A stretch of 64,000 bases of DNA from the NCBI GenBank assembly GCA_963920525.1, contig OY986437.1:112646715-112710714 (forward strand), in the 5' to 3' direction. The notes beneath the pieces are model-generated. The model did not search any database, was not told the DNA's origin, and worked only from the letters and a program-made list of their open reading frames with translations. Of the stretch, positions 1 to 64,000 are shown one piece after another. The stretch's first letter is position 1, and every line of letters begins with the position of its first letter. Source of the DNA: Dichetophora obliterata (taxonomy: Eukaryota > Arthropoda > Insecta > Diptera > Sciomyzidae). The position numbers and the translations under genes are program-made.

Positions 1-34
1 AAGCTACATAATAATTTTAGGACGAGAAACAATT

Positions 35-310
35 ATGGACCAAAGCCAAATCAGGATTTTCAAAATTTCCAGAATTCTAACCCAGAAAGATTGCAAATGC
101 GTTTCACATCACAAAATTTTAAGCCACAAAATTTTCAAAATTTTAGCCAAAACCCACAACCAAACAATGTATCTTTTAGACAGAACACACATTTTGGGGA
201 AAACCAACAACCAAACAATGTTCCTTTTAGACAGAACACACATTTTGAGAAAAACTAACAACCAAACAAGGTTCCTTTTTGACAAGACGCACAACAACCA
301 ATGGAGGTAG
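35..310 (+). pseudogene. gag: Gag C-terminal tail with 54-bp tandem repeats
   Basis: Asn/Gln/Phe-rich coding sequence typical of the tail of 17.6/297-type Gag proteins. In the gag frame, an 18-codon unit containing FRQNTHF recurs about three times between roughly 157 and 300, with a few base differences per unit. There is no zinc knuckle, as in most errantivirus Gags, which use basic, Asn-rich tails instead. The open frame reading NNQTMFLLDRTHIL over the same bases is the same repeat in another frame. Start lies outside the window. Confidence 0.6.
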
Positions 311-371
311 ATAATATCCAGGTAGTAGAAAATTTTCGAGTAATGCCTCGGACACCAAATTACCGATAATG

Positions 372-871
372 ATTTTTACAATCGAATCTTATCCAGTTCG
401 ATGTCTTATTGATACTAGTGCATCAGTAACTTTAGGTAGCATAAGTTTTTTTAATAATAAGTAAGTTTCTAATGGGTAAATGCATTAGAAAATCCACTTT
501 TATTAAGAACAATAACAGACCAGGAGAAAGTGAATTATGAAACAATTGTTTTGGTTCCGGAAGAAATGAAATTGTTAGGAGAAACAATGGCAGTAAAACT
601 TGTAAATTTTAAAAATAAATATTTTGATATGATAATTGGTAGCAACTTTTTACGTGCAGTCTGTGTTGTGATTGATTTTTTTAGAAATCAAATAGAGATC
701 AATGGTATAATTATTCCTATCGAAAAGGAGAAAAATTGTAGTTTAAGTTACGACGAAATTCATATACTTGAAAAAAGTGAAACAAATAATTGTACCCTTG
801 ATAATTTAGTGGCTAAGGAAGCAAATGAACAGGAAAAAGAAAGATTGGGACAGTTCTTAAAAAAAATATAA
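372..871 (+). pseudogene. pro: Aspartic protease and linker of E1
   Basis: The retroviral-type protease motif is present as LIDTSAS (codons at about 405-425). The third active-site residue, normally Gly in D-T-G, reads Ser, so the enzyme is probably inactive. Downstream, MIIGSNFL (about 630-653) matches the second conserved protease block (I-I/L-G-x-x-x-L). It is followed by the hydrophilic linker to RT. A frame change separates the two blocks. Confidence 0.6.
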
Positions 872-913
872 AAATTCTTTTTACCAGGATGGCCAATTTT
901 TATCTGCCACAAA

Positions 914-2215
914 TTGAGTAAGCATAGAATTATTACTAACTCGAATAAACCGATTTATTCAAAAATTTATCGTTACCCCCAAATGAATGAAAGGGAAATT
1001 GAAAAACAGATTAACGAAATGTTATCACAAAATATCATTAGACATAGTAAATCACCATATAATTCTCCGCTATGGATTGTTAAAAAAAATGGATAATTCT
1101 GGAAAAAGAAATTGGAGGATCGTCATCGACCATCGACGTTTAAATGAAGTAACTGTCGATAATAATTTCCCCATTCCAAATATGGAATCCCTTTTTGATA
1201 AATTGGGGAGAGCCCAATACTTTACAACTTTGGATTTAGCCAAAGGATTTCACCAAATTTTGGTTGACGAACACGATATAGAGAAAACGGCATTCTCTTC
1301 GCCCATGGCCACTTCGAGTTCATTCGAATGCCCTTTGGATTAAAAAATGCCCCTTCGACATTTCAACGTATGATGAATTATGTGTCGAGAGATTGTATAA
1401 ACAAAATATGTATAATTTATATGGATGACATTTTAGTCTTCTCCACTTCATTGGAGAAACATTTCGTTAATTTAAATAAAATATTTGACAAACTAAATGA
1501 AGTGAATTTAAAGATACAATAAGATAAATGTAAATTTTTATCTAAGGAAACAGAATTCTTAGGTCACTTAGTAACATCAGAAGGTATTAAACCTAACCCT
1601 TTAAAAATTGAAATAATAAAAAAATTTAATTTACCAAAAACTGTAAAAGATATTAAATCTTTTTTAGGCGTAACGGGCTTCTATAGAAGATTTATAAAAA
1701 ACTATTCTACCATAGCTAGTCCAATGAATAAGTATCTGAAGAAAGACGTGCAAATAAATCTTCTCGATGAAAAGTATAGAAACGCTTTTAATAAACTTAA
1801 AAACATTTTAAGTAACCCTCCTATCTTGACATATCCAAATTTTGAAAAAAAATTTGTACTAACGACAGATGCTAGCAATGAAGCGCTAGGTGCTGTATTG
1901 AGTCAGGATGGAAGACCAATAAGTTTTGCTAGCAGGACTCTCAACAACCATGAAAGAAATTATCATACTTTAGAAAAAGAATTACTTGGTATAGTTTAAG
2001 CTGTAAAATATTTTAGGCCCCATGTTTACGGCAGAAAATTTTTAATTCAAACTGATCCCAAGCCTTTCAAGTGGTTATATTCTTTGAAGGAACCCAATTC
2101 TAGGATAATACGATGGAAATTGATGCTAGGAGAATATGAGTTTGATGTAGAGTATATTCAAGGCAAAGACAACAAGGTTGCCGACTTTTTGAGTCGATTA
2201 AATGTTAATAATCAA
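914..2215 (+). pseudogene. pol: Reverse transcriptase and RNase H of E1
   Basis: RT motifs appear in order: [50 protein letters not shown] and IIYMDDILVFS (active-site YMDD intact), then the connection [14 protein letters not shown] and RNase H ([15 protein letters not shown], then RNase H/chromodomain-proximal VADFLSRL). At least three stops and two frame shifts break it. In RNase H the usual TDHxPL reads TDPKPF, a substitution in the conserved block. It is clearly a 17.6/297-type errantivirus Pol, closest in this window to E3. Confidence 0.85.
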
Positions 2216-3060
2216 ATACCTCAGAAAGATAAGGACGAAGCTATTACAACAATTGAGGAAAATTTTAATTTAAAGCACATTTTTGAACTAGATGACGATG
2301 ATGTCGATACCATTCATGGTTCAGAAGAAAATCTAAACGAGCAAGTAGTAACAAGTGATGGAATTGTTAATAAATATAGAAAGCAAATTAGAATTGTTAA
2401 AAGCAAAACCAAAGAACAAGAAGTTCTTTTCAGAAAGCATAAAATCATATACGTACAGGAATCAGAATTAAACAGAGACCATTATTTAAATGACTTATTT
2501 CGTCAGTTCATAAAAAAAGGAACAATTGGCATTTTTTCCAAATTAGAAAACGATATATATAACATAATTCATCGAAAATTAATAAGCTTGTTTAGAAATG
2601 ATAGGAATTTGATATTTATAAAATGTAATAAATTGGCAATTGATATCGAAAACGAAGAAGAACTATTCTAAATAATTGAGAACGTACATAAAAAACCAAT
2701 CATAGAGAATTAATTGAGAATTTTGAAGAAATAAGATATGAATACTTTCATCCCAAATTAATTAAACACATCAATAAAAACATTATTGCTTGCGAAATTT
2801 GTTCGGAAAATAAATATGATAGAAAACCCAGTAAAAAACTTTTCAATCTCACTGATACACCTGATAAACCCAATCAAATTGTACATATTGATATTTTTGA
2901 CAATTACACAGAACTCGTTTTTTAACGTCTATAGATAAATTCACAAAATTAGCTATTATTCATAAAATCGAAGATAAGAATATGAGCACTATCAAGACTA
3001 AAATAGCGGAAAGAATATCGTTTTTAGGAAAGCCTGAACTCCTTGTTATGGATAATGAAG
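2216..3060 (+). pseudogene. pol: Integrase N-terminal part of E1
   Basis: A variable RNase H-integrase linker leads to an integrase zinc-finger remnant (ACEICSENK, about 2,785-2,815) and the start of the catalytic core (SIDKFTKLAIIHKI, then LVMDNE holding the second catalytic Asp). The core stops at about 3,060, before the Glu-containing block. Env sequence begins within a few bases, marking a deletion of roughly half of integrase. Confidence 0.7.
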
Positions 3061-3063
3061 AAC

Positions 3064-3715
3064 TCTAAAATTATGAGACAAAGACGTGCATTGATAAATG
3101 TTGGCGGAAAATTAATAAAATGGATTTTTGGAAATCTTGATCAGGAAGATAGTGAACACATTTAGGAACATTTTAAAGTAATAGATATTAATCACATAAT
3201 ATCATATCAAATATAAATAAGCAAATAAAAATCAATAATGATTTGCATAATTATCTTTTTGAAATAAGATCCATTATTAAAGAAAACATGAATCTTAATA
3301 TGTCAGTGAATATAGAAAAACTTTTTGTAAAAACTGAATACAATAGTTTGTTATTATATATAAATCTAATTAAGGATGCAATTGAAAAAATCCAAGAAAA
3401 CATATTAATGTCAAGTTATAACATAATGGCAAGATTAAATTTAAGCACAGAAGAAATTCAATACTATAAAATAGATATTGAACTATAAACTAAGGTTTAT
3501 TAAAAGTGCGATTGGGAAAATAAAGGAGAATTATATTATTTTTGTTATTTTCATTCCAAATTTTCATGAAGAATTATTTAAAACATATTTTGTATTACCC
3601 ATACCAAATGTATACAATTTTGAATTAAATATTAACATAACTAAAATTGTAATAAAAGACAATAGTGTCTTTTTGGCAAATAATATTTTAAGTTCCAAAT
3701 TAGAAAAACCATCGT
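3064..3715 (+). pseudogene. env: Env fragment of E1
   Basis: The stretch RRALINVGGKLIKWIFGNL followed by acidic residues matches the region just after the furin-type cleavage site of errantivirus Env (baculovirus F-like fusion protein). Further env-like coding continues in two overlapping frames to about 3,715, where piggyBac-like coding starts. The transmembrane C-terminus is missing. Stops and frame breaks make it non-functional. Confidence 0.6.
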
Positions 3716-4843
3716 ACGCGCGCATTTCGTCAACAAACCGACAAAGCTGCTCCCATTCGCGACAAATGGAACTTCTTGAATATCAATCTTGCCAGTAATT
3801 TTGAACCATACGAAAGTGTAACCATCGATGAGCAACTATTTCCATACCGTGGGCGCACAAAGTTCACGCAATACATCCCATCAAAGCCCGCAAAGTATGG
3901 CATAAAAGTATGGTGGGCATGCGATGCGAAAACCAAACATTCGTTGCAAGGAAAACTGTACACTGGTAAAGAACAACGAGAGACAAACCAAGGCGAAAAT
4001 GTGCTCATGAGTTTGGCTAATCGATACGCCAACAGCGGCAGAACTATTATTGCTGATAACTTCTTTACAACATTAGACGCAGCTAAACGTCTTTCGCCGA
4101 TTGGACTAGCATACGTTGGCACCATTAGATCCAACAAAAGGTGTCTTCCCAAAGAAGTGAAAAAAGACAGCAAACGGCCAGTGCTTTCATCTGTGTTCGG
4201 TTTCTATGATAACCTTGTATCACTGTGCAGCTACGTTCCAAAGAAGAACAAAGCAGTAAATCTACTATCCACTACTCCGAGAAAGTTGAAGGCGTAGCAA
4301 AAAAACCGGAAGCTATATTATTTTACAATTCAACAAAGGTCGGCGTTGATACAATAGACCAAATGGTAACGCATTACTCCACAAAACGGCCAACCAGACG
4401 TTGGCCATTAGCATTTTTTTCATTTCATGGGATTAGCCGCTTACATCATATGCAATGAAAATACAGAAGGAACCAGAAAAGAGCAGCGACGAATGTTCTT
4501 GAACACGCTGAGTAAAGAATTGGTGCTTGCTAATACTGAAAATCGCATGAACAACAACCATATTTTTGGACAACATTCAACCCATTTGGCCATTGAATCT
4601 TTCTTTGGAAGGCCGTTGAGTATTCCCAGCAACATGCTGCCTAACCAACAAAGCTGCCCTAGTACACTGAATTCCAGAAAAGATTGCAGAATTTGTGCCA
4701 CGCAAGACGAAAATCTGCGCAGGAAGACACGGTTTACTGCATCAAATGCACTAATCCTGTGTGCCAGCAACATTCTAAAGTTGATTATACTTGTTTTTTA
4801 TGCATTCCACAAAATGAATAAAAATTTGTTTACATTTAGGTAG
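3716..4843 (+). pseudogene. piggyBac-like transposase, 5'-truncated
   Basis: Begins at the block preceding the first catalytic Asp (TDKAAPIRDKW). It then shows all three piggyBac catalytic aspartates: VTIDEQLFPYRGR, TIIADNFFTT and VGVDTIDQM. SKPAKYGIKVWW is a strong family signature. The C-terminal Cys-rich part is eroded (CRICATQDENLRRKTRF, with later Cys lost). The frame shifts at about 4,297, 4,440 and near the end. About the first 40 percent of a full transposase is absent and no terminal inverted repeats or TTAA sites were found. It abuts the E1 env relic. Confidence 0.85.
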
Positions 4844-5059
4844 CTACATATATCAACAAATAAAAAGAAAAGTCTAAAGACAAAAATAATAAACGAGCAT
4901 CTTAGAAATTCAAAATTACGGTACCCTTTTTGCCATACAAATGCATAAAAAGGTACAGGGTCTGGCCAGGCATATGTGTTTGTTCGAAGGTTTCAGAATA
5001 AGTGTTTGACGGGGGGTTAAGGATGGGTTTTTCCATGTGCCGGTGGCAAAGGCTAGCAG
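4844..5059. other. Unassigned spacer
   Basis: AT-rich sequence between the piggyBac relic and the RT scrap. No coding frame, repeat or structure recognised. Confidence 0.4.
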
Positions 5060-5275
5060 AAAGTATACATCTTTTGTCTCATAGTGGACAGTATCAGTTC
5101 AAGAAGGTACCTTTTGGGCTCTGTAATTCTCCAAATGCTTTCCAACGCTATGTCAATTCAATTTTTAGAGATTTTATGAGGGAGGGTATTGCTTTAAGGC
5201 ATATCGATGATATCATAGTACCGGCTAATAATGATGAGGAAGCAGTGCCTGAAAATTTTAAATTGAGCGTAATTT
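5060..5275 (+). pseudogene. Ty3/gypsy reverse-transcriptase scrap
   Basis: A short piece of RT: GQYQFKKVPFGLCNSPNAFQ followed by an IDDI active-site block (HIDD in place of Y-x-D-D). The wording differs from the errantiviruses here, so it comes from another Ty3/gypsy lineage. Sequence upstream and downstream is not recognisable and no LTRs were found. The first active-site residue is His, so it is inactive. Confidence 0.7.
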
Positions 5276-5488
5276 TAAAATTAGTTACAAAAAAGTTTTT
5301 CACGACGTTTTTAAATTCAATTTTATATACATAAGAAATATTGCAAATAAAAAACGAAAACAAAACAAAATAGGTAAGGAAATTAATCAATTGCGTTATT
5401 TAATATATAAAAAGGAAAACTTAATATAGTTAAATAAAAGCATAAAAAGCATTTTTTACCCTTAAATGAAACACAAAATTAAGGGTAT

Positions 5489-6119
5489 AATTAAGGGTTA
5501 ACAATATTACTCAAATCAAAAAGCAGAGATATGAAGTAAAAGTTTGTATTTTTTTTGCAGATGCTGCTTGCAAAGCGATTTTATTAAAAATTTGCGCACA
5601 ACACTCAAGATGGCAAAAAAATAAAGTGCATAAACAAGAGTACAGAGCCAAAAAATGAATTTTTACTGCATTTTCAACTTTTTTTTATTAACATAAACTA
5701 TTTGAAAATAAATGTCTGCTTGTAATCATAAATTTCTGCATTCATAATTTATTCCGATACCTAAAAACGAAATAGATCAAGGAGAGGTTTCGAGCAAACA
5801 CTTACATTTAGTATGACAAGTATCCCGTCCATCGTCAACGACCTGGATCCCTCCCTTCGTCGACGACGTGGCGAAGTATTGTCATGCAAGTCGTTTTGTT
5901 AATTTGTATGAATAAGTCTTCGAGTAAAGCTATGGAAGTGGATCGATCTGTCGTATAAGACGAAGTGAGTGTCTTGAAGACGGCTTCAAATACGGATCGA
6001 TCCGTTCGTCACTGGGTTTTTTTATCATGTTTCAGAAGTATTTTTGTCACTCAAGAAAAACAGTTGAATAAAATAAAAATTACATTTTTTTGTGAAACTC
6101 GTTGATAAAACCCTTAATT
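5489..6119 (+). repeat. 5' LTR of errantivirus E2
   Basis: Ends in CCCTTAATT directly at a tRNA-Ser-type primer-binding site. The matching inverted start AATTAAGGGTT occurs at 5,489, giving 11-bp terminal inverted repeats and a length of 631 bp. A near-identical 12-bp unit sits immediately before it (5,477-5,488). The sequence TATA precedes the boundary, as at errantivirus target sites. A-rich polyadenylation-like sequence lies at about 6,070. The start is inferred from the inverted repeat only, since no 3' LTR survives in the window. Confidence 0.55.
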
Positions 6120-6129
6120 GGCGCAGTCG
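6119..6129 (+). other. Primer-binding site, tRNA-Ser type (E2)
   Basis: TGGCGCAGTCG immediately after the LTR is complementary to the 3' end of a fly tRNA-Ser, the primer used by 17.6/297/ZAM-type errantiviruses. The first T overlaps the LTR end. Confidence 0.75.
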
Positions 6130-6849
6130 ACAGGATAGGCACCGGTCCATTCCTTAACTAACATAAAATCGAAAAAGTATACGGTGGTTTACCGGGACGT
6201 TTCAGAAGTGTTAAAAAAAAAAGATCGAAGGAATATCGATTTGAAGTCAGCATCGAAGAAATATCAATCTGAAGACCGGGAAGTTTTCACTTAAGTAGCT
6301 TATTGCGATAATAATTGCAGTATTGTGGATAACATCCAAAATCGAAGGATCATCGATTGTAGTGGCACTGCGAAACAACGAGTTAAACAAAATCGTTTCA
6401 AACAACAAATTCAACGAATTCAACAAACAACAGATTCATAAATTTCGACAAACAACAAGTTCAACAAAATCTTTTCAAACAACAAATTCAGCAAACAACA
6501 GGTTCATAAATTTCAACAAACAACAAGCTCAACAAATTCAACAAGCAGAAAGTTCCACAATTTCCACAGACAATCAGTTCACCAAACAACAAGTTCGACG
6601 AAATGTAACTGTAAGTCATAATTTGAATATATTATATTATCCTATCCCACCTTATCCTAGAATTAATTAAATGTTCATTATATTGCACATTAAATGCAGA
6701 AAAGCACAAGGGTGGTTTTTTTCATTTTCAAGTAAGCCAAGAAGAGCACATAGTCTAGGTTCGATTCCAGAAAATTCAGAACTGAAATTTAAAAGACCTA
6801 ATTTATTACAAGATATGTTTCGCGAAAATCCGACACCTAGTGGTTCAAC
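6130..6849 (+). other. Leader of E2
   Basis: Untranslated leader between primer site and gag. Much of it is a degenerate repeat of AACAACAAGTTCAACAAA-like units (about 6,375-6,600), giving low-complexity Asn/Gln-rich frames that I do not regard as genes. The last 150 bases begin to read as Gag in broken frames. Confidence 0.5.
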
Positions 6850-8560
6850 ATCCAGCCATGTTGCCCCAATCAATATATATATAATGCGCTTAGGATTCCA
6901 GACGTAATCAAGGATCTGCCCAAATACAATGAAAATCCTAGATTACTACACGAATTCAAAAATAATAGAAGAAAATCTATTCTACATTCAAGAGATAAAT
7001 GACACTCCTTATTCTCTTATTTTTCAAATTAGACAAAATAGAGGGTCCTGCAAACGGAGCAATTAGTATGTATGGTACTCATCAAGAATGGAAATCTATT
7101 AAGGAAACCTTGATTTTACACTATTCAGACAAGAGAACTGAAACCACACTTATAAGAGATTCACATTCCTTACAACAAAATAGTAAGACGGTCGAGGAAT
7201 TTTATAGTAGCACAGTAGGGGGGGTGCGATAAAGCCATGCGAGATAACGCCATATGGCTTTATAACTCAATTCGAAGAGTGATAAAGCCATCTTTTTGTC
7301 AAAATTTCTGTATGGCTTTATTTCCCATCACAAAGAGCGATAAGGCCATATGGCGTTATCTCACATGGCTTTATATCTCATTTGATATTTTATTTTAAAA
7401 GGTTTATTTTGGTAATGTTTCTTATAGCCGAGAATCTGAGAGCCAATCTAATAACAATTTTCTCTGTAAAAGAAAACCTCAAACGTTTCATTGAGAAAAT
7501 CCTTAGTTTTCACTGAAAAAACAAAAGCTAATGATTTTCCCTTTTACAGAATGTTCTAAGTGAGGTGTAAAAATTCTGTAAAAGGAAAATCAACAATAAC
7601 AATGCAACAGCAATGAATTGAGAGATAACGCCATATGGTTTTGTCTCTCAATTGCCAAAAATAAAATATGTCATTATCTCTCAATACGATGGGAGATAAA
7701 GCCATATGGCGTTATCTCGCATGGTTTTATCGCACCCCCCCAGCACAGTAGCGATTCAGGCAACTACAATAAACAGCATATTAATTCATGAAACAAACTC
7801 GAGCGTCAACCTAGATAAAAAAGAGTTATATGCAGAAATGTGTTTGAACGCTTTCTTAACTTGTCTTAAAGAACCACTTGATTCAATGATCAGATTCATG
7901 AGACCTGATTCTTTAGCAATAGCCCTACATTATTGTATCAAGGAACAAAATATTTTCTATGTAAAAACTGAACACAACAAATCTTTTCCAACATTCAAAC
8001 CAAACTTAAATAGAAATATGCAGACTTTTACGAATCCACATGGCAATTCCAATAAAAGAATATTGTTTCATCCAACACGACAGTTTAACAATAATAGACA
8101 ATTCTTTAACCATGTCAGACCATTTAATCAAACAAGAACATTTTCGAACCAACCTAGATATTTCAATCCTCCAAGAATATCTTTCAACCAACCTAGACCA
8201 TTCAATCAAACAAGACAATATTAAGGGCCACAAACGAACTTCCAAACCAGAGGTCCATATAATAATTTTAATTCAAGCAACTTTAACGCGCAGAGGCAAA
8301 ATTTACCACCAGTCGAGCCCATGGACACAACTTCGGGTACAGTTGGACAGCCACACAACCGAGTAAGAAACCCTAGATATCATGTCGAAGAGGTAAATCA
8401 TCTTAATACTTCTAGAAATAAAGAACAACCCACAAACAATTCCAGAAATTCAAGCTATTAACTCGATAATTACTACGACCATAATACCACCAATCATTTT
8501 TAAATAGACGACAATCAAATTTTGCCTGTATCCGCCTCGGAAGAGCAGTCGGAAAGAATT
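6850..8560 (+). pseudogene. gag: Gag of E2, split by a MITE
   Basis: Capsid-like blocks (IEGPANGAISMYGTHQEWKS, then a block ending KTVEEFY) run to 7,217. The reading resumes after the 524-bp insertion with the rest of the capsid and a basic tail made of Phe-Asn-Gln-Pro-Arg units (FNQPRPFNQTRQY and variants, about 8,075-8,222). Removing the insertion and one 9-bp target copy would place the two halves together. Several stops (about 8,222, 8,459 and 8,502) and frame shifts show decay. The family normally binds and packages the element RNA. Confidence 0.75.
7218..7741. mobile_element. 524-bp MITE, about 46-bp terminal inverted repeats, 9-bp target duplication
   Basis: Flanked by AGCACAGTA at 7,209-7,217 and 7,742-7,750, a 9-bp duplication. 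Ends are GGGGGGGTGCGATAAA and its complement, and the inverted repeat runs about 46 bp with one mismatch. Four copies of CCATATGG (7,250, 7,346, 7,631, 7,702) sit inside GATAAxGCC...GTTATCTC units. A second internal stem pairs 7,533-7,552 with 7,573-7,591. There is no coding capacity. A 9-bp duplication plus repeated internal inverted units points to a MULE/Foldback-NOF type non-autonomous element. Merlin is an alternative. Confidence 0.85.
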
Positions 8561-8589
8561 AAATAGACATGGTCATACCTTACCCTACA

Positions 8590-8940
8590 TCTTAATAACA
8601 TCCTCCTTGGGACGACCCATTAGATTCTTAATAGATACAGGAGCGTCGTCATCCTTTAGAAATCCTGATTTTACAAACAAGAAAAAACCTATCCAATGCA
8701 AGCCAGTAACTATCACAACAGTACTAAATAAATACCAAATTACCACACAAGTGAAGTTACCAAAATTGAAAGAATTCAAAGAAAACTGGACAGTGATATT
8801 TCTCATTTTTAAATTCTAAGTATATTTCGACGGACTTTTGGGATTAGACCTTCTGACAGAAATAGGAGCAAAACTTGGCCTAACAAATAATACTTTAACG
8901 ACAAATAATACCACCATACCCTTTCAATTCAAACCTAACA
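8590..8940 (+). pseudogene. pro: Protease of E2
   Basis: RFLIDTGASSSF (from about 8,619) holds the intact D-T-G-A-S active site of a retroviral aspartic protease. LLGLDLL (about 8,836-8,857, in a shifted frame) is the second conserved block. A stop at 8,817 separates them, so the enzyme is broken although its active site is kept. Confidence 0.7.
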
Positions 8941-9169
8941 TAACTTCTGATAGTTAAAGTACCTACTAACATCTAGAATGGCGACATCTATGTCAAATCT
9001 CACGAAATAAAGCCAAAACTTTACATAGCAGAAGGAATCTATAAGGCCAAAGAATGAAAGAAATCCAAAACAATTCAGATTATTCAAAAACATTCATATT
9101 AGAGCAACCAATCAAAGCAGTCATATAAATCATCCGACTTTGTAGAAATAAATAATTATAATATAGACT

Positions 9170-10537
9170 ATAACATACAAAATCAGGAACAAATAAACAA
9201 TAATGACATAACAGGACTACTTCGCACCACACATCTAAATTCTGAAGAAAGAAAGACAATCTCCAACCGATACTTAGTACCTAACATCAAAGAAATACTA
9301 GAGCAGTAATGGAATACACTAGACCTTGCTAGTGGTTTCCACCAAATAGAGTTACACCCCAACGACATTCCTAAATCCGCTTTTACCGAAGAAGAAGAGC
9401 ATTATGAATACCTTCGAATGCCCTTCGGACTGAAAAATGCTCCATCCACATTTCAAAGAGTGATGGACAATGTCCTTAGAGAATTACAGGGAAAATTGCG
9501 TTTAGTTTATTTGGACGATATTATTGTGTTCTCCACATCTCTACAAGAACACATAGAAAATTAAGTATAAGTCTTCGATAGACTTCGGGCATCAAATTTG
9601 AAAATACAAATGGACAAGTCTGAATTCCTACACAAGGAAATAGCTTTTTTGGGTCACATCGTGACTACATACGGTGTCAAACCAAACCAAGATAAAATTA
9701 AGGCAATCCGAGAATTTCCAATTCCTAGGACTCAAAAGGAGATAAAATCATATATTGGGTTTTAAGGTTAATCCAGGAAATTTGTAAGAGATTAAGCAAA
9801 ATTATTAAGACCTATGTCCGAATGTTTAGAAAAAAACAAAAAAGTTAAACTCACAGAAAGATATATTCAATCTTTTGAAACATGCAAAAACATACTTATG
9901 ATCGGATATCTGATTTTGCAAAGCCCTTTAATTTAACTACTGATGCGAGCAATTTCGCCATTGGCGTTGTATTATCGCAGGGACCAATAGGTAATGATAA
10001 GCCAATTAATTACGCCAGTTGAACTTTAACTTAAACCGAAGAAAATTAAAACCGAAAAAGAGCTATAAGCCATTGTATTGGCTAGGAAATTCTTTCGTCC
10101 TTATTTACTTTGTCGTCAATTTAAAACTATAACAAGTTACAGACCTCTTAATTGGCTTATTAGTATGAAAGAGCCTAACTCAAAATTAGTTCGTTGGAGA
10201 CTTAAGCTGGAAGAATTTGATTACACTATTATTTACAAAAAAGGGAAATTAAATACGAACGCTGACGCGTTAAGTCGAATTAAATTGGATAACCCCTATA
10301 CAAAAGACCGTGAAGAAGAAAACGATACCACTACAACAGAACAAGAAACAGACGGAACAGTACATTCTGTTGAAGAAAATCTAGATGACGGAATATACAT
10401 TTCGGAAAAAACCTACTAAACGAATTTAACCTATAGCTTCATTCAATAAAATCAAATACAAACTCAAGTGTCTTAGAAGTACCGTTCAAAAATAAACAAA
10501 GAAGAGCAATCCAAAGCACGGAATTTACAGAAGAACT
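9170..10537 (+). pseudogene. pol: RT and RNase H of E2, RT fingers deleted
   Basis: After a short pre-RT stretch (about 9,180-9,300) the sequence jumps to [14 protein letters not shown], so the first part of RT (the SPYNSP/IDYRKLN region) is missing. Then [26 protein letters not shown] (intact Y-L-D-D), the connection domain, RNase H (TTDASNFAIG in a shifted frame), LKLEEFDYTI and ADALSRI follow. Many stops occur. It breaks off in the RNase H-integrase linker at 10,537, where an LTR fragment starts, and its integrase, env and 3' LTR are not in the window. Confidence 0.8.
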
Positions 10538-10635
10538 TGCGGCGGAATCTTCAGTTCCGTCTCGTCACTGGGTTTTGCTCTTCAAGCGTTAAGCGATACT
10601 TTCTCGCAACATTAAACCTAGATATCCACTCTTTG
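10538..10635 (+). repeat. 5' LTR fragment of the CsRn1/Kabuki-like element
   Basis: The first 98 bp (TGCGGCGGAAT...CCACTCTTTG) match, with about a dozen differences, the start of the LTR at 13,783 (TGTGGCGGAAC...). At 10,636 the text jumps straight into pol, so the rest of the 5' LTR, gag and most of protease were deleted. Confidence 0.75.
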
Positions 10636-12760
10636 TCACACCTGATGGCTTCAAGGTCAGGTGTGACGCACCACATCATGACCTCCCGACAAACTGAAGG
10701 CGGCATAGGCAGAGTTCCAATTTTTAATAGAAAATAGTATCTGCAAGCCTTCAGATACAACTGTACGAGTCCGGTTCACATGGTGAAGAAGAAAAACGGG
10801 TCGTGGCGACTATGCGGGAATTACAGGGCACTCAAAGAGAAAACCTTGCCCGACCGATACCCGAATCCATACATACAGGATTTCACGCATATCCTGCATA
10901 ACAAGACCATTTTTTGACGATCGATTCGCAACGAGCTTACCACCAAATGCCGGTCGAGACGAAGAACGTTCCGAAAACGCCTTTCGGACTGTATCAATTC
11001 AAGTTTATGACGTTTGGGCTTCGAAACGCTGCTCAAACCTTTCAGAGACACATCAACAAGGTATTGCTTTCTGAACCAGACTATGCATTTGTTTACATAG
11101 ATGCTATTTGTATAGCTTCACGCGACAAGAAGCAGCACCCACCTTCGAAGAGTTTTTCAGCTCCTGCGTGAGAACGGACTCGCAATAAATGTCGCTAAAT
11201 GTGAGCTTGGTATAACTGAAATAAAGTTTCTCGGGCACACTATCAACAAAAACGGCATCAAGCCAGCGACGGACAAAGTTAAGGCTATAGCAGAATACAG
11301 CCGTCCCGCGACAGCTCGCGACCTCAAACGTTTTCTGGGCATGGTAAACTTTTATAGACGATTTATGCAATTTGGCAGCAACCCAAGCGATCTTGCAGAG
11401 CACGATCGTGGGTAATAAAAAGAACGATCCAACCCCTTTTAAATGGTCAACGCCTACAATAACCGCTTTCGAAAGTTGTAAGACACAGCTGGCAAACGCA
11501 ACGCTGTTGTTTCATCTAGCACCTAACGCCGAATTATCCCTCGCTGTAGACGCTTCAGATTTTGCGGTAGGTGCTACAACCTTTTGGGTTTTATTCAAAA
11601 AATTTGACTGAAGCACAGAAGAAATATAGTACATACGACAGGGAGCTGCTTGCAATAATTTCAAGCGATGAAATATTTTAAGCATATGGTAAAAGGCCGA
11701 GCTTTCGTCATTTTAACCGATCATAAGCCGATCACGTTTGCTTTTAAACAGAACCAAGATAAAGCATCGCCGCGACAAGCGAGACGGTTGGATTTTATCG
11801 GTCAGTTCTTATAACAGACATACGGCATTTGCCCGGCAGGGAAAACGAAGTAGCAGATGCATTGCCCTGTTTGTGTCAGATCACAAAAGCCATACATCGA
11901 TTTCAAAAAGCTGGCTCTAGAACAGAAAAAAGACGTCCAATTTGAGCGACTGATTTACGCAGCTATTCCATCGTCCTTAGTTTTAAAGGAAATTAAGTTA
12001 TCAAAGACAATCGCTATTGCCTAACCATCATCGATCGTAAACGCGTTGGCCAGAAGCTATACCAATGCCGGACATGACGGCGGAGACCGTCGCACGAAAC
12101 CTACTATCAGGCTGGATTGCTTAGTTTGGGGAAGCTCTTCTAATTTCGACCGATCTAGGGCGTCAATTTGAGTCTGATTTATCTTACCATCCCCAATATA
12201 ACGGAATGATAGAGAGGTGGCACCGAACATTAAAAGCGGCAATCATGTGCAATGACAGTGACGACTGTTGCTGAATGCTACCACTAATCCTTCTGGGACT
12301 CCGTTCATCGATTTAAAAAGATATTGCGGCATCGCCAGCTGAGTTTGTTTAGGGTACCCCCTTAAAATAGCCAGGTGAGTTCCTGTGTCCGTCTTTACAG
12401 AAACCTAACGAGACGGATTTCATAAAGGAGTTGAGACCGATGATGTGTAAGAACGCACCTACGCAGGCAAGTCATCATGACAATCCTCGAATTTTCGTGC
12501 AGAGTGGCCTGAGGGATTGCACGCATGTTTTTGTTCGAGTCAATAAAGTACAACGCCTTCTACAGCCTCGCTACGATGGTCCATTTAAGGTGCTAGAGAG
12601 TGCAGACAAGTCTTTTTCCATCGACATGAGGGGGAAACAACAAAAATTTAAATTGACAAACTAAAAGCAGCATTCTTACCGAAGTTCGACGACGAGTCGA
12701 CGCATCCTTACACTCAGCAGTCCACAGATACTGCCGTGGCAACTTATTCCAACACTACAA
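10636..12760 (+). pseudogene. pol: CsRn1/Kabuki-like Ty3/gypsy pol relic
   Basis: Starts with GVTHHIMTS, the hallmark pre-RT block of CsRn1-type elements. It continues with VKKKNGSWRLCGNYRALKEK, LPDRYPNPYIQDF, an RT core in shifted frames (YQFKFMTFGLRNAAQTFQRH), FLGMVNFYRRFM and ILTDHKPITFAF. Integrase remains include YHPQYNGMIERWHR with the catalytic Glu, and the typical C-terminus RYDGPFKVLESADKSFSI. Frame shifts and stops are frequent. The long pol plus its own LTR at 13,783 identify the lineage. It lies inside errantivirus E2. Confidence 0.75.
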
Positions 12761-12954
12761 AGGGCAACCGGGCAAAATCAAAGCACACGACAACCTTGCC
12801 AGAAAACGGTGCGAAACGTTCCAGCGCACCGTTGAACACAGCGGGACAAAGCCTTATTAAGCCTCAATCGTATCGAGATCAATCGAGACGCACTCCTAAC
12901 ACTCGCAGTTCCTGAGTTCAACATCACAAACGTGGCACGCTCTAAGCCACAAAA

Positions 12955-13711
12955 TACCAAAAAGACCGTGGCTTTTTACGGGATCAAGGTATGGTGGATA
13001 TGCGATGCTAAAAATTCATATCTTCTTCATGGCCAAATATATACTGGCAAACAAGACAGTGGTCGCGAAATCGGTGTAGGCGAGAGAGTAGTCAGAGATT
13101 TGGTTGGGCCATACCACAATAGCGGACGTAATATCACCATGGATAATTTTTTTACGACGCTGCCACTGGCAAAGCAGCTGATATCCGTCAAACTTAGCAT
13201 TGTTGGAACACTGCGGCGAAACAAAGCCTATATACCAACAGAAATGAAAGACGATAAGATTTGGACCGTTGGGACAAGCAAATTTGATTTCCACGAGAAG
13301 GTGACTATGGTTTCATACAAACAGAGGAAAACAAATTCCGTAATATTGTTGTCGACTCTGCATGATGATGCAACTGTAGAAGAAAACGGCAAACCATAAA
13401 TCATCAATTTTTATAACAAAACGAAAGGTGGCGTGGATGTTATGGACCAGACGCTTCGGGAGTATACCACACAGAGACACACAAAAAGGTGGCCTTTGTC
13501 GTTTTTGTACAATATGCTCGATGTTAGTGCTTTCGCGGCATACATTATATTTTATGATAATAACAGAACTGTTCCATATCAAACAACACGGAGAAAACGC
13601 TTTTTGCATAAACTTGCTGGAGATGTGTGTGCGCCAATAATAAAAAAAAGAATAGCTAATCGCCAAGTAACGCGCCATTTTTCCACCAAATCAGGAATTG
13701 AGGCTTTTTGA
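12955..13711 (+). pseudogene. Second piggyBac-like transposase relic
   Basis: YGIKVWWICDAKN marks the region just after the first catalytic Asp, which is itself missing. TMDNFFTT and GGVDVMDQ carry the second and third Asp. A TAA at about 13,397 replaces the expected Glu codon before the IINFYNKTKGGVD block. The C-terminal Cys-rich domain is absent. It is diverged from the copy at 3.7-4.8 kb, so it is a separate lineage. It sits in the 3' untranslated part of the CsRn1-like element, just before its LTR. Confidence 0.85.
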
Positions 13712-13769
13712 GAGCTTTTTTTTGTGATTTTTTCCAACCCGACGAGGGACATCATGATAAATTAAGCGC

Positions 13770-13782
13770 TAGGGGGGAGTAT
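13770..13782 (+). promoter_or_regulatory. Polypurine tract before LTR copy A
   Basis: Purine-rich AGGGGGGAG followed by TAT lies directly upstream of the LTR start TGTGGCGG, the position of a plus-strand priming tract. Confidence 0.55.
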
Positions 13783-14756
13783 TGTGGCGGAACTTTCAGT
13801 TCCGTCCCGCCACTGGGTTTTGCTCTTCAAGCTTTTGGCGACACTTTATCGCAACATTAATTCTAGATATCCACTCTTTGTTTCTAGCAACTTAGTTTTC
13901 CACACAAGTGACAAATTAAGCAAATTCCTTAAATGACTAACGATCATTTAATACGTTTATGTAGTGCACACATGCTAACGTGGTGACACACCGATGTTCC
14001 GTCCGTCTGAAAAACTTTATACTTTCGATCGTCACTTTGACGCTAAGCTATACATTGACGAATTGTATAGCGACGGTCAGGAAGCGTTTATTTTACAACA
14101 ACAAGCATTGTTTGTATGCCTTGCGCTAGCTGCCTGTGTGTTGGCGTAGCTAACCAACACCCAGGCAAGCGCGAGTTACGTATAAAAGCCCACCAAGCCC
14201 TAAAGTTCAGCTGCCTACTAAATCTACCACTAATTCAAAATTTTAAGTACAATTATAATTATGTAACTGTTGAGCTAATATATTAATTTTCAATGTAGCT
14301 CAGCAAATAAAACAATTATTTAATTATTGGCCAACAATAAGAAACTGCTGAGTTACTACATTTAAATAATTCAATGACTTCTGTTTTTCAAGGTAACTCA
14401 GCAATCTAAAGCTGTAGGGTAATTTTAAGTATCATTAAGAAATCAATCAATAAAGTAACTTTAAACCAAAAGGACGCTTTATCTCTTGATTCATTTCTCG
14501 CGCAGCCAGTGTTAGCTGGATAATGCTTCGTCAGCATTTTGTTAGCTTAACGTTTCTCGCTTCGTTATTATTAGTTAGTTAATAGTTTATATTATTGTTA
14601 CTTAGTTATTATAAATGCTGATTTTTTGTGGATACAAAAATAATAATAAAAAACATGAGCAAAGGGTGGATCGTGGTTATCGCTATGTGGTGCGCTGCAG
14701 GGCTATTCTTTTTGCTGCAGCGTATATTTAATATACTGTGGTATGTCCATGCTGCC
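13783..14756 (+). repeat. CsRn1-like LTR, copy A (left part; interrupted)
   Basis: Starts TGTGGCGGAACTT. Shares its first 100 bp with 10,538 and, more loosely, with copies D (25,588) and the solo LTR (27,912). A palindromic TGTTGG-N2-TAGCTA-N-CCAACA block lies at 14,139. A TATAAAAG box at 14,180 is followed by a Pol II-like leader and an AATAAAG-type signal at about 14,450. A second TATA-like box (about 14,608) precedes a short ORF. Compared with the 698-bp solo LTR it holds several hundred extra bases of unknown origin between the two TATA boxes. It is split at 14,757 by the mdg3-type element and may continue at 19,901. Confidence 0.6.
14655..14756 (+). CDS. LTR micropeptide ORF, copy A (interrupted by transposon)
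   Basis: 34 codons from ATG to the insertion point. Across the inserted element it would end after four more codons at 19,913-19,915 (TAG). It has a short N-terminus, a hydrophobic segment (IVVIAMWCAAGLFFLL) and LQRIFNILW, the last matching the conserved core seen in copies D and solo (LQ-x-IFNALWW). The Trp-rich tail is damaged by small deletions. Function unknown; read as a decayed copy of an LTR-encoded membrane micropeptide. ATG lies about 45 nt after a TATA-like box. Confidence 0.5.
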
Positions 14757-14963
14757 TGTGGCAGTATTGTAGTTTAGTACTATTGTAGTGTAAGATTTCA
14801 TGTGTTGGAATGCAACCGTGGTAAAATGCTTGTGAAGCTGCGTCATTTCCAACACATGAACTGAAAAGAGAATGAGCTGTGCTCAGTCTTCTTTCGGCTT
14901 TGATTGCGAACGCATTGAAAATAAATAAAGCATAATTAAAAACTGAAAACTTGGCCTACTAAA
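14757..14963 (+). repeat. 5' LTR (207 bp) of the mdg3-type element
   Basis: Begins TGTGGCAG and ends CTACTAAA by the target-duplication criterion, so it lacks the usual CA end. It contains a perfect 14-bp inverted repeat (TTCATGTGTTGGAA at 14,797-14,810 and its complement at 14,847-14,860) with a 36-nt loop. An AATAAATAAAG polyadenylation-like signal lies near the end. Very short for an LTR. Confidence 0.93.
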
Positions 14964-14966
14964 GCT

Positions 14967-14979
14967 TCAGAAGTGGGAT
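14967..14979 (+). other. Primer-binding site, tRNA-Leu type
   Basis: TCAGAAGTGGGAT is complementary to the 3' part of a fly tRNA-Leu just inside the CCA end. It starts 3 nt after the LTR and lacks the usual TGG, an arrangement I associate with mdg3/micropia-type elements. Confidence 0.65.
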
Positions 14980-15003
14980 GTAAAGAAAACGTGAAAACAT
15001 AAA

Positions 15004-18000
15004 ATGAGTGAAGGAAAAGAACTAAACCAATATTCGTTGAACGAATTGAAACAATATTTAAAAAAAAATAACCTTAAAACGAGTGGCACGAAAAACGAAA
15101 TAATTGTGCGGTTAATGCAAATGCCAGAAAATGTACGCGAAGGTATTAAAAAATCATATTTTGAAATAATTGACGATGAACAAAAATGTGACGCTGACGT
15201 CAACAAAATGTCGGCGGCCGGGAAAAAAGACGTTGAAAAGCAGCACACAGACACAAAAAATACCGACGCACATATCGAAAGCATCGACAAAAAAGCCGTT
15301 GAAAAGCAGCAGATAGAAACACAAGATCTTAATGCGTACTTTGAAAACGGCATGTTTGACGAGCGGATGAGTGACAGCAAACAAACTGGGAAAAAACTGA
15401 GTGTTAATGATGAGTGTGACAATGAGCGAAATAAGGAGAAAAATCCAAATGCAAAACTAATGAGCGACGGCGAGCAGATGGTTGATGATGAAGGAGAAAA
15501 CCATGAACTACATACAGAAGAAAGGGATAGCGAGAGTCACTTCGAAAATAATGCCGAAGAGAGCGACATGGAAAAAACCAACGAAAGCAGTGAAGCAGAC
15601 AATTGTATAAAAATGACTGGAGGTGCCAACATTAAAGGAAAAAATAGAAATGACAGTTTGGGAAATGAACGTGCAAATGAAATTTGGCTAATGGAACGTG
15701 AGATTGGAATATTGAAACGAGAATTGCAGTTAAAGGAAAAAGAACAAGAGCTGCTACAAAGAGAGAATGATATGTTAAAGCGTGAGAAAAACATTGAAGG
15801 TAAAAAGCAAAGTATTAAAGTGGATTTTGGAGCAAATTTTGGTTTTGCGAAAGAGTTGGTTGCTGAATTTCACGGTGCTGAGAGCAATTTTCTTCATTGG
15901 AAGCTCCAGTTAAAAAATGCTCAGGTTGTTTACAATTTAGATGAACATAATATGAAAGCAGTGATGGCTGCAAAATTAAGAGGAAGAGCTTTAAAGTGGT
16001 TTCAGTCTCGAATTGATCTATTGAGTGTTCCATGTGACAAGCTATTGACTGAAATGGAAATATTTTTTGAAGATCATACAAGTCGATTGACATTTAAACG
16101 AGAGTTTGAGAATAGAAAGTGGAGGGTAAACGAGATCTTTCAAGAATATTTGTATGACAAAACTATCATGGCTAATAAGTTAGCAATTGATGAACAAGAT
16201 TTAGTCGAATATTTGGTCGAGGGCATACCCGATGAAATGTTACGCTCCCAAGCTCGAATGCAGAGATTTAAGGACTCGACAGAAATGCTACAAGCTTTTA
16301 AAAAAATTAGTCTAAGGAGAGGCAATGCAGCAGAAATTGTCAATCATCAGGTGTCATCGACAGAGGGGAAACCGAGGACTACAGGATCGGATAAAAGATG
16401 CTTCAACTGTAATTCCATTGGACATATGGCGAATGAGTGTCGTAAACCAAAGAGGGAACTTGGTGCATGTCATGTGTGTGCAGAGTTTGGACATCTTGCA
16501 GCTGCATGTCCCAAGCGTCGTGTACGTTCGGTTAATCAAATTATTGAGGATGGAGCTAATGAGTATGTAAGGAATTTATTGTATACTATTAATTGTGAAA
16601 GTATTGGTGTAAGTTATAATATTTCTTTAGGAAGCCTAATTGATACAGGGAGTTCAGTCAGTTTGATATGCCACAAGTTCGTGCCTGATGTATTAATAAA
16701 TAAAAATAATGAAGTTTTATGTAAAAAATACTTTGGAATAAATAAAAGTCAACTTACAATAATTGGTGAAGTAAAAGTAAAAATTTTATATGAAAACAAA
16801 AATATTGAAATGAATTTATGTGTCGTTCCAAATGAAACAATGAATTATTCAGTATTACTAGGTACGAATTTTTTAAAGAAAGCTCAATTGCAGTTAAAAT
16901 TGAAAGATTGTTTAAATGAATTTAAAGTAAATAATGATAATGTAGAAAATGAGTGGATAGACTTGATGTCGATTGAAATACAAAATGATGAGTGTAATGT
17001 ATATATTAATAATAATGAGTTGACTCCTTATATGAAAGAAAAATTTCGAATTTTTTTTAAAAAAAAATATTTGTACTGTGATCGTCCTGATGAACCCGAA
17101 ACAAAATGTGACATGAAATTAATATTGAATAATGAGAAGCCCTTCTATTGTTCTCCTCGTAGACTGTCTTATTATGAGAAAGAAAAAGTACAAGAAATTT
17201 TAGACGAGCTAATGGACAAAAAAGTTATTAGGCATAGTAGTTCTGAGTATGCATCCCCGATTGTATTGGTAAAAAAAAAGACAGGCGACATCCGATTGTG
17301 CGTGGATTATAGGGTATTAAATAAAGTAACACACAAAGATAATTATCCTTTACCTCTTATAAAGGACATGATTGACAAATTAGCGAATAAGAAAATATTC
17401 TCTCTACTTGACCTCAAAAGTGCTTTTTATCATGTTAAAATGAGTGAAGAGTCAGTTAAATACACATCGTTCGTGACTCCGATGGGGCAATACGAATTTT
17501 TAAAGATGCCATTTGGATTACGAAATGCGCCGTCAACCTTTCAGAGGTTTATTAATAAAGTTTTTGATAGTTTGGTCCGACAGGGAAAAGTAGCGATATA
17601 CTTGGATGATATGATGATAGCAACTGAATCAGAAGAAGAACATTTTAAAATTTTGGGAGAAGTGTTTGACATACTAGTAAAAAACAAATTGGAGTTGCGA
17701 ATTGATAAATGTAAATTTATGGAATCGGAATTGTGCTATTTAGGATATAGAGTGTCAAAAGATGGTATTCAGCCTGATGATAAGAACATTAAAGCGGTGT
17801 TAGATTTTCCAATTCCTCAAAGTGTTAAGGGTGTGCAGGGTTTTTTGGGCTTGTGCTCCTATTTCAGGAGATTCGTTAAAGATTTTTCGCTTAAGGCACA
17901 GCCACTTTATAAACTAGTACGAAAGAATGTACCATTTAAATTTGGAGAAGAAGAAATTAAATGTTTTGAAGAATTAAAAAGAACGTTAGTTGAGGCCCCG

Positions 18001-19656
18001 GTAATGGCAATTTATGACCCTCAAAGGGAAACTGAGCTTCATTGCGACGCTAGTTCAATTGGTTTTGGAGCTATTCTTTTGCAAAAAGGAAACTACGGAT
18101 ATTTTCATCCCGTGTTTTATTTTTCGAAACAAGCAACCGATGCAGAGTCTAGGTATCACAGTTTCGAGCTAGAAACCCTAGCTATCATTTATGCGTTACG
18201 TAGATTTAAAATTTATTTGCAAGGAAGACATTTTAAAATCCTTACAGATTGTAGTTCGTTGACTTTGACGTTAAACAAAAGAGAGATCAATGCAAGGATA
18301 GCGCGATGGGCTTTAGATTTAGAAGAATATGATTATACGATAGTACATAGGGAAGGGTCCAGAATGCAACACGTCGATGCGCTAAGTAGGGTATCAAGTG
18401 TTTTGGTATTGGTTGGTAATACATTTGAACAAAATTTATCAATTAGTCAGAGCAAAGATGAAACGATAGAAAAGTTAAAAAGGGATTTAGAAGAAAAGGA
18501 AAGTCAATCATTTGAAATGAGAAATGGGTTAGTATATAAAAAACATGGTAATAAAGTTTTGTTTTATGTACCAAAAATGATGGAAGATAATGTTTTACGG
18601 CTATACCATGATGAAATGGGCCATAGGGGAAGAGATAAGGTTTTAGAGGCGGTAACAAAAACGTATTGGTTTCCGAAAATGAAAGAAAAAGTGGTACAAC
18701 ATATAGGCAATTGTTTGAAGTGCATCGTGTTTTCGTCAAAATCTGGAAGACATGAGGGCATGTTACACAGTATCCCGAAGGGAGATGTCCCGTTTAAGAC
18801 TATTCATATTGACCATTTCGGTCCGGTAAAATTAAAGATGGCTCAAAAAAAATATGTGTTTTTAATAATTGACGCATTTACGAAGTTTACTAGACTGTAT
18901 GCAGTTAGGTCAACAGATACTAAAGAAGCGATAAGTTGTTTAAAAAATTACTTTAACACTTACAGTCGTCCAGAAGTGCTAGTGTCTGATCGAGGAAGTG
19001 CTTTTACGTCTGACGACTTCAAAGAATTTTTGATTGACAAAAATGTACAACACATTAAGATCGCGACTGGGTCACCACAAGCGAATGGACAAGTAGAGAG
19101 AGTAAACAGGTGTCTTGGACCAATGATCGCTAAAAGTACCAATGCGGGCACTCAGTTTTCACTGGATAAAGTTCTGCCAGAGTTAGAATTCGCACTGAAT
19201 AATACTATTAATCGTAGTACAGGCAAGGCCCCCTCCGAACTTTTATTTGGGTTAAGGCAGAGAGGAATAATTGTAGATTTTTTGAAAGAACGTTTAGCAG
19301 AGCTAACTGATGCAGCGGAGAGAGTTGACATAGGACAACTAAGAACTTCAGCAAGTAAAAATATTGCAAAATGCCAAAAACAAAATGAGTTGACAAAAAA
19401 TAGTAGTCGTACAGAAAGATCATTTAATATAGGTGATTACGTTATGGTAAAGAATTTTGTTAGCACACCAAGAGTTAGTAAAAAGTTATTACCGAAATAT
19501 AAGGGGCCGTATAAAGTAAAGAAAATACTGCCAAATGATAGATACGTTGTAACGGACGTGGATGGATTTCAATTAACTCAGATTCCTTACGAGGGGACAT
19601 GGGAAGTGGCAAATATGAAACCCTGGATACAGGACGCGGATTTAAATAAGTCATAA
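15004..19656 (+). CDS. gag-pol: Gag-Pol polyprotein, 1,550 codons, intact
   Basis: One uninterrupted ORF from ATG to TAA with gag and pol fused. Domains: a SAP-like motif (about residues 10-40, SLNELKQYL...LKTSGTKNEII), a long charged linker, a coiled coil (about 228-268), capsid (about 276-436) and two CCHC zinc knuckles (C466-C479 and C489-C502). Then come protease D547-T-G-S-S, RT with Y866-L-D-D869, RNase H (Asp1015) and integrase with an HHCC finger and D1270-D1329-E1365 (DD35E). All catalytic residues are present. Together they would package, reverse-transcribe and integrate the element. Fusion of gag and pol without frameshift means another way must set the Gag:Pol ratio. A C-terminal GPY/F-like block (LPKYKGPYKVKKIL) is present. 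Confidence 0.95.
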   Translation: MSEGKELNQYSLNELKQYLKKNNLKTSGTKNEIIVRLMQMPENVREGIKKSYFEIIDDEQKCDADVNKMSAAGKKDVEKQHTDTKNTDAHIESIDKKAVEKQQIETQDLNAYFENGMFDERMSDSKQTGKKLSVNDECDNERNKEKNPNAKLMSDGEQMVDDEGENHELHTEERDSESHFENNAEESDMEKTNESSEADNCIKMTGGANIKGKNRNDSLGNERANEIWLMEREIGILKRELQLKEKEQELLQRENDMLKREKNIEGKKQSIKVDFGANFGFAKELVAEFHGAESNFLHWKLQLKNAQVVYNLDEHNMKAVMAAKLRGRALKWFQSRIDLLSVPCDKLLTEMEIFFEDHTSRLTFKREFENRKWRVNEIFQEYLYDKTIMANKLAIDEQDLVEYLVEGIPDEMLRSQARMQRFKDSTEMLQAFKKISLRRGNAAEIVNHQVSSTEGKPRTTGSDKRCFNCNSIGHMANECRKPKRELGACHVCAEFGHLAAACPKRRVRSVNQIIEDGANEYVRNLLYTINCESIGVSYNISLGSLIDTGSSVSLICHKFVPDVLINKNNEVLCKKYFGINKSQLTIIGEVKVKILYENKNIEMNLCVVPNETMNYSVLLGTNFLKKAQLQLKLKDCLNEFKVNNDNVENEWIDLMSIEIQNDECNVYINNNELTPYMKEKFRIFFKKKYLYCDRPDEPETKCDMKLILNNEKPFYCSPRRLSYYEKEKVQEILDELMDKKVIRHSSSEYASPIVLVKKKTGDIRLCVDYRVLNKVTHKDNYPLPLIKDMIDKLANKKIFSLLDLKSAFYHVKMSEESVKYTSFVTPMGQYEFLKMPFGLRNAPSTFQRFINKVFDSLVRQGKVAIYLDDMMIATESEEEHFKILGEVFDILVKNKLELRIDKCKFMESELCYLGYRVSKDGIQPDDKNIKAVLDFPIPQSVKGVQGFLGLCSYFRRFVKDFSLKAQPLYKLVRKNVPFKFGEEEIKCFEELKRTLVEAPVMAIYDPQRETELHCDASSIGFGAILLQKGNYGYFHPVFYFSKQATDAESRYHSFELETLAIIYALRRFKIYLQGRHFKILTDCSSLTLTLNKREINARIARWALDLEEYDYTIVHREGSRMQHVDALSRVSSVLVLVGNTFEQNLSISQSKDETIEKLKRDLEEKESQSFEMRNGLVYKKHGNKVLFYVPKMMEDNVLRLYHDEMGHRGRDKVLEAVTKTYWFPKMKEKVVQHIGNCLKCIVFSSKSGRHEGMLHSIPKGDVPFKTIHIDHFGPVKLKMAQKKYVFLIIDAFTKFTRLYAVRSTDTKEAISCLKNYFNTYSRPEVLVSDRGSAFTSDDFKEFLIDKNVQHIKIATGSPQANGQVERVNRCLGPMIAKSTNAGTQFSLDKVLPELEFALNNTINRSTGKAPSELLFGLRQRGIIVDFLKERLAELTDAAERVDIGQLRTSASKNIAKCQKQNELTKNSSRTERSFNIGDYVMVKNFVSTPRVSKKLLPKYKGPYKVKKILPNDRYVVTDVDGFQLTQIPYEGTWEVANMKPWIQDADLNKS

Positions 19657-19688
19657 ATCGGGACGATTTCATGTCAGGATGGCCGAAC

Positions 19689-19895
19689 TGTGGCAGTATT
19701 GTAGTTTAGTACTATTGTAGTGTAAGATTTCATGTGTTGGAATGCAACCGTGGTAAAATGCTTGTGAAGCTGCGTCATTTCCAACACATGAACTGAAAAC
19801 AGAATGAGCTGTGCTCAGTCTTCTTTCGGCTTTGATTGCGAACGCATTGAAAATAAATAAAGCATAATTAAGAACTGAAAACTTGGCCTACTAAA
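19689..19895 (+). repeat. 3' LTR (207 bp) of the mdg3-type element
   Basis: Identical to the 5' LTR except for G/C and A/G single-base differences near positions 110 and 185 of the LTR. The Gag-Pol stop lies 32 bp upstream. Confidence 0.93.
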
Positions 19896-20560
19896 CTGCC
19901 TTAATTTTCAGTTAGTAATAACGGTGCGAAACGTTCGGTTGCTTCTAAAATAGTCGCGAAATACTGTAAGGAACACAATTTTTACCAATTCTATCCCCAC
20001 ATGTTCTATTTAGTTTTCGTTTCTTTTCAGTTTGTCTACTGGGTCAGGCACCCGTGAAAATCAACTCAGTTGGCCCTGTTGAAATCAATGCTCAACAGCA
20101 CCAACACTAACCTATGGGTAACCACTCAGGTAACCAACACCGCGCGAGTTACGTTCACACTACACCAACAACAACATGCGCCGCAAGAAGTCAAGTACAC
20201 CTGAATTGCAACATAATATGTCGCAATGAAATGCAAAATTAACAAATATTAATTTCAGTCTAAAAATCCAGAAAAATAAAAATATTGCTTACACACACAT
20301 TTATTAGTCTAAGTATAAAAAACAGAATAACTAAAAGTAAAATATTGCAAATAAACAAATATTGCTTACACACACATTAGTAGCTAATTCCAATAAACAG
20401 AATAATCCAAATAAAATATGAACAAATAAAATATTGATGACATGTGCATTTATTTTAAGTCAATTTTGTATATTAGTTTAAGTAGCAATTAAGAAACTTC
20501 AGAAATAAACTGATTGTTAAACATTAAAGTGGTGTTTTTTTAAACGCTCTACCTACGGTA
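19896..20560 (+). other. Continuation of the LTR A region, with a direct repeat
   Basis: Begins with the second CTGCC target copy and the end of the short ORF (TAG at 19,913). A block at about 20,130 (GTAACCAACACCGCGCGAG) resembles 14,150-14,172 of copy A. Between about 20,280 and 20,410 a unit starting AAATATTGCTTACACACACA and reaching ACAGAATAA occurs twice. No coding sequence seen. The end of the LTR could not be placed. Confidence 0.4.
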
Positions 20561-21380
20561 CGACATAATTCGCGCGCCTTGGAGGCCATGCAACAAATTG
20601 CAGCCACAACACAACGCGACGGATAAAGATTTAGAATAAATATTGCATAGCAATGATAAATAATTAAGAAATATTTCGTAGCAACTATGCTACAAATAAC
20701 TGAAATGAAATAAAATAAGTTTAACTAGTTTTAAGTTCCATATATTTATAAGAAAACAAATATAAATATATTGAATATGCATATTGGTGAAATCCAAATA
20801 ATTGTAGTATCAATTATTGAATTAATGGGCCGGTGGCTTGACATCGTGAGAACGGGAATCTACGATATTAATCATAGCTGTTGCTAGCCGTGGTCTAATA
20901 TAAAAAAATAAATATTTCAAGTAGCCTAAATAAATAATCAAATAACTATTGCAACAATAAAGAATACTTAACCTTGTCTATTTGGGGTAGGGCCATAAAA
21001 GGATTTTACTCCATACGCGAGAAGAGGCGTGATAGGGTCCTGCGTAGAATACGCACCAACCTGAATCACCATAACAGATCGGCTTTTCCGTAAAAGCAAA
21101 TATAGTAACGTATTGTCCAGCTGCTGGTCCACTCAAATGACCAGCATACGTGACTTTTTAACGTTTTGTCAGTTGGCCGTTTTTCAGCGCATCGTTCCCA
21201 CGCAAGCGTCAAATGCGTAGTTGACACTTTTCGTGAGAACAATGCAGCTGCAGTATTTAATAAAACATTATTTATGTATGTATGTATGTTTAAGTTAGCT
21301 ATAAGATGTTTTGAAAAGTAAAGATCAGTTTAAGAACAACTCACAAACTAAACGGTTTGTTTTATTGAATTAATATAACT
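20561..21380 (+). repeat. Probable 5' LTR region of errantivirus E3 (left limit unknown)
   Basis: The stretch ends TTAATATAACT directly at a primer-binding site, as errantivirus LTRs do. A (TGTA)n-like run lies at about 21,270. I did not find the matching inverted start AGTTATAT, so the 5' limit is uncertain and part of this span may belong to something older. Confidence 0.45.
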
Positions 21381-21392
21381 GGCGACGAGGAT
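21380..21392 (+). other. Primer-binding site, tRNA-Ser(GCU)-like (E3)
   Basis: TGGCGACGAGGAT is complementary to the 3' end of a tRNA-Ser with acceptor GACGAGG, a different serine isoacceptor from that of E2. Confidence 0.55.
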
Positions 21393-21884
21393 TCACAGCG
21401 AATTTGTGAGAGTTATTTAGTCTAATTTGACTTAATTTAAACCAAAGTCTAGGAAAGTAAAATTGTCGAAATAAAATAATAATAACAAAATACATATGTG
21501 TTGCATTAAATAACTTAAATACAAAATATTGAATACAGTTTCGTGTATGTAATACGATGTGTGTGTTCATCACAAATTATTTTAAAAAAATTTAAAAACA
21601 TGCTAACTACCACAACATCAACAACAACCTGATCAGCGGTTACGAGTTCTGATATTGAGAAAAATCAAGCGTTATTAGAATTATACAAGCAACAACAGAT
21701 AATTTTGCATTTCAACAAGAAAAAAAGAGGATTATTAAGTAGCAAAATATATTTTATATATTATACCTGTAAGTTCTTTATCTTATCAGAAACAGTTTTA
21801 AGAAAAAGAAAATAACAGATAAAAAAAAATTTTAATTAAAAAATAATAACATAAGCATTATTATATCTATATTTATATTTTAAA
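21393..21884 (+). other. Leader of E3
   Basis: AT-rich untranslated leader between the primer site and gag. No ORF or structure recognised. Confidence 0.5.
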
Positions 21885-22745
21885 ATGGATCAAGAATTAA
21901 GAAATAATTTCAATTTAATAATAAATTGCATAACAGCAATTCAGAATTTTGATGGTACTGATTCAAATCAATTGCCTGATTTTTTATCCCAAATAGAAGC
22001 AATCTTACCAAGCATAGAAGTATTTGATAATAATAACAAACAGATTCTCTTCGGCTATCTTAAAAACAAATGCACTGGTCGTACCATACATAAGTATGGC
22101 AGCGTCAATAACTGGAATTCACTTAAAACCATTTTAATAAAACATTTTGGAGAAAAAGCCACATCAAATGAATTGTTGGATAAACTAAAAACGTGTAGAC
22201 TAAACGGGACAATAGAAAACTACTATTTTAAGATTAGTAAAATAATTAACAGATTAAACAATAGAATTTTAACACATTCCGATGACACATTTAGTACGAC
22301 TGAAGTTAACAGGATAGCGTTGAACGTATTTAAGGAACATTTGCCAGAACCGACGAAGACCATGATTTTTGGTAGAGATCCATCAACGCTAGACGACGCC
22401 TATAAGGTAATTTTAGAGGCTCGCCATCAGAAATATACCCTATTCGGACTAATTAGAAATATTGAAGGTAACACACAGACTAGAACAAATTTTAGTGATA
22501 ATTTTAGATTCAATAAAAATCGAAATAATTATAATAACCAAAATTATAATAGGAATTTTTACGAAAATCAAGGTAATCAAAATATGATACAAAATAGAAA
22601 TAATAGTAATAACTTTTATACTCGTAACAGAGATAACATGACTCAAAATAACAGATATAACCAAGCTTTTGCAAACATTCCAAACGACAGAAATAGAAAT
22701 AATAATTTATATGGTCGTTCAAGGAAAACACTCATTCCAATTTGA
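21885..22745 (+). pseudogene. gag: Gag of errantivirus E3 (open but 3' end replaced)
   Basis: 286 codons from ATG. The capsid region runs LPDFLSQIEAILPSI through NNWNSLKTILIKHFGEK and ENYYFKISKIINRLN, typical of 17.6/297-type Gag. The tail is Asn/Arg-rich (repeated NNRNN, YNNQNYNRN), an RNA-binding substitute for zinc knuckles. The frame is intact, but it runs into foreign sequence near its end and the gag-pol junction and protease are missing. Confidence 0.8.
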
Positions 22746-23560
22746 AGAGGGCAATCGAGTTTTCATGGGGTGATCTTCCAAGTCCAACATAAGAAGCATG
22801 TTGGTTTTCAAAACTCCAAACGAAACATAAAATAGTTGGGATGAGGACGATTTGAAACCGATTTCATGCTTGATTCATCAACATGCTGATGTATCAATTG
22901 AAATAACTTAGATGCGGTGTAACCGCTATAATTTTCGTGTTGAAAAGTGAATTTTTTATTGTTTATTTTTACATTTTCTTTATAATCTTAAAATATTTGA
23001 AAAAATGAATTAATTGAGTTTTTGTTGATTTTTAGTTAATGACAAATGAGTTTTTTATTGTGTATTTTTATTTGTTGATTAATAAATAACAACATTTTGA
23101 ATAATTATGGGGAAAATGAAGAAACAAAATGGATTTTTGTTTAGTTATTTCAGACGCGTTGCACCCGTCATAATTGCGTGTTGCACCCGACATGGCTTAA
23201 AGAGCAAATTTCTTATTATTGGATTATATTTCTCTACGATGTTTGATTTGATAATCATCGTCTGATATCTCATCTTTCACAATAAAAAAGAATAATACAA
23301 TAAAAGTTTAAAAATTAACAGAGTTTTTTGTTTTTGTGGTATGATCTTATGAAAGTGGGCCAATTTGGTTGCACCCGTCATGCACTTTAAAGCTCTTTCG
23401 TGGCTATTTGATTGTTTCATATAAATTCTTGTAAATAGATAACAATAGTATATAAAAAAATGTTACCCCTTCTAGAAATAACTTAATTGAAAATGTGTTT
23501 CTTTCTATTAGTAAAAGACGTTTAAAGCGTCTAAATGTTGCACCCGTCAGAATAGAATCG
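22746..23560. other. Foreign block of about 0.8 kb with four TTGCACCCGTCA boxes
   Basis: Replaces the gag end and protease of E3. No coding potential. TTGCACCCG(T/A)CA occurs at 23,159, 23,181, 23,369 and 23,538, all in the same orientation. It could be a non-autonomous DNA element or a remnant with regulatory sites. No terminal inverted repeat or target duplication was found at the approximate edges. Confidence 0.5.
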
Positions 23561-23564
23561 CCCA

Positions 23565-25587
23565 TAAGGAAGAAGTTAATAAACAAATAGATGAAATGTT
23601 AGCACAGAATATTATTAGGGAATCAAATAGTCCATATAATAGCCCTATTTGGATAGTTCCAAAAAAATTGGACGCTTCCAATAAACAAAAATGGCGTATT
23701 GTTATTGATTATAGAAAATTAAACAGTATAACAATCGAAGATCTGTTTCCAATGCCAAATATAGACGATATATTTGACAAATTGGGTAGATGCCAATATT
23801 TCACCACTTTGGATTTGGTGAAAGGCTACCACCAAATTGAAATGCATCCCGATGACATTCATAAAACAGCTTTCTCAACAACTAATGGTCATTACGAGTT
23901 TCTTCGTATGCCATTCGGTTTACAAAATGCGCCAGCCACATTTCAGAGACTGATGAATAATGTTTTAAAGCAGCATTTGAATAAAATTTGTATAGTTTAT
24001 TTAGATGATATTCTGGTTTTTTCTACTAGTTTAGAAGAACACTTAGAGTCTTTAAATAAAGTATTAAACTGTTTAAACAATGCCAATCTCAAAATTTAGT
24101 TAGAAAAATGTACTTTTCTGGCCAAAGAAACAGAATTTGTAGGTCATGTCATAACGACAGAAGGGATAAAAACTAATCCGAAAAAAGTAGAGGCGATCAA
24201 CAAAATACGTCTACCCAAGACTCAAAAAGAAATAAAATCTTTCCTTGGGATAACTAGTTTTTATAGACGGTTCATTAAAGATTACTCCAAAATTGCGTAT
24301 CATCTGGTAAAATATTTAAAGAAAAACGCTAAAATTAATTCGAAGGATCAAGACTACATTGACTCCTTTGAGAAATTGAAGAAATTGATTAAAGCGGACC
24401 CTATACTTGTTCACCCCGATTTTACTAAAACGTTTACACTTATTACGGATGCAAGTAATTTTGCATTAGGAGCAGTCCTTATGCAAGGTAATAAGACAAT
24501 ATGTTATGCTAGCCGTTCATTAAATGGTCACGAAAAGAACTATAGTACCATAGAGAAAGAACTGTTAGCTATAGTCTGGGCAACGAAGTATTTCCGCCCA
24601 TATCTTTTCGGCCGTAAGTTTATAATAAAAACAGACCATCGCCCACTTGTATGGTTAAATAATTTAAAAGAGCCCAATTCCAAGTTACAACGTTGGAAAA
24701 TCAAGCTAAACGAATTTGATTTTAATATAGAATACATTAAAGGTAAAGAAAATGTTATAGCGGACGGACTGAGTAGAATTGTTTACGAAGAATCAAGAAT
24801 CGAAGATGTGTCAATAAATCTAAATGAATTATTCGAAGAGGATATTGAGACTGTGCACAGTGCAGAAACTGACAGTACTCATTTTATTCCAGTTACGGGA
24901 AAAACCTATTAACCTCTTTAGAAATCAGTTGATACTTGAGGATTCACCCATTGAGTCATGTCGTACAAGGATATTGTTTAAAAAAAAAATAAGGTGTACT
25001 TTGAAGTTAAACCCACAAAGTAATATTTTAAAATTAATGCGAGAAAAGATACCAGAGAAAGAAATGATAGCAGTATTTTGCTCTAGTGATAAGCTTTATT
25101 TTAAGTTTCAAAATTTCTATATAAAATATTTTGCAAACAACAGAAATCTCAAAGTTCTGAAATCTAACCAAATATTAGAAGACATAACTGACAGAGAAAA
25201 ATTATTTAAAATTATAGAAAAAGAACATTTAAAAAACAATCATAGGGGGATAAATGAAATCTTCGCAGAAATAAAAACGCACTACTCTTTTCCGAGTATT
25301 CAAAAAGAAATTCAAAAGTATATAAATAATTGCGAAACGTGTAATTTGGCGAAATTCGACAGAAGCCCAATTAAACACAACCTTAATGTCACAGAAACTC
25401 CGACAAAACATAATGATATGATTCATTTCGATATTTGGTTTCCAAAAAGAAATATTATGTATCTTACAAGTTTAGACAAACTTACGAAATACGCAACCGC
25501 ACATCTTTTAAAGGATAGAACTTGGATCTCAATAATAGAAGGAATAAAAGCTAGAATACAATACTTAGGGAAACCATGATAAAAGGA
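23565..25587 (+). pseudogene. pol: Pol of errantivirus E3 (RT, RNase H, integrase part)
   Basis: RT is nearly complete: [39 protein letters not shown] and [10 protein letters not shown]. One stop (TAG at 24,097) is followed by GITSFYRRFIKDYS, RNase H (LITDASNFALGAVL, TDHRPLVW, ADGLSRI), a stop at 24,910 and, after a frame shift, the integrase finger (H-x-H region, CETCNLAK) and core start with the first Asp (MIHFDIW). It is cut at 25,587 by LTR copy D before the second catalytic Asp. It is the best preserved errantivirus RT here. Confidence 0.85.
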
Positions 25588-26049
25588 TGTGGCGGAACCT
25601 TCAGTGACGCTATCCCTCACTCTGGAGCTCTTCAAGCTACTCAGCGACACTCTGTCGCTATTTAATAAATATAAACCACACATAGTTGCCCACACTATGA
25701 CTAACTTTGCTTGGCTTATCACACAAGTGGTAAGCCAATATTTCAGCAGGCATTCGATCTGTTTATTTTAGTTCAAACGTGTTGACTTTCTCGCCCTCTG
25801 ACGCTTTGTCATAAACGACAAACCGTCAAGCATAGCGATAATCTTTATGTCGCTGAGTAACGGCTCACTGTGGCGGTCATATTACCGTTCTAACTTTGTT
25901 GTACGCTTAGCGACCGTTGTCTGCCTGTTGGACTAGCTACCCAACACGCAGGCCATCGAGTCGCCAGCAAATAGCCGGTATGCGCAACGTCAGCGTTTTC
26001 TTATCGCTCCGTCAGTCGCGTCATTAGCGCTGATGACGAGTCGGACGTT

Positions 26050-26057
26050 TATAAAGG
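26050..26057 (+). promoter_or_regulatory. TATA box of LTR copy D
   Basis: TATAAAGG lies 61 nt before the micropeptide ATG, so a transcript starting about 30 nt downstream would have this ORF as its first ORF. Confidence 0.5.
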
Positions 26058-26110
26058 CCAGCGTCATTTACCGCTGGCGTTTAGTAATATTTTTATATTA
26101 AATTGAAGCA

Positions 26111-26248
26111 ATGAATAACATGGCAGCAATAGTAGTGATTTCTATGTGTGTGTTTGCGACGCTGTGCATAGCGTTGCAGCGCATTTTTAATGCGCTATGG
26201 TGGCATGGGGTATGGTCCATGCTGGCATGGAATAAGTATTCACATTAA
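26111..26248 (+). CDS. LTR-encoded micropeptide, copy D (45 codons)
   Basis: Complete ORF from ATG to TAA. A short N-terminus, one hydrophobic segment (about residues 5-21, AAIVVISMCVFATLCIA) and a conserved core IFNALWWHG...WSML follow. The same protein pattern occurs in the solo LTR (28,321) and in LTR copy A (14,655). Against the solo copy, the core differs mainly at third codon positions. Predicted single-pass membrane micropeptide. I know of no named homologue. It lies in the presumed R region of the LTR, just after a TATA box. Confidence 0.6.
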   Translation: MNNMAAIVVISMCVFATLCIALQRIFNALWWHGVWSMLAWNKYSH

Positions 26249-26290
26249 TTTTGTACTCGCTCGGTCTCGGCGGCATTACTGCGGCATATA

Positions 26291-26683
26291 AGTTAAGGTA
26301 ACAAATATTTAAACTAAGGAAATATGCTGACACTATGTCTACGAGTGCACGCGCATTCGATGCATTCGATGCATTCGTCACACCGTGAGAATGCCAACGT
26401 TATCTACTCCAATAACCACTACAATAAAACACAACAACAACAGAGTCCACGCGCATCCGCTAAATTCGTCAAACCGTGAGAACGCCAACGTCAGCTACTT
26501 CAACAAACACTACAATCAACAGCAACAGCAACAACAACAGCAACAGCGGCAGCGCAGGTTTAGGTGTAATAATAAAGCTATAGAAAATGTTAAGTTAGTT
26601 TTAAGTTCAATATCAAATAATAAAGTCGCTCATAGCGAAGAAAAAATATTTTTTTATTAACTTAAACTCGCAATAAATTAACT
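26291..26683 (+). repeat. 5' LTR of E4 (393 bp)
   Basis: AGTTAAGG...AATTAACT. Contains a doubled GCATTCGAT unit and a CAACAG microsatellite that is 18 bp longer than in the 3' LTR. An AATAATAAAG-type signal lies at about 26,567. Confidence 0.93.
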
Positions 26684-26692
26684 GGCGCCCAA
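26683..26692 (+). other. Primer-binding site, tRNA-Lys type (E4)
   Basis: TGGCGCCCAA directly at the LTR end matches the complement of the fly tRNA-Lys 3' end, the primer used by gypsy. The match ends after 10 nt. Confidence 0.65.
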
Positions 26693-27745
26693 GCAGGGAC
26701 CGGTAAGCCGCGAGTGAAAAATAAAGTAATTGCCTTCGAAAAATAAATCCGGAGAAATCGAACTCATCAAAGAGCCGCGAGTCGCCTCGATGTAGTTATC
26801 GGAAAATACCGCGTTAAAAAGAAACAAAAAAAAAATAATATTAATCCTTGTGTGTTTAACCGGCCCAAAAAATCCAAGGAACGAGGCCCCCAAGTAGTCT
26901 AACTGACAAAAGGTCGATAACATAAAGTGTCAGCCGCCTTGGTAGAACATTAGCAGAAGAAAAATCATCAAACATATCAACAATTAGCCGCAACAAAAAT
27001 ATTTATATGACAAGGGCAACAATAACCAGAAGAGCAGCTATATATCATAACATAAACAACGAGTAAGGGGAACACAAACAACAATAAATTAACTAATATG
27101 GTATATTTTATAATAACTCTGTAAGTTAATTTAAGTCTTAAAAGACGAAAATTTTTCATAAAAGCAAATTATTAAAAAATTTTTTAAATTAAAATTAATT
27201 TCTTCCTTCAAAAAAGTTATTTATTGGTACAAATTAAGTGAAAATGAAATTGAAAGGAAAATTTAAAAGTAAAGAGTGAAATTAAAAGAAATCTTAAATA
27301 AATTTAGAAAGAATTAAATTTGAATTAAAGAGCTATTTAAAATTAAAGAGTTATCAAGTGAAAATTGAATTTATAAGAAATCCTTAAGGAATTTAGAAAA
27401 AGTAAAATTTAAGAGCTATTTCAATAAAAGAGTTATTAAGTGAAAACTTAATTTTAAAAAAAAAAATCTTTAAGAACTTTAAAAAATAATTAATTTTAAA
27501 CAAAAGAAATTGTTCTAATTTTTAAAGAAACTAAAGCGTTAATATCCGATAACATTTATTTAAAAATTATCCAACTTTTGTGATTAAATAAAAGTGAAAT
27601 TATTTGAATCTACCGGAACACTGATCTGAAAATTATCCAAGGAATTAAAGCAAAGATTATAAATTAAGTTTAGGTGAAACATTAAGTGCAAATATATTAA
27701 ACTGCATTTTCCTATCCATTAACAAAACTAATGCATTAACAAAAC
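26693..27745 (+). other. Leader of E4
   Basis: One kilobase of AT-rich untranslated sequence. From about 27,220 to 27,480 units such as AAATTTAAGAGCTATTTAAA...GTGAAAATTGAAT recur in degenerate form. No gene seen. Confidence 0.5.
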
Positions 27746-27911
27746 ATGTCGACTCCAGAAGAACAGTTAAGCGAGAAACTAGCTAAGCTTAGGGTCACTA
27801 ACAATCCTACTCCTCATGATCTCAATCAACACCCATCTAGTGCACACCCTGATCCCCAACCTATCATTCTAAACGAGAATTTAACGAGACAGATTACGCA
27901 ATTAATTACAT

Positions 27912-28609
27912 TGTGGCGGTACCCTTTGTACCGTCATCCCCTACGTACGCGGGTTCACATTAGTTCACAAATTCCTGGTAATCGTGTTTCGGCTCCGCTA
28001 GATTTTGGCGACACCTTGTCGCAATACAGCACCCTTGCTGATAACGTAATTGGGTTAGCTCAGTTTGGTTCGTCACTCAAGTGATGACCCAAGCGAATAA
28101 TTTAAATAAATGACGCACAAGTAAGTGTCATTTATTTTGCGCTGTAGTTTGTGTGTTGGAGTAGCTAACCAACACACAGACGAATAGACAGCCAGTACGA
28201 TGACTGGATTAATTGCACCAACCATCCCCACTCCGTTGTACGCCCGTCTTATTGTTAGCGCTGATAATAAGACGGGCCAATAAAAAGAATGATCGCTTCC
28301 ATTGGCAGAAAAGTATAACCATGGACGTGAATAAATTCGTGTTGTTGGTGCTGACTATGTGCGCCGCGGCTACCGTGTATTGTGCGCTGCAATACATTTT
28401 TAATGCTTTATGGTGGCATGGACTATGGTCCATGTTACCATAAAGAGAATTTTACTAAACCAGTCGTTATTGTGAACCCGCGGCCGTTACACGCACGCAA
28501 TCGGTTAAGACATTGATTTGTCTCAAGTAAAAACTGTAAATAGTATAAATAAAGGACTAAACTAAGTAACTCTTGTGTTTTGCTATATTTAATCTGGATA
28601 ATACCCACA
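27912..28609 (+). repeat. Solo LTR of the CsRn1-like family (698 bp)
   Basis: Starts TGTGGCGG, ends ACCCACA and is flanked by the 4-bp duplication ACAT (27,908-27,911; 28,610-28,613). These boundaries place the micropeptide ORF inside the LTR itself. The conserved palindrome lies at 28,154-28,174. An AATAAAGG signal lies at about 28,546, downstream of the ORF. This copy defines the family LTR: promoter and ORF first, polyadenylation signal after. Confidence 0.9.
28321..28443 (+). CDS. LTR-encoded micropeptide, solo-LTR copy (40 codons)
   Basis: Complete ORF with ATG in a good context (ACCATGG) and stop TAA. It has a hydrophobic segment (FVLLVLTMCAAATVYCAL, about residues 6-23) and then IFNALWWHGLWSML. 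Reading could extend upstream in frame to 28,213, but the three copies share only the part from this ATG, so I chose it. Likely a small single-pass membrane protein with a cytosolic or luminal Trp-rich tail. Role unknown. Possibilities include an accessory protein, a translation-controlling upstream ORF or a membrane-associated regulator. Confidence 0.6.
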   Translation: MDVNKFVLLVLTMCAAATVYCALQYIFNALWWHGLWSMLP

Positions 28610-29899
28610 ACATCAACTATCCAAAATCTTAGTAGCCCGTTTTTGGAACACGATGACACCGACTATACGGTACCATTTAATTCAATTAACTTGAACGAAC
28701 TTGATAGAATACGAGATATAGTAAAGTGTCTACGCGAATTTTCTGGACAACCAGGAGAATTCAACTCCTGGGGCAAAACAGTCGATAGAATCTTTACCGC
28801 TTACGAGAATGTAAAAGGAAAACCGAGGTACTATGCTATCTTGCACACTGTTAGGCATAAGATCATAGGCGAGGCAGACACAGCCTTAGAATCGTACAGA
28901 ACACCTCTAGACTGGCCTTAAATCAAAAAGTGCTTAATGATGCACTATTCAGATAAACGTGATATAGGCACGCTCGAACACGAAATGGTTACACTAAGAC
29001 AAAACAACAAGACAATAACTGAATTTTACCAGCTAGTATACCAAAACCTTTCTTTAATATTATACAAGATCGCATGCTTAGAGTTAAGCGAAGAATCGCT
29101 TCACACTATGACTAATGCATATCGGGACAAGGCATTAGATACGTTCATTAGGGGACTCAACGGCGAGCTCCCTAAGCTCTTAAGTGTTCGTGAACCAACA
29201 ACACTGCCGCAAGCTCTGCAACTGTGCCAAAAACTAGACAACATGGCATACAGAATAAACTCCATGCAGAGGGCGAATACCACTAAGAAACCCAATATTC
29301 CGTTACCACTATTTAGACTAAATCATCAAAACCATCTCCCCATGCCAGCGTTTAGAAATAGATTTTTCCCAGAACTAACGCACATGCCCCAATTCAGATA
29401 TAATAATAATCCATATAGATTCCAGAACAATAATAACAATTTTTCACGTAATAACTAATTTGGGTTTCAACCAAAGCCACCATTTGATCATTCCGGATTC
29501 AATAACCGACCATACTTCCCACCGAAACCACCCGTACCTATGGAAATTGATCATTCAATAAACTCTAGACAGGTTAATTACCAAAATCGACCCCAGAATA
29601 AGTATAATAGACCTCAGAATAATTTTAACAGGACTCAGAACTCCTTTAATCAACATCAAACCCCAATACAAAAACGACCACTTCCTCATTATTCCCAACA
29701 AAGCCACCAACCCAACAAAATTCAACGAACATTCTTTACACACACTGAAGGAGCGGAAGATCCTTACTATGATCCCGAAGGATTTTATTCCGAAGAATGT
29801 TATGAAGAAAATTTTGAACCAAACCATCAACCAGAAGTAGATCAAGAAGACACGAAACAAACCGACGACGTTCATTTTTTAGACTAAAGGACTCTTCGC

Positions 29900-30090
29900 T
29901 ACCGTATTACGAGTTCACAGCGAAGAACGGACGCAGATACAAATTTCTACTTGACACGGGTTCGAATAAAAATTATATTCAACCAAATCTTATTAGAACA
30001 CCCAAAAAAAATATAAAGCCATTTTTCGCAAATTCTATAGCAGGAAAGGTCAAAATTTCATATCATGCCTACGTTGATATATTCCATGAA
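29900..30090 (+). pseudogene. pro: Protease of E4
   Basis: FLLDTGSNKNYI holds an intact D-T-G active site, in frame with the downstream pol ORF, and IGNDTLKEL (about 30,148) is the second conserved block. The gag frame is different, as expected for a gag-pol frameshift. Confidence 0.7.
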
Positions 30091-30093
30091 CAA

Positions 30094-31890
30094 ATGGAAA
30101 AAATAAAATTCTTTCTACTACCAGGACTCGAAACTTTTAACGGTATCATTGGTAATGATACCCTTAAGGAGCTCAACGGAGTTATCCATACAGATAAAAA
30201 TTACTTTATCCTAAAAAACAAACTAAAATATCCTTTAAAGCAATTTAAAACTGACTCAGTCAACAACCTTGAAATTAGAACTTCTCACCTCTCACGGCAA
30301 CAAAAACAAGTATTGCAAACTCTGCTTAAATCCTTTCCAACGCTTTTCTCCGACCCCGACAAAAAACTCACTTACACCACAACTGTTAAAGGCGAAATAC
30401 GCACTACAACAGAAACACCGGTATACTCTAGATCTTACCCTTATCCCATGGCACTCAAGGACGAAGTGGAAAAACAAGTCCAAGAGATGCTCGAACAAAA
30501 CATTATAAGACCATCAAAGTCTCCGTATAACTCTCCAGTATGGATTGTTACAAAAAAAGATGATGCCTCCGGCGAGAAAAAGTACCGGATGGTAATAGAC
30601 TATAGGAAATTAAACTTAGTAACCGACGCAGACAAGTATCCAGTCCCCGAAGTAAACGAAGTTTTATACAATCTTGGTAAAAATGCATATTACACTGTAA
30701 TCGATCTTAAGAGTGGCTTCCACCAAATATCTTTTAAGGAATCTGATAGAGAAAAGACAGCGTTCTCTATCAATAACGGAAAATTCGAGTTCAACAGACT
30801 CCCATTCGGCCTGAAAAATTCCCCTTCCATTTTCCAACGCGCTCTTGACGACGTTTTAAGGGAACATATCGGCGTAAGATGCTATCGATATGAGATGATG
30901 ACGATATCATCATATTCGGGAAAAATGAAGATGAACATTTCAGGAATCTTCAAGCGGTCTTCGAAACTTTAGAAAATGCAAACTTTAAATTCCAACTTGA
31001 CAAATGCGAGTTTCTGAAAAAGGAAGTCGAATTTTTAGGTTTCATAGTTTCACAGAATGGTCTCAAGACCAACCCCAAAAAGGTACAGGCTATCGTAGAA
31101 CTCCCGCAACCAAAAACACTTAAATACTTAAGGTCATTCTTAGGGATGACTGGCTACTACCGCAGATTCATTAAAGGATATGCCGATCTAGTAAAACCAC
31201 TCACATCCATCTTACGAGGAGAAAATGGACGCTTGTCCAAAAATATATCGAAAACAAAACCCATCAATATGAACAGTCAAGCAATAGACGCATGGAATAA
31301 AGCCAAAAGTTGTTTAATCTCAAAAGAGGTAATGCTTTCGTATCCTGATTTTCAGAAAGGTTTCGAACTAACAACAGACGCCTCTAATCAAGCTTTGGGA
31401 GCAGTGCTCTCACAAGATTCAAAACCGATTACATTTTTATCCAGGACATTGAGTAAGACAGAGGAATCGTATGCTACAAACGAGAAGGAGATGCTCGCCA
31501 TCATATGGGCGCTGACAACTCTCCGCAGTTTCCTTTACGGATCTAGAAAAGTCAAAATTTACACCGACCACCAGCCGTTGACATACGCACTCAGTACAAA
31601 AAATGCCAACTCCAAAATGAAACGCTGGAAGGCTATATTGGAGGAATATAATAATGAGTTACAATACAAACCAGGTACAACAAACGTTGTAGCAGACTCG
31701 TTATCTCGTCCTCCACCCACACAGGTTTTTACCCTTACGGCTACCGAACACAGCGATGAAAATTCATCTCATAACCTAATTCCCTCAGTCTATACACCTA
31801 TCAATGCTTTTAAAAATCAAATATTTCTAAAAATAGAGGAAATACCAAGATACCAGTTTAAGATAATTTTCCCGGATATCACCGGCATAT
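30094..31890 (+). pseudogene. pol: RT and RNase H of E4, frame broken at the active site
   Basis: RT reads cleanly through [35 protein letters not shown] and PFGLKNSPSIFQRAL to about 30,880. There the frame changes exactly where Y-x-D-D should be (bases about 30,885-30,905 read Asp-rich in another frame). RT continues in the other frame (GMTGYYRRFIKGYA), followed by an intact RNase H (LTTDASNQALGAVLS, YTDHQPLTYAL, VADSLSRPPP). One or two indels at the catalytic site make RT inactive. Confidence 0.85.
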
Positions 31891-33016
31891 AATTACAGAA
31901 CCTCAATACAATCAAGAGAATTTAACAGATCTCTGCAAAAGATACCTCAACCCTTCGGTCATAAACTGTATTCAAGCATCTGAAAGAGTTATGGGATTAT
32001 TGCAGGAAGTTTATGCACAACATTTTAACAATTACAAAATAAGATTTACGCAAATTGTCGTAGAGGACATAATTAACGAACAACGACAGGAAGACATTAT
32101 TATCGACGCACATAACCGAGCACATAGAAACGCAAAAAAAAAAATAAACTACAAATCTTACAAAAATACTATTATCCAAGTATTAACAGCAAAATACAGA
32201 GAATAACAAAAAAATGCGTAACGTGTAAACAGAATAAATGCGAAAGACACCCAATCAACCAAAATTAAACGAAACACCCATGCCTAATCACCCCAGTCAC
32301 ACGGTACATATAGATATTTACTCGACGGACAAGAAATTAGTTTTGACTAGCCTAGACAAGTTTACAAAATATGCACAAACGAAAATAAATCCCGGAAAAT
32401 CAATAGAAGAAATAAGGAGACCCCTTAGAGACTTATTATTTTTTTACGGCGTACCGAAATCAGTAATAATAGATAACGAAAAATCCCTAAATTCAGCAAC
32501 AATAATGTTCATGATGAAAGACGAGCTAGGAATCAATGTTTATGTAACTCCCCCATATAAAAGCGAAATCAATTGACAGGTCGAACAGTTTCATTCAACC
32601 TTGTCCGAAATTATGAGATGCCTCAAAAGCGACGGAACAAATAGAAACTTTGAAGAACTACTCGAAAGATCAACAAACGAGTACAACCACAGCATTCACT
32701 CCACAACAGGCAGGAAACCGGTAGATCTCTTCTTTGGCAGAACCGTGGATTTTAGCCCACATGACTATGAAAAAACACGACAAGACAATATAAAAAACTT
32801 ACCGAAAAACAACAAACTGACCTACGACACCATAACATAAATAGACACACAATAAAAGAATACTTGCCAGGACAAGTAATATATGTAAAACAAAACAAGA
32901 GAATAGGAACGAAATTATCAGCAAAATTTAAAGAAGAAATAGTGAAAGAAAATAGGCAAACCACAGTAGTAACAGAATCAGGGAAAATAGTACATAAGAG
33001 TAACATACGGAACTAA
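31891..33016 (+). pseudogene. pol: Integrase of E4
   Basis: A zinc-finger remnant (H-x-x-x-H in AHNRAHRNAKKK, CVTCKQNK-like at about 32,218) is followed by the core with VHIDIYSTDKK and VIIDNEKS (first two Asp) and QVEQFHST (catalytic Glu). A stop (TGA at 32,574) sits immediately before that last block, in place of Gly. Another stop follows at 32,838. It is recognisable throughout but cannot be made as one protein. Confidence 0.8.
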
Positions 33017-33039
33017 GACAGCTAATAAAATAACTTTTT

Positions 33040-34655
33040 TGTACAGAGTACTACTGTCCATGTCCAGTGCAGAGGTACAAATACTGGACTTTTTGAATTC
33101 TCAACTTATTGAACTAAATATTGGACAAGCAAAAGTACAAAACGGCAACTTCAAATTAATTCATGTAATTGACCTGGAACCGTACTGAAATTTTTTGGAA
33201 ATTACAGAACTCACAGTTAAACAAACTATAAGCACACAAAACACAATATTTCCTTTCATATCGCTCCAACTCTCCCAGATACGCTCCCTCCTCAATAGAT
33301 TGCAACCTAAATTAAAACCAGAACGTTCACTCAACTTTATTGGAAGCGCATGGAAATGGATCGCAGGTATCCAGACCATGACGACTTCAAAATAGTACAA
33401 AACAAAATGAATAATCTCTTAAAAAATAGTAATAAACAAATTGTTATTAATAAAGTTTCAATTGAAAGAATAAATGAAATTTCTAATGTAACGAACGAAA
33501 TATTAAAAGAATTTAAATCTAATCCAATCATAAAAAATGAATACGTAACCGATATAAAATATAAAATAGATATTATAAAAGAAGAAATTCTTAATATTGA
33601 CTATGCAATACAATGGGCCAAGTCAGGTATTATAAATACCTACATTTTGTCAAACGCAGAAATAAATGCTGCAAAATCAATTTTTGATACAGAAGAAATG
33701 CCCTATAGTAATATAATCGAAGCATTAGAATTTAGTGAAGTAAAAATAGCATCTTATCATACTGCTCTAATTTATATTATAAGTTTACCCATTACTAAAA
33801 AAGAATCATGAGAGAAAATACTTCTAAAACCTGTTAAAAAAGGGAAAAAAAACGAATGAAATACCGTTTGAAAAAATTTTAAAATGTAATAAAGAAATAC
33901 TCGGAATTAAAACTAATTGTAAAACTTTCAGCGAATTGTCCATTTGCAAAAGCAAAAATATCGTAGATATAAGCAAAACTAAATGTATACCAAAATTACT
34001 TAAGAGTTTACCACCTAACTGCACTGTAACAAACAATCAGCACCTTCCGACCGTCGAAGAGATAACGGATGGCACAATTCTGCTAAACCAATACAATGGC
34101 TCGTTGAAAATAGTCGACAACTTACTGAATTTAACCGGATCTTTTATCCTGCAATATAAAAATACTACAATAGAAATTAACAACACAATCTACACCTCCA
34201 ACGAAGTAATACAAGTCAAACCACTTCCTGCAATAGTTCAACCATCTGCACAAAATACGGAACTCACCGAAATACTATCACTCCAAATGCTAAAAGAACT
34301 CCACAGCAATAGCACAGAATACATCAAATCGTTTGAATCAATCAATGGAATCCATTTATGGACCAACGGAAGCTTCGCAATCATAATAGTTACACTAATA
34401 ACTACAATAATACTAAGATTTCTGCTGGCAAAAAAATCACAGGCAATAAAAGTCATAACGAAAATAGAGAAAGAAACTACTAACACCATCAAAGAACCTC
34501 CACAAGGAAAAGATACCTCTATTAACTTAGCAGAAAATCCAATAACACCAGAAGGTCCCAGGCCAAAAACTCCGAAATTTTCACATTCTACAATAGAAGG
34601 AATAAATCATATTTTTAATAAAGAAACACCATCCAGCGAGGACGCTTGCATTTAA
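33040..34655 (+). pseudogene. env: Env of E4 (fusion-protein type)
   Basis: Errantivirus Env related to baculovirus F proteins. LNFIGSAWKWIAG marks the region after the cleavage site. A one-base shift near 33,362 moves the frame to PDHDDFKIVQNKMNNLL. There is a stop at 33,809, then the C-terminal half with a transmembrane segment (FAIIIVTLITTIILRFLLA, about 34,375-34,433) and a cytoplasmic tail ending in TAA 34,653. It is non-functional as it stands. Confidence 0.8.
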
Positions 34656-34664
34656 AAAGGGAGG
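34654..34664 (+). promoter_or_regulatory. Polypurine tract of E4
   Basis: AAAAAGGGAGG directly before the 3' LTR, the usual plus-strand primer. Confidence 0.7.
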
Positions 34665-35042
34665 AGTTAAGGTAACAAATATTTAAACTAAGGAAATATG
34701 CTGACACTATGTCTACGAGTGCACGCGCATTCGATGCATTCGATGCATTCGTCACACCGTGAGAATGCCAACGTTATCTACTCCAATAACCACTACAATA
34801 AAACACAACAACAACAGAGTCCACGCGCATCCGCTAAATTCGTCAAACCGTGAGAACGCCAACGTCAGCTACTTCAACAAACACTACAATCAACAGCAAC
34901 AGCGGCAGCTCAGGTTTAGGTGTAATAATAAAGCTATAGAAAATGTTAAATTAGTTTTAAGTTCAATATCAAATAATAAAGTCGCTCATAGCGAAGAAAA
35001 AATATTTTTTTTTTATTAACTTAAACTCGCAATAAATTAACT
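34665..35042 (+). repeat. 3' LTR of E4 (378 bp)
   Basis: Same ends and order as the 5' LTR, with a shorter CAG/CAA run (18 bp fewer), a T run longer by three, and two substitutions. Confidence 0.93.
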
Positions 35043-35046
35043 TATA

Positions 35047-35558
35047 TATTCGTGTTTATTTTTATCAGCATTCTTGTGGAAATAGTGTATAATAAAGTAG
35101 CAATAAAACTAACTCCAAGATATAAAGATTTATAAAATAAAATAGATTCCAAATAAAATAAAGTACTTCGGAATAAGGCAGATCTCCCAGAATATAAAAG
35201 TTAAATAAAGGAAGTAATTCCAGAAAACAAAACCACAGAAAGGACAACCTAAAGACACCAGCATCGAAGGAACAATATAATAAGATTATTTTATCGTTTA
35301 ATTTTTGTGTCATTTAAATTGCGAAATTAAGTAAAGAAAAAAAAGAGACACATAAAAATAAGTGAAGTAATGAAAATTTTTATGAAATGTTTAGTATTTT
35401 TAAATGTTAACTTTTTTTAATAGTACTGGAAAAGGATATATAAGATTGCTATATTGTGATAATTGTGGCCAAGACCACAAAACCAAAAATTTCCAAAAAT
35501 TAAATAAAACAAAGTAAAAAAAACTTGAAGATTTAATTAATAAATTTATAACCATAAC
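35047..35558 (+). other. LTR D remainder and leader of E5
   Basis: The first part (to about 35,105) resembles the 3' end of the solo LTR. Then A-rich sequence with repeated AATAAAATA-like units leads to a gag remnant. No LTR or primer site for E5 could be recognised here. Confidence 0.4.
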
Positions 35559-36660
35559 CATGTCAACTTTAACAGTAGAATAAATTAACGAAGTAGTCGC
35601 AAGGGCTACAGCTACCTTGAAGCCGTAAATTGACAGTTTGACTAGGGAACTACAGAACCTTAGGGCAGTGGACACAGTGACAGCATATGAAGACATTAAA
35701 ATTGATTCACCAGCGATTGCTTGTAACGAATCCCTATACGCAGTTAAAAGTCTACCAGATTTTAATAGTTGTGCTAGTGATAATGTCTCTTGGAGACAAG
35801 CTGCAATAAATGTTATAAAAATTTACGAAAATTATGTAGAAGTTCAAAGTATTACACCGCCGTCACAATAGTACGAAATAAAATTGTCGGTCCGGCGAAC
35901 GCAGTTCTTTCCTCTCACGGAACGGTCTTTTATTTTGATGCTATTTTAGCAAGACTTGATTTCGCTTATGCAGAGAAACTGTCAATTGATGTCATTGAAC
36001 CAGGAATGTTAGTTTTAAGACAAGGAAAAAAGAGCTTATCGAATATTATAACGAAGTCAATGAGAAATTGACGTTATTAATAAATAAAAACATAATGACC
36101 ACAGGTGGTAATAATGAAATCACAAAGGCCATGAATCTAAAGGCTAGAGAAACAGCAGTTAGAGTTTTTGTAACTGGTCTTAATTATCCACTCTCTAACA
36201 CAATATTTTCGTTAGGTTCGAAAGATTTGCAAAAGCCCAGGAGCTTCAGGCAAATAATGAAAGATATAATTTCGCACTAGGTTTTGAACAACGACGTCAT
36301 GCAATAACAAATGGGGTTAATAAAAATAGGATTCAAAATAATTATCATTCAAATAACTTTAGATTCCCAAGAATCAAAATTTCCAACCAAAGCCGCAACT
36401 AATGGAAATAGATACGGAATCCTCAATGTTTAGACATAATAATAATTATATTAGGCCAAACAGTAATAATAATCACAATAGCGGCATTGGCAATAATTGG
36501 CAAACAAAAAGAAATTACAATGATAGTTGGGTACCTAGAAATTTTGGTCAGAATAACTCATCTAATAATTATAACCGAACACAGCCCATTAAGTGGGAAA
36601 GCTCTGCTCAAATTTCACAGCAGAGGAATGCTGAAGCAAAAGAGCTCAGATTGGGCTAAA
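35559..36660 (+). pseudogene. gag: Gag relic of errantivirus E5
   Basis: ATG at 35,559, stops within 10 and 25 codons, then capsid-like blocks in changing frames: SLYAVKSLPDFN, VRNKIVGPANAVLSSHGT, NLKARETAVRVFVTGLNYPL, and an Asn-rich tail (NNNYIRPNSNNNHNS). It is similar in plan to the gag of E2 and E4 but more decayed. Confidence 0.7.
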
Positions 36661-36739
36661 CATGCAGGATGTGGAGAATTTTTTAGACTAAAGGAGCATC
36701 TCCCATATATAAAGAAAAATAATAGAATATCAGGAGATA

Positions 36740-37705
36740 TCAGGAGATACTCTCAAAATTCTTATAGAAACAGGTACAAACAAAAACTATTGTAAAAGAA
36801 ATGCATTTCACAATCCCTCTGAGATAGTAACACATAAGTGCGTAAGTTCAATCCATGGGAGAACAATAATAAAGAGGTATTATTTAGTTAATATTTTTAG
36901 AGTTAAAACTATATTTTACGAACTACCGGAGTTAAAACATTACGATGCTAGAATAGGAATAGAACTATTGAAAAAAATTAATTGAAATCTCAATTTAAAA
37001 GAAACTCAGCTAGAATATGAAAAAAATAAGATTAAAAAGTTAAACTATAACGAATTTGAGGAAATAGACAATCTCAACATAGATGAGACTATTTCTTAAA
37101 AAATAAAAAATAAATTACGTCAAATAATTAAAACATATTCTATAGCTTTTTCAAACCAAGAGCCTACCTTACCTTTTAATACAAGAGTAAAAGCAACAAT
37201 TCGTACTAAAACAAATGAACCAATATGGTCAAAAGGATATTCTTTAACTTTTAAAGGATAATATAATACGACAAACTCGTTCGCCTTACAATTCCCCCGT
37301 GTGGGTAGTCCTAAAAAAGGTTTTAATGAAGACGGTAGCAAGAAACAAAAATAAGTCATAGACAAAAGTTAATCAAAATACAATTTTTGATCGTTACCCG
37401 ATTCTTAATGTCAGTGTAATACTAGCAAACTTTGAAAAATCAAAATATTTTACTACACTTGACCTGGAAAGCGGTTTTCACCAATCCTTATCAAAGAGGA
37501 AGATACGGTAATAACTGCTTTCTTCGTTAATAACGGAAAGTATGAATTTAATAGAGTGCCATTTGGGCTTAAAAATGCGCCCTCAATATTTCAACGAGCA
37601 GTTGATGATATATTAAGAGATTTAATATGTATAATATGTTATATTTATATAGACGACGTAATTATATATTCTGAAACAGAACAAGAACATCTTGATTGTT
37701 ATTAA
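36740..37705 (+). pseudogene. pol: Protease and RT fragments of E5
   Basis: ILIETGTNKNYC (about 36,757) is a protease site whose first Asp has become Glu. GIELLKKIN follows as the second block. The RT part begins late (YYT*PGKRF region) and shows [20 protein letters not shown] and IYIDDVIIYSE with Y-I-D-D. It ends at about 37,705, where env-like sequence begins, so the rest of RT, RNase H and integrase are deleted. Confidence 0.75.
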
Positions 37706-38175
37706 TTTCAAACAACTTAACTGATATTAAAATAAAAGTAACTTTTCTATTTGAATTTGAAAACTGTAAAACTTGTGCAGATAATAAAACCTCTTTAAAA
37801 GTTAAACTAAGAATATACGATAAATTCATTTTACCTAATCTTATTACTAAAGTAAAAGAAAAGTCAAATACTGAAAATCCAAATTTAAAGCTTGAAAACT
37901 TGTATCCAAAACAGTTAAAACACGATGATAATTATTAAGATTCTGCTAAACAAAAATAAAGACAAGTCTGTAATTAGTTTAAGCACAGATGTTATAATTA
38001 TAGCTCTCATCATTATTACAGCATTTATCATTACTTGTACTACTAAGCATATGCAACAATTCTTTGTGCCACCCGAAAAAAACAACTCTTGCAGGAGTGC
38101 AAAACGGGCCCTTTTTGTAGTTATCGACGCCAAACCCAGCACCCTTCTATTAGCACCGATTGAGGATAATCGATT
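37706..38175 (+). pseudogene. env: Env C-terminal fragment of E5
   Basis: Reads as the end of an errantivirus Env ectodomain (FENCKTCADNKTSLKV, ENLYPKQLKHDDNY). After a stop and frame change, a transmembrane segment (DVIIIALIIITAFIITC, about 37,988-38,038) and a short tail follow. Confidence 0.6.
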
Positions 38176-38179
38176 TAAG

Positions 38180-38620
38180 AGTTAACATACAGAATGTCAA
38201 CAAACTCGGCAAGCCATACTACTAACCTACATTTAGCATACGACTCGAAAACTGCGACCGATCGCAGCTCAAGCAATCAATGCAATATAATTCTTGGAAG
38301 TTAATTGTGCAATAAGCCACTCCACAAATAAATCATCATAAGAGCAGCACAAGTAAATCATCAATCGATTAGCCAATATAATTTTTGGAAGTTAATTGTA
38401 CAATCAATAAATGTAAACATCAGCTCAAAGCAACCACCGATCGATTCGAATTCCGAGAAGCCAATTCAACATAAGCCGAGTTAATTGCAGTAATCGCAAC
38501 CTCGTTAAATTAAGCTAGAAATTAAGAATATAAATACAGAACTGTTTTAAGCATTGCAGAGTCATTATTGGTTTGATCAATAAAGTGGACACATTTATTG
38601 ATTGATTGTAAAAAAAGGTG
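38180..38620 (+). repeat. Probable 3' LTR of E5
   Basis: Starts AGTTAACATACAG, the errantivirus LTR pattern, directly after the env tail. Contains an internal duplication: CAATATAATT(C/T)TTGGAAGTTAATTGT at about 38,281 and 38,375. An AATAAAG signal lies at about 38,579. The end is not fixed because no 5' LTR is available for comparison. Confidence 0.5.
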
Positions 38621-39240
38621 AAAAATCTTTTTCTTTTTTTTAGTATTTTGCGCACGCAAGATACTAACTTGTATACTGAGTTAAGTATCTAACAAAACTC
38701 TACAATTTTTTTAACAAACAAATCTTTTTAAAAACATAGAGGGTCTCTAAGCATCAAAATCTTACACTTGGGATATTCGCTCTTAGAGTTAGAACAAAAC
38801 GTTTCGAATTTTGTTGTGAAAAATCTATAATACTTTTATTATATAGCAATTAATGGCACTAGTGATTTATTTCACTTGTCTCCAAAACTAGTTTACCTTC
38901 AATTTACTTTCTTTGTATTCAACTGGCGAGCATGTTTTACAATAGCATGTCGTAAGAAGGGGTTAATTAATACCTTCTAAATTCTCATTTCCTCGCCACT
39001 TCACACGTGATAAAGGGGCAGCAAACAAAAATGGGCAGCAAACAGAAGACGTGGCCAGAGTAAAATATTATTGAGTTATTTATATATTATTTATATTCAT
39101 CAGTTTTTTTATTCATGTTGCCTTCTGAAATTGAAAAGCCTTTTTTCAAGTTTTCGCCTTTAAATTACTTCAAAGTATGTATGAGCCAGTTAGTATGAGT
39201 ATGTCAAGGCGTTAACAAATAAACAAAACCATTACTAGTT
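38621..39240. other. Unassigned sequence
   Basis: About 620 bp between the E5 LTR and the LINE fragment. No coding frame, repeat end or RNA gene recognised. Confidence 0.4.
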
Positions 39241-39244
39241 TATA

Positions 39245-39326
39245 TAGAGTCATGGAGAGAGACAGACTCTCTGTCAACTCATGGAGAGAGCACTCTTAAT
39301 TCTCTCGAGATGGGCACCCACGTGTG
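39245..39326 (+). pseudogene. LOA/I-type LINE, left piece of the RT ORF
   Basis: In the frame continuing across the insertion the text reads LILSRWAPTCGLSVNP, the block before the conserved K-T-D/E-L motif of LOA/I-type LINE RTs. It ends at the TGTG target duplication of the Gag-Pol element at 39,327. The LINE is 5'-truncated. Confidence 0.6.
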
Positions 39327-39590
39327 TAAAAGAAAGGTGGCAACCACAACTTGAAAAAAACGAATAGCAACGAAGGCAACAGCAGTCAGTCGGTCGGAAC
39401 ACGCCTAACGAAAAGCTGCGTATTAAACTTCTTCATAACGTGATATTCAAGTTTCTGTCGATTCAAATAGATATTTATATATAATAATAATTTTTCCGTT
39501 TGTTAATGAATTTAACTTTTGTTGATAACATCAACTTCATTATCATTAAAATAAATAACTTTAAAATATTAAACTTTTTGTAACCTTTTA
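39327..39590 (+). repeat. 5' LTR (264 bp)
   Basis: TAAAAGAAAGG...CCTTTTA. Holds an extra 23-bp AT-rich piece at about 39,469 that is absent from the 3' LTR. Confidence 0.92.
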
Positions 39591-39592
39591 AC

Positions 39593-39605
39593 TCAGAAGT
39601 GGGAT
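39593..39605 (+). other. Primer-binding site, tRNA-Leu type
   Basis: TCAGAAGTGGGAT, identical to that of the element at 14,757 and again a few bases away from the LTR and without TGG. Confidence 0.65.
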
Positions 39606-40163
39606 GCAATCCATCCAAACGTATTTGTGCTCGTGCCGGTAAAAATATATGTTTAATTAAAAGTATATTAAACAATGCAGATGTGGAAACTTGCATAAAA
39701 ACGGCCATAAGTGGTAAATGTTAGTGCGAAAACGTGAAATTTTTGTGTGAAAAAAACGTTTTTCTCGGAATTTCAAAAAGTGAACGAAGCGTCGTGGAGA
39801 AATCGAACGAAAACGAAGCCTGGTGCAAAAACAAAAAAAATTCCCTGTGGTATAAACGAATTTGAACGAAACAAACGAAAAAAATAAAACAAGCAACAAC
39901 AGCGGCGTAACAGATAACAAGGAGAAAGTTAAGCTAAAGAAAGCTCAACAAAGTTAGTGCAAAACAAAATACGCGAATAAAAGACATAACGAGTAATAAG
40001 CGGTAATGAAAATAAACGAGTGCATGCAGAAAGCAAAATAACGAAAACAGCAAAAGAAGACAGTAGAAAAGTGTCAACGACGTGACAAAAACAAAACAAA
40101 TACGTAAATAAAATAAGTTTCAGCGTAAATAACAAAAAAAAAAAAAAAATAATTAGCAGCAAC

Positions 40164-43100
40164 ATGGTTAAGCTAGCTGCGATGAATATTCAGCAGCTAA
40201 AGGACTTGCTACGCGAATATGAATTACCAACAACAGGTGGTAAAAGTGAGTTAGTGCAACGCTTGAGTGATCATTTAGGTACAGATGAGGCTGAAGTGCT
40301 TCCTTCAGTACAAGATCAAATAAAAGAATTGAAGAACATGATGGCTCAGCTTGTATGCGCTATTTCGAGCGTACAGAACGCGTCAGAAAATTTAGAACCA
40401 CCTCGTGTTAGCACTCCAGCCACAGCTACTCATCATGAACTTTCAAACGTTTCGGTGGCGCGTAATAAGTATTCGGTTAAAGAAATTTCAGAAACGATTC
40501 CTGAATTTGATCCGACGAATGAACTTTCACTGACGGCGGAACAGTTTGTCGAGCGCGTAAATAGTGCGATAAGTGCTTATGAGTGGGACGAGAAATGCAC
40601 ACTGCTAGCTGTGTATAGTCGAATGAAAGGTGTTGCGCAATTATGGTTAGATGGGTCTCAGAGCTTATTGACCAATTGGAGAGACTTTGCGATTGCTTTA
40701 GTGGCTGAATTTGGCGTAAATCTTGATGAAGCGGACGTTAGTTTTAAAATGGCCAACGCCACGCGTAAACAAGGGGAAAAAGTGGTAGACTACTGTTTCC
40801 GTATGGTTGCTTTGGGGAAACGATATGGTCTAAGTGAGGCGGCGGTAATAAAGTACACAAGAGAAGGCCTTAAATATCGTGAACTGCAGGCAGCGATTGC
40901 AGTTTTAAAATTCAGTACCATGAAAAATATGCGCGAGACTCTCGATGAATACTTAAAAAATTTGCCAACCGCGGTGCGTAATGTAAATTTTGAAAAGAAT
41001 TTAAAAACAAACGAAACTAAGTATCCTCAAAGTGCAATCAAAGTGGAAAAAAACATAATGTGCTATAACTGCTCCGAAAAAGGGCACATTTCGACCAACT
41101 GTCCTAAGCCTCAGCGGCGTCGTCGGTGTGTAGATTGCCAAAAAGTTCATCCGCGAGGTGAACCCGAAAACTGTGGCAAAAGTGCGTCTGTCAGGAAAAT
41201 TAATTGCGAGAAAAAGGAGAAAAAGAAGGATTTGTTCGAAAAAATTGTGCGTGTAAACGGTAAAGAGCTTGTTGCGTATATAGACACCGGGAGTGATTGT
41301 CATATGGTACGTCAGTCCATAAGAGAAGGCATGGATTGTCAAGCCGAAAAGTTTATAATGCAAATTAAAGGCATCTGCGGCGGCACACGAATCACTAACG
41401 AAAAAATAAATGTGAATCTGCAAGTTGACGAGGTGATGATGCAAATTGATGTTCTAGTAGTTGAAGATGATTTACTACCAGCCGATATCCTGCTTGGTCA
41501 TGAACTCTTCTCAAGCGAAGACGTAAGCGCAACAGTAACCAATGGTGAGATAACTTTTTCTTCTAATCTTAAATATATAAATGTTAATAAAGTCAGTAAC
41601 GACAAGTCAAAACGTCTTATAACTATTGACGATATCAATTGCGATGTGCATGACGAAAACGTACGTTTTAGTTTGCTACAGCTAATTAATGACAAGCGTG
41701 ATGTATTTGCAGACGGCTTGGGTGACATCGGAAAGACAGATTTGATTGAAATGAAAATCGAGGTAAATTGTAAGGAACCGGTCGCCCAACGACCTTACCG
41801 TGTACCGGAACCGAAAAAAGCCCTAGTGACCGACAAGATTAATGAACTTTTAGAGAACGATATAATAACTGAATCTGATTACGCGAGCCCCATTCTATTA
41901 GTAAAGAAAAAGAATGGCCAAGATCGTCTCTGTGTAGATTTTAGGCACTTGAATCGGCACCTCAACAAGGAAATTTATCCAATGCCAAATATTGAGGAAC
42001 GGTTGCAAGAGGCGGCTCAGTATACGTATTTTACGACGCTTGACTTAAACAGCGGTTACTACCAAGTTCCTATCGAACCAGCCAGCAGGAAATTCACAGC
42101 TTTCGTGACGACGACTGGACTTTATGAATTCAAGCGGATGCCATTCGGGCTCAAGAATGCGCCAGCTGTTTTCCAGCGATTAATGGCAAAAATACAAGAA
42201 AGAACACGAAAGGACGATATGTTGCACTATATGGACGACATCTTAATAGGTAGTCAAACAATCTCCGAAATGTTGGAAAAACTACAGCGAATTTTGACGG
42301 TTCTGTACGACGCCAAATTAACGTTGAACCTGCAAAAATGCGAATTTATGAAACGAACTGTCCAATTTTTAGGTCATGAACTTTCACCTCAAGGGATTAG
42401 TCCAGGGTCAATCAAAACGAAAGCCGTGAGTAATTTTAAAACACCAACATGTCTGACTGAAGTTCGTCAATTTTTGGGCTTAACGCGCTATTTTCGGAAA
42501 TTCGTCCCTGGTTACGCATTAACGTCTGAACCGTTGAGAAAACTTTTGCGGAAAGACCAGCCTTTCAAATGGACATCAGTACAAGATGCAGCGATGACTG
42601 AGTTGAAGAATGCTCTCGTTAAAAAGCCGGTTATGACGTCATACCGCGTCGACGCTGAACACGAACTACACACAGATGCGAGCTCAGTAGGACTAGCAGG
42701 CGTGCTCATGCAGCAGGACGAAGACCAATGGAAGCCAGTCGCGTATTACAGTCGATCGACAAGCAGCAATGAGAAGAACTACCACAGTTACGAACTGGAA
42801 ACACTTGCAGTGGTTGAGTCTTTGGATAGGTTTAAATATTACATTGCTGGTAAACAAATTAAAATTATCACGGATTGCAGCGCAATCAAAACAACCATGC
42901 AGAAAAAGGAATTAATCCCTAGAATTGCCAGGTGGTGGCTTCGAGTGCAAGATTTCGACGTCACCATTGAACACCGTTCTGGTCAACGAATGCCTCATGT
43001 GGATGCACTCAGTCGCAATCCAAGCGAAATCTCTGGTGAAATGGACACAGCTTCGTTGCGCATCGACAAGGTAGATCTAGTGGAAGCAGATTGGATGTTC

Positions 43101-44321
43101 AGTATGCAACTTCAAGATGCAAAAATCAATCAGATTATAGCAAAATTACGTTCAAAAGATAAGCTAACGGAGGAAGAATACATTGAAGACCGAGGTCGCT
43201 TGTATCGCAAGAATAAGGGTAGTGAAGCTAAGCAGTGGGTCGTACCAAAGGCATTGCGATGGCGAATTGTTTTCGACTGCCACAATAAATCTGGTCACCT
43301 TAGCGTTGACAAAACGATAGAAAAGGTAAAACGATATTTTTGGTTTCCGCGTATGCGAAATTATATAAAATCTTTCATACAATCCTGCATTGAATGCGCG
43401 TATAACAAAATTCCTGGCGGTAAAAAAGAAGGCGAGTACCACTACGACGACATTGAACCAATTCCTTTTAAGACAATACATCTTGATCATTTAGGCCCGT
43501 TTCCAAAAAGTAGGCAGCGTAACGAGCATATACTCGTGCTTGTTGACGCATTTACAAAGTTTACAATCGTCCGTGCCGTTAAAAGCACAGCAACAAAACA
43601 TGTTCTTGCTATTTTAGAAGAAGTCACTAGCTATTTTGGTATCCCAACCCGAATGGTGACTGACCGGGGCACCGCATTCACGTCCAAAGAGTTTCAACTT
43701 TATTGTAAAAACCACGACATAAAGCATATTAAAAATGCTGTAAGGACACCTCGTGCAAACGCGCATGCAGAGCGAACGATTCGAACGATTTTATCGATGA
43801 TTCTTCCAATGACCACCGAAGATAAGCGCTGGGATGACCATTTACGAAATATTCAATGGACAATTAACAGCATGAAAAACAAAACAACATTACAAACACC
43901 ACAACAACTTTTATATAGTTTTCAACCACGAGATATACTGCAAAACAAACTTATTCTAGCGTTGCAAACAAACGACGAGTGGCAACCAGATGATCTTCAA
44001 CGAATTCGAGACGAAGCAGCCAAACGTGTCAACATTGAACGATCTAAAGCCAAACAGAGATTCGATAAAACGCATGCGACACCAACAGTCTACAAAGAAG
44101 GTGATTTGGTTTTAGCTGAGAACGAACCAGCCAGTCCTGGCACTTCACGTAAACTTGAACCGCGTTACAAGGGTCCATTTTTAGTAACAAAATCGTTGGG
44201 ACGAGATCGGTATGTAATCGAGGACTTGCCGGGTTCACTTAGGAAGCAGCGGCATTATTCATCTGTATATTCTTCGGACAAACTAAAGCCGACTAAAAGA
44301 AAGGTGGCAACCACAACTTGA
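40164..44321 (+). CDS. gag-pol: Gag-Pol polyprotein, 1,385 codons, intact
   Basis: Uninterrupted ORF starting at ATG after an A-rich leader. Domains: a SAP-like motif (about residues 6-40, MNIQQLKDLLREYELPTTGG), a helical stretch, capsid (about 115-270), a zinc knuckle C300-C313 (CCHC) with a second, altered Cys/His cluster after it, and protease D374-T-G-S. RT with Y689-M-D-D692, RNase H and integrase with an HHCC finger and D1108-D1167-E1203 (DD35E) follow, then an RYKGPFLV C-terminal block. The last eight codons and the stop lie inside the 3' LTR. Gag and Pol are fused without a frameshift, as in the 15,004 ORF, but the two proteins are far from identical. Confidence 0.95.
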   Translation: MVKLAAMNIQQLKDLLREYELPTTGGKSELVQRLSDHLGTDEAEVLPSVQDQIKELKNMMAQLVCAISSVQNASENLEPPRVSTPATATHHELSNVSVARNKYSVKEISETIPEFDPTNELSLTAEQFVERVNSAISAYEWDEKCTLLAVYSRMKGVAQLWLDGSQSLLTNWRDFAIALVAEFGVNLDEADVSFKMANATRKQGEKVVDYCFRMVALGKRYGLSEAAVIKYTREGLKYRELQAAIAVLKFSTMKNMRETLDEYLKNLPTAVRNVNFEKNLKTNETKYPQSAIKVEKNIMCYNCSEKGHISTNCPKPQRRRRCVDCQKVHPRGEPENCGKSASVRKINCEKKEKKKDLFEKIVRVNGKELVAYIDTGSDCHMVRQSIREGMDCQAEKFIMQIKGICGGTRITNEKINVNLQVDEVMMQIDVLVVEDDLLPADILLGHELFSSEDVSATVTNGEITFSSNLKYINVNKVSNDKSKRLITIDDINCDVHDENVRFSLLQLINDKRDVFADGLGDIGKTDLIEMKIEVNCKEPVAQRPYRVPEPKKALVTDKINELLENDIITESDYASPILLVKKKNGQDRLCVDFRHLNRHLNKEIYPMPNIEERLQEAAQYTYFTTLDLNSGYYQVPIEPASRKFTAFVTTTGLYEFKRMPFGLKNAPAVFQRLMAKIQERTRKDDMLHYMDDILIGSQTISEMLEKLQRILTVLYDAKLTLNLQKCEFMKRTVQFLGHELSPQGISPGSIKTKAVSNFKTPTCLTEVRQFLGLTRYFRKFVPGYALTSEPLRKLLRKDQPFKWTSVQDAAMTELKNALVKKPVMTSYRVDAEHELHTDASSVGLAGVLMQQDEDQWKPVAYYSRSTSSNEKNYHSYELETLAVVESLDRFKYYIAGKQIKIITDCSAIKTTMQKKELIPRIARWWLRVQDFDVTIEHRSGQRMPHVDALSRNPSEISGEMDTASLRIDKVDLVEADWMFSMQLQDAKINQIIAKLRSKDKLTEEEYIEDRGRLYRKNKGSEAKQWVVPKALRWRIVFDCHNKSGHLSVDKTIEKVKRYFWFPRMRNYIKSFIQSCIECAYNKIPGGKKEGEYHYDDIEPIPFKTIHLDHLGPFPKSRQRNEHILVLVDAFTKFTIVRAVKSTATKHVLAILEEVTSYFGIPTRMVTDRGTAFTSKEFQLYCKNHDIKHIKNAVRTPRANAHAERTIRTILSMILPMTTEDKRWDDHLRNIQWTINSMKNKTTLQTPQQLLYSFQPRDILQNKLILALQTNDEWQPDDLQRIRDEAAKRVNIERSKAKQRFDKTHATPTVYKEGDLVLAENEPASPGTSRKLEPRYKGPFLVTKSLGRDRYVIEDLPGSLRKQRHYSSVYSSDKLKPTKRKVATTT

Positions 44322-44534
44322 AAAAAACGAATAGCAACGAAGGCAACAGCAGTCAGTCGGTCGGAACACGCCTAACGAAAAGCTGCGTATTAAACTTCTT
44401 CATAACGTGATATTCAAGTTTCTGTCGATTCAAATTTTTCCGTTTGTTAATGAATTTAACTTTTGTTGATAACATCAACTTCATTATCATTAAAATAAAT
44501 ATCTTTAAAATATTAAACTTTTTGTAATCTTTTA
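44294..44534 (+). repeat. 3' LTR (241 bp)
   Basis: Begins inside the coding region. The purine run AAAAGAAAGG that would be expected as a polypurine tract just outside the LTR is instead at its very start. Ends AATCTTTTA before the second TGTG. Confidence 0.92.
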
Positions 44535-44538
44535 TGTG

Positions 44539-45880
44539 GTTTAAGTGTAAACCCGAGAAAACAGATCTTATTCTTTTCACTAGGAAATATAAAACCCCCA
44601 ACTTAGAACCTCCACGTCCGAACGGCACGAGGTTGCTCTTTAGCGACAGCACGAAATACCTAGGAGTTATTCTGGATAAGAAGCTTATCTGGAATGTTAA
44701 CATTAAGGAACGTGTTAAAAAGGCAAACATAGCACTATTCGGCTGTAAAAAAGCTATAGGTAAAAAATGGGGTTTCTCCCCCAAAATAGTACGCTGGATT
44801 TATACAGCAATTGTCTGCCCCATACTAATGTATGGCTCACTGGTATGGTGGAGGGCCTTTGATAAGGCAACCGCACTTCAGAAGTTTGCAAAGGTGCAAA
44901 GAAGCGCAGGTCTTTGTATTACGGGGGCACTGTCCTCAACACCAACTAGCGCCCTCAATGTCATGCTTCACCTTTCTCCTCTCGATATCTTTGCCAGGGA
45001 ATGTGTCAACACAGCATCCCTGAGACTTAGAGAATCTGGTAATTGGATGGGTAACAACTGCGGCCACACAATTATTCTGAACTCGTCTGCACCCGACAAA
45101 ACAGACTACTGTGTGCCGTGCTTAAATCTTGAAAATAACTATGCAGTTTTCATCCCTTCACGGCTAGACTGGGCAAACAAAATCCCCCTTAAAACCTCCG
45201 CCATAAAAATCTTCACAGATGGATCCAAACTTCGAGAAGGGGAGGTATCTACTCCCAGGATCTCGAAATCGAAGCGTCCTTTAGACTTCCTAACTATTGT
45301 AGTGTCTACCAAGCGGAAATGATGGCTATTCACGAAACCACTAGGATTCTAGGTCAAAAAGACCTTGAAGGAAAAAGTATTTCCATCTTTTCAGATAGCC
45401 AAGCTGCACTGAAAGCACTGAACTCAAATATTGACAACTTTAAAACTCTCACTGAGTGCCGCAAATCTCTTAACGAGATGGCAAGGCAACTCAGGATTCA
45501 CCTCATATGGGTACCCGGACACAGGGATATCGAGGGCAACAATTTGGCCGACGAATTGGCAAGGAAGGGTACGACCTCTAACACCCTCTTAAATGAGGAC
45601 TTTATTGGTATACCCATTTCCTCCTATATAATGTCCGGCTCTAGCTAAAAGGAGAATGGCAACTCTGGGCCTTCCCTTTTTAAATGGACTTGCCGAAGTC
45701 TCATGCCTGGAAATCAAGCATATCCTCAAATTCATTATCCGCTCGAACTGGTTTGAGGAGGAAAATCTCTATTAGGTTTTTAAAGAGATCATGTGGTATC
45801 ACAACGGGCCTGCACTGGCCTAAGTGTACGAGTCGTCTATCAGCTCAGCCACCATTACCTAACCTTATATTGAGTTGAAG
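44539..45880 (+). pseudogene. LOA/I-type LINE: RT end, RNase H and 3' end
   Basis: Continues the LINE interrupted at 39,327: EKTDLILFTR, KYLGVILDKKLIW, VCPILMYGSLVWW (thumb region), then an RNase H domain (IFTDGSK, SIFSDSQAALKAL, IWVPGHRDIEGNNLADELA) with Asp/Glu/Asp/His catalytic blocks visible. A frame change lies at about 45,235-45,320. The 3' end carries GTGGTATCACAACGGGCC and ends near CCTAACCTTA at about 45,870, without a long poly-A. The same tail recurs at 62,975. Confidence 0.8.
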
Positions 45881-47406
45881 CAGCTAGCGTGAGTGGGCCA
45901 ATTGTGATAATTGATACTGGCGGGTTAATGAATTCATTATTCATTATAAAATGAAAACAATTTTTTAAACACTTCTGGTTCGTTCTATCATTAACTGTTT
46001 TGGTGAATTTCGTTCTTTACTTTGTTTAAGCATTTTTTTAAATATTTCGGAGAAAAAATGTCAAATGTAAAAAATGTCGAACAAAATTTATATTGACTAA
46101 ATGCGATCTTTTCGCATGCATTCTCTGTTGTTTCAAAACTAAAAAAATTAAAAGTGTCGTTTTTGTCCTTCTTTGCTCATTTGCGAACGTAGCCGACTCA
46201 TACCACAATGTAAAGAAAAAAACCTAACGAAATAATGCCGAACGTATTTTCTCTTCCTTTTGTGCGGATCTTCTACGTGAATGTATATGAATCAGCAATG
46301 CGTGAAATACATAACTTCATCTGTGTGAAGCAGATAAATTTCTATAAAAAATATTCGGTGTACTCCTTTTTCTAATCTAATCTAATTCTTTAAAAAAAAT
46401 TATCAAAATCGGTTCAGAAACACGGGAAAAATGTGTGTCAGAAACTCCGAACTGTTTCGCCTACGCCTATTTATATTAAGATAACAGGCAAACAAAAAGT
46501 CAATAACTCCGTTTTTCTTTTTTGTACTAAAAGCATTATTGGAAAGCATTTTTGCATTCTTAAACATTTTGATTTATTCTTATTCTTGTAATTATTTTTT
46601 GTGCAAATTCGACATGAAAACTAAAAACGTAAATTTATTGTTTAGCAGAATGTTAGTAAATTCGCACTTCACAACAAGTCTATTTCATATAAAAAATGTT
46701 TTATTGGATTGTAAATTAAGCGGTTAAACAAAAAATGAGCAGGTTTTGAGCGTAATGAATTTAACTTTGAAAATATAGACTTGACATTTGAATTTTGACG
46801 TTTTATTTTACAAAGTGGAAATAAATTGCTGTACCTTGTTAAAATTTACTTTTAAAAGACGCACTCTACTCCCCAGGATTAATTAATTTTAATTAATTAA
46901 TTTAAAAATTAAATTGTTTTTATATCCTTCTTTTAATGTATAATAAAGTACTTTTTCATTAAGTATTATAGACTTTCAACAATCAAATTCTTAAAATATA
47001 TGTTTTGCTCCAATTCTGAAAGCGAATAGTCTTAGCCAAGTTCTCTAAAAATTGTCTACGCTACTTTGTATAGTATGTTCACAAATATTTTGAAATCTTA
47101 ACGCGATCTTGCAATTATGTTTTTTAAAGCCTTTTCGTGATGATTCAAATTTCTCAAAATTATTTGGACTTATTGATTTGATAGTTAGTACAGCACTTTT
47201 TCATTTCAATGGCTAGTGATTATAAGAACGAAGCATTTTTTTTACTTTTGGCTCTTACTTTATGATAATAATTTCTATTTAACTTGTCAGTGCAAATAAA
47301 AAAAAAACTCAGACGTGTTAGTCTCTAACTTAGTTTACTAAAAATTGTCCTCTTTTAGAAATATGATATGGTTATTCTAATGCAAAAAGGCTGTTGAACA
47401 GTGTTA
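45881..47406. other. Unassigned AT-rich sequence
   Basis: No coding frame with recognisable content, repeat ends or RNA genes. Small open frames here (for example 46,539-46,727) look accidental. Confidence 0.45.
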
Positions 47407-47971
47407 TTACGATGTAACGATATGTTGCTTACAGTATTTCCACATAAAAAGTGAACCAGTTGCATGAACATTTAGTGAACGCACCACTAAAACCGCCAAA
47501 CTGTGGAATCTCGACTGCATGATTCGAAACAGCAAGAATATTTGCGGGAATTCCTTCATTTTCATGTCTGTAAATAAAACCATTAAATAACTTTCAATTG
47601 CATTTCGTCACTTAGCAAACTTACCCAAGTAAATTTATCCATTTTTTGGGAAATTTAAAAAAACGACTCTTAGCTGTTTGTTATGCACCAAGAGTTTTGT
47701 AACCTTCAATATGCTTTTGTACAAGAAATTTCATTGAATGTTCAGGTTTGATTTCGCTTATGTTGAGCTCTTTTTCAGTTATCTGTCCTAAATTTAAACA
47801 ATTGTTTAATTATTATAATTAAAGAGAAAAAAACATTGCTGACCAACCTTCAATTTTTAAAATCACCTTTAAATTTGTTTATACCCAACGCTTTACATGT
47901 GCCAGCAACGCCACCTAAATTTGGTAGCTTATCAGCCAGAGTAGAAATAAAAATAACTTCGTTTCTTTTAC
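47407..47971 (-). pseudogene. TARBP1: TARBP1-like tRNA (guanosine-2'-O-)methyltransferase, C-terminal exons, decayed
   Basis: Three exons with good splice signals. The first, about 47,971-47,867, reads VIFISTLADKLPNLGGVAGT then CKALGINK. The second, 47,787-47,625, reads SEIKPEHSMKFLVQKHIEGY then KTLGA-stop-QTAKS, with donor GTAAG. The third, 47,567-47,407, reads ENEGIPANILAV, VEIPQFG, then in another frame VRSLNVHATGSLFMWKYCKQ. These are the N-L-G-G, E-G-Y and N-E-x-E-G-I-P...R-S-L-N-V motifs of the SpoU/TrmH methyltransferase domain as in TARBP1, which methylates the ribose of G18 in tRNA. One in-frame stop (TAA for Glu) and a frame change make it a pseudogene unless the sequence has errors. 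Confidence 0.75.
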
Positions 47972-47999
47972 CTAGAAGAAGTTCATGAAAAAGTTATAT

Positions 48000-48650
48000 C
48001 GTCATGTTAATAGAATATTTAATATCAGATTTAGTTAGCTCTAAATATAGCTATTTACTATTAAAAGAATAAGAAAACTACTAAGTATATGCATTTGACG
48101 AAGTTGTTGTGTTAATTGACATATAGGTAAATTTAATAATATTTGTGTCGATAAGCAATAACAGCTTAAGTCTAATATCAAAGTTTTGAAAAACATTGCT
48201 TTAAAGTTTTCAATCGCCATATAAGTTTAATGAAAGGGTCTTTTTTTGTGTTATAACTTTGGCTAAAATCATCCTAGAAGCTTCAGATTTTGTGTTTTTA
48301 TAGTGATATATGCATGCAACACAGCTTCATCAATATTCAAATCTGTCTGTCGACTTAAGCTTTTATTGCTTACAAATTTACTTTTAGAATATTTTAACCC
48401 AGCGCCCCTTTTATGTGACTTTTTTGACACTTTATTAGTCGAGAGGGTTTAAATATCCTATGGAAATATTCCTTGAAAACGTTTACTATATATCTTTAAC
48501 CTAGGACAAGATTTGTAAACAGCGTACATCTATGGAGAAAAAACAATGCAAATTATCTCCGATGATGCATAGTGAACATTTCTTAAATTTAGTAATCGTC
48601 GACTGTAAAATTTAAAAGTTGACAGAAACACCAGAGTGTTAAGACAAAAT
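48000..48650. other. Unassigned sequence
   Basis: Would be intron or 5' exons of the TARBP1-like gene. No further recognisable exon found on the minus strand in this piece. Confidence 0.35.
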
Positions 48651-48654
48651 AAAG

Positions 48655-49625
48655 GCGCGTTTATAGTGGCGACTTGTTGCTTTGTCAAGCCGAATCGAGA
48701 GGGAAAGCTGAAAAACAATCATATGAAATAAGCTCAAAGTGCGTATAGTGCCAACCGAACAAGTAGCTCAAAGCGACTTTTACGCTGGTATTCAGATGGC
48801 CGATTGTTGCTTTCTAGCTCGTTTTTGCTGACTTATTTTTTTCATTAAATAACATAAAAAGGTATCATATTTTTGTTTGTTGTTTTTGCTGTTGCGCTTT
48901 TTCTTCGTTTTTCTTGGGATCAAAAGTAAGTGGGTGAAAAATTAAAATTAGCGATATGTAGCTTTTGTTTTAATCTAAATTTTCTCGTTTGTTGTGCAAA
49001 AACAAATATTTAACATCAATCTGTTATATGTGTATGCAAAATATCAAAATAATTAGATATTGGTCAATAAAGCCAACAACGGGTCTGTGTCATGCAAACA
49101 AACAAATATTTACTGACAGATGCAAATGATTGATATATGTACGAATGGTGTAGCTCCGCATCCGGGCAAATGCTAAGGAAGCCTTTCTATGAGTCGCTTA
49201 TTCAGTCTTTCATTATTGCCTTGCTTTCATTATTGCTTTTTCCGCACTATTTTTTATGTTGTTATTTATTCTGTTCTGTCTTAAAAAGCAATTCGAAATA
49301 AAACGCAGCAACAAGGCAACAGAAAATAGCACAAAACAGTTGCAAAAAAGTCGAAACAAGCTATAATAGCAAGTGACTTACAGTGGCTTAAAGTGCGTTT
49401 CAGCATAGTTTTTCGCATTTTCGTCTCTTGACTTGTTGTCCGCTTGTTTGAGGAAAGCATGAAGCAAACACGAAATCACTTGACTTATATGCTGCTTCGA
49501 TTGCAAAAATAAATAGTAAAAAACGTAATATATACAAACTCAAAATAGTCGAAAACCAGATGCAACAAGTCAACGACTTACAGTGACTTAAATCGGCTTA
49601 CAGTGGCTTAAAGTGCGTATCAGCC
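48655..49625. repeat. Region of dispersed GTGCGTA / CTTACAGTGGCTTAAAGTGCG repeats
   Basis: CTTACAGTGGCTTAAAGTGCGT occurs at about 49,379 and 49,600 with a partial copy at 49,578. AGCTCAAAGTGCGTATAGTGCC lies at about 48,733. ACTTGTTGC occurs near the left end (48,673) and inverted near the right end. Repeated subterminal motifs of this sort are common in non-autonomous DNA transposons, but I found no clean terminal repeat or target duplication. Confidence 0.35.
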
Positions 49626-49759
49626 AGAGCTGTAAAAGAATGCGTTCAATTTGATTTTATTCACAAAAAAGTGAATCAGTGAATAACGAAATAAGAATGC
49701 ATTGAATGAACTCAAAATTGATTTATAAATAAAATTTGTAATTGACATGTATTTTTAAA

Positions 49760-50290
49760 AAAATGATTAATTATTCATTACAATTATTTATTTCCATTAT
49801 TCAGAATAATGAATCAATTTTTGTATTCATTTGAATGCTATTCACAAAGAATGCATTTGCAATTTCAGAATTTTCAATTATTCTTTTTTTATTCATTATT
49901 CATTTATTATTCGTTATTAATTTTTTATTCATTATTCATTTGTTTTTCATTATTTATTTAATAATCATTATTAATTTTTTATTTATTATAAATTTTTTAT
50001 TCATTATTAATTTGCTATTCATTATTTACTCGGGCTGTGTTTCTCAAACTATTTTTTTAAAAGTTTGTTTGCCATTATTATCGTTATCGTCAAATTAATA
50101 AAATACAAACATAGCTCGAGTCCTAAACCATGAATAAAAAATTAGTAACAAAGGAATAATAAATAAAAAATTAATAATTGAAAATTCTGAAATTCTTTGT
50201 GGATTGCATTTTTTGTGAATAGTATTCAAATGAATAAAAAAATTTATTTATTATTCTAAGTAACGAAAAGAAATAATTAATCATTTTGTT
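49760..50290. repeat. Long imperfect inverted repeat (foldback)
   Basis: Arms 49,760 to about 50,045 and about 50,100-50,290 are inverted copies: ATTCATTTGAATGCTATTCAC on the left and its near-complement at about 50,217-50,235. The inner ends CTCGGGCTGTGTTT and AAACATAGCTCGAG also pair, around a loop of about 55 bp. The left arm is lengthened by an ATTCATT-rich simple repeat (about 49,885-50,020). No coding sequence. Confidence 0.6.
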
Positions 50291-50299
50291 ATAAAATGA

Positions 50300-51450
50300 A
50301 TGTGAATTAAAAATTTTCCAACGTTTTTTCTTTTTCAAATTTAGGAAAATCGTTAACACTGTAATCAATATCACCAAAATTTGGACAGTCAAATTACAAT
50401 TAAAAGTCCTGTGCTATCTCGAGTTTACCTTTACATTCGAATGTCCTTCGCACAGGACAATTCGCCAAGAGTGGCGTCGTGTTTACCAAAATATTGTTAG
50501 CATAAGTCTATATTTACTTTTGCTTTAAGACATATGTAGTTTTTCTTACAAAACTTAAAGCATTCTGAGGTCCTGATTTTTTGCTGTTTTTCTCAAAAAA
50601 CAACTTTGTCGTTACGGGAGAGGAAGACATCCTTATTTTTTCCTAATATTTTTTTTTGACATCTTGACCACCCTATGCAACTTTTGAGACCTCTTAGAAT
50701 GTGAAATTCGAAAAAATTGCAATTCGATAAGCCTTACTGTATACTGTGATCTTAGCATAGATACAGAAAAAAGTAATCTGTCAGATGAAGCATACGGTTT
50801 TTTTACATAAAAAGACAAAAAACTACTGCGAAAAAATTCGTTGTTTTCAAAACTTACTGCGACCCTAAAATTTTACAACTAAAATTTACAAGATAAATAA
50901 ATGGAAATAAGAAACAGCTGTTTGATTATGACACTTCAATAAACATAGCTTTTAGAGTTGTAATATATTAGTACTTTTTTATATGGAAGGCAACAATAAA
51001 ATGTTTACACTAGTGTAAAATCTGAGGACAATATGACATTTGTGTATACCTTTTGAATACCCTAAATATAATTTAAACTTTAATAATAAATAACCTACCT
51101 TAATAAATAACATATAAGAGCCCAAAGTAGAATGGGCGATAAAATCATTCCAGCCGTATGTATCGGCTGGTCCCGACGATGGTAATTTTAAATCGGCTTT
51201 TAAAAATATTTTTAGTTGCCTAAGGCTAGGTTATGTAACCAAAAGTTTAAGAGAGAGCTGAAAGCAGTTTTCATTTTAAAAGCTGATAAAGCTACTCGAT
51301 TCTTTACAAAATTTTACTAAAAACTTACTAAAAAATATTAGATCAACACATAAGATATTTACTACTACCGCAAATGAATATCAGCGAAATCTTTACTCCA
51401 AAAAATACACCTCGGCTGTCTAACTTTCTACAATCTGCAAGTGGGAGACA
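50300..51450. other. Unassigned sequence
   Basis: AT-rich; nothing recognised. Confidence 0.4.
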
Positions 51451-52236
51451 ATAGGTCTGTTTCCGTACTCGATTCAAGTAACTTGAAGTTGCTTGAAAGC
51501 GTTATTTTACAAATTTGTATCCTAAACCTTAACAGGTTTTATGGCAAATTTAAATTCTAAAATAAGACATTAATTACAATTCAAAAACATAAAATATTAT
51601 TTTGATTGAAATAAAGTATTACTAACAAATTAAAAAGTTGTTAATTGAAAAATAATGCTAACAAAATAAAAAAATCTAAGTCAAAACAATATTATCAGAC
51701 AGCATTGCAGCGTTGCGTTTTTAAGACAAACACGGTCAAATTATCAACAATTTTTGTATCCTGACATCAGCGTAGTCGTGTGACAAACAAGGTCTCATAC
51801 CCAATAAAACACCACTCCAATATATAATATATATATATAGTTCTGTGTTCCTGAAGCCGGTGGGATCCTGGCTTGACAGGGTGGTTACTCGACAAACTAG
51901 GTTGACTTCACCAAACCAATTTTCGTAAAACAAAGAAAACCAATTGCGAACGCAGGCATCAAGAAAACTAGGTATTATCGGCCACTCTATATACCTAGTT
52001 GATCTCTATATATTACAAATTGATCTAACGTAGTGTTTCAAAATGTAAAAACCAAGACACCACGTCGAAAAAAGTAGTCACATTCATCATGAAGATATAC
52101 GGCAATTGAAGATCCACAGGTTTAGGTCTATTCAGATTATTTAGATGTACATACACCAGAATTTATCCATTTCAGGCTTAGGACCATTTATCCATTATTG
52201 CATTAATGGGTGTTTATAACTATTGCATTAATGGGT

Positions 52237-53280
52237 TTACAAACATTTAGGATCCATTGTAACTACAAGATCATTGAAAATATCTAAAGACTCTAATGGA
52301 CAATCACAAATTTTGAGAGTACATTTAATTAGTATTTTGCGTGAGATAGTCATATACTTGTATTTCTTCATGTTGAGGTCTATGCAGTTCGTTTTGCCAC
52401 AATTATGAAGATGATCAATTTCGGCTTTTTTAAAAGAAAGGAAGAGTTTGACGTCGTCAGCAAACATTAAGATGCTAGAATGCATTATGACAGATGGCAA
52501 ATCGTTTATATAAAGTAGAAACAGAAGGTGCCCAAAATGACTTCCTTGAGGTACTCCTGAAGTAACAGCAAACTCATGTGATTTCTTGAGCTTGAAAAGA
52601 ACAGATTTTGTTCTATTGCTTAAATAACTTTCAATCCATTTTACCAACGGTTTAGGAAATCCAACAAGATATAATTTTAAGATCGATAGTTTGTTATTTA
52701 CAATGTCAAAAGCTTTGCTAAAATCCGTGTAAATAACATCAGTCTGTATACCTTTTCCAAAATTTTCTATAGTTTTTGATGTAAATTCGAGTAGGTTAGT
52801 AACAGTGGATTTTCCAGAAAGAAATCCATGTTGGAAAGGAGACATTAAAGATTTAACACTATGCGATAGTCGTGATGTAACTTTGATGATGTAATTTTGC
52901 GATGCCACGGTAGTTATCAATTACCTGATCAATTTCCGGATTTATGCAACGGAATAATAAATTAATGTTTTAAGGCTGCAGGATTTTAATGAAGAAGTAA
53001 ATAGTAAAGAGATTGAAGTTACTAGTTCTTCACAGCAGTATTTTAATATACATGAAGGTTTCTTATCAGGACCACATTTGTATATTTTAATATTTTTTAA
53101 ATATGATAAGACTGTATTTGAGTTAATTATTTGGAAATAAATATCCCCAGATTTAAAGGGATAACTTGAATAATCAGAGGACGATGATGAATAAGTCGTC
53201 TTGAAAAAGTCGGCGAAAAGATTGCAAATACTATTATCATTATCGGACTCAATAGAATTTATTCCATAAAAGAAGGATAC
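52237..53280 (-). pseudogene. CR1/Jockey-group LINE, reverse transcriptase part
   Basis: Read from right to left: an entry region (LFADFFKTTYSS), then QHGFLSGKSTVTNLLEF, DVIYTDFSKAFDIVNNKL, GVPQGSHFGHLLFLLYINDL and LMFADDVKLF (F-A-D-D active site). The typical Leu-Gly-Pro-L block reads FGHL. A frame break lies near 52,920 and the 3' end is lost by 52,237. It is the only clear retroelement on the minus strand. Confidence 0.8.
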
Positions 53281-53285
53281 GGATT

Positions 53286-53620
53286 GTGGCGTCCGTAGCC
53301 TAGTGGGTAGAGTGCGTGGCCCCTAAGCTAACGAACCGCCCGGGTTCAATTCCAGCTCAGACAGAAAAGTTTTTTCAATTGAATTAATTTTTCTGTTCGG
53401 TCGTCACCTCTCTGCAGACAATGGCAAACCTCAGAGAGTAAAGATTGCCATGTAAAGCGTCTGGAGAACATAAGCCGTCCGGAGTCGGCATAAAACACGT
53501 AGGTCCAGTTCTCGGTCATTTATGATCAAACATTTAACAACACGCACAACACAATTGATCAATAGAAGCTAGGTCAAAGTCCTTCCAAGGGCTGAAATGG
53601 CCAGTTTATTATTATTTTAA
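53286..53620 (+). mobile_element. tRNA-headed SINE inserted in the LINE
   Basis: The head has an A-box-like TAGCCTAGTGGGTAGAG and a B-box GGTTCAATTCC, about 72 nt. The body contains ATGGCAAACCTCAGAGAGTAAAGATTGCC in broken form and CCGGAGTCGGCATAAAAC...GTAGGTCC, which I recognise as a widespread fly SINE body. The tail is ATT-rich. It separates the endonuclease and RT parts of the minus-strand LINE. It is not a functional tRNA gene. Confidence 0.7.
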
Positions 53621-53639
53621 ATTTATTTACGTTTTGTGT

Positions 53640-54680
53640 TAACAAAGTTTCAGAAGGATTAAGCATCAGATTTGATGTTTGCATTGAGGTATAGCATCCA
53701 AAATTACATAAGTTATGTGTTTTTTATATTTTTTATAGTATTTAGATTTCAAGTTCATAATTTTTCTTAATTCATTTGTATACCATACCAGACCCGGTGT
53801 CAAAGAGGCTTTTCTTTACGAAACAGCTTTAAGAAAACAATCATTGAGCGTTCTATTAAACGCATATACCGCATCATCAAGACTCTGAGATGATAAGCTT
53901 TTTGTATTAATATTTAGAATAGAATTCCAGTTGATATTGGACAAGTTATTCTTCAAAATCACGTAGTTTGTTTTTTTAAAGTTAAACTCAATAGGCGGTA
54001 GAAAATCATAGTACTGTACAGATGGTTTTGGAAAATTTAAAATAATTTCTATTGTTGGATGGTGAGAATCTTCGGGTGTATCCAGAGGATCTGATTTAGA
54101 CACAGAAGCGATATTACCTTCATCAAAAAACCCCAGATCAAGCATATGACTATTTTTGTTTAAGATACAGTTAGGTTGGAACACTCTTGGATTGAGAGCT
54201 CGTTTAAAAAATAATTATCGGATGAACTTTTAGACGAAGGTAAAATTATTCCAGGAATTTCAGAACAGCAGTTCCAAGAAACGTTTGGCAGGTTAAGATC
54301 ACCAGTTATTTAAATATGATCATTAAAATGCAGTTTTAAGAAAACTTTACTAATAGAAGCCAAAAGTTTGCTATAAACTTTTAAGGTAGAAAGGGAAGGA
54401 ACATATGAGCATGTAATAAAAAGGCTCAAGGAACCAAACTTTACATGAACACAATAGAATTCAATTTCCAAGGATTCTGGAGTTAATAACATTTGAGAGA
54501 AATGTGTCGATTTGAGTGCAATCAACACACCCCGCCATTAGAGCAAATACCAGGAATGGAGTTTCTATCTTTACGGTATATGTTAAATTTATTGCACATA
54601 ATTTCAGTATTTAGTGTGTTAGGTTTTAGCCAAGTCTCACTGAAAGCATATCGCTACCTTAATATAGAAATTCCCTAACT
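53640..54680 (-). pseudogene. CR1/Jockey-group LINE, endonuclease part
   Basis: Upstream piece of the same LINE. It begins around the S-E-T-W-L block of an APE-type endonuclease (about 54,640), then GGVLIALKSTHFSQM, ITGDLNLPNVSW (frame-shifted, about 54,290), and an S-D-H-like block (EDSHHPTIEI). 5'-truncated at about 54,680 and broken by stops. Confidence 0.7.
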
Positions 54681-54692
54681 CATTTTTTTTAG

Positions 54693-54765
54693 TTATTGGT
54701 AAAGGATAAGGTAAAGGATAAGTTATTGTTATTGGTAAATTATTGATAAAGGATAAGGAACTGAA
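54693..54765. repeat. TAAAGGATAAG minisatellite
   Basis: The unit TAAAGGATAAG appears three times with spacers, immediately outside the LINE 5' end. Confidence 0.5.
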
Positions 54766-55104
54766 AGCAACAATCTAGTTTATTTGATTCTTGTTAAGAA
54801 CCGATATAGTAGCCAAGGAAGTTGTAGGCCGAGGTCTAGAAATAAATTCATTCACCATCGTATTGCCAGGCCAATTAATGCTTAAAATAATCTCGGCAAA
54901 TTTATTTGCTTGCTTCAAAAACAAAAATTACAAATTTAAATTGGCTCTGTTTACATTTGATAGGTAATCGCTGATTTTGTGCTGGAAACTAGCTTGAAGT
55001 TGTTTCCGTACTTTTGACACTATTCTCAAATTTCATTTTACTCTCTTAGCTTCAACTTTACTCGACTTTTACTCAAAAATGTGTGCGGAAACACACCTAA
55101 TATA

Positions 55105-55690
55105 AAGAAAATGTTTGCTGAACTGCTGAAAAGTATGATCATCAATTCTCAAAAAACTATATGCATAGAAACCCAAAAAAAAAATTAAACACATGGTTAC
55201 AGCAATCATTCAACATAAATTTTTCATGTAAAAAATAAAATAAATAAAAAATTTCCGCTATTTCTTTGTGCTACATTTTTTGTTTTTGAATATTAACAAA
55301 AAACCTAGCAATTATTTTAACAAAAATCAAAATATGATCGATAAATTAATGAAATTTTATGTTTTTGTATTAAAAAATAGCACTAAAAAACTGGTACTGT
55401 AGTTAAGATTAGTTTAACCTTGAACTACGTTTAGCTCATGTGAGGGTAATTTTAAACTAGCATTGAAAAACTGACTCAAACCAAGAATATTAAATGTTAT
55501 TGCCTTATCAATAGATCGAGAAAATATTTATTATTTAAATTTTTAATACTTACACTTTGAAACACGCACTTTGGTTATATTTTATGATTTCCTTTAATAT
55601 TTTATCGAAGCTTGTGTCATTTCTTGCTTTATTTGAAGCGGCTTTAAATTAGCTTTTGTCTAAAAGATCATCAGTTGAATATTTAGACCA
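55105..55690. other. Unassigned sequence
   Basis: AT-rich; nothing recognised. Confidence 0.4.
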
Positions 55691-55729
55691 CCCTTATAAT
55701 TGCGGAATATCTGCAAATTTGCAAACGCA

Positions 55730-56005
55730 GTAGTCAACAGCTTTTTTATGCATTTATCCCAAAAGAGTTTTTCAACAAGAGTCCTTATTAAGGCACCAGC
55801 GCTGTTAGTTGGTGAAAAATCCAATTCATATTTGCTGCGTCAAAACGTTCATTGTTCGAATTTCATCGATTCAAAGCTCGTTTTTAAATACTCGAGACTA
55901 ATTTCAAAGATTAGAATTAAATTTCCACGTTTATCTTTATTTGTAAACACATTCGATAAATCCACCTTCGAAGCAATTTTTATTAATGTTTGCTTTGAAA
56001 TTTGA
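55730..56005 (-). pseudogene. Possible decayed host exon (N-terminal side of TARBP1-like gene?)
   Basis: Minus-strand frame with ordinary composition (KIASKVDLSNVFTNKDKRG, FEISLEYLKTSFESMKFE) containing two stops, then TNSAGALIRTLVEKLFWDK. It reads like an eroded alpha-helical (HEAT-type) exon. The strand and position fit the 5' part of the gene whose 3' end is at 47.4-48.0 kb. The assignment is inference only. Confidence 0.3.
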
Positions 56006-56093
56006 GGATATTTTATGTTTGTAACAGCTAGTTGTTTTAGTCAAAAAATATATTTTTTCAGCTCCCATTTATATCAGTTCACACATAAAAAAC

Positions 56094-56282
56094 TTAAGTC
56101 ACAATTGCAAAATAGTTTAACTTTAACTGCTGATAGACTAATAGTATTATAGTTGTATAGATGGAAGGCACTTGCTGCCTGTAAGTAAAGTTTTCGAAAT
56201 TATCTAACTTATATTCAATGGTCCAGCGTAACACCAAAGACTTATTGTGTGAAAGAATGTTGTTGTAAAGAAACCTAGCCAC
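56094..56282 (-). pseudogene. Possible host exon, HEAT-like
   Basis: Contains LYNNILSHNKSLVLRWTIEY, a helix-pair pattern. A splice-acceptor-like TTTACTTACAG lies inside (about 56,187). I cannot match it to a family with certainty. Candidate for the same minus-strand gene. Confidence 0.3.
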
Positions 56283-56690
56283 ATTTTAGAGATGTCTTTA
56301 CTTTTAGTGGTTTCCAACGTTAGCAGTACGAGATGAGATTGTTTTTCTCTAAGGTCCTGGAATACCAGGCACTGTTTTGCCAGGCATTATTTATTTCCTC
56401 GCCGTGATTACTTTAATTCTTTTAAATTCACTTGTTTGCAATTTAAGAGAGTTTTATATAAGCTGCAACAGATCTTACAAAAGTTCATTGGTGCAGTTCA
56501 TCTGTCATCGACATAATTGGGTTGTCTTGGTTTGGAAGCGATTTAATCCGCCGATATTATAGTTGTAAGACTATTTTTTGGTTATGTTCGCAATTACATA
56601 TGGAAAAATTGGCAGATATCAATTTTCATTAATGTCTTCATGATTTTTTGTTGAATTGTATAGTGCAGTAAGGGTTATATATTAATATGG

Positions 56691-56880
56691 TTATTTTATT
56701 GTGCAGTTTTGAAAATTTTTCTCGATAAATCCATATAAGTCCTTAAAACTGAAAATATTCGTGGAAGGGTATTTTGAGCGCTCAGCTAATTTCTTAAAAT
56801 TTTCAAATATTTTATAGTTGTAGAGGGTAAATGCATACGGACTGAAGTTTCCGGGCTTCATGTTGAAATCGATCTGAAAC
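56691..56880 (-). pseudogene. Possible host exon
   Basis: A strong acceptor (TTGTTTCAG, about 56,881) is followed by an open frame of 60-odd codons (MKPGNFSPYAFTLYNYKIFE, NFKKLAERSKYPSTNIFSF) ending at a stop at 56,691. Amino-acid composition and the splice signal argue for a real exon. Family not recognised. Confidence 0.35.
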
Positions 56881-56999
56881 AAATCCAAATAATAACAATG
56901 AATAACCAAAAAAATAGTTCAAAAGTTTGATGAATTAAGGAATTAATTGCAAGAAAATGATGTGCCACATCAACTTTAATTTTGAAAAATTAGTTTTTG

Positions 57000-59246
57000 T
57001 ATGTGAAAAATTTAATTTTAAAAATAAATATCTAGGAGTGGGTACCAAGTATTTTTAAAAGGATCCAAAATCTTATCAGTGAGTATTACATTGAAATGTT
57101 TGAACCTGCTTTAAATTAAAAATAAATTTCTTGCAACTTTTAAATGCTCAAAAGAAAAACATTGCATCTTTTTTTTTTACCTATATAATAAACTAACGTG
57201 GAACTATTTGTAAGGTTCTAAAAATCTGTTGAAATTTTGAAAATCAACACTCTCTATAATTTAAATTACACGTAATTGCTTTCAGCTCATTTTCTGCTGA
57301 GATAATACTTTTTACATTAAATTTAATTTTTTTTTTTTTTTGAGAACCTATCTTTACATATCTTTACTCAATGCGTACCTATCAGGAGAACCCTATAAGC
57401 GGCTACTCCGCTTATGTCAACATAAAATGTCAACAACGTGGTAAAAAAAATTTATTTATCTCGGGATAGATATATTTTTCGTCATTAAAAATATTCAAAC
57501 ATTCATAATAAAATGCACTTTTAAGTTAAAAAATTTTTTTCTAAAAAATCTTTGATTATTTAAAGGGATTAATTGTTCCCTCTGAAAGTTGTATGATAAT
57601 TTGGTTAAGTTTGCTGTCCTGCAAGTAAAAGACCATAAGCTGATAACCGAACTGCTTTCGACTTATAGAAACGGCAAGTGTTTTTTTATATAAAAAAATT
57701 TTTTTAAAGTTTTTAGTAAGAATTAAGAATAAAAAAAACTCAGCTTTTGTTATGTTGCTTCAGTGTCTCACCCGTAACATAAAAAGATGAAAAAGTTTTA
57801 TTAAATCTACATTCTATAAAATAAATGCTTAAAAGTTAATAAAAGTAAGGATAAGTATGTGAATTAAAAGTAATCACACATAAATAGATAGTTATAATTT
57901 TTTTGTAGATTTTGTTATCCTTTCATTATATATCCCACCCGTCTCGATTGCATGCATTCTACACTAAGTAAATAGAAGTAGTAGTAGTAGTTTTTTATAA
58001 TTGCGACAGTATTTCTGTGCAGGCCACAGGTAAAAGAGACGTGAGTACAATTTATGTTAAGGGAAATAAAGAGAAAGAACAAATTCGTTAAAAAATATTG
58101 TCATTTAGAGGAATAACGACGTTTTCGGAGCCTAAAGAGTTCTGTATAAACAATGCAACAAAAACAACAACAACCTCATCAAAAGAATCCAGGATGTGTT
58201 AAAACCCCCCGAAATTAACGAATTTTGACGAGCTTAGAGAGAAACACTCAGCACAACATGGCGGCCGTTGTGTGTTTATGGTCACGACAAAGATCTTAAA
58301 ATGACATTGCACATTGTTAAAACAATTAAAAGACTCAATTTAAAACATATATTGTGAAAAGACTATAATAGACTTAACATTTTTTTAAGGACAGTGAGCG
58401 AATATGTGCTAAAATTTAATGAAAGTGTTCATATTAAATGAATTTGTTTTTTAAATAGAGCTTGAAACAATTTCATTTAAGTTAAACTTACATTTTTACA
58501 CAGTTCAATTTAGAGCAAAAGTTTTTTTTTCAAAACAATGTTTTTAATATACTTTTATAGTAAATATTTACAGTTTAAAAACATTTGTTGTGTAATATGT
58601 TTTGGGATATGGCAGGATCGCCATGTAATATGTTTTGTTACTTGGTGATATCGCAGGATCACCATGTAAAGTACGCGCCTTTTTTATTTAAAAAAAAGAA
58701 TAAAAAGGACTCGCGTTTTTATAAAAAAAGTTCTAGGACCTGTCTAATAGTTTGCCGGCGATGATTCGCCACTGGCTCTAAATATATGTTATAATTTTAT
58801 CCGTTCACTTTAAAAGGGCAAAGGCATAATAATAAATAGTCGGCAGCTCAAGACTAGTTAAAAGAAAAGAATTAGCTGGCAGCTTAGAAGCTCAAAACTA
58901 ATTAACTTTATTTGAAATTTGTTTGTTCTTTTATAGTATGTATAACGGTATTTTGTCTTAAACTAGTTAACAATTGTTTTTGTATTTAAAAATAAACAGA
59001 ATCATATGTTCTTAAATTAGTGTAAAATAGTAGAATATCATATACATATTTGTAATTTAGTAATAGTAGTATAATGTGTGTGAGTGAGAAGACTTAGATT
59101 ATTAGAAAACGTAAACATAATCATATGTTTAATTGATATGTTTAATAATTGTGTAGGAGTAAAAGTAAAAATGTAATGTCATATATTTTGTATTCAGCAA
59201 TATGAGTACATGTGTGCGAATGAAATAGATAGTAGTGCTTAGTATG
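57000..59246. other. Unassigned sequence with short repeats
   Basis: No gene recognised. A (GTA)n run lies at about 57,978. CAGGAT(C)xCCATGTAA repeats lie at about 58,613 and 58,650. CAGCTCAAGACTAGTTAA / CAGCT...CTCAAAACTAATTAA units lie at about 58,845-58,905. Confidence 0.4.
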
Positions 59247-59548
59247 TGTTCGGTCACGGACTACATTTTTAATATTCTTATAACAAACTTACTCTTCAAT
59301 TCAAATTTATTAATTTTTCTGTAGACTTTATGGAATACCATAAAGTGGGTGTATTTGCCCACTGTAAAGTAGTTTAACTCAACATACACTTTCATACATT
59401 GCTTTATATACTCAAAAGAGAAATGAACTGTAATAATTTTGTAAGACCATAACTAGAATATGTTAGAATATTAAAGAACAGTTGGAAAAATCATACGAGG
59501 TGTTAAGTCGTTTTGATCCGCAGCAACCAAAAACTCTTTGGTTTTACA
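59247..59548 (+). repeat. 5' LTR of the BEL/Pao element
   Basis: TGTTCGGTC...TTTTACA. Two adjoining hairpins: CTTTATGG-aata-CCATAAAG (59,326-59,345) and AGTGGG...CCCACT (59,344-59,363). Confidence 0.92.
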
Positions 59549-59551
59549 TTT

Positions 59552-59569
59552 TGGCGCCCAACGTGGGGC
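59552..59569 (+). other. Primer-binding site, tRNA-Lys (18 nt)
   Basis: TGGCGCCCAACGTGGGGC, complementary over 18 nt to the 3' end of fly tRNA-Lys. Three bases separate it from the LTR. Confidence 0.8.
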
Positions 59570-59589
59570 ACGATTGAAGCAATTTGCAT

Positions 59590-60793
59590 AAACTTTTGCC
59601 GCCTCGAGTTAGCAAATATACCCGATAATCAAAAACATCCTATACTGCTACCAAGCAAATCTACATTTGTTGAAGCCTATGTTCGGTATTTACATCGCTC
59701 CAATTATCACGCAGGTCCAAAGGCTTTGATTTCGCTGATACGACGTAGATTTTGGATCGTTAACGCTAGGAATTTAGCGCGTCAGATCGTAAGGTCCTGT
59801 GTTCACTGCACTAGATACAAGCCACGTTTACTTGAACAAATAATGGGAAATCTCCCTGTCGAACGGATCACCCCTTCTAGACCTTTCGCGCGATGTGCTG
59901 TAGACTTCTGTGGCCCAGTTAACACGTATTTGCGTATTCGAGGGAAGGTTCCCTATAAGACATATGTAGCTGTGTTTGTCTGCCTATCGTCAAAGGCTGT
60001 CCATATCGAAGTCATTTCAGACTTATCTACAGACGCGTTTATAGCATCATTGAAAAGACTAGTTGGTAGGCGAGGCCTCCCAACTGATATATTTTGTGAC
60101 AATGCCACGAATTTCGCTGGTGCTGCCAACAAATTAGCTGATTTAAAAGCGCTTTTATTTGATTCAAAAAATCAAAATAATATTATAAATTACTGTTCTA
60201 ATCAATTTATTAACTTTCGATTTATTCCTCCCAGAGCTCCCCACTTCGGCGGCTTATGGGAAGCAGCCGTAAAGACTGCTAAGGGACACCTATATCGCAC
60301 GGTCATGAATGCTCGCTTGACGTTTGAAGAACTCTCTACAGCTCTAATAGAGATAGAGGCTGTGATGAACTCGCGTCCGATTTCACCACTATCCAATGAC
60401 CCTAGTGACCTAGATGCACTTACTCCTGCACATTTTATCATAGGTGCATCTCTCAAAGCGATACCTGAGAAAACCATCCAAGGTGAAGACATCAGTCATA
60501 TGGAAAGATGGGCTCGTATCACCGCTGTTAAGGAGCACTTTTGGCAACGGTGGTCACGTGATTACTTAAACGAGCTGCAGTCACGCAATAAGTGGACACA
60601 CGATAAACCAAACCTTCACATTGGCTCACTTGTACTCGTTCATGAAGACAACGTTCCACCTCAACGCTGGGTCCTTGGAAGAGTGGACAAATGCGTCCCC
60701 GGAAAGGACAATAGGGTGCGAGTCGTCGACGTACGCACAACCAGAGGAATTTTACGCCGGCCAATTCAAAAACTGGCTCTTCTACCTGTTTGA
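59590..60793 (+). CDS. pol: BEL/Pao integrase with C-terminal domain (open, 5' part of Pol deleted)
   Basis: Open to TGA at 60,791. The integrase zinc finger (HRSNYH...CVHCTRYK) is followed by the catalytic residues in CAVDFCGPV, IFCDNATNFAG and FGGLWEAAVK (D, D, E) and by the C-terminal DDE-adjacent region ending VVDVRTTRGILRRPIQKLAL, typical of BEL/Pao. The frame is open back into the 5' LTR, but no ATG precedes 59,843, which is after the zinc finger. Without the missing Pol it is a truncated product. It is the most intact coding piece right of 46 kb. Confidence 0.9.
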
Positions 60794-60818
60794 AAGCAGA
60801 CCTTTCAAGGCGCCGGGA

Positions 60819-61125
60819 TGTTCGGTCACGGACTACATTTTTAATATTCTTATAACAAACTTACTCTTCAATTCAAATTTATTAATTTTTCTAAAGACTT
60901 TATGGAATACCATAAAGTGGGTGTATTTGCCCACTAACGTAAAGTAGTTTAACTCAACATACACTTTCATACATTACTTTATATACTCAAAAGAGAAATG
61001 AACTGTAATAATTTTGTAAGACCATAACTAGAATATGTTAGAATATTAAAGAACAGTTGGAAAAAATCATACGAGGTGTTAAGTCGTTTTGATCCGCAGC
61101 AACCAAAAAACTCTTTGGTTTTACA
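60819..61125 (+). repeat. 3' LTR of the BEL/Pao element
   Basis: As the 5' LTR, with ACG-type small insertions (three extra bases at about 60,937). It is preceded by AAGGCGCCGGGA, a weak purine tract. Confidence 0.92.
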
Positions 61126-61360
61126 GTATGAACATATGTTCTTATTGTTAGAATATTATCTTAATATAATATAGTAATATATAATAAGGTGATACGTACC
61201 GTAAAGGTGTGTATCTTTTTAAATAGGTTTTATAGTTGTTTGTTTTAATGTGATTTATAATGTAGAAGTGTGTTCATTACAGTTGTTATAACTTTAATAT
61301 TGAAAATAGTCGATAATCGACTTTTACTTTCGACTTTTTCATTTGACCTTATTCATAACC

Positions 61361-61620
61361 TTTCATTTGATATGCTTAACAAACAAACGTAACGCACAGA
61401 TTTTGAGAATTTTTGATTTAAAAATTAGTATTATTAGTACCATGAACGCCAATTTCACTACTTTTAAAAAATGTTTATGGCAAAAGTCTTAATTGTGCCC
61501 CTATAAGCTATATATCGTTACAAAGGTGGTTTAATCACTTTTAATTTGATATGCTTAACAAAAAAACGTAACACACAGATTTTGAGAATTTTTGATTTGA
61601 AAATTAGTATTATTAGTACT
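61361..61620. repeat. Direct repeat pair of about 80 bp
   Basis: TTGATATGCTTAACAAA...GTATTATTAGTAC occurs at 61,366-61,440 and again at 61,546-61,619 with a handful of differences. No coding sequence. Confidence 0.7.
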
Positions 61621-61648
61621 CGAATCAAAAGTAAAACTCGTACTTTGC

Positions 61649-61695
61649 AAATAGAACGAATTTAATTTTGGGACGAAATTAAATTCGTTCTATTT
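61649..61695. repeat. Perfect 20-bp hairpin
   Basis: 61,649-61,668 pairs perfectly with 61,676-61,695 around a 7-nt loop. The stem extends imperfectly through GTACTTxGC on both sides, and a second GTACTTAGCAAA copy follows. Possibly the core of a small MITE. Confidence 0.7.
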
Positions 61696-61883
61696 CGTAC
61701 TTAGCAAATTCGTACTTAGCAAAAAGTAAGAATTTAACTTTTTGCGGATCAAAAATTTTGGTTTGAGTCTTTGCTAAGTTAGCGTCGGATTGACGAATTT
61801 AACTTCACGCTCTTAAAAAGTGCAGCGACAAAAAAAAAAGTATGAAAAAAAAAAAAACTGATAAATTTACACTGAAATCTCAT

Positions 61884-61950
61884 TGCCACTCTGGTGCGGT
61901 GCGCTAAAATGCGCGGGCACGGCGACCACGTTCGATTCCCGGTGGTGGCA
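61884..61950 (+). other. tRNA-like sequence (SINE head or tRNA pseudogene)
   Basis: The ends TGCCACT and GGTGGCA pair over seven positions (one G-T). A B-box-like GTTCGATTCCC is present. The T-arm stem is poor and no convincing anticodon arm forms, so it is not a functional tRNA. Confidence 0.45.
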
Positions 61951-62035
61951 TCACAAAGATTTCTGATGAAGCCTGTAGCAGGGCCCAAATTGCAATAAAA
62001 TCAGCTAGTGATGTTTTCCTTTTCATATTGAAAAT

Positions 62036-62058
62036 GTTGTTGTTGTTGTTGTTGTTGT
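62036..62058. repeat. (GTT)n microsatellite
   Basis: About seven to eight GTT units followed by a T run. Confidence 0.9.
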
Positions 62059-62692
62059 TATTTTTTTGGAAAAAATCGTTAGAGCACTTAATTGTTCTGT
62101 GTGAATATTGACAATATTCGTGAAGCCATTGGTGAAATGCAGCTGCACACAATCAATAATGTGCTTAAAAATTGGACCGATTGTGTAGGCTACTGCATGG
62201 CCAGCCGAGGCAGCCATTTGAATGAAATTATTTTCCATTATTAACCGGAAGGATTGTACTTTCAAATAAAAAAATAAATTTGAGAAAATATCTAGTAGTT
62301 TTTTTTATAGAATTTTCAAAAAAAAAGTTATTTGGCGGACCCTTTATTATATACTTTAACATCTAATTATTTAAAAAAGAGTCCGTCTTGAATCGAAAAA
62401 AAGAGTCCAAAACCTATTAGTATATGAAGTCCGAGACGAATCCGTAAAAGTGGCAAAAGCGATTCGCCTTTTTCAGAGGAATGCATCCCGTTCCGGATAA
62501 AATATACGAAAAATAGAGTCCATCTCGAATTCCAAACGAATCCGTAAAGCACACTGGGTGACAATGGCATCTGCTTTTTTTTCTATGGAGGTCTATTCTC
62601 CCAGCGTATTAGACTGACAATATTTTGGCGGCACGACCATTTCTCCATTGTTGCTGTATTTGTAATTTTTGTATACATATTCAGTTGAAGGC

Positions 62693-62764
62693 GGCCTCGA
62701 TAGTCTAGTGGTAGCGCGCTTGACTGTCGCACAGGAGTCCTGGGTTCGAATCCTGGCCGGGCCA
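62693..62764 (+). tRNA. tRNA-Asp(GUC)-like, probably pseudogene or SINE head
   Basis: 72 nt. Acceptor stem 6 of 7 pairs, D-arm TAGTCTAGTGGTAGC, anticodon GTC at position 34-36 (62,726-62,728) with a stem of 4 of 5 pairs, and a T-arm of 5 pairs including wobbles around TTCGAAT. Mismatches in two stems and the absence of a nearby T4 terminator argue for a SINE head or pseudogene rather than a working gene. Confidence 0.45.
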
Positions 62765-62974
62765 TGGTCCTACGCTATAACCTTTATTTCCTTATTTCTA
62801 ATCAAATAAACTTTAAAACACGTCAATTTACGACGAATTGTTGTAGTTGGTGGTGGTAGAAAAAGTTTGATGAGAGGAACGCTTAGTAACTTGATGTTGT
62901 TTCTCCACATGTTTCTACAGCTTCTGCCACATTAAGAACATCCTACATAAAAGTTTCACTTGATTACTCCCTTC

Positions 62975-63066
62975 TTCCATTCTGTGGTATCACAACGGAC
63001 CAATAATGGTCTAAGTGGGCTGGTCTTAAGACCTGCCGCCACCTTGACCTATCCTAACCTAACCTA
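62975..63066 (+). mobile_element. 3' end of a LOA/I-type LINE (truncated copy)
   Basis: GTGGTATCACAACGGACC...CTAAGTG matches the LINE tail at 45,793-45,825, and the end is CCTAACCTAACC in place of a poly-A tail. Only the last 90 bp or so are present, the usual outcome of 5' truncation. Confidence 0.7.
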
Positions 63067-63398
63067 CTCAGTTGAACAGTACAATAGTATGGTTTTTAAA
63101 AAAACACTAGCTTCTGGCGAAGCAAAAAACTCGTTTCATTTCTATGGTGCATTTCGACAACTGTAAAGAAGCAACTAGAACAGATGGCAACCTTGGTAGA
63201 TTTGATGGCGGTGATCTATAAATAGCCTACTGCTTTGAAATGTCATATGATAAGCAGATATACAATTCAAAAGAATGAATTCCTAAATCAGAAATCATAT
63301 ACTAATTTAAAAACGGTGAGTTGATCACAGCTTAATCACTCAAAGACTACTGAAGAGGAAAATGTAGCAATTTCCGAAACAGACTGTCTTGTCAGCTA
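63067..63398. other. Unassigned sequence
   Basis: No gene recognised. A TATAAATAG sequence lies at about 63,220 without an evident gene behind it. Confidence 0.35.
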
Positions 63399-63729
63399 AG
63401 TGATTGACTCTATACAGAGTTGTTTTTGTTGCCTTCTTAAAAACTAACTTGATCTTAAGCTCGCAATTTAATTCAAGTATGGTTTTTAGTTTTTAACTAA
63501 TCGTTAATTTTGAGAATACAGTTTTGATGTACTCATGGTCAAAATAAGATTCACCGACTGAATTATCGATATATCGATTAAGAATCGATGTTTTTCTTGC
63601 TAAAAGTTCTGTTCAAGTAAACATGTATATTTTGTCAAACATGAATTTGATTGCGAGCTTTTGGATCCAGTAAGTTTTTGAAGAAGGCAACAACAAAAAC
63701 AACAAGTTTGTTTAGAGACAATCACTTTT
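63399..63729. repeat. Foldback repeat (331 bp)
   Basis: The left arm 63,399-63,485 (AAGTGATTGACTC, GTTGTTTTTGTTGCCTTCTT, AAGCTCGCAAT) is an imperfect inverted copy of the right arm 63,635-63,729 (ATTGCGAGCTT, AAGAAGGCAACAACAAAAAC, GACAATCACTT). A unique centre holds the palindrome ATCGATATATCGAT. Probably a MITE. No clear target duplication. Confidence 0.6.
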
Positions 63730-64000
63730 TATATTTATATTTTTGTCATAATTCAATCGATTCAAAATATTTAAAAGGTTTAAAAGGTAATTGAATTACC
63801 TTTAAGAATATATGATATAAAACATTTGCAAGAATATTTTGATTTTGATAATCAATTTTATATCGAATTTAAATTATTTGTATTTGATTTCCGGTTGCTG
63901 CTTAGGGAGTACCCACATAATTCCAAAAATTGGATTTGGGATTATGGCTAAGGATGTGCAACTGCCAGCCGTTGAAAATGTTAAAGTCGAGTCATCGACT
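63730..64000. other. Unassigned end of window
   Basis: AT-rich; nothing recognised before the window ends. Confidence 0.4.

Follow-up and report, generated by a model that had tools for sequence, protein, structure and literature searches.

A candidate flamenco-like array of one-strand retroelements in the fly Dichetophora obliterata

Drosophila flamenco and flam-like loci (flamlike1-5) have been described (PMC10643416; FlaHMM, PMC11400887), and comparable somatic piRNA clusters have been published for a hoverfly and a tephritid. By its mitochondrial ND2 the present host is brachyceran and probably belongs to the Schizophora: most neighbours among the 120 of 7933 matches listed are schizophoran, the best identities being 58-59%. 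A stretch of 64,000 nucleotides of the Dichetophora obliterata genome (the window) raises the question whether a dense array of transposable elements (TEs) that occupies its first 45.9 kb belongs to a locus of this kind. Judging by sequence architecture, we consider it likely that the window takes in the promoter-proximal, right-hand end of a unistrand piRNA cluster of the flamenco-like type, ~0.5 Mb long, in this fly.

Elements within the window

All TE coding blocks recognised by profile and tblastn searches between 1 and 45.9 kb lie on the plus strand, including nine Ty3-type RT cores, one Gypsy-type Env, a LINE-type RNase H and two piggyBac-type transposase relics (Table 1), and 0 of the 25 minus-strand ORFs scanned in this interval (a set excluding ORFs opposite plus ORFs) contain a Pfam domain. 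These data bear out the claim of an earlier, sequence-only reading that this interval is a one-strand array; the element names given there (five errantiviruses, two mdg3-type elements) were not reproduced one by one. The two separate RT cores at 9196..11578 indicate that this segment contains two Ty3-type copies. No Env was found in the copy at 21855..25576, for which the errantivirus label is that of the earlier reading alone.

Table 1. Features of the window, with positions counted from its first nucleotide
Feature	Position	Strand	Remarks
Right-hand end of one-strand TE array	1..45880	+	array goes on leftward past the window
Ty3-type pol fragment	737..3035	+	RT core near 1424, RNase H
piggyBac-type transposase relic	3704..4294	+	PF13843
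Ty3-type RT fragment	4983..5367	+	RT core near 5206
Ty3-type pol fragments	9196..11578	+	RT cores near 9514 and 11104
Second piggyBac-type transposase relic	12836..13396	+	PF13843
LTR element	14756..19895	+	open 1553-aa frame: SAP, zinc knuckle, RT (core near 17605), RNase H, integrase; LTR-pair K ~0.010
Ty3-type copy, broken frames	21855..25576	+	gag, RT (core near 24004), RNase H, integrase zinc domain
Errantivirus, several broken frames	26291..35042	+	LTRs, pol (RT core near 30889), Gypsy-type Env (PF07253; 33.0-34.65 kb); TATA at both flanks
Ty3-type pol fragment	36725..37696	+	RT core near 37652
LTR element	39327..44534	+	open 1411-aa frame: SAP, zinc knuckle, protease, RT (core near 42234), RNase H, integrase; TGTG target repeat; LTR K ~0.008
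LINE 3' part	44528..45645	+	RNase H, PF00075 (45.2-45.6 kb)
Right border	45880..47406	.	AT skew falls from mean +0.147 to ~0; orientation turns mixed
Eroded TARBP1-like (SpoU methyltransferase) relic	47407..47993	-	stops and frame change
LINE outside array	52240..54214	-	mixed-orientation zone
Shortened BEL/Pao element with LTRs, outside array	59247..61125	+	BEL match 59.5-60.8 kb

Orientation across the array and further left

Orientation was followed through 246 kb of contiguous sequence consisting of 200 kb of left flank (given negative positions) and the first 45.9 kb of the window. Independent RT cores from -200 to 46 kb comprise 19 of Ty3 type, two BEL/Pao and four LINE on the plus strand and one LINE on the minus strand (25 versus 1, one-sided p = 4e-7), and the Ty3 and BEL cores together are 21/21 on plus. 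These counts leave out three Ty3 cores with 100% identical counterparts, which stem from a 17.4-kb tandem duplication, and all but one of three LINE copies that are ~99% alike. The left flank outside the window gives 16 versus 1 (p = 1.4e-4) by itself, or 12/12 on plus if only Ty3 and BEL cores are considered (p = 2.4e-4). We therefore reject chance as the cause of the bias as well as inflation by the tandem duplication, duplicates having been removed before counting.

The same counts bear on the possibility that the array is a germline dual-strand cluster or a pericentromeric TE nest, its bias being a product of chance or of local expansion. Local expansion did occur, as witnessed by the tandem duplication and the triplicated LINE copies, and the position of the locus at 112.2-112.7 of 266 Mb is compatible with a nearby centromere. 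Nevertheless, the bias retains its significance once duplicates are dropped and is common to several unrelated kinds of element, and dual-strand clusters are reported to have reduced strand bias, so that we regard this explanation as improbable.

Searches by tblastn gave a similar picture. With a narrower library, consisting of window ORFs and 40 of 120 fetched proteins and in which mariner was absent and LINEs were incomplete, 55/55 blocks left of 45.9 kb were on plus; with a wider library 54 were on plus and three on minus, the three representing one mariner counted twice and one LINE. These minus-strand insertions lie within the array near -136 kb (mariner) and near -37 kb (LINE), and the same two element types account for the 2 of 104 scanned minus-strand ORFs with a TE domain, in a scan that left out 210 minus ORFs opposite plus ORFs and exons <70 aa. 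Pfam searches of 133 plus ORFs, tandem-duplicate ORFs counted, identified RVT_1 in 25, Gypsy Env (PF07253) in 11 and Baculo_F in four. AT skew is positive in 47 of the 49 5-kb bins of the array. Still further left, ten stretches of 1.2-2 kb were sampled between -226 and -901 kb with a library derived largely from the array itself: six contained plus-strand matches, including a BEL-like one near -401 kb and the farthest at ~-451 kb, four were without matches, and minus-strand matches occurred in 0/10. The orientation bias in the flanking sequence, which the sequence-only reading had put forward for checking, thus extends leftward through 200 contiguous kb and, in the samples, to ~-450 kb, with the exception of two insertions; the right flank is mixed. 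In total, the one-strand array covers no less than a quarter of a megabase, and its full length is probably close to double this figure.

Recent and degraded copies both lie on the plus strand, and the array's eight LTR pairs (K 0.001-0.011) all belong to plus-strand elements. The uniform orientation of these paired-LTR elements is what would be expected if integration itself were directional, with replication or transcription steering the integrase and no selection involved. However, Ty3, BEL, LINE and piggyBac elements share the bias, and they use different insertion enzymes. Moreover, among the matches listed, ERV copies elsewhere in the genome, which served as the comparison, divide into 64 on plus and 54 on minus, and neighbouring ERVs no more than 500 kb apart have the same orientation in 11 cases and opposite orientations in seven. 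We consider directional integration very improbable. At distances of up to 300 kb the listed neighbours are in the same orientation in 10 cases and opposite in four, which hints that neighbours may commonly share an orientation to some degree.

The right border and the eroded gene

Near 45.9 kb the array comes to an end. In the 68 kb that follow there are eight blocks on plus and five on minus (one of the latter counted twice) and no Ty3 RT, and AT skew in this flank is positive in 9 of 14 5-kb bins with a mean of 0.000. Because the flank is small and itself leans to plus, the contrast in orientation between array and flank rests mainly on the absence of Ty3 elements from the latter. The minus-strand relic just beyond the border is one that we take to be TARBP1-like from a motif. 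Pfam searches of two pieces of it gave no match, and a single SpoU match elsewhere in the genome (C6:214.38 Mb) extends over just the final third of the profile. In the window as a whole, scans with Rfam and for tRNAs yielded a single feature, a tRNA-Asp at 62.7 kb whose Rfam score is at the threshold.

A gene relic that ends at 47.4 kb on the minus strand is also what one might find if the array were a very long intron or a leftward non-coding transcript, from which disruptive sense insertions are purged and in which piRNAs are not made. LINEs and DNA transposons in the array lean to plus as well (9 versus 2, a weak bias), as would result from a filter acting simply against sense insertions. 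Against this, the relic is broken, and a host-like domain was detected in 0/104 of the minus ORFs scanned as described above. One-strand envelope-bearing arrays are, moreover, known from flam-like loci (PMC10643416). Taken together, we find the intron or non-coding transcript unlikely, albeit less so than the two explanations considered above.

A probable flamenco-like locus and a possible basis of capture

In the flamenco-like reading that we favor, (i) a long transcript probably starts at or to the right of ~46 kb and would run leftward through the array, (ii) this transcript would be antisense to the captured retroelements because these lie on the plus strand, (iii) plus-strand insertions would be kept, since each is a further source of antisense piRNAs and leaves the transcript free of new sense-strand polyadenylation signals, and (iv) minus-strand insertions would be purged. 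The flamenco-like piRNA locus proposed in the sequence-only reading stands with respect to architecture and orientation within and beyond the window; its piRNA function, like the promoter, the transcript, the tissue and the selection at the locus, is what we infer. A long transcript might show in a depletion of poly(A) signals on the minus strand, but we reject this indicator: AATAAA occurs 254 times on minus, where composition predicts 237, and 684 times on plus, and a minus-strand count that is not below expectation gives no independent sign of transcription.

In the features tested, the architecture fits the criteria that have been published for finding flamenco-like loci. The locus is LTR-rich over more than the 100 kb called for, with the strong one-strand orientation of RT cores counted above; within the array, env-bearing Gypsy-family elements dominate (19 of the 26 independent RT cores are Ty3, and the 11 PF07253 ORFs on plus include duplicates); and it is one large locus of hundreds of kb, contiguous over 246 kb and sampled beyond that. 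Drosophila flam loci are similarly described as hundreds of kb long, with env-bearing Gypsy-family elements in one orientation and most insertions opposite to the inferred transcription. In Drosophila the bias is reported to be exclusive to Gypsy and env was not found in Pao (PMC10643416), the former being a Drosophila observation rather than a defining feature. By contrast, at the present locus BEL RT cores (2/2) and LINE RT cores (4 versus 1) also favor plus, the latter weakly, and the BEL/Pao elements appear to have an adjoining Baculo_F-type env. The hoverfly and tephritid clusters, as published, resemble this locus in belonging to non-Drosophila brachyceran flies and in being predominantly single-strand and antisense to gypsy; they differ in having been found by small RNA-seq. 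Mosquito somatic piRNA clusters are reported to hold BEL/Pao elements antisense, the BEL envelopes there being type III fusion glycoproteins (PMC13172572), whereas the Pfam matches here are to Baculo_F. Finally, retroviruses inserted antisense in the 3' UTRs of host genes (PMC13226689) offer a model of origin, given that the array starts directly beyond the 3' end of a relic of a leftward gene, although here the array is large and the gene dead; a link between the two is a conjecture.

Tentatively, we suggest that a single antisense trap may hold envelope carriers of two unrelated groups, the Ty3 errantiviruses and those BEL/Pao elements whose envelope is of baculovirus-F type, together with, on weaker grounds, envelope-less elements. 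If so, capture would follow infectivity, as conferred by the envelope, rather than Gypsy-family status, which is the rule suggested by Drosophila, and orientation would be enforced by the need to keep a long precursor transcript intact. Since BEL/Pao elements with an apparent env share the orientation of the errantiviruses, one can ask whether Gypsy family, envelope or transcript integrity decides capture, and these three models predict differently. The locus would add a flamenco-like locus, recognised without recourse to RNA, in another fly lineage and in a 1.3-Gb genome; a literature search by subject rather than species name showed no report of it among the papers listed.

The source families were recently active: compared with six copies elsewhere in the genome, the errantivirus at 26-35 kb shows 92-97% identity in LTR-end stretches, and many of the Env genes listed elsewhere have open frames. 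One abundant intact Env family had no close DNA match in the array parts compared (best, 75% over 99 bp). Among the matches listed, these Env genes lie 48 on plus and 43 on minus.

Strand orientation within and around the window

The sequence-only reading had held that the retroelements and piggyBac relics between 1 and 45.9 kb all lie on the plus strand, and the domain searches bear this out: Pfam places Ty3-type reverse transcriptase (RT), RNase H and integrase, Gypsy-type Env, LINE-type RNase H and two piggyBac-type transposases of this interval on that strand, and the nine Ty3-type RT catalytic cores in the window are likewise all plus.

We extended the analysis to 200 kb left and 50 kb right of the window (C3:112,646,715-112,710,714), and this check of orientation came out for the earlier reading: the left flank is nearly all plus and the right flank mixed. 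ORFs of at least 150 aa number 94 on the plus and 13 on the minus strand in the left flank, most of these 13 lying opposite plus ORFs, and 4 and 6, respectively, in the right. Left of 45.9 kb, tblastn with the window ORFs and 40 of 120 proteins as queries gave 55 plus and 0 minus blocks; a wider library gave 54 plus and 3 minus blocks there (a mariner matched twice and one LINE), and 8 plus and 5 minus to the right (one minus matched twice). Independently of the tblastn library, a Pfam scan found domains in 2 of 104 minus-strand ORFs of at least 70 aa, a LINE RT in one and a mariner transposase in the other; the scan set aside 210 minus ORFs that face plus ORFs over half or more of their length and 3 that span piece borders. 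The 133 plus ORFs of at least 125 aa yielded 25 RVT_1, 22 RT_RNaseH, 14 rve, 11 Gypsy Env and 4 Baculo_F matches, counts that include tandem-duplicate ORFs and omit 6 border-spanning ones.

RT cores were searched with RT pieces from the region between -200 and 46 kb and with the motif-bearing ones among 60 fetched proteins. In this region 22 Ty3 and 2 BEL cores are plus, and LINE cores are 6 plus and 1 minus; three Ty3 cores lie in the tandem duplication (Table), and three of the LINE copies match one another at about 99%. Free of duplicates, 25 cores (19 + 2 + 4) are plus and 1 is minus (one-sided p = 4e-7), and left of the window alone 16 are plus and 1 is minus (p = 1.4e-4), both values presuming independent insertions and being uncorrected for the number of windows scanned.

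As a control we considered ERV copies elsewhere in the assembly (1.31 Gb, 76 contigs). Among the matches in two listings there are, after merging, 118 elements, 64 plus and 54 minus. Listed neighbours have the same or opposite orientation in 3 and 3 cases within 100 kb, 10 and 4 within 300 kb, 11 and 7 within 500 kb and 15 and 9 within 1 Mb; a slight local similarity of orientation is therefore possible, but no uniform single orientation.

Table. Positions of array and flanking features in the window's own numbering (a minus sign marks positions to its left; L numbers are sequence pieces)
Feature	Position	Piece	Strand	Target repeat
17.4-kb tandem duplication inside the array, 99.4% identical	-191.0 to -157.4 kb	L009-L013
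Element with 956-bp LTR pair, single difference between LTRs	-149.9 to -141.0 kb	L014:116-9016	+	CTGT
RT with Pao peptidase, integrase with DUF5641, then Baculo_F	-114.3 to -110.8 kb	L017:5746-9197	+
Integrase zinc domain, DUF5641, then Baculo_F	-97.8 to -94.7 kb	L019:2221-5263	+
Errantivirus	26,291-35,042		+	TATA
LTR-pair element	39,327-44,534		+	TGTG
Presumed TARBP1-like relic	end at 47.4 kb		-
18-bp AT-rich tandem repeat, inverted copy close by	49853-50194
LINE, right of 46 kb	52.2-54.2 kb		-
BEL/Pao element, shortened, right of 46 kb	59.2-61.1 kb		+

Extent, borders and age of the array

Six of ten samples taken further leftward, at about -226, -251, -301, -351, -401 and -451 kb, contain plus-strand transposable element matches and none on the minus strand, and those at -276, -501, -601 and -901 kb gave no matches; the library used for all ten came largely from the array itself. 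The array may therefore span perhaps 0.5 Mb, its left half being known from samples only. AT skew, an annotation-free measure, averages 0.147 over the contiguous array, where 47 of 49 5-kb bins are positive, and 0.000 (s.d. 0.034) to its right, where 9 of 14 are. To 114 kb the right flank carries LINEs on both strands and no Ty3 RT; it also holds two ORFs termed mariner-like, one per strand and neither with a Pfam match, and a minus-strand DUF4371 ORF that we take to be hAT-like.

From a self-comparison we selected eight LTR-like repeat pairs within the array, with K of 0.001-0.011, all eight elements being plus by coding content; a ninth pair at 59-61 kb lies outside the array. Target repeats are clear for three elements (Table) and less clear for the others. 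LTR-end stretches of the 26-35 kb errantivirus are 92-97% identical to six compared copies on contigs C1, C4, C6 and C7. Given these pairs and copies together with degraded ones, capture is both recent and old, the old part being judged from undated degraded copies. The -149.9 kb element has a gag-like ORF with zinc knuckles and a 405-aa ORF of repeated units, and tblastn found no RT in it; it is probably very recent and internally shortened. Separately, C1, C2, C3, C4 and C6 carry an abundant, intact Env family; its many copies score equally or almost so and mostly have a 488-aa open frame, which suggests recent spread. No close match to it turned up in the array sequence compared.

Apparently enveloped BEL/Pao elements and known clusters

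In two stretches (Table) a Baculo_F envelope ORF directly follows a BEL/Pao-type integrase, and from ORF order and spacing each would apparently represent a single env-carrying BEL/Pao element in a fly. Another BEL-like match lies on the plus strand near -401 kb.

In the Drosophila sources (PMC10643416, PMC11400887), the search for flam-like loci looked outside centromeres and telomeres for regions rich in LTR elements and strongly biased to one strand; D. ficusphila flamlike1 measures about 560 kb and flam clusters found by synteny 227 to 1,085 kb. These sources report that only Gypsy elements show the strand bias and that env was not detected in Pao, whereas here BEL/Pao elements with an apparent Baculo_F envelope are also plus. 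Somatic clusters of mosquitoes (PMC13172572) contain BEL/pao in antisense, and their envelopes are assigned there to type III, whereas the envelope here is Baculo_F by Pfam. Among other flies, comparable somatic clusters are reported from Eristalis tenax and Bactrocera tryoni. By these comparisons, the locus is probably a further member of the known flamenco-like kind, with env-bearing BEL/Pao as a possible variant trait.

Proposed transcript and origin

The plus-strand retroelements would be antisense to a leftward transcript. Since the array ends near 46 kb and orientation is mixed further right, this putative transcript would start at that position or to its right. A minus-strand relic there, interrupted by stops and a frame change, is presumably TARBP1-like by a motif; two pieces of it have no Pfam match. 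We conjecture that the array may have expanded beyond the gene's 3' end; in Drosophila, piRNA production can be initiated by retroviral insertions that lie antisense within 3' UTRs (PMC13226689).

Of the array's LINEs and DNA transposons, 9 are on the plus strand (four LINE RT cores, one LINE RNase H, two piggyBac and two DDE_3 ORFs) and 2 on the minus (one LINE, one mariner). This lean is weak, but it would speak for the filtering out of sense insertions from the precursor rather than for selection for antisense virus fragments alone.

Two mitochondrial observations were made in passing. For ND2 (L034), the best identities are 58-59%, with none above 59%, among the 120 of 7933 matches listed, which come mostly from schizophoran flies, Sciomyzidae first, and a few other Brachycera; this places the host among the brachyceran, probably schizophoran, flies. 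Nuclear matches to mitochondrial COX1 are many, on contigs C1-C4, C6 and C7, one on C2 covering nearly the full profile length.
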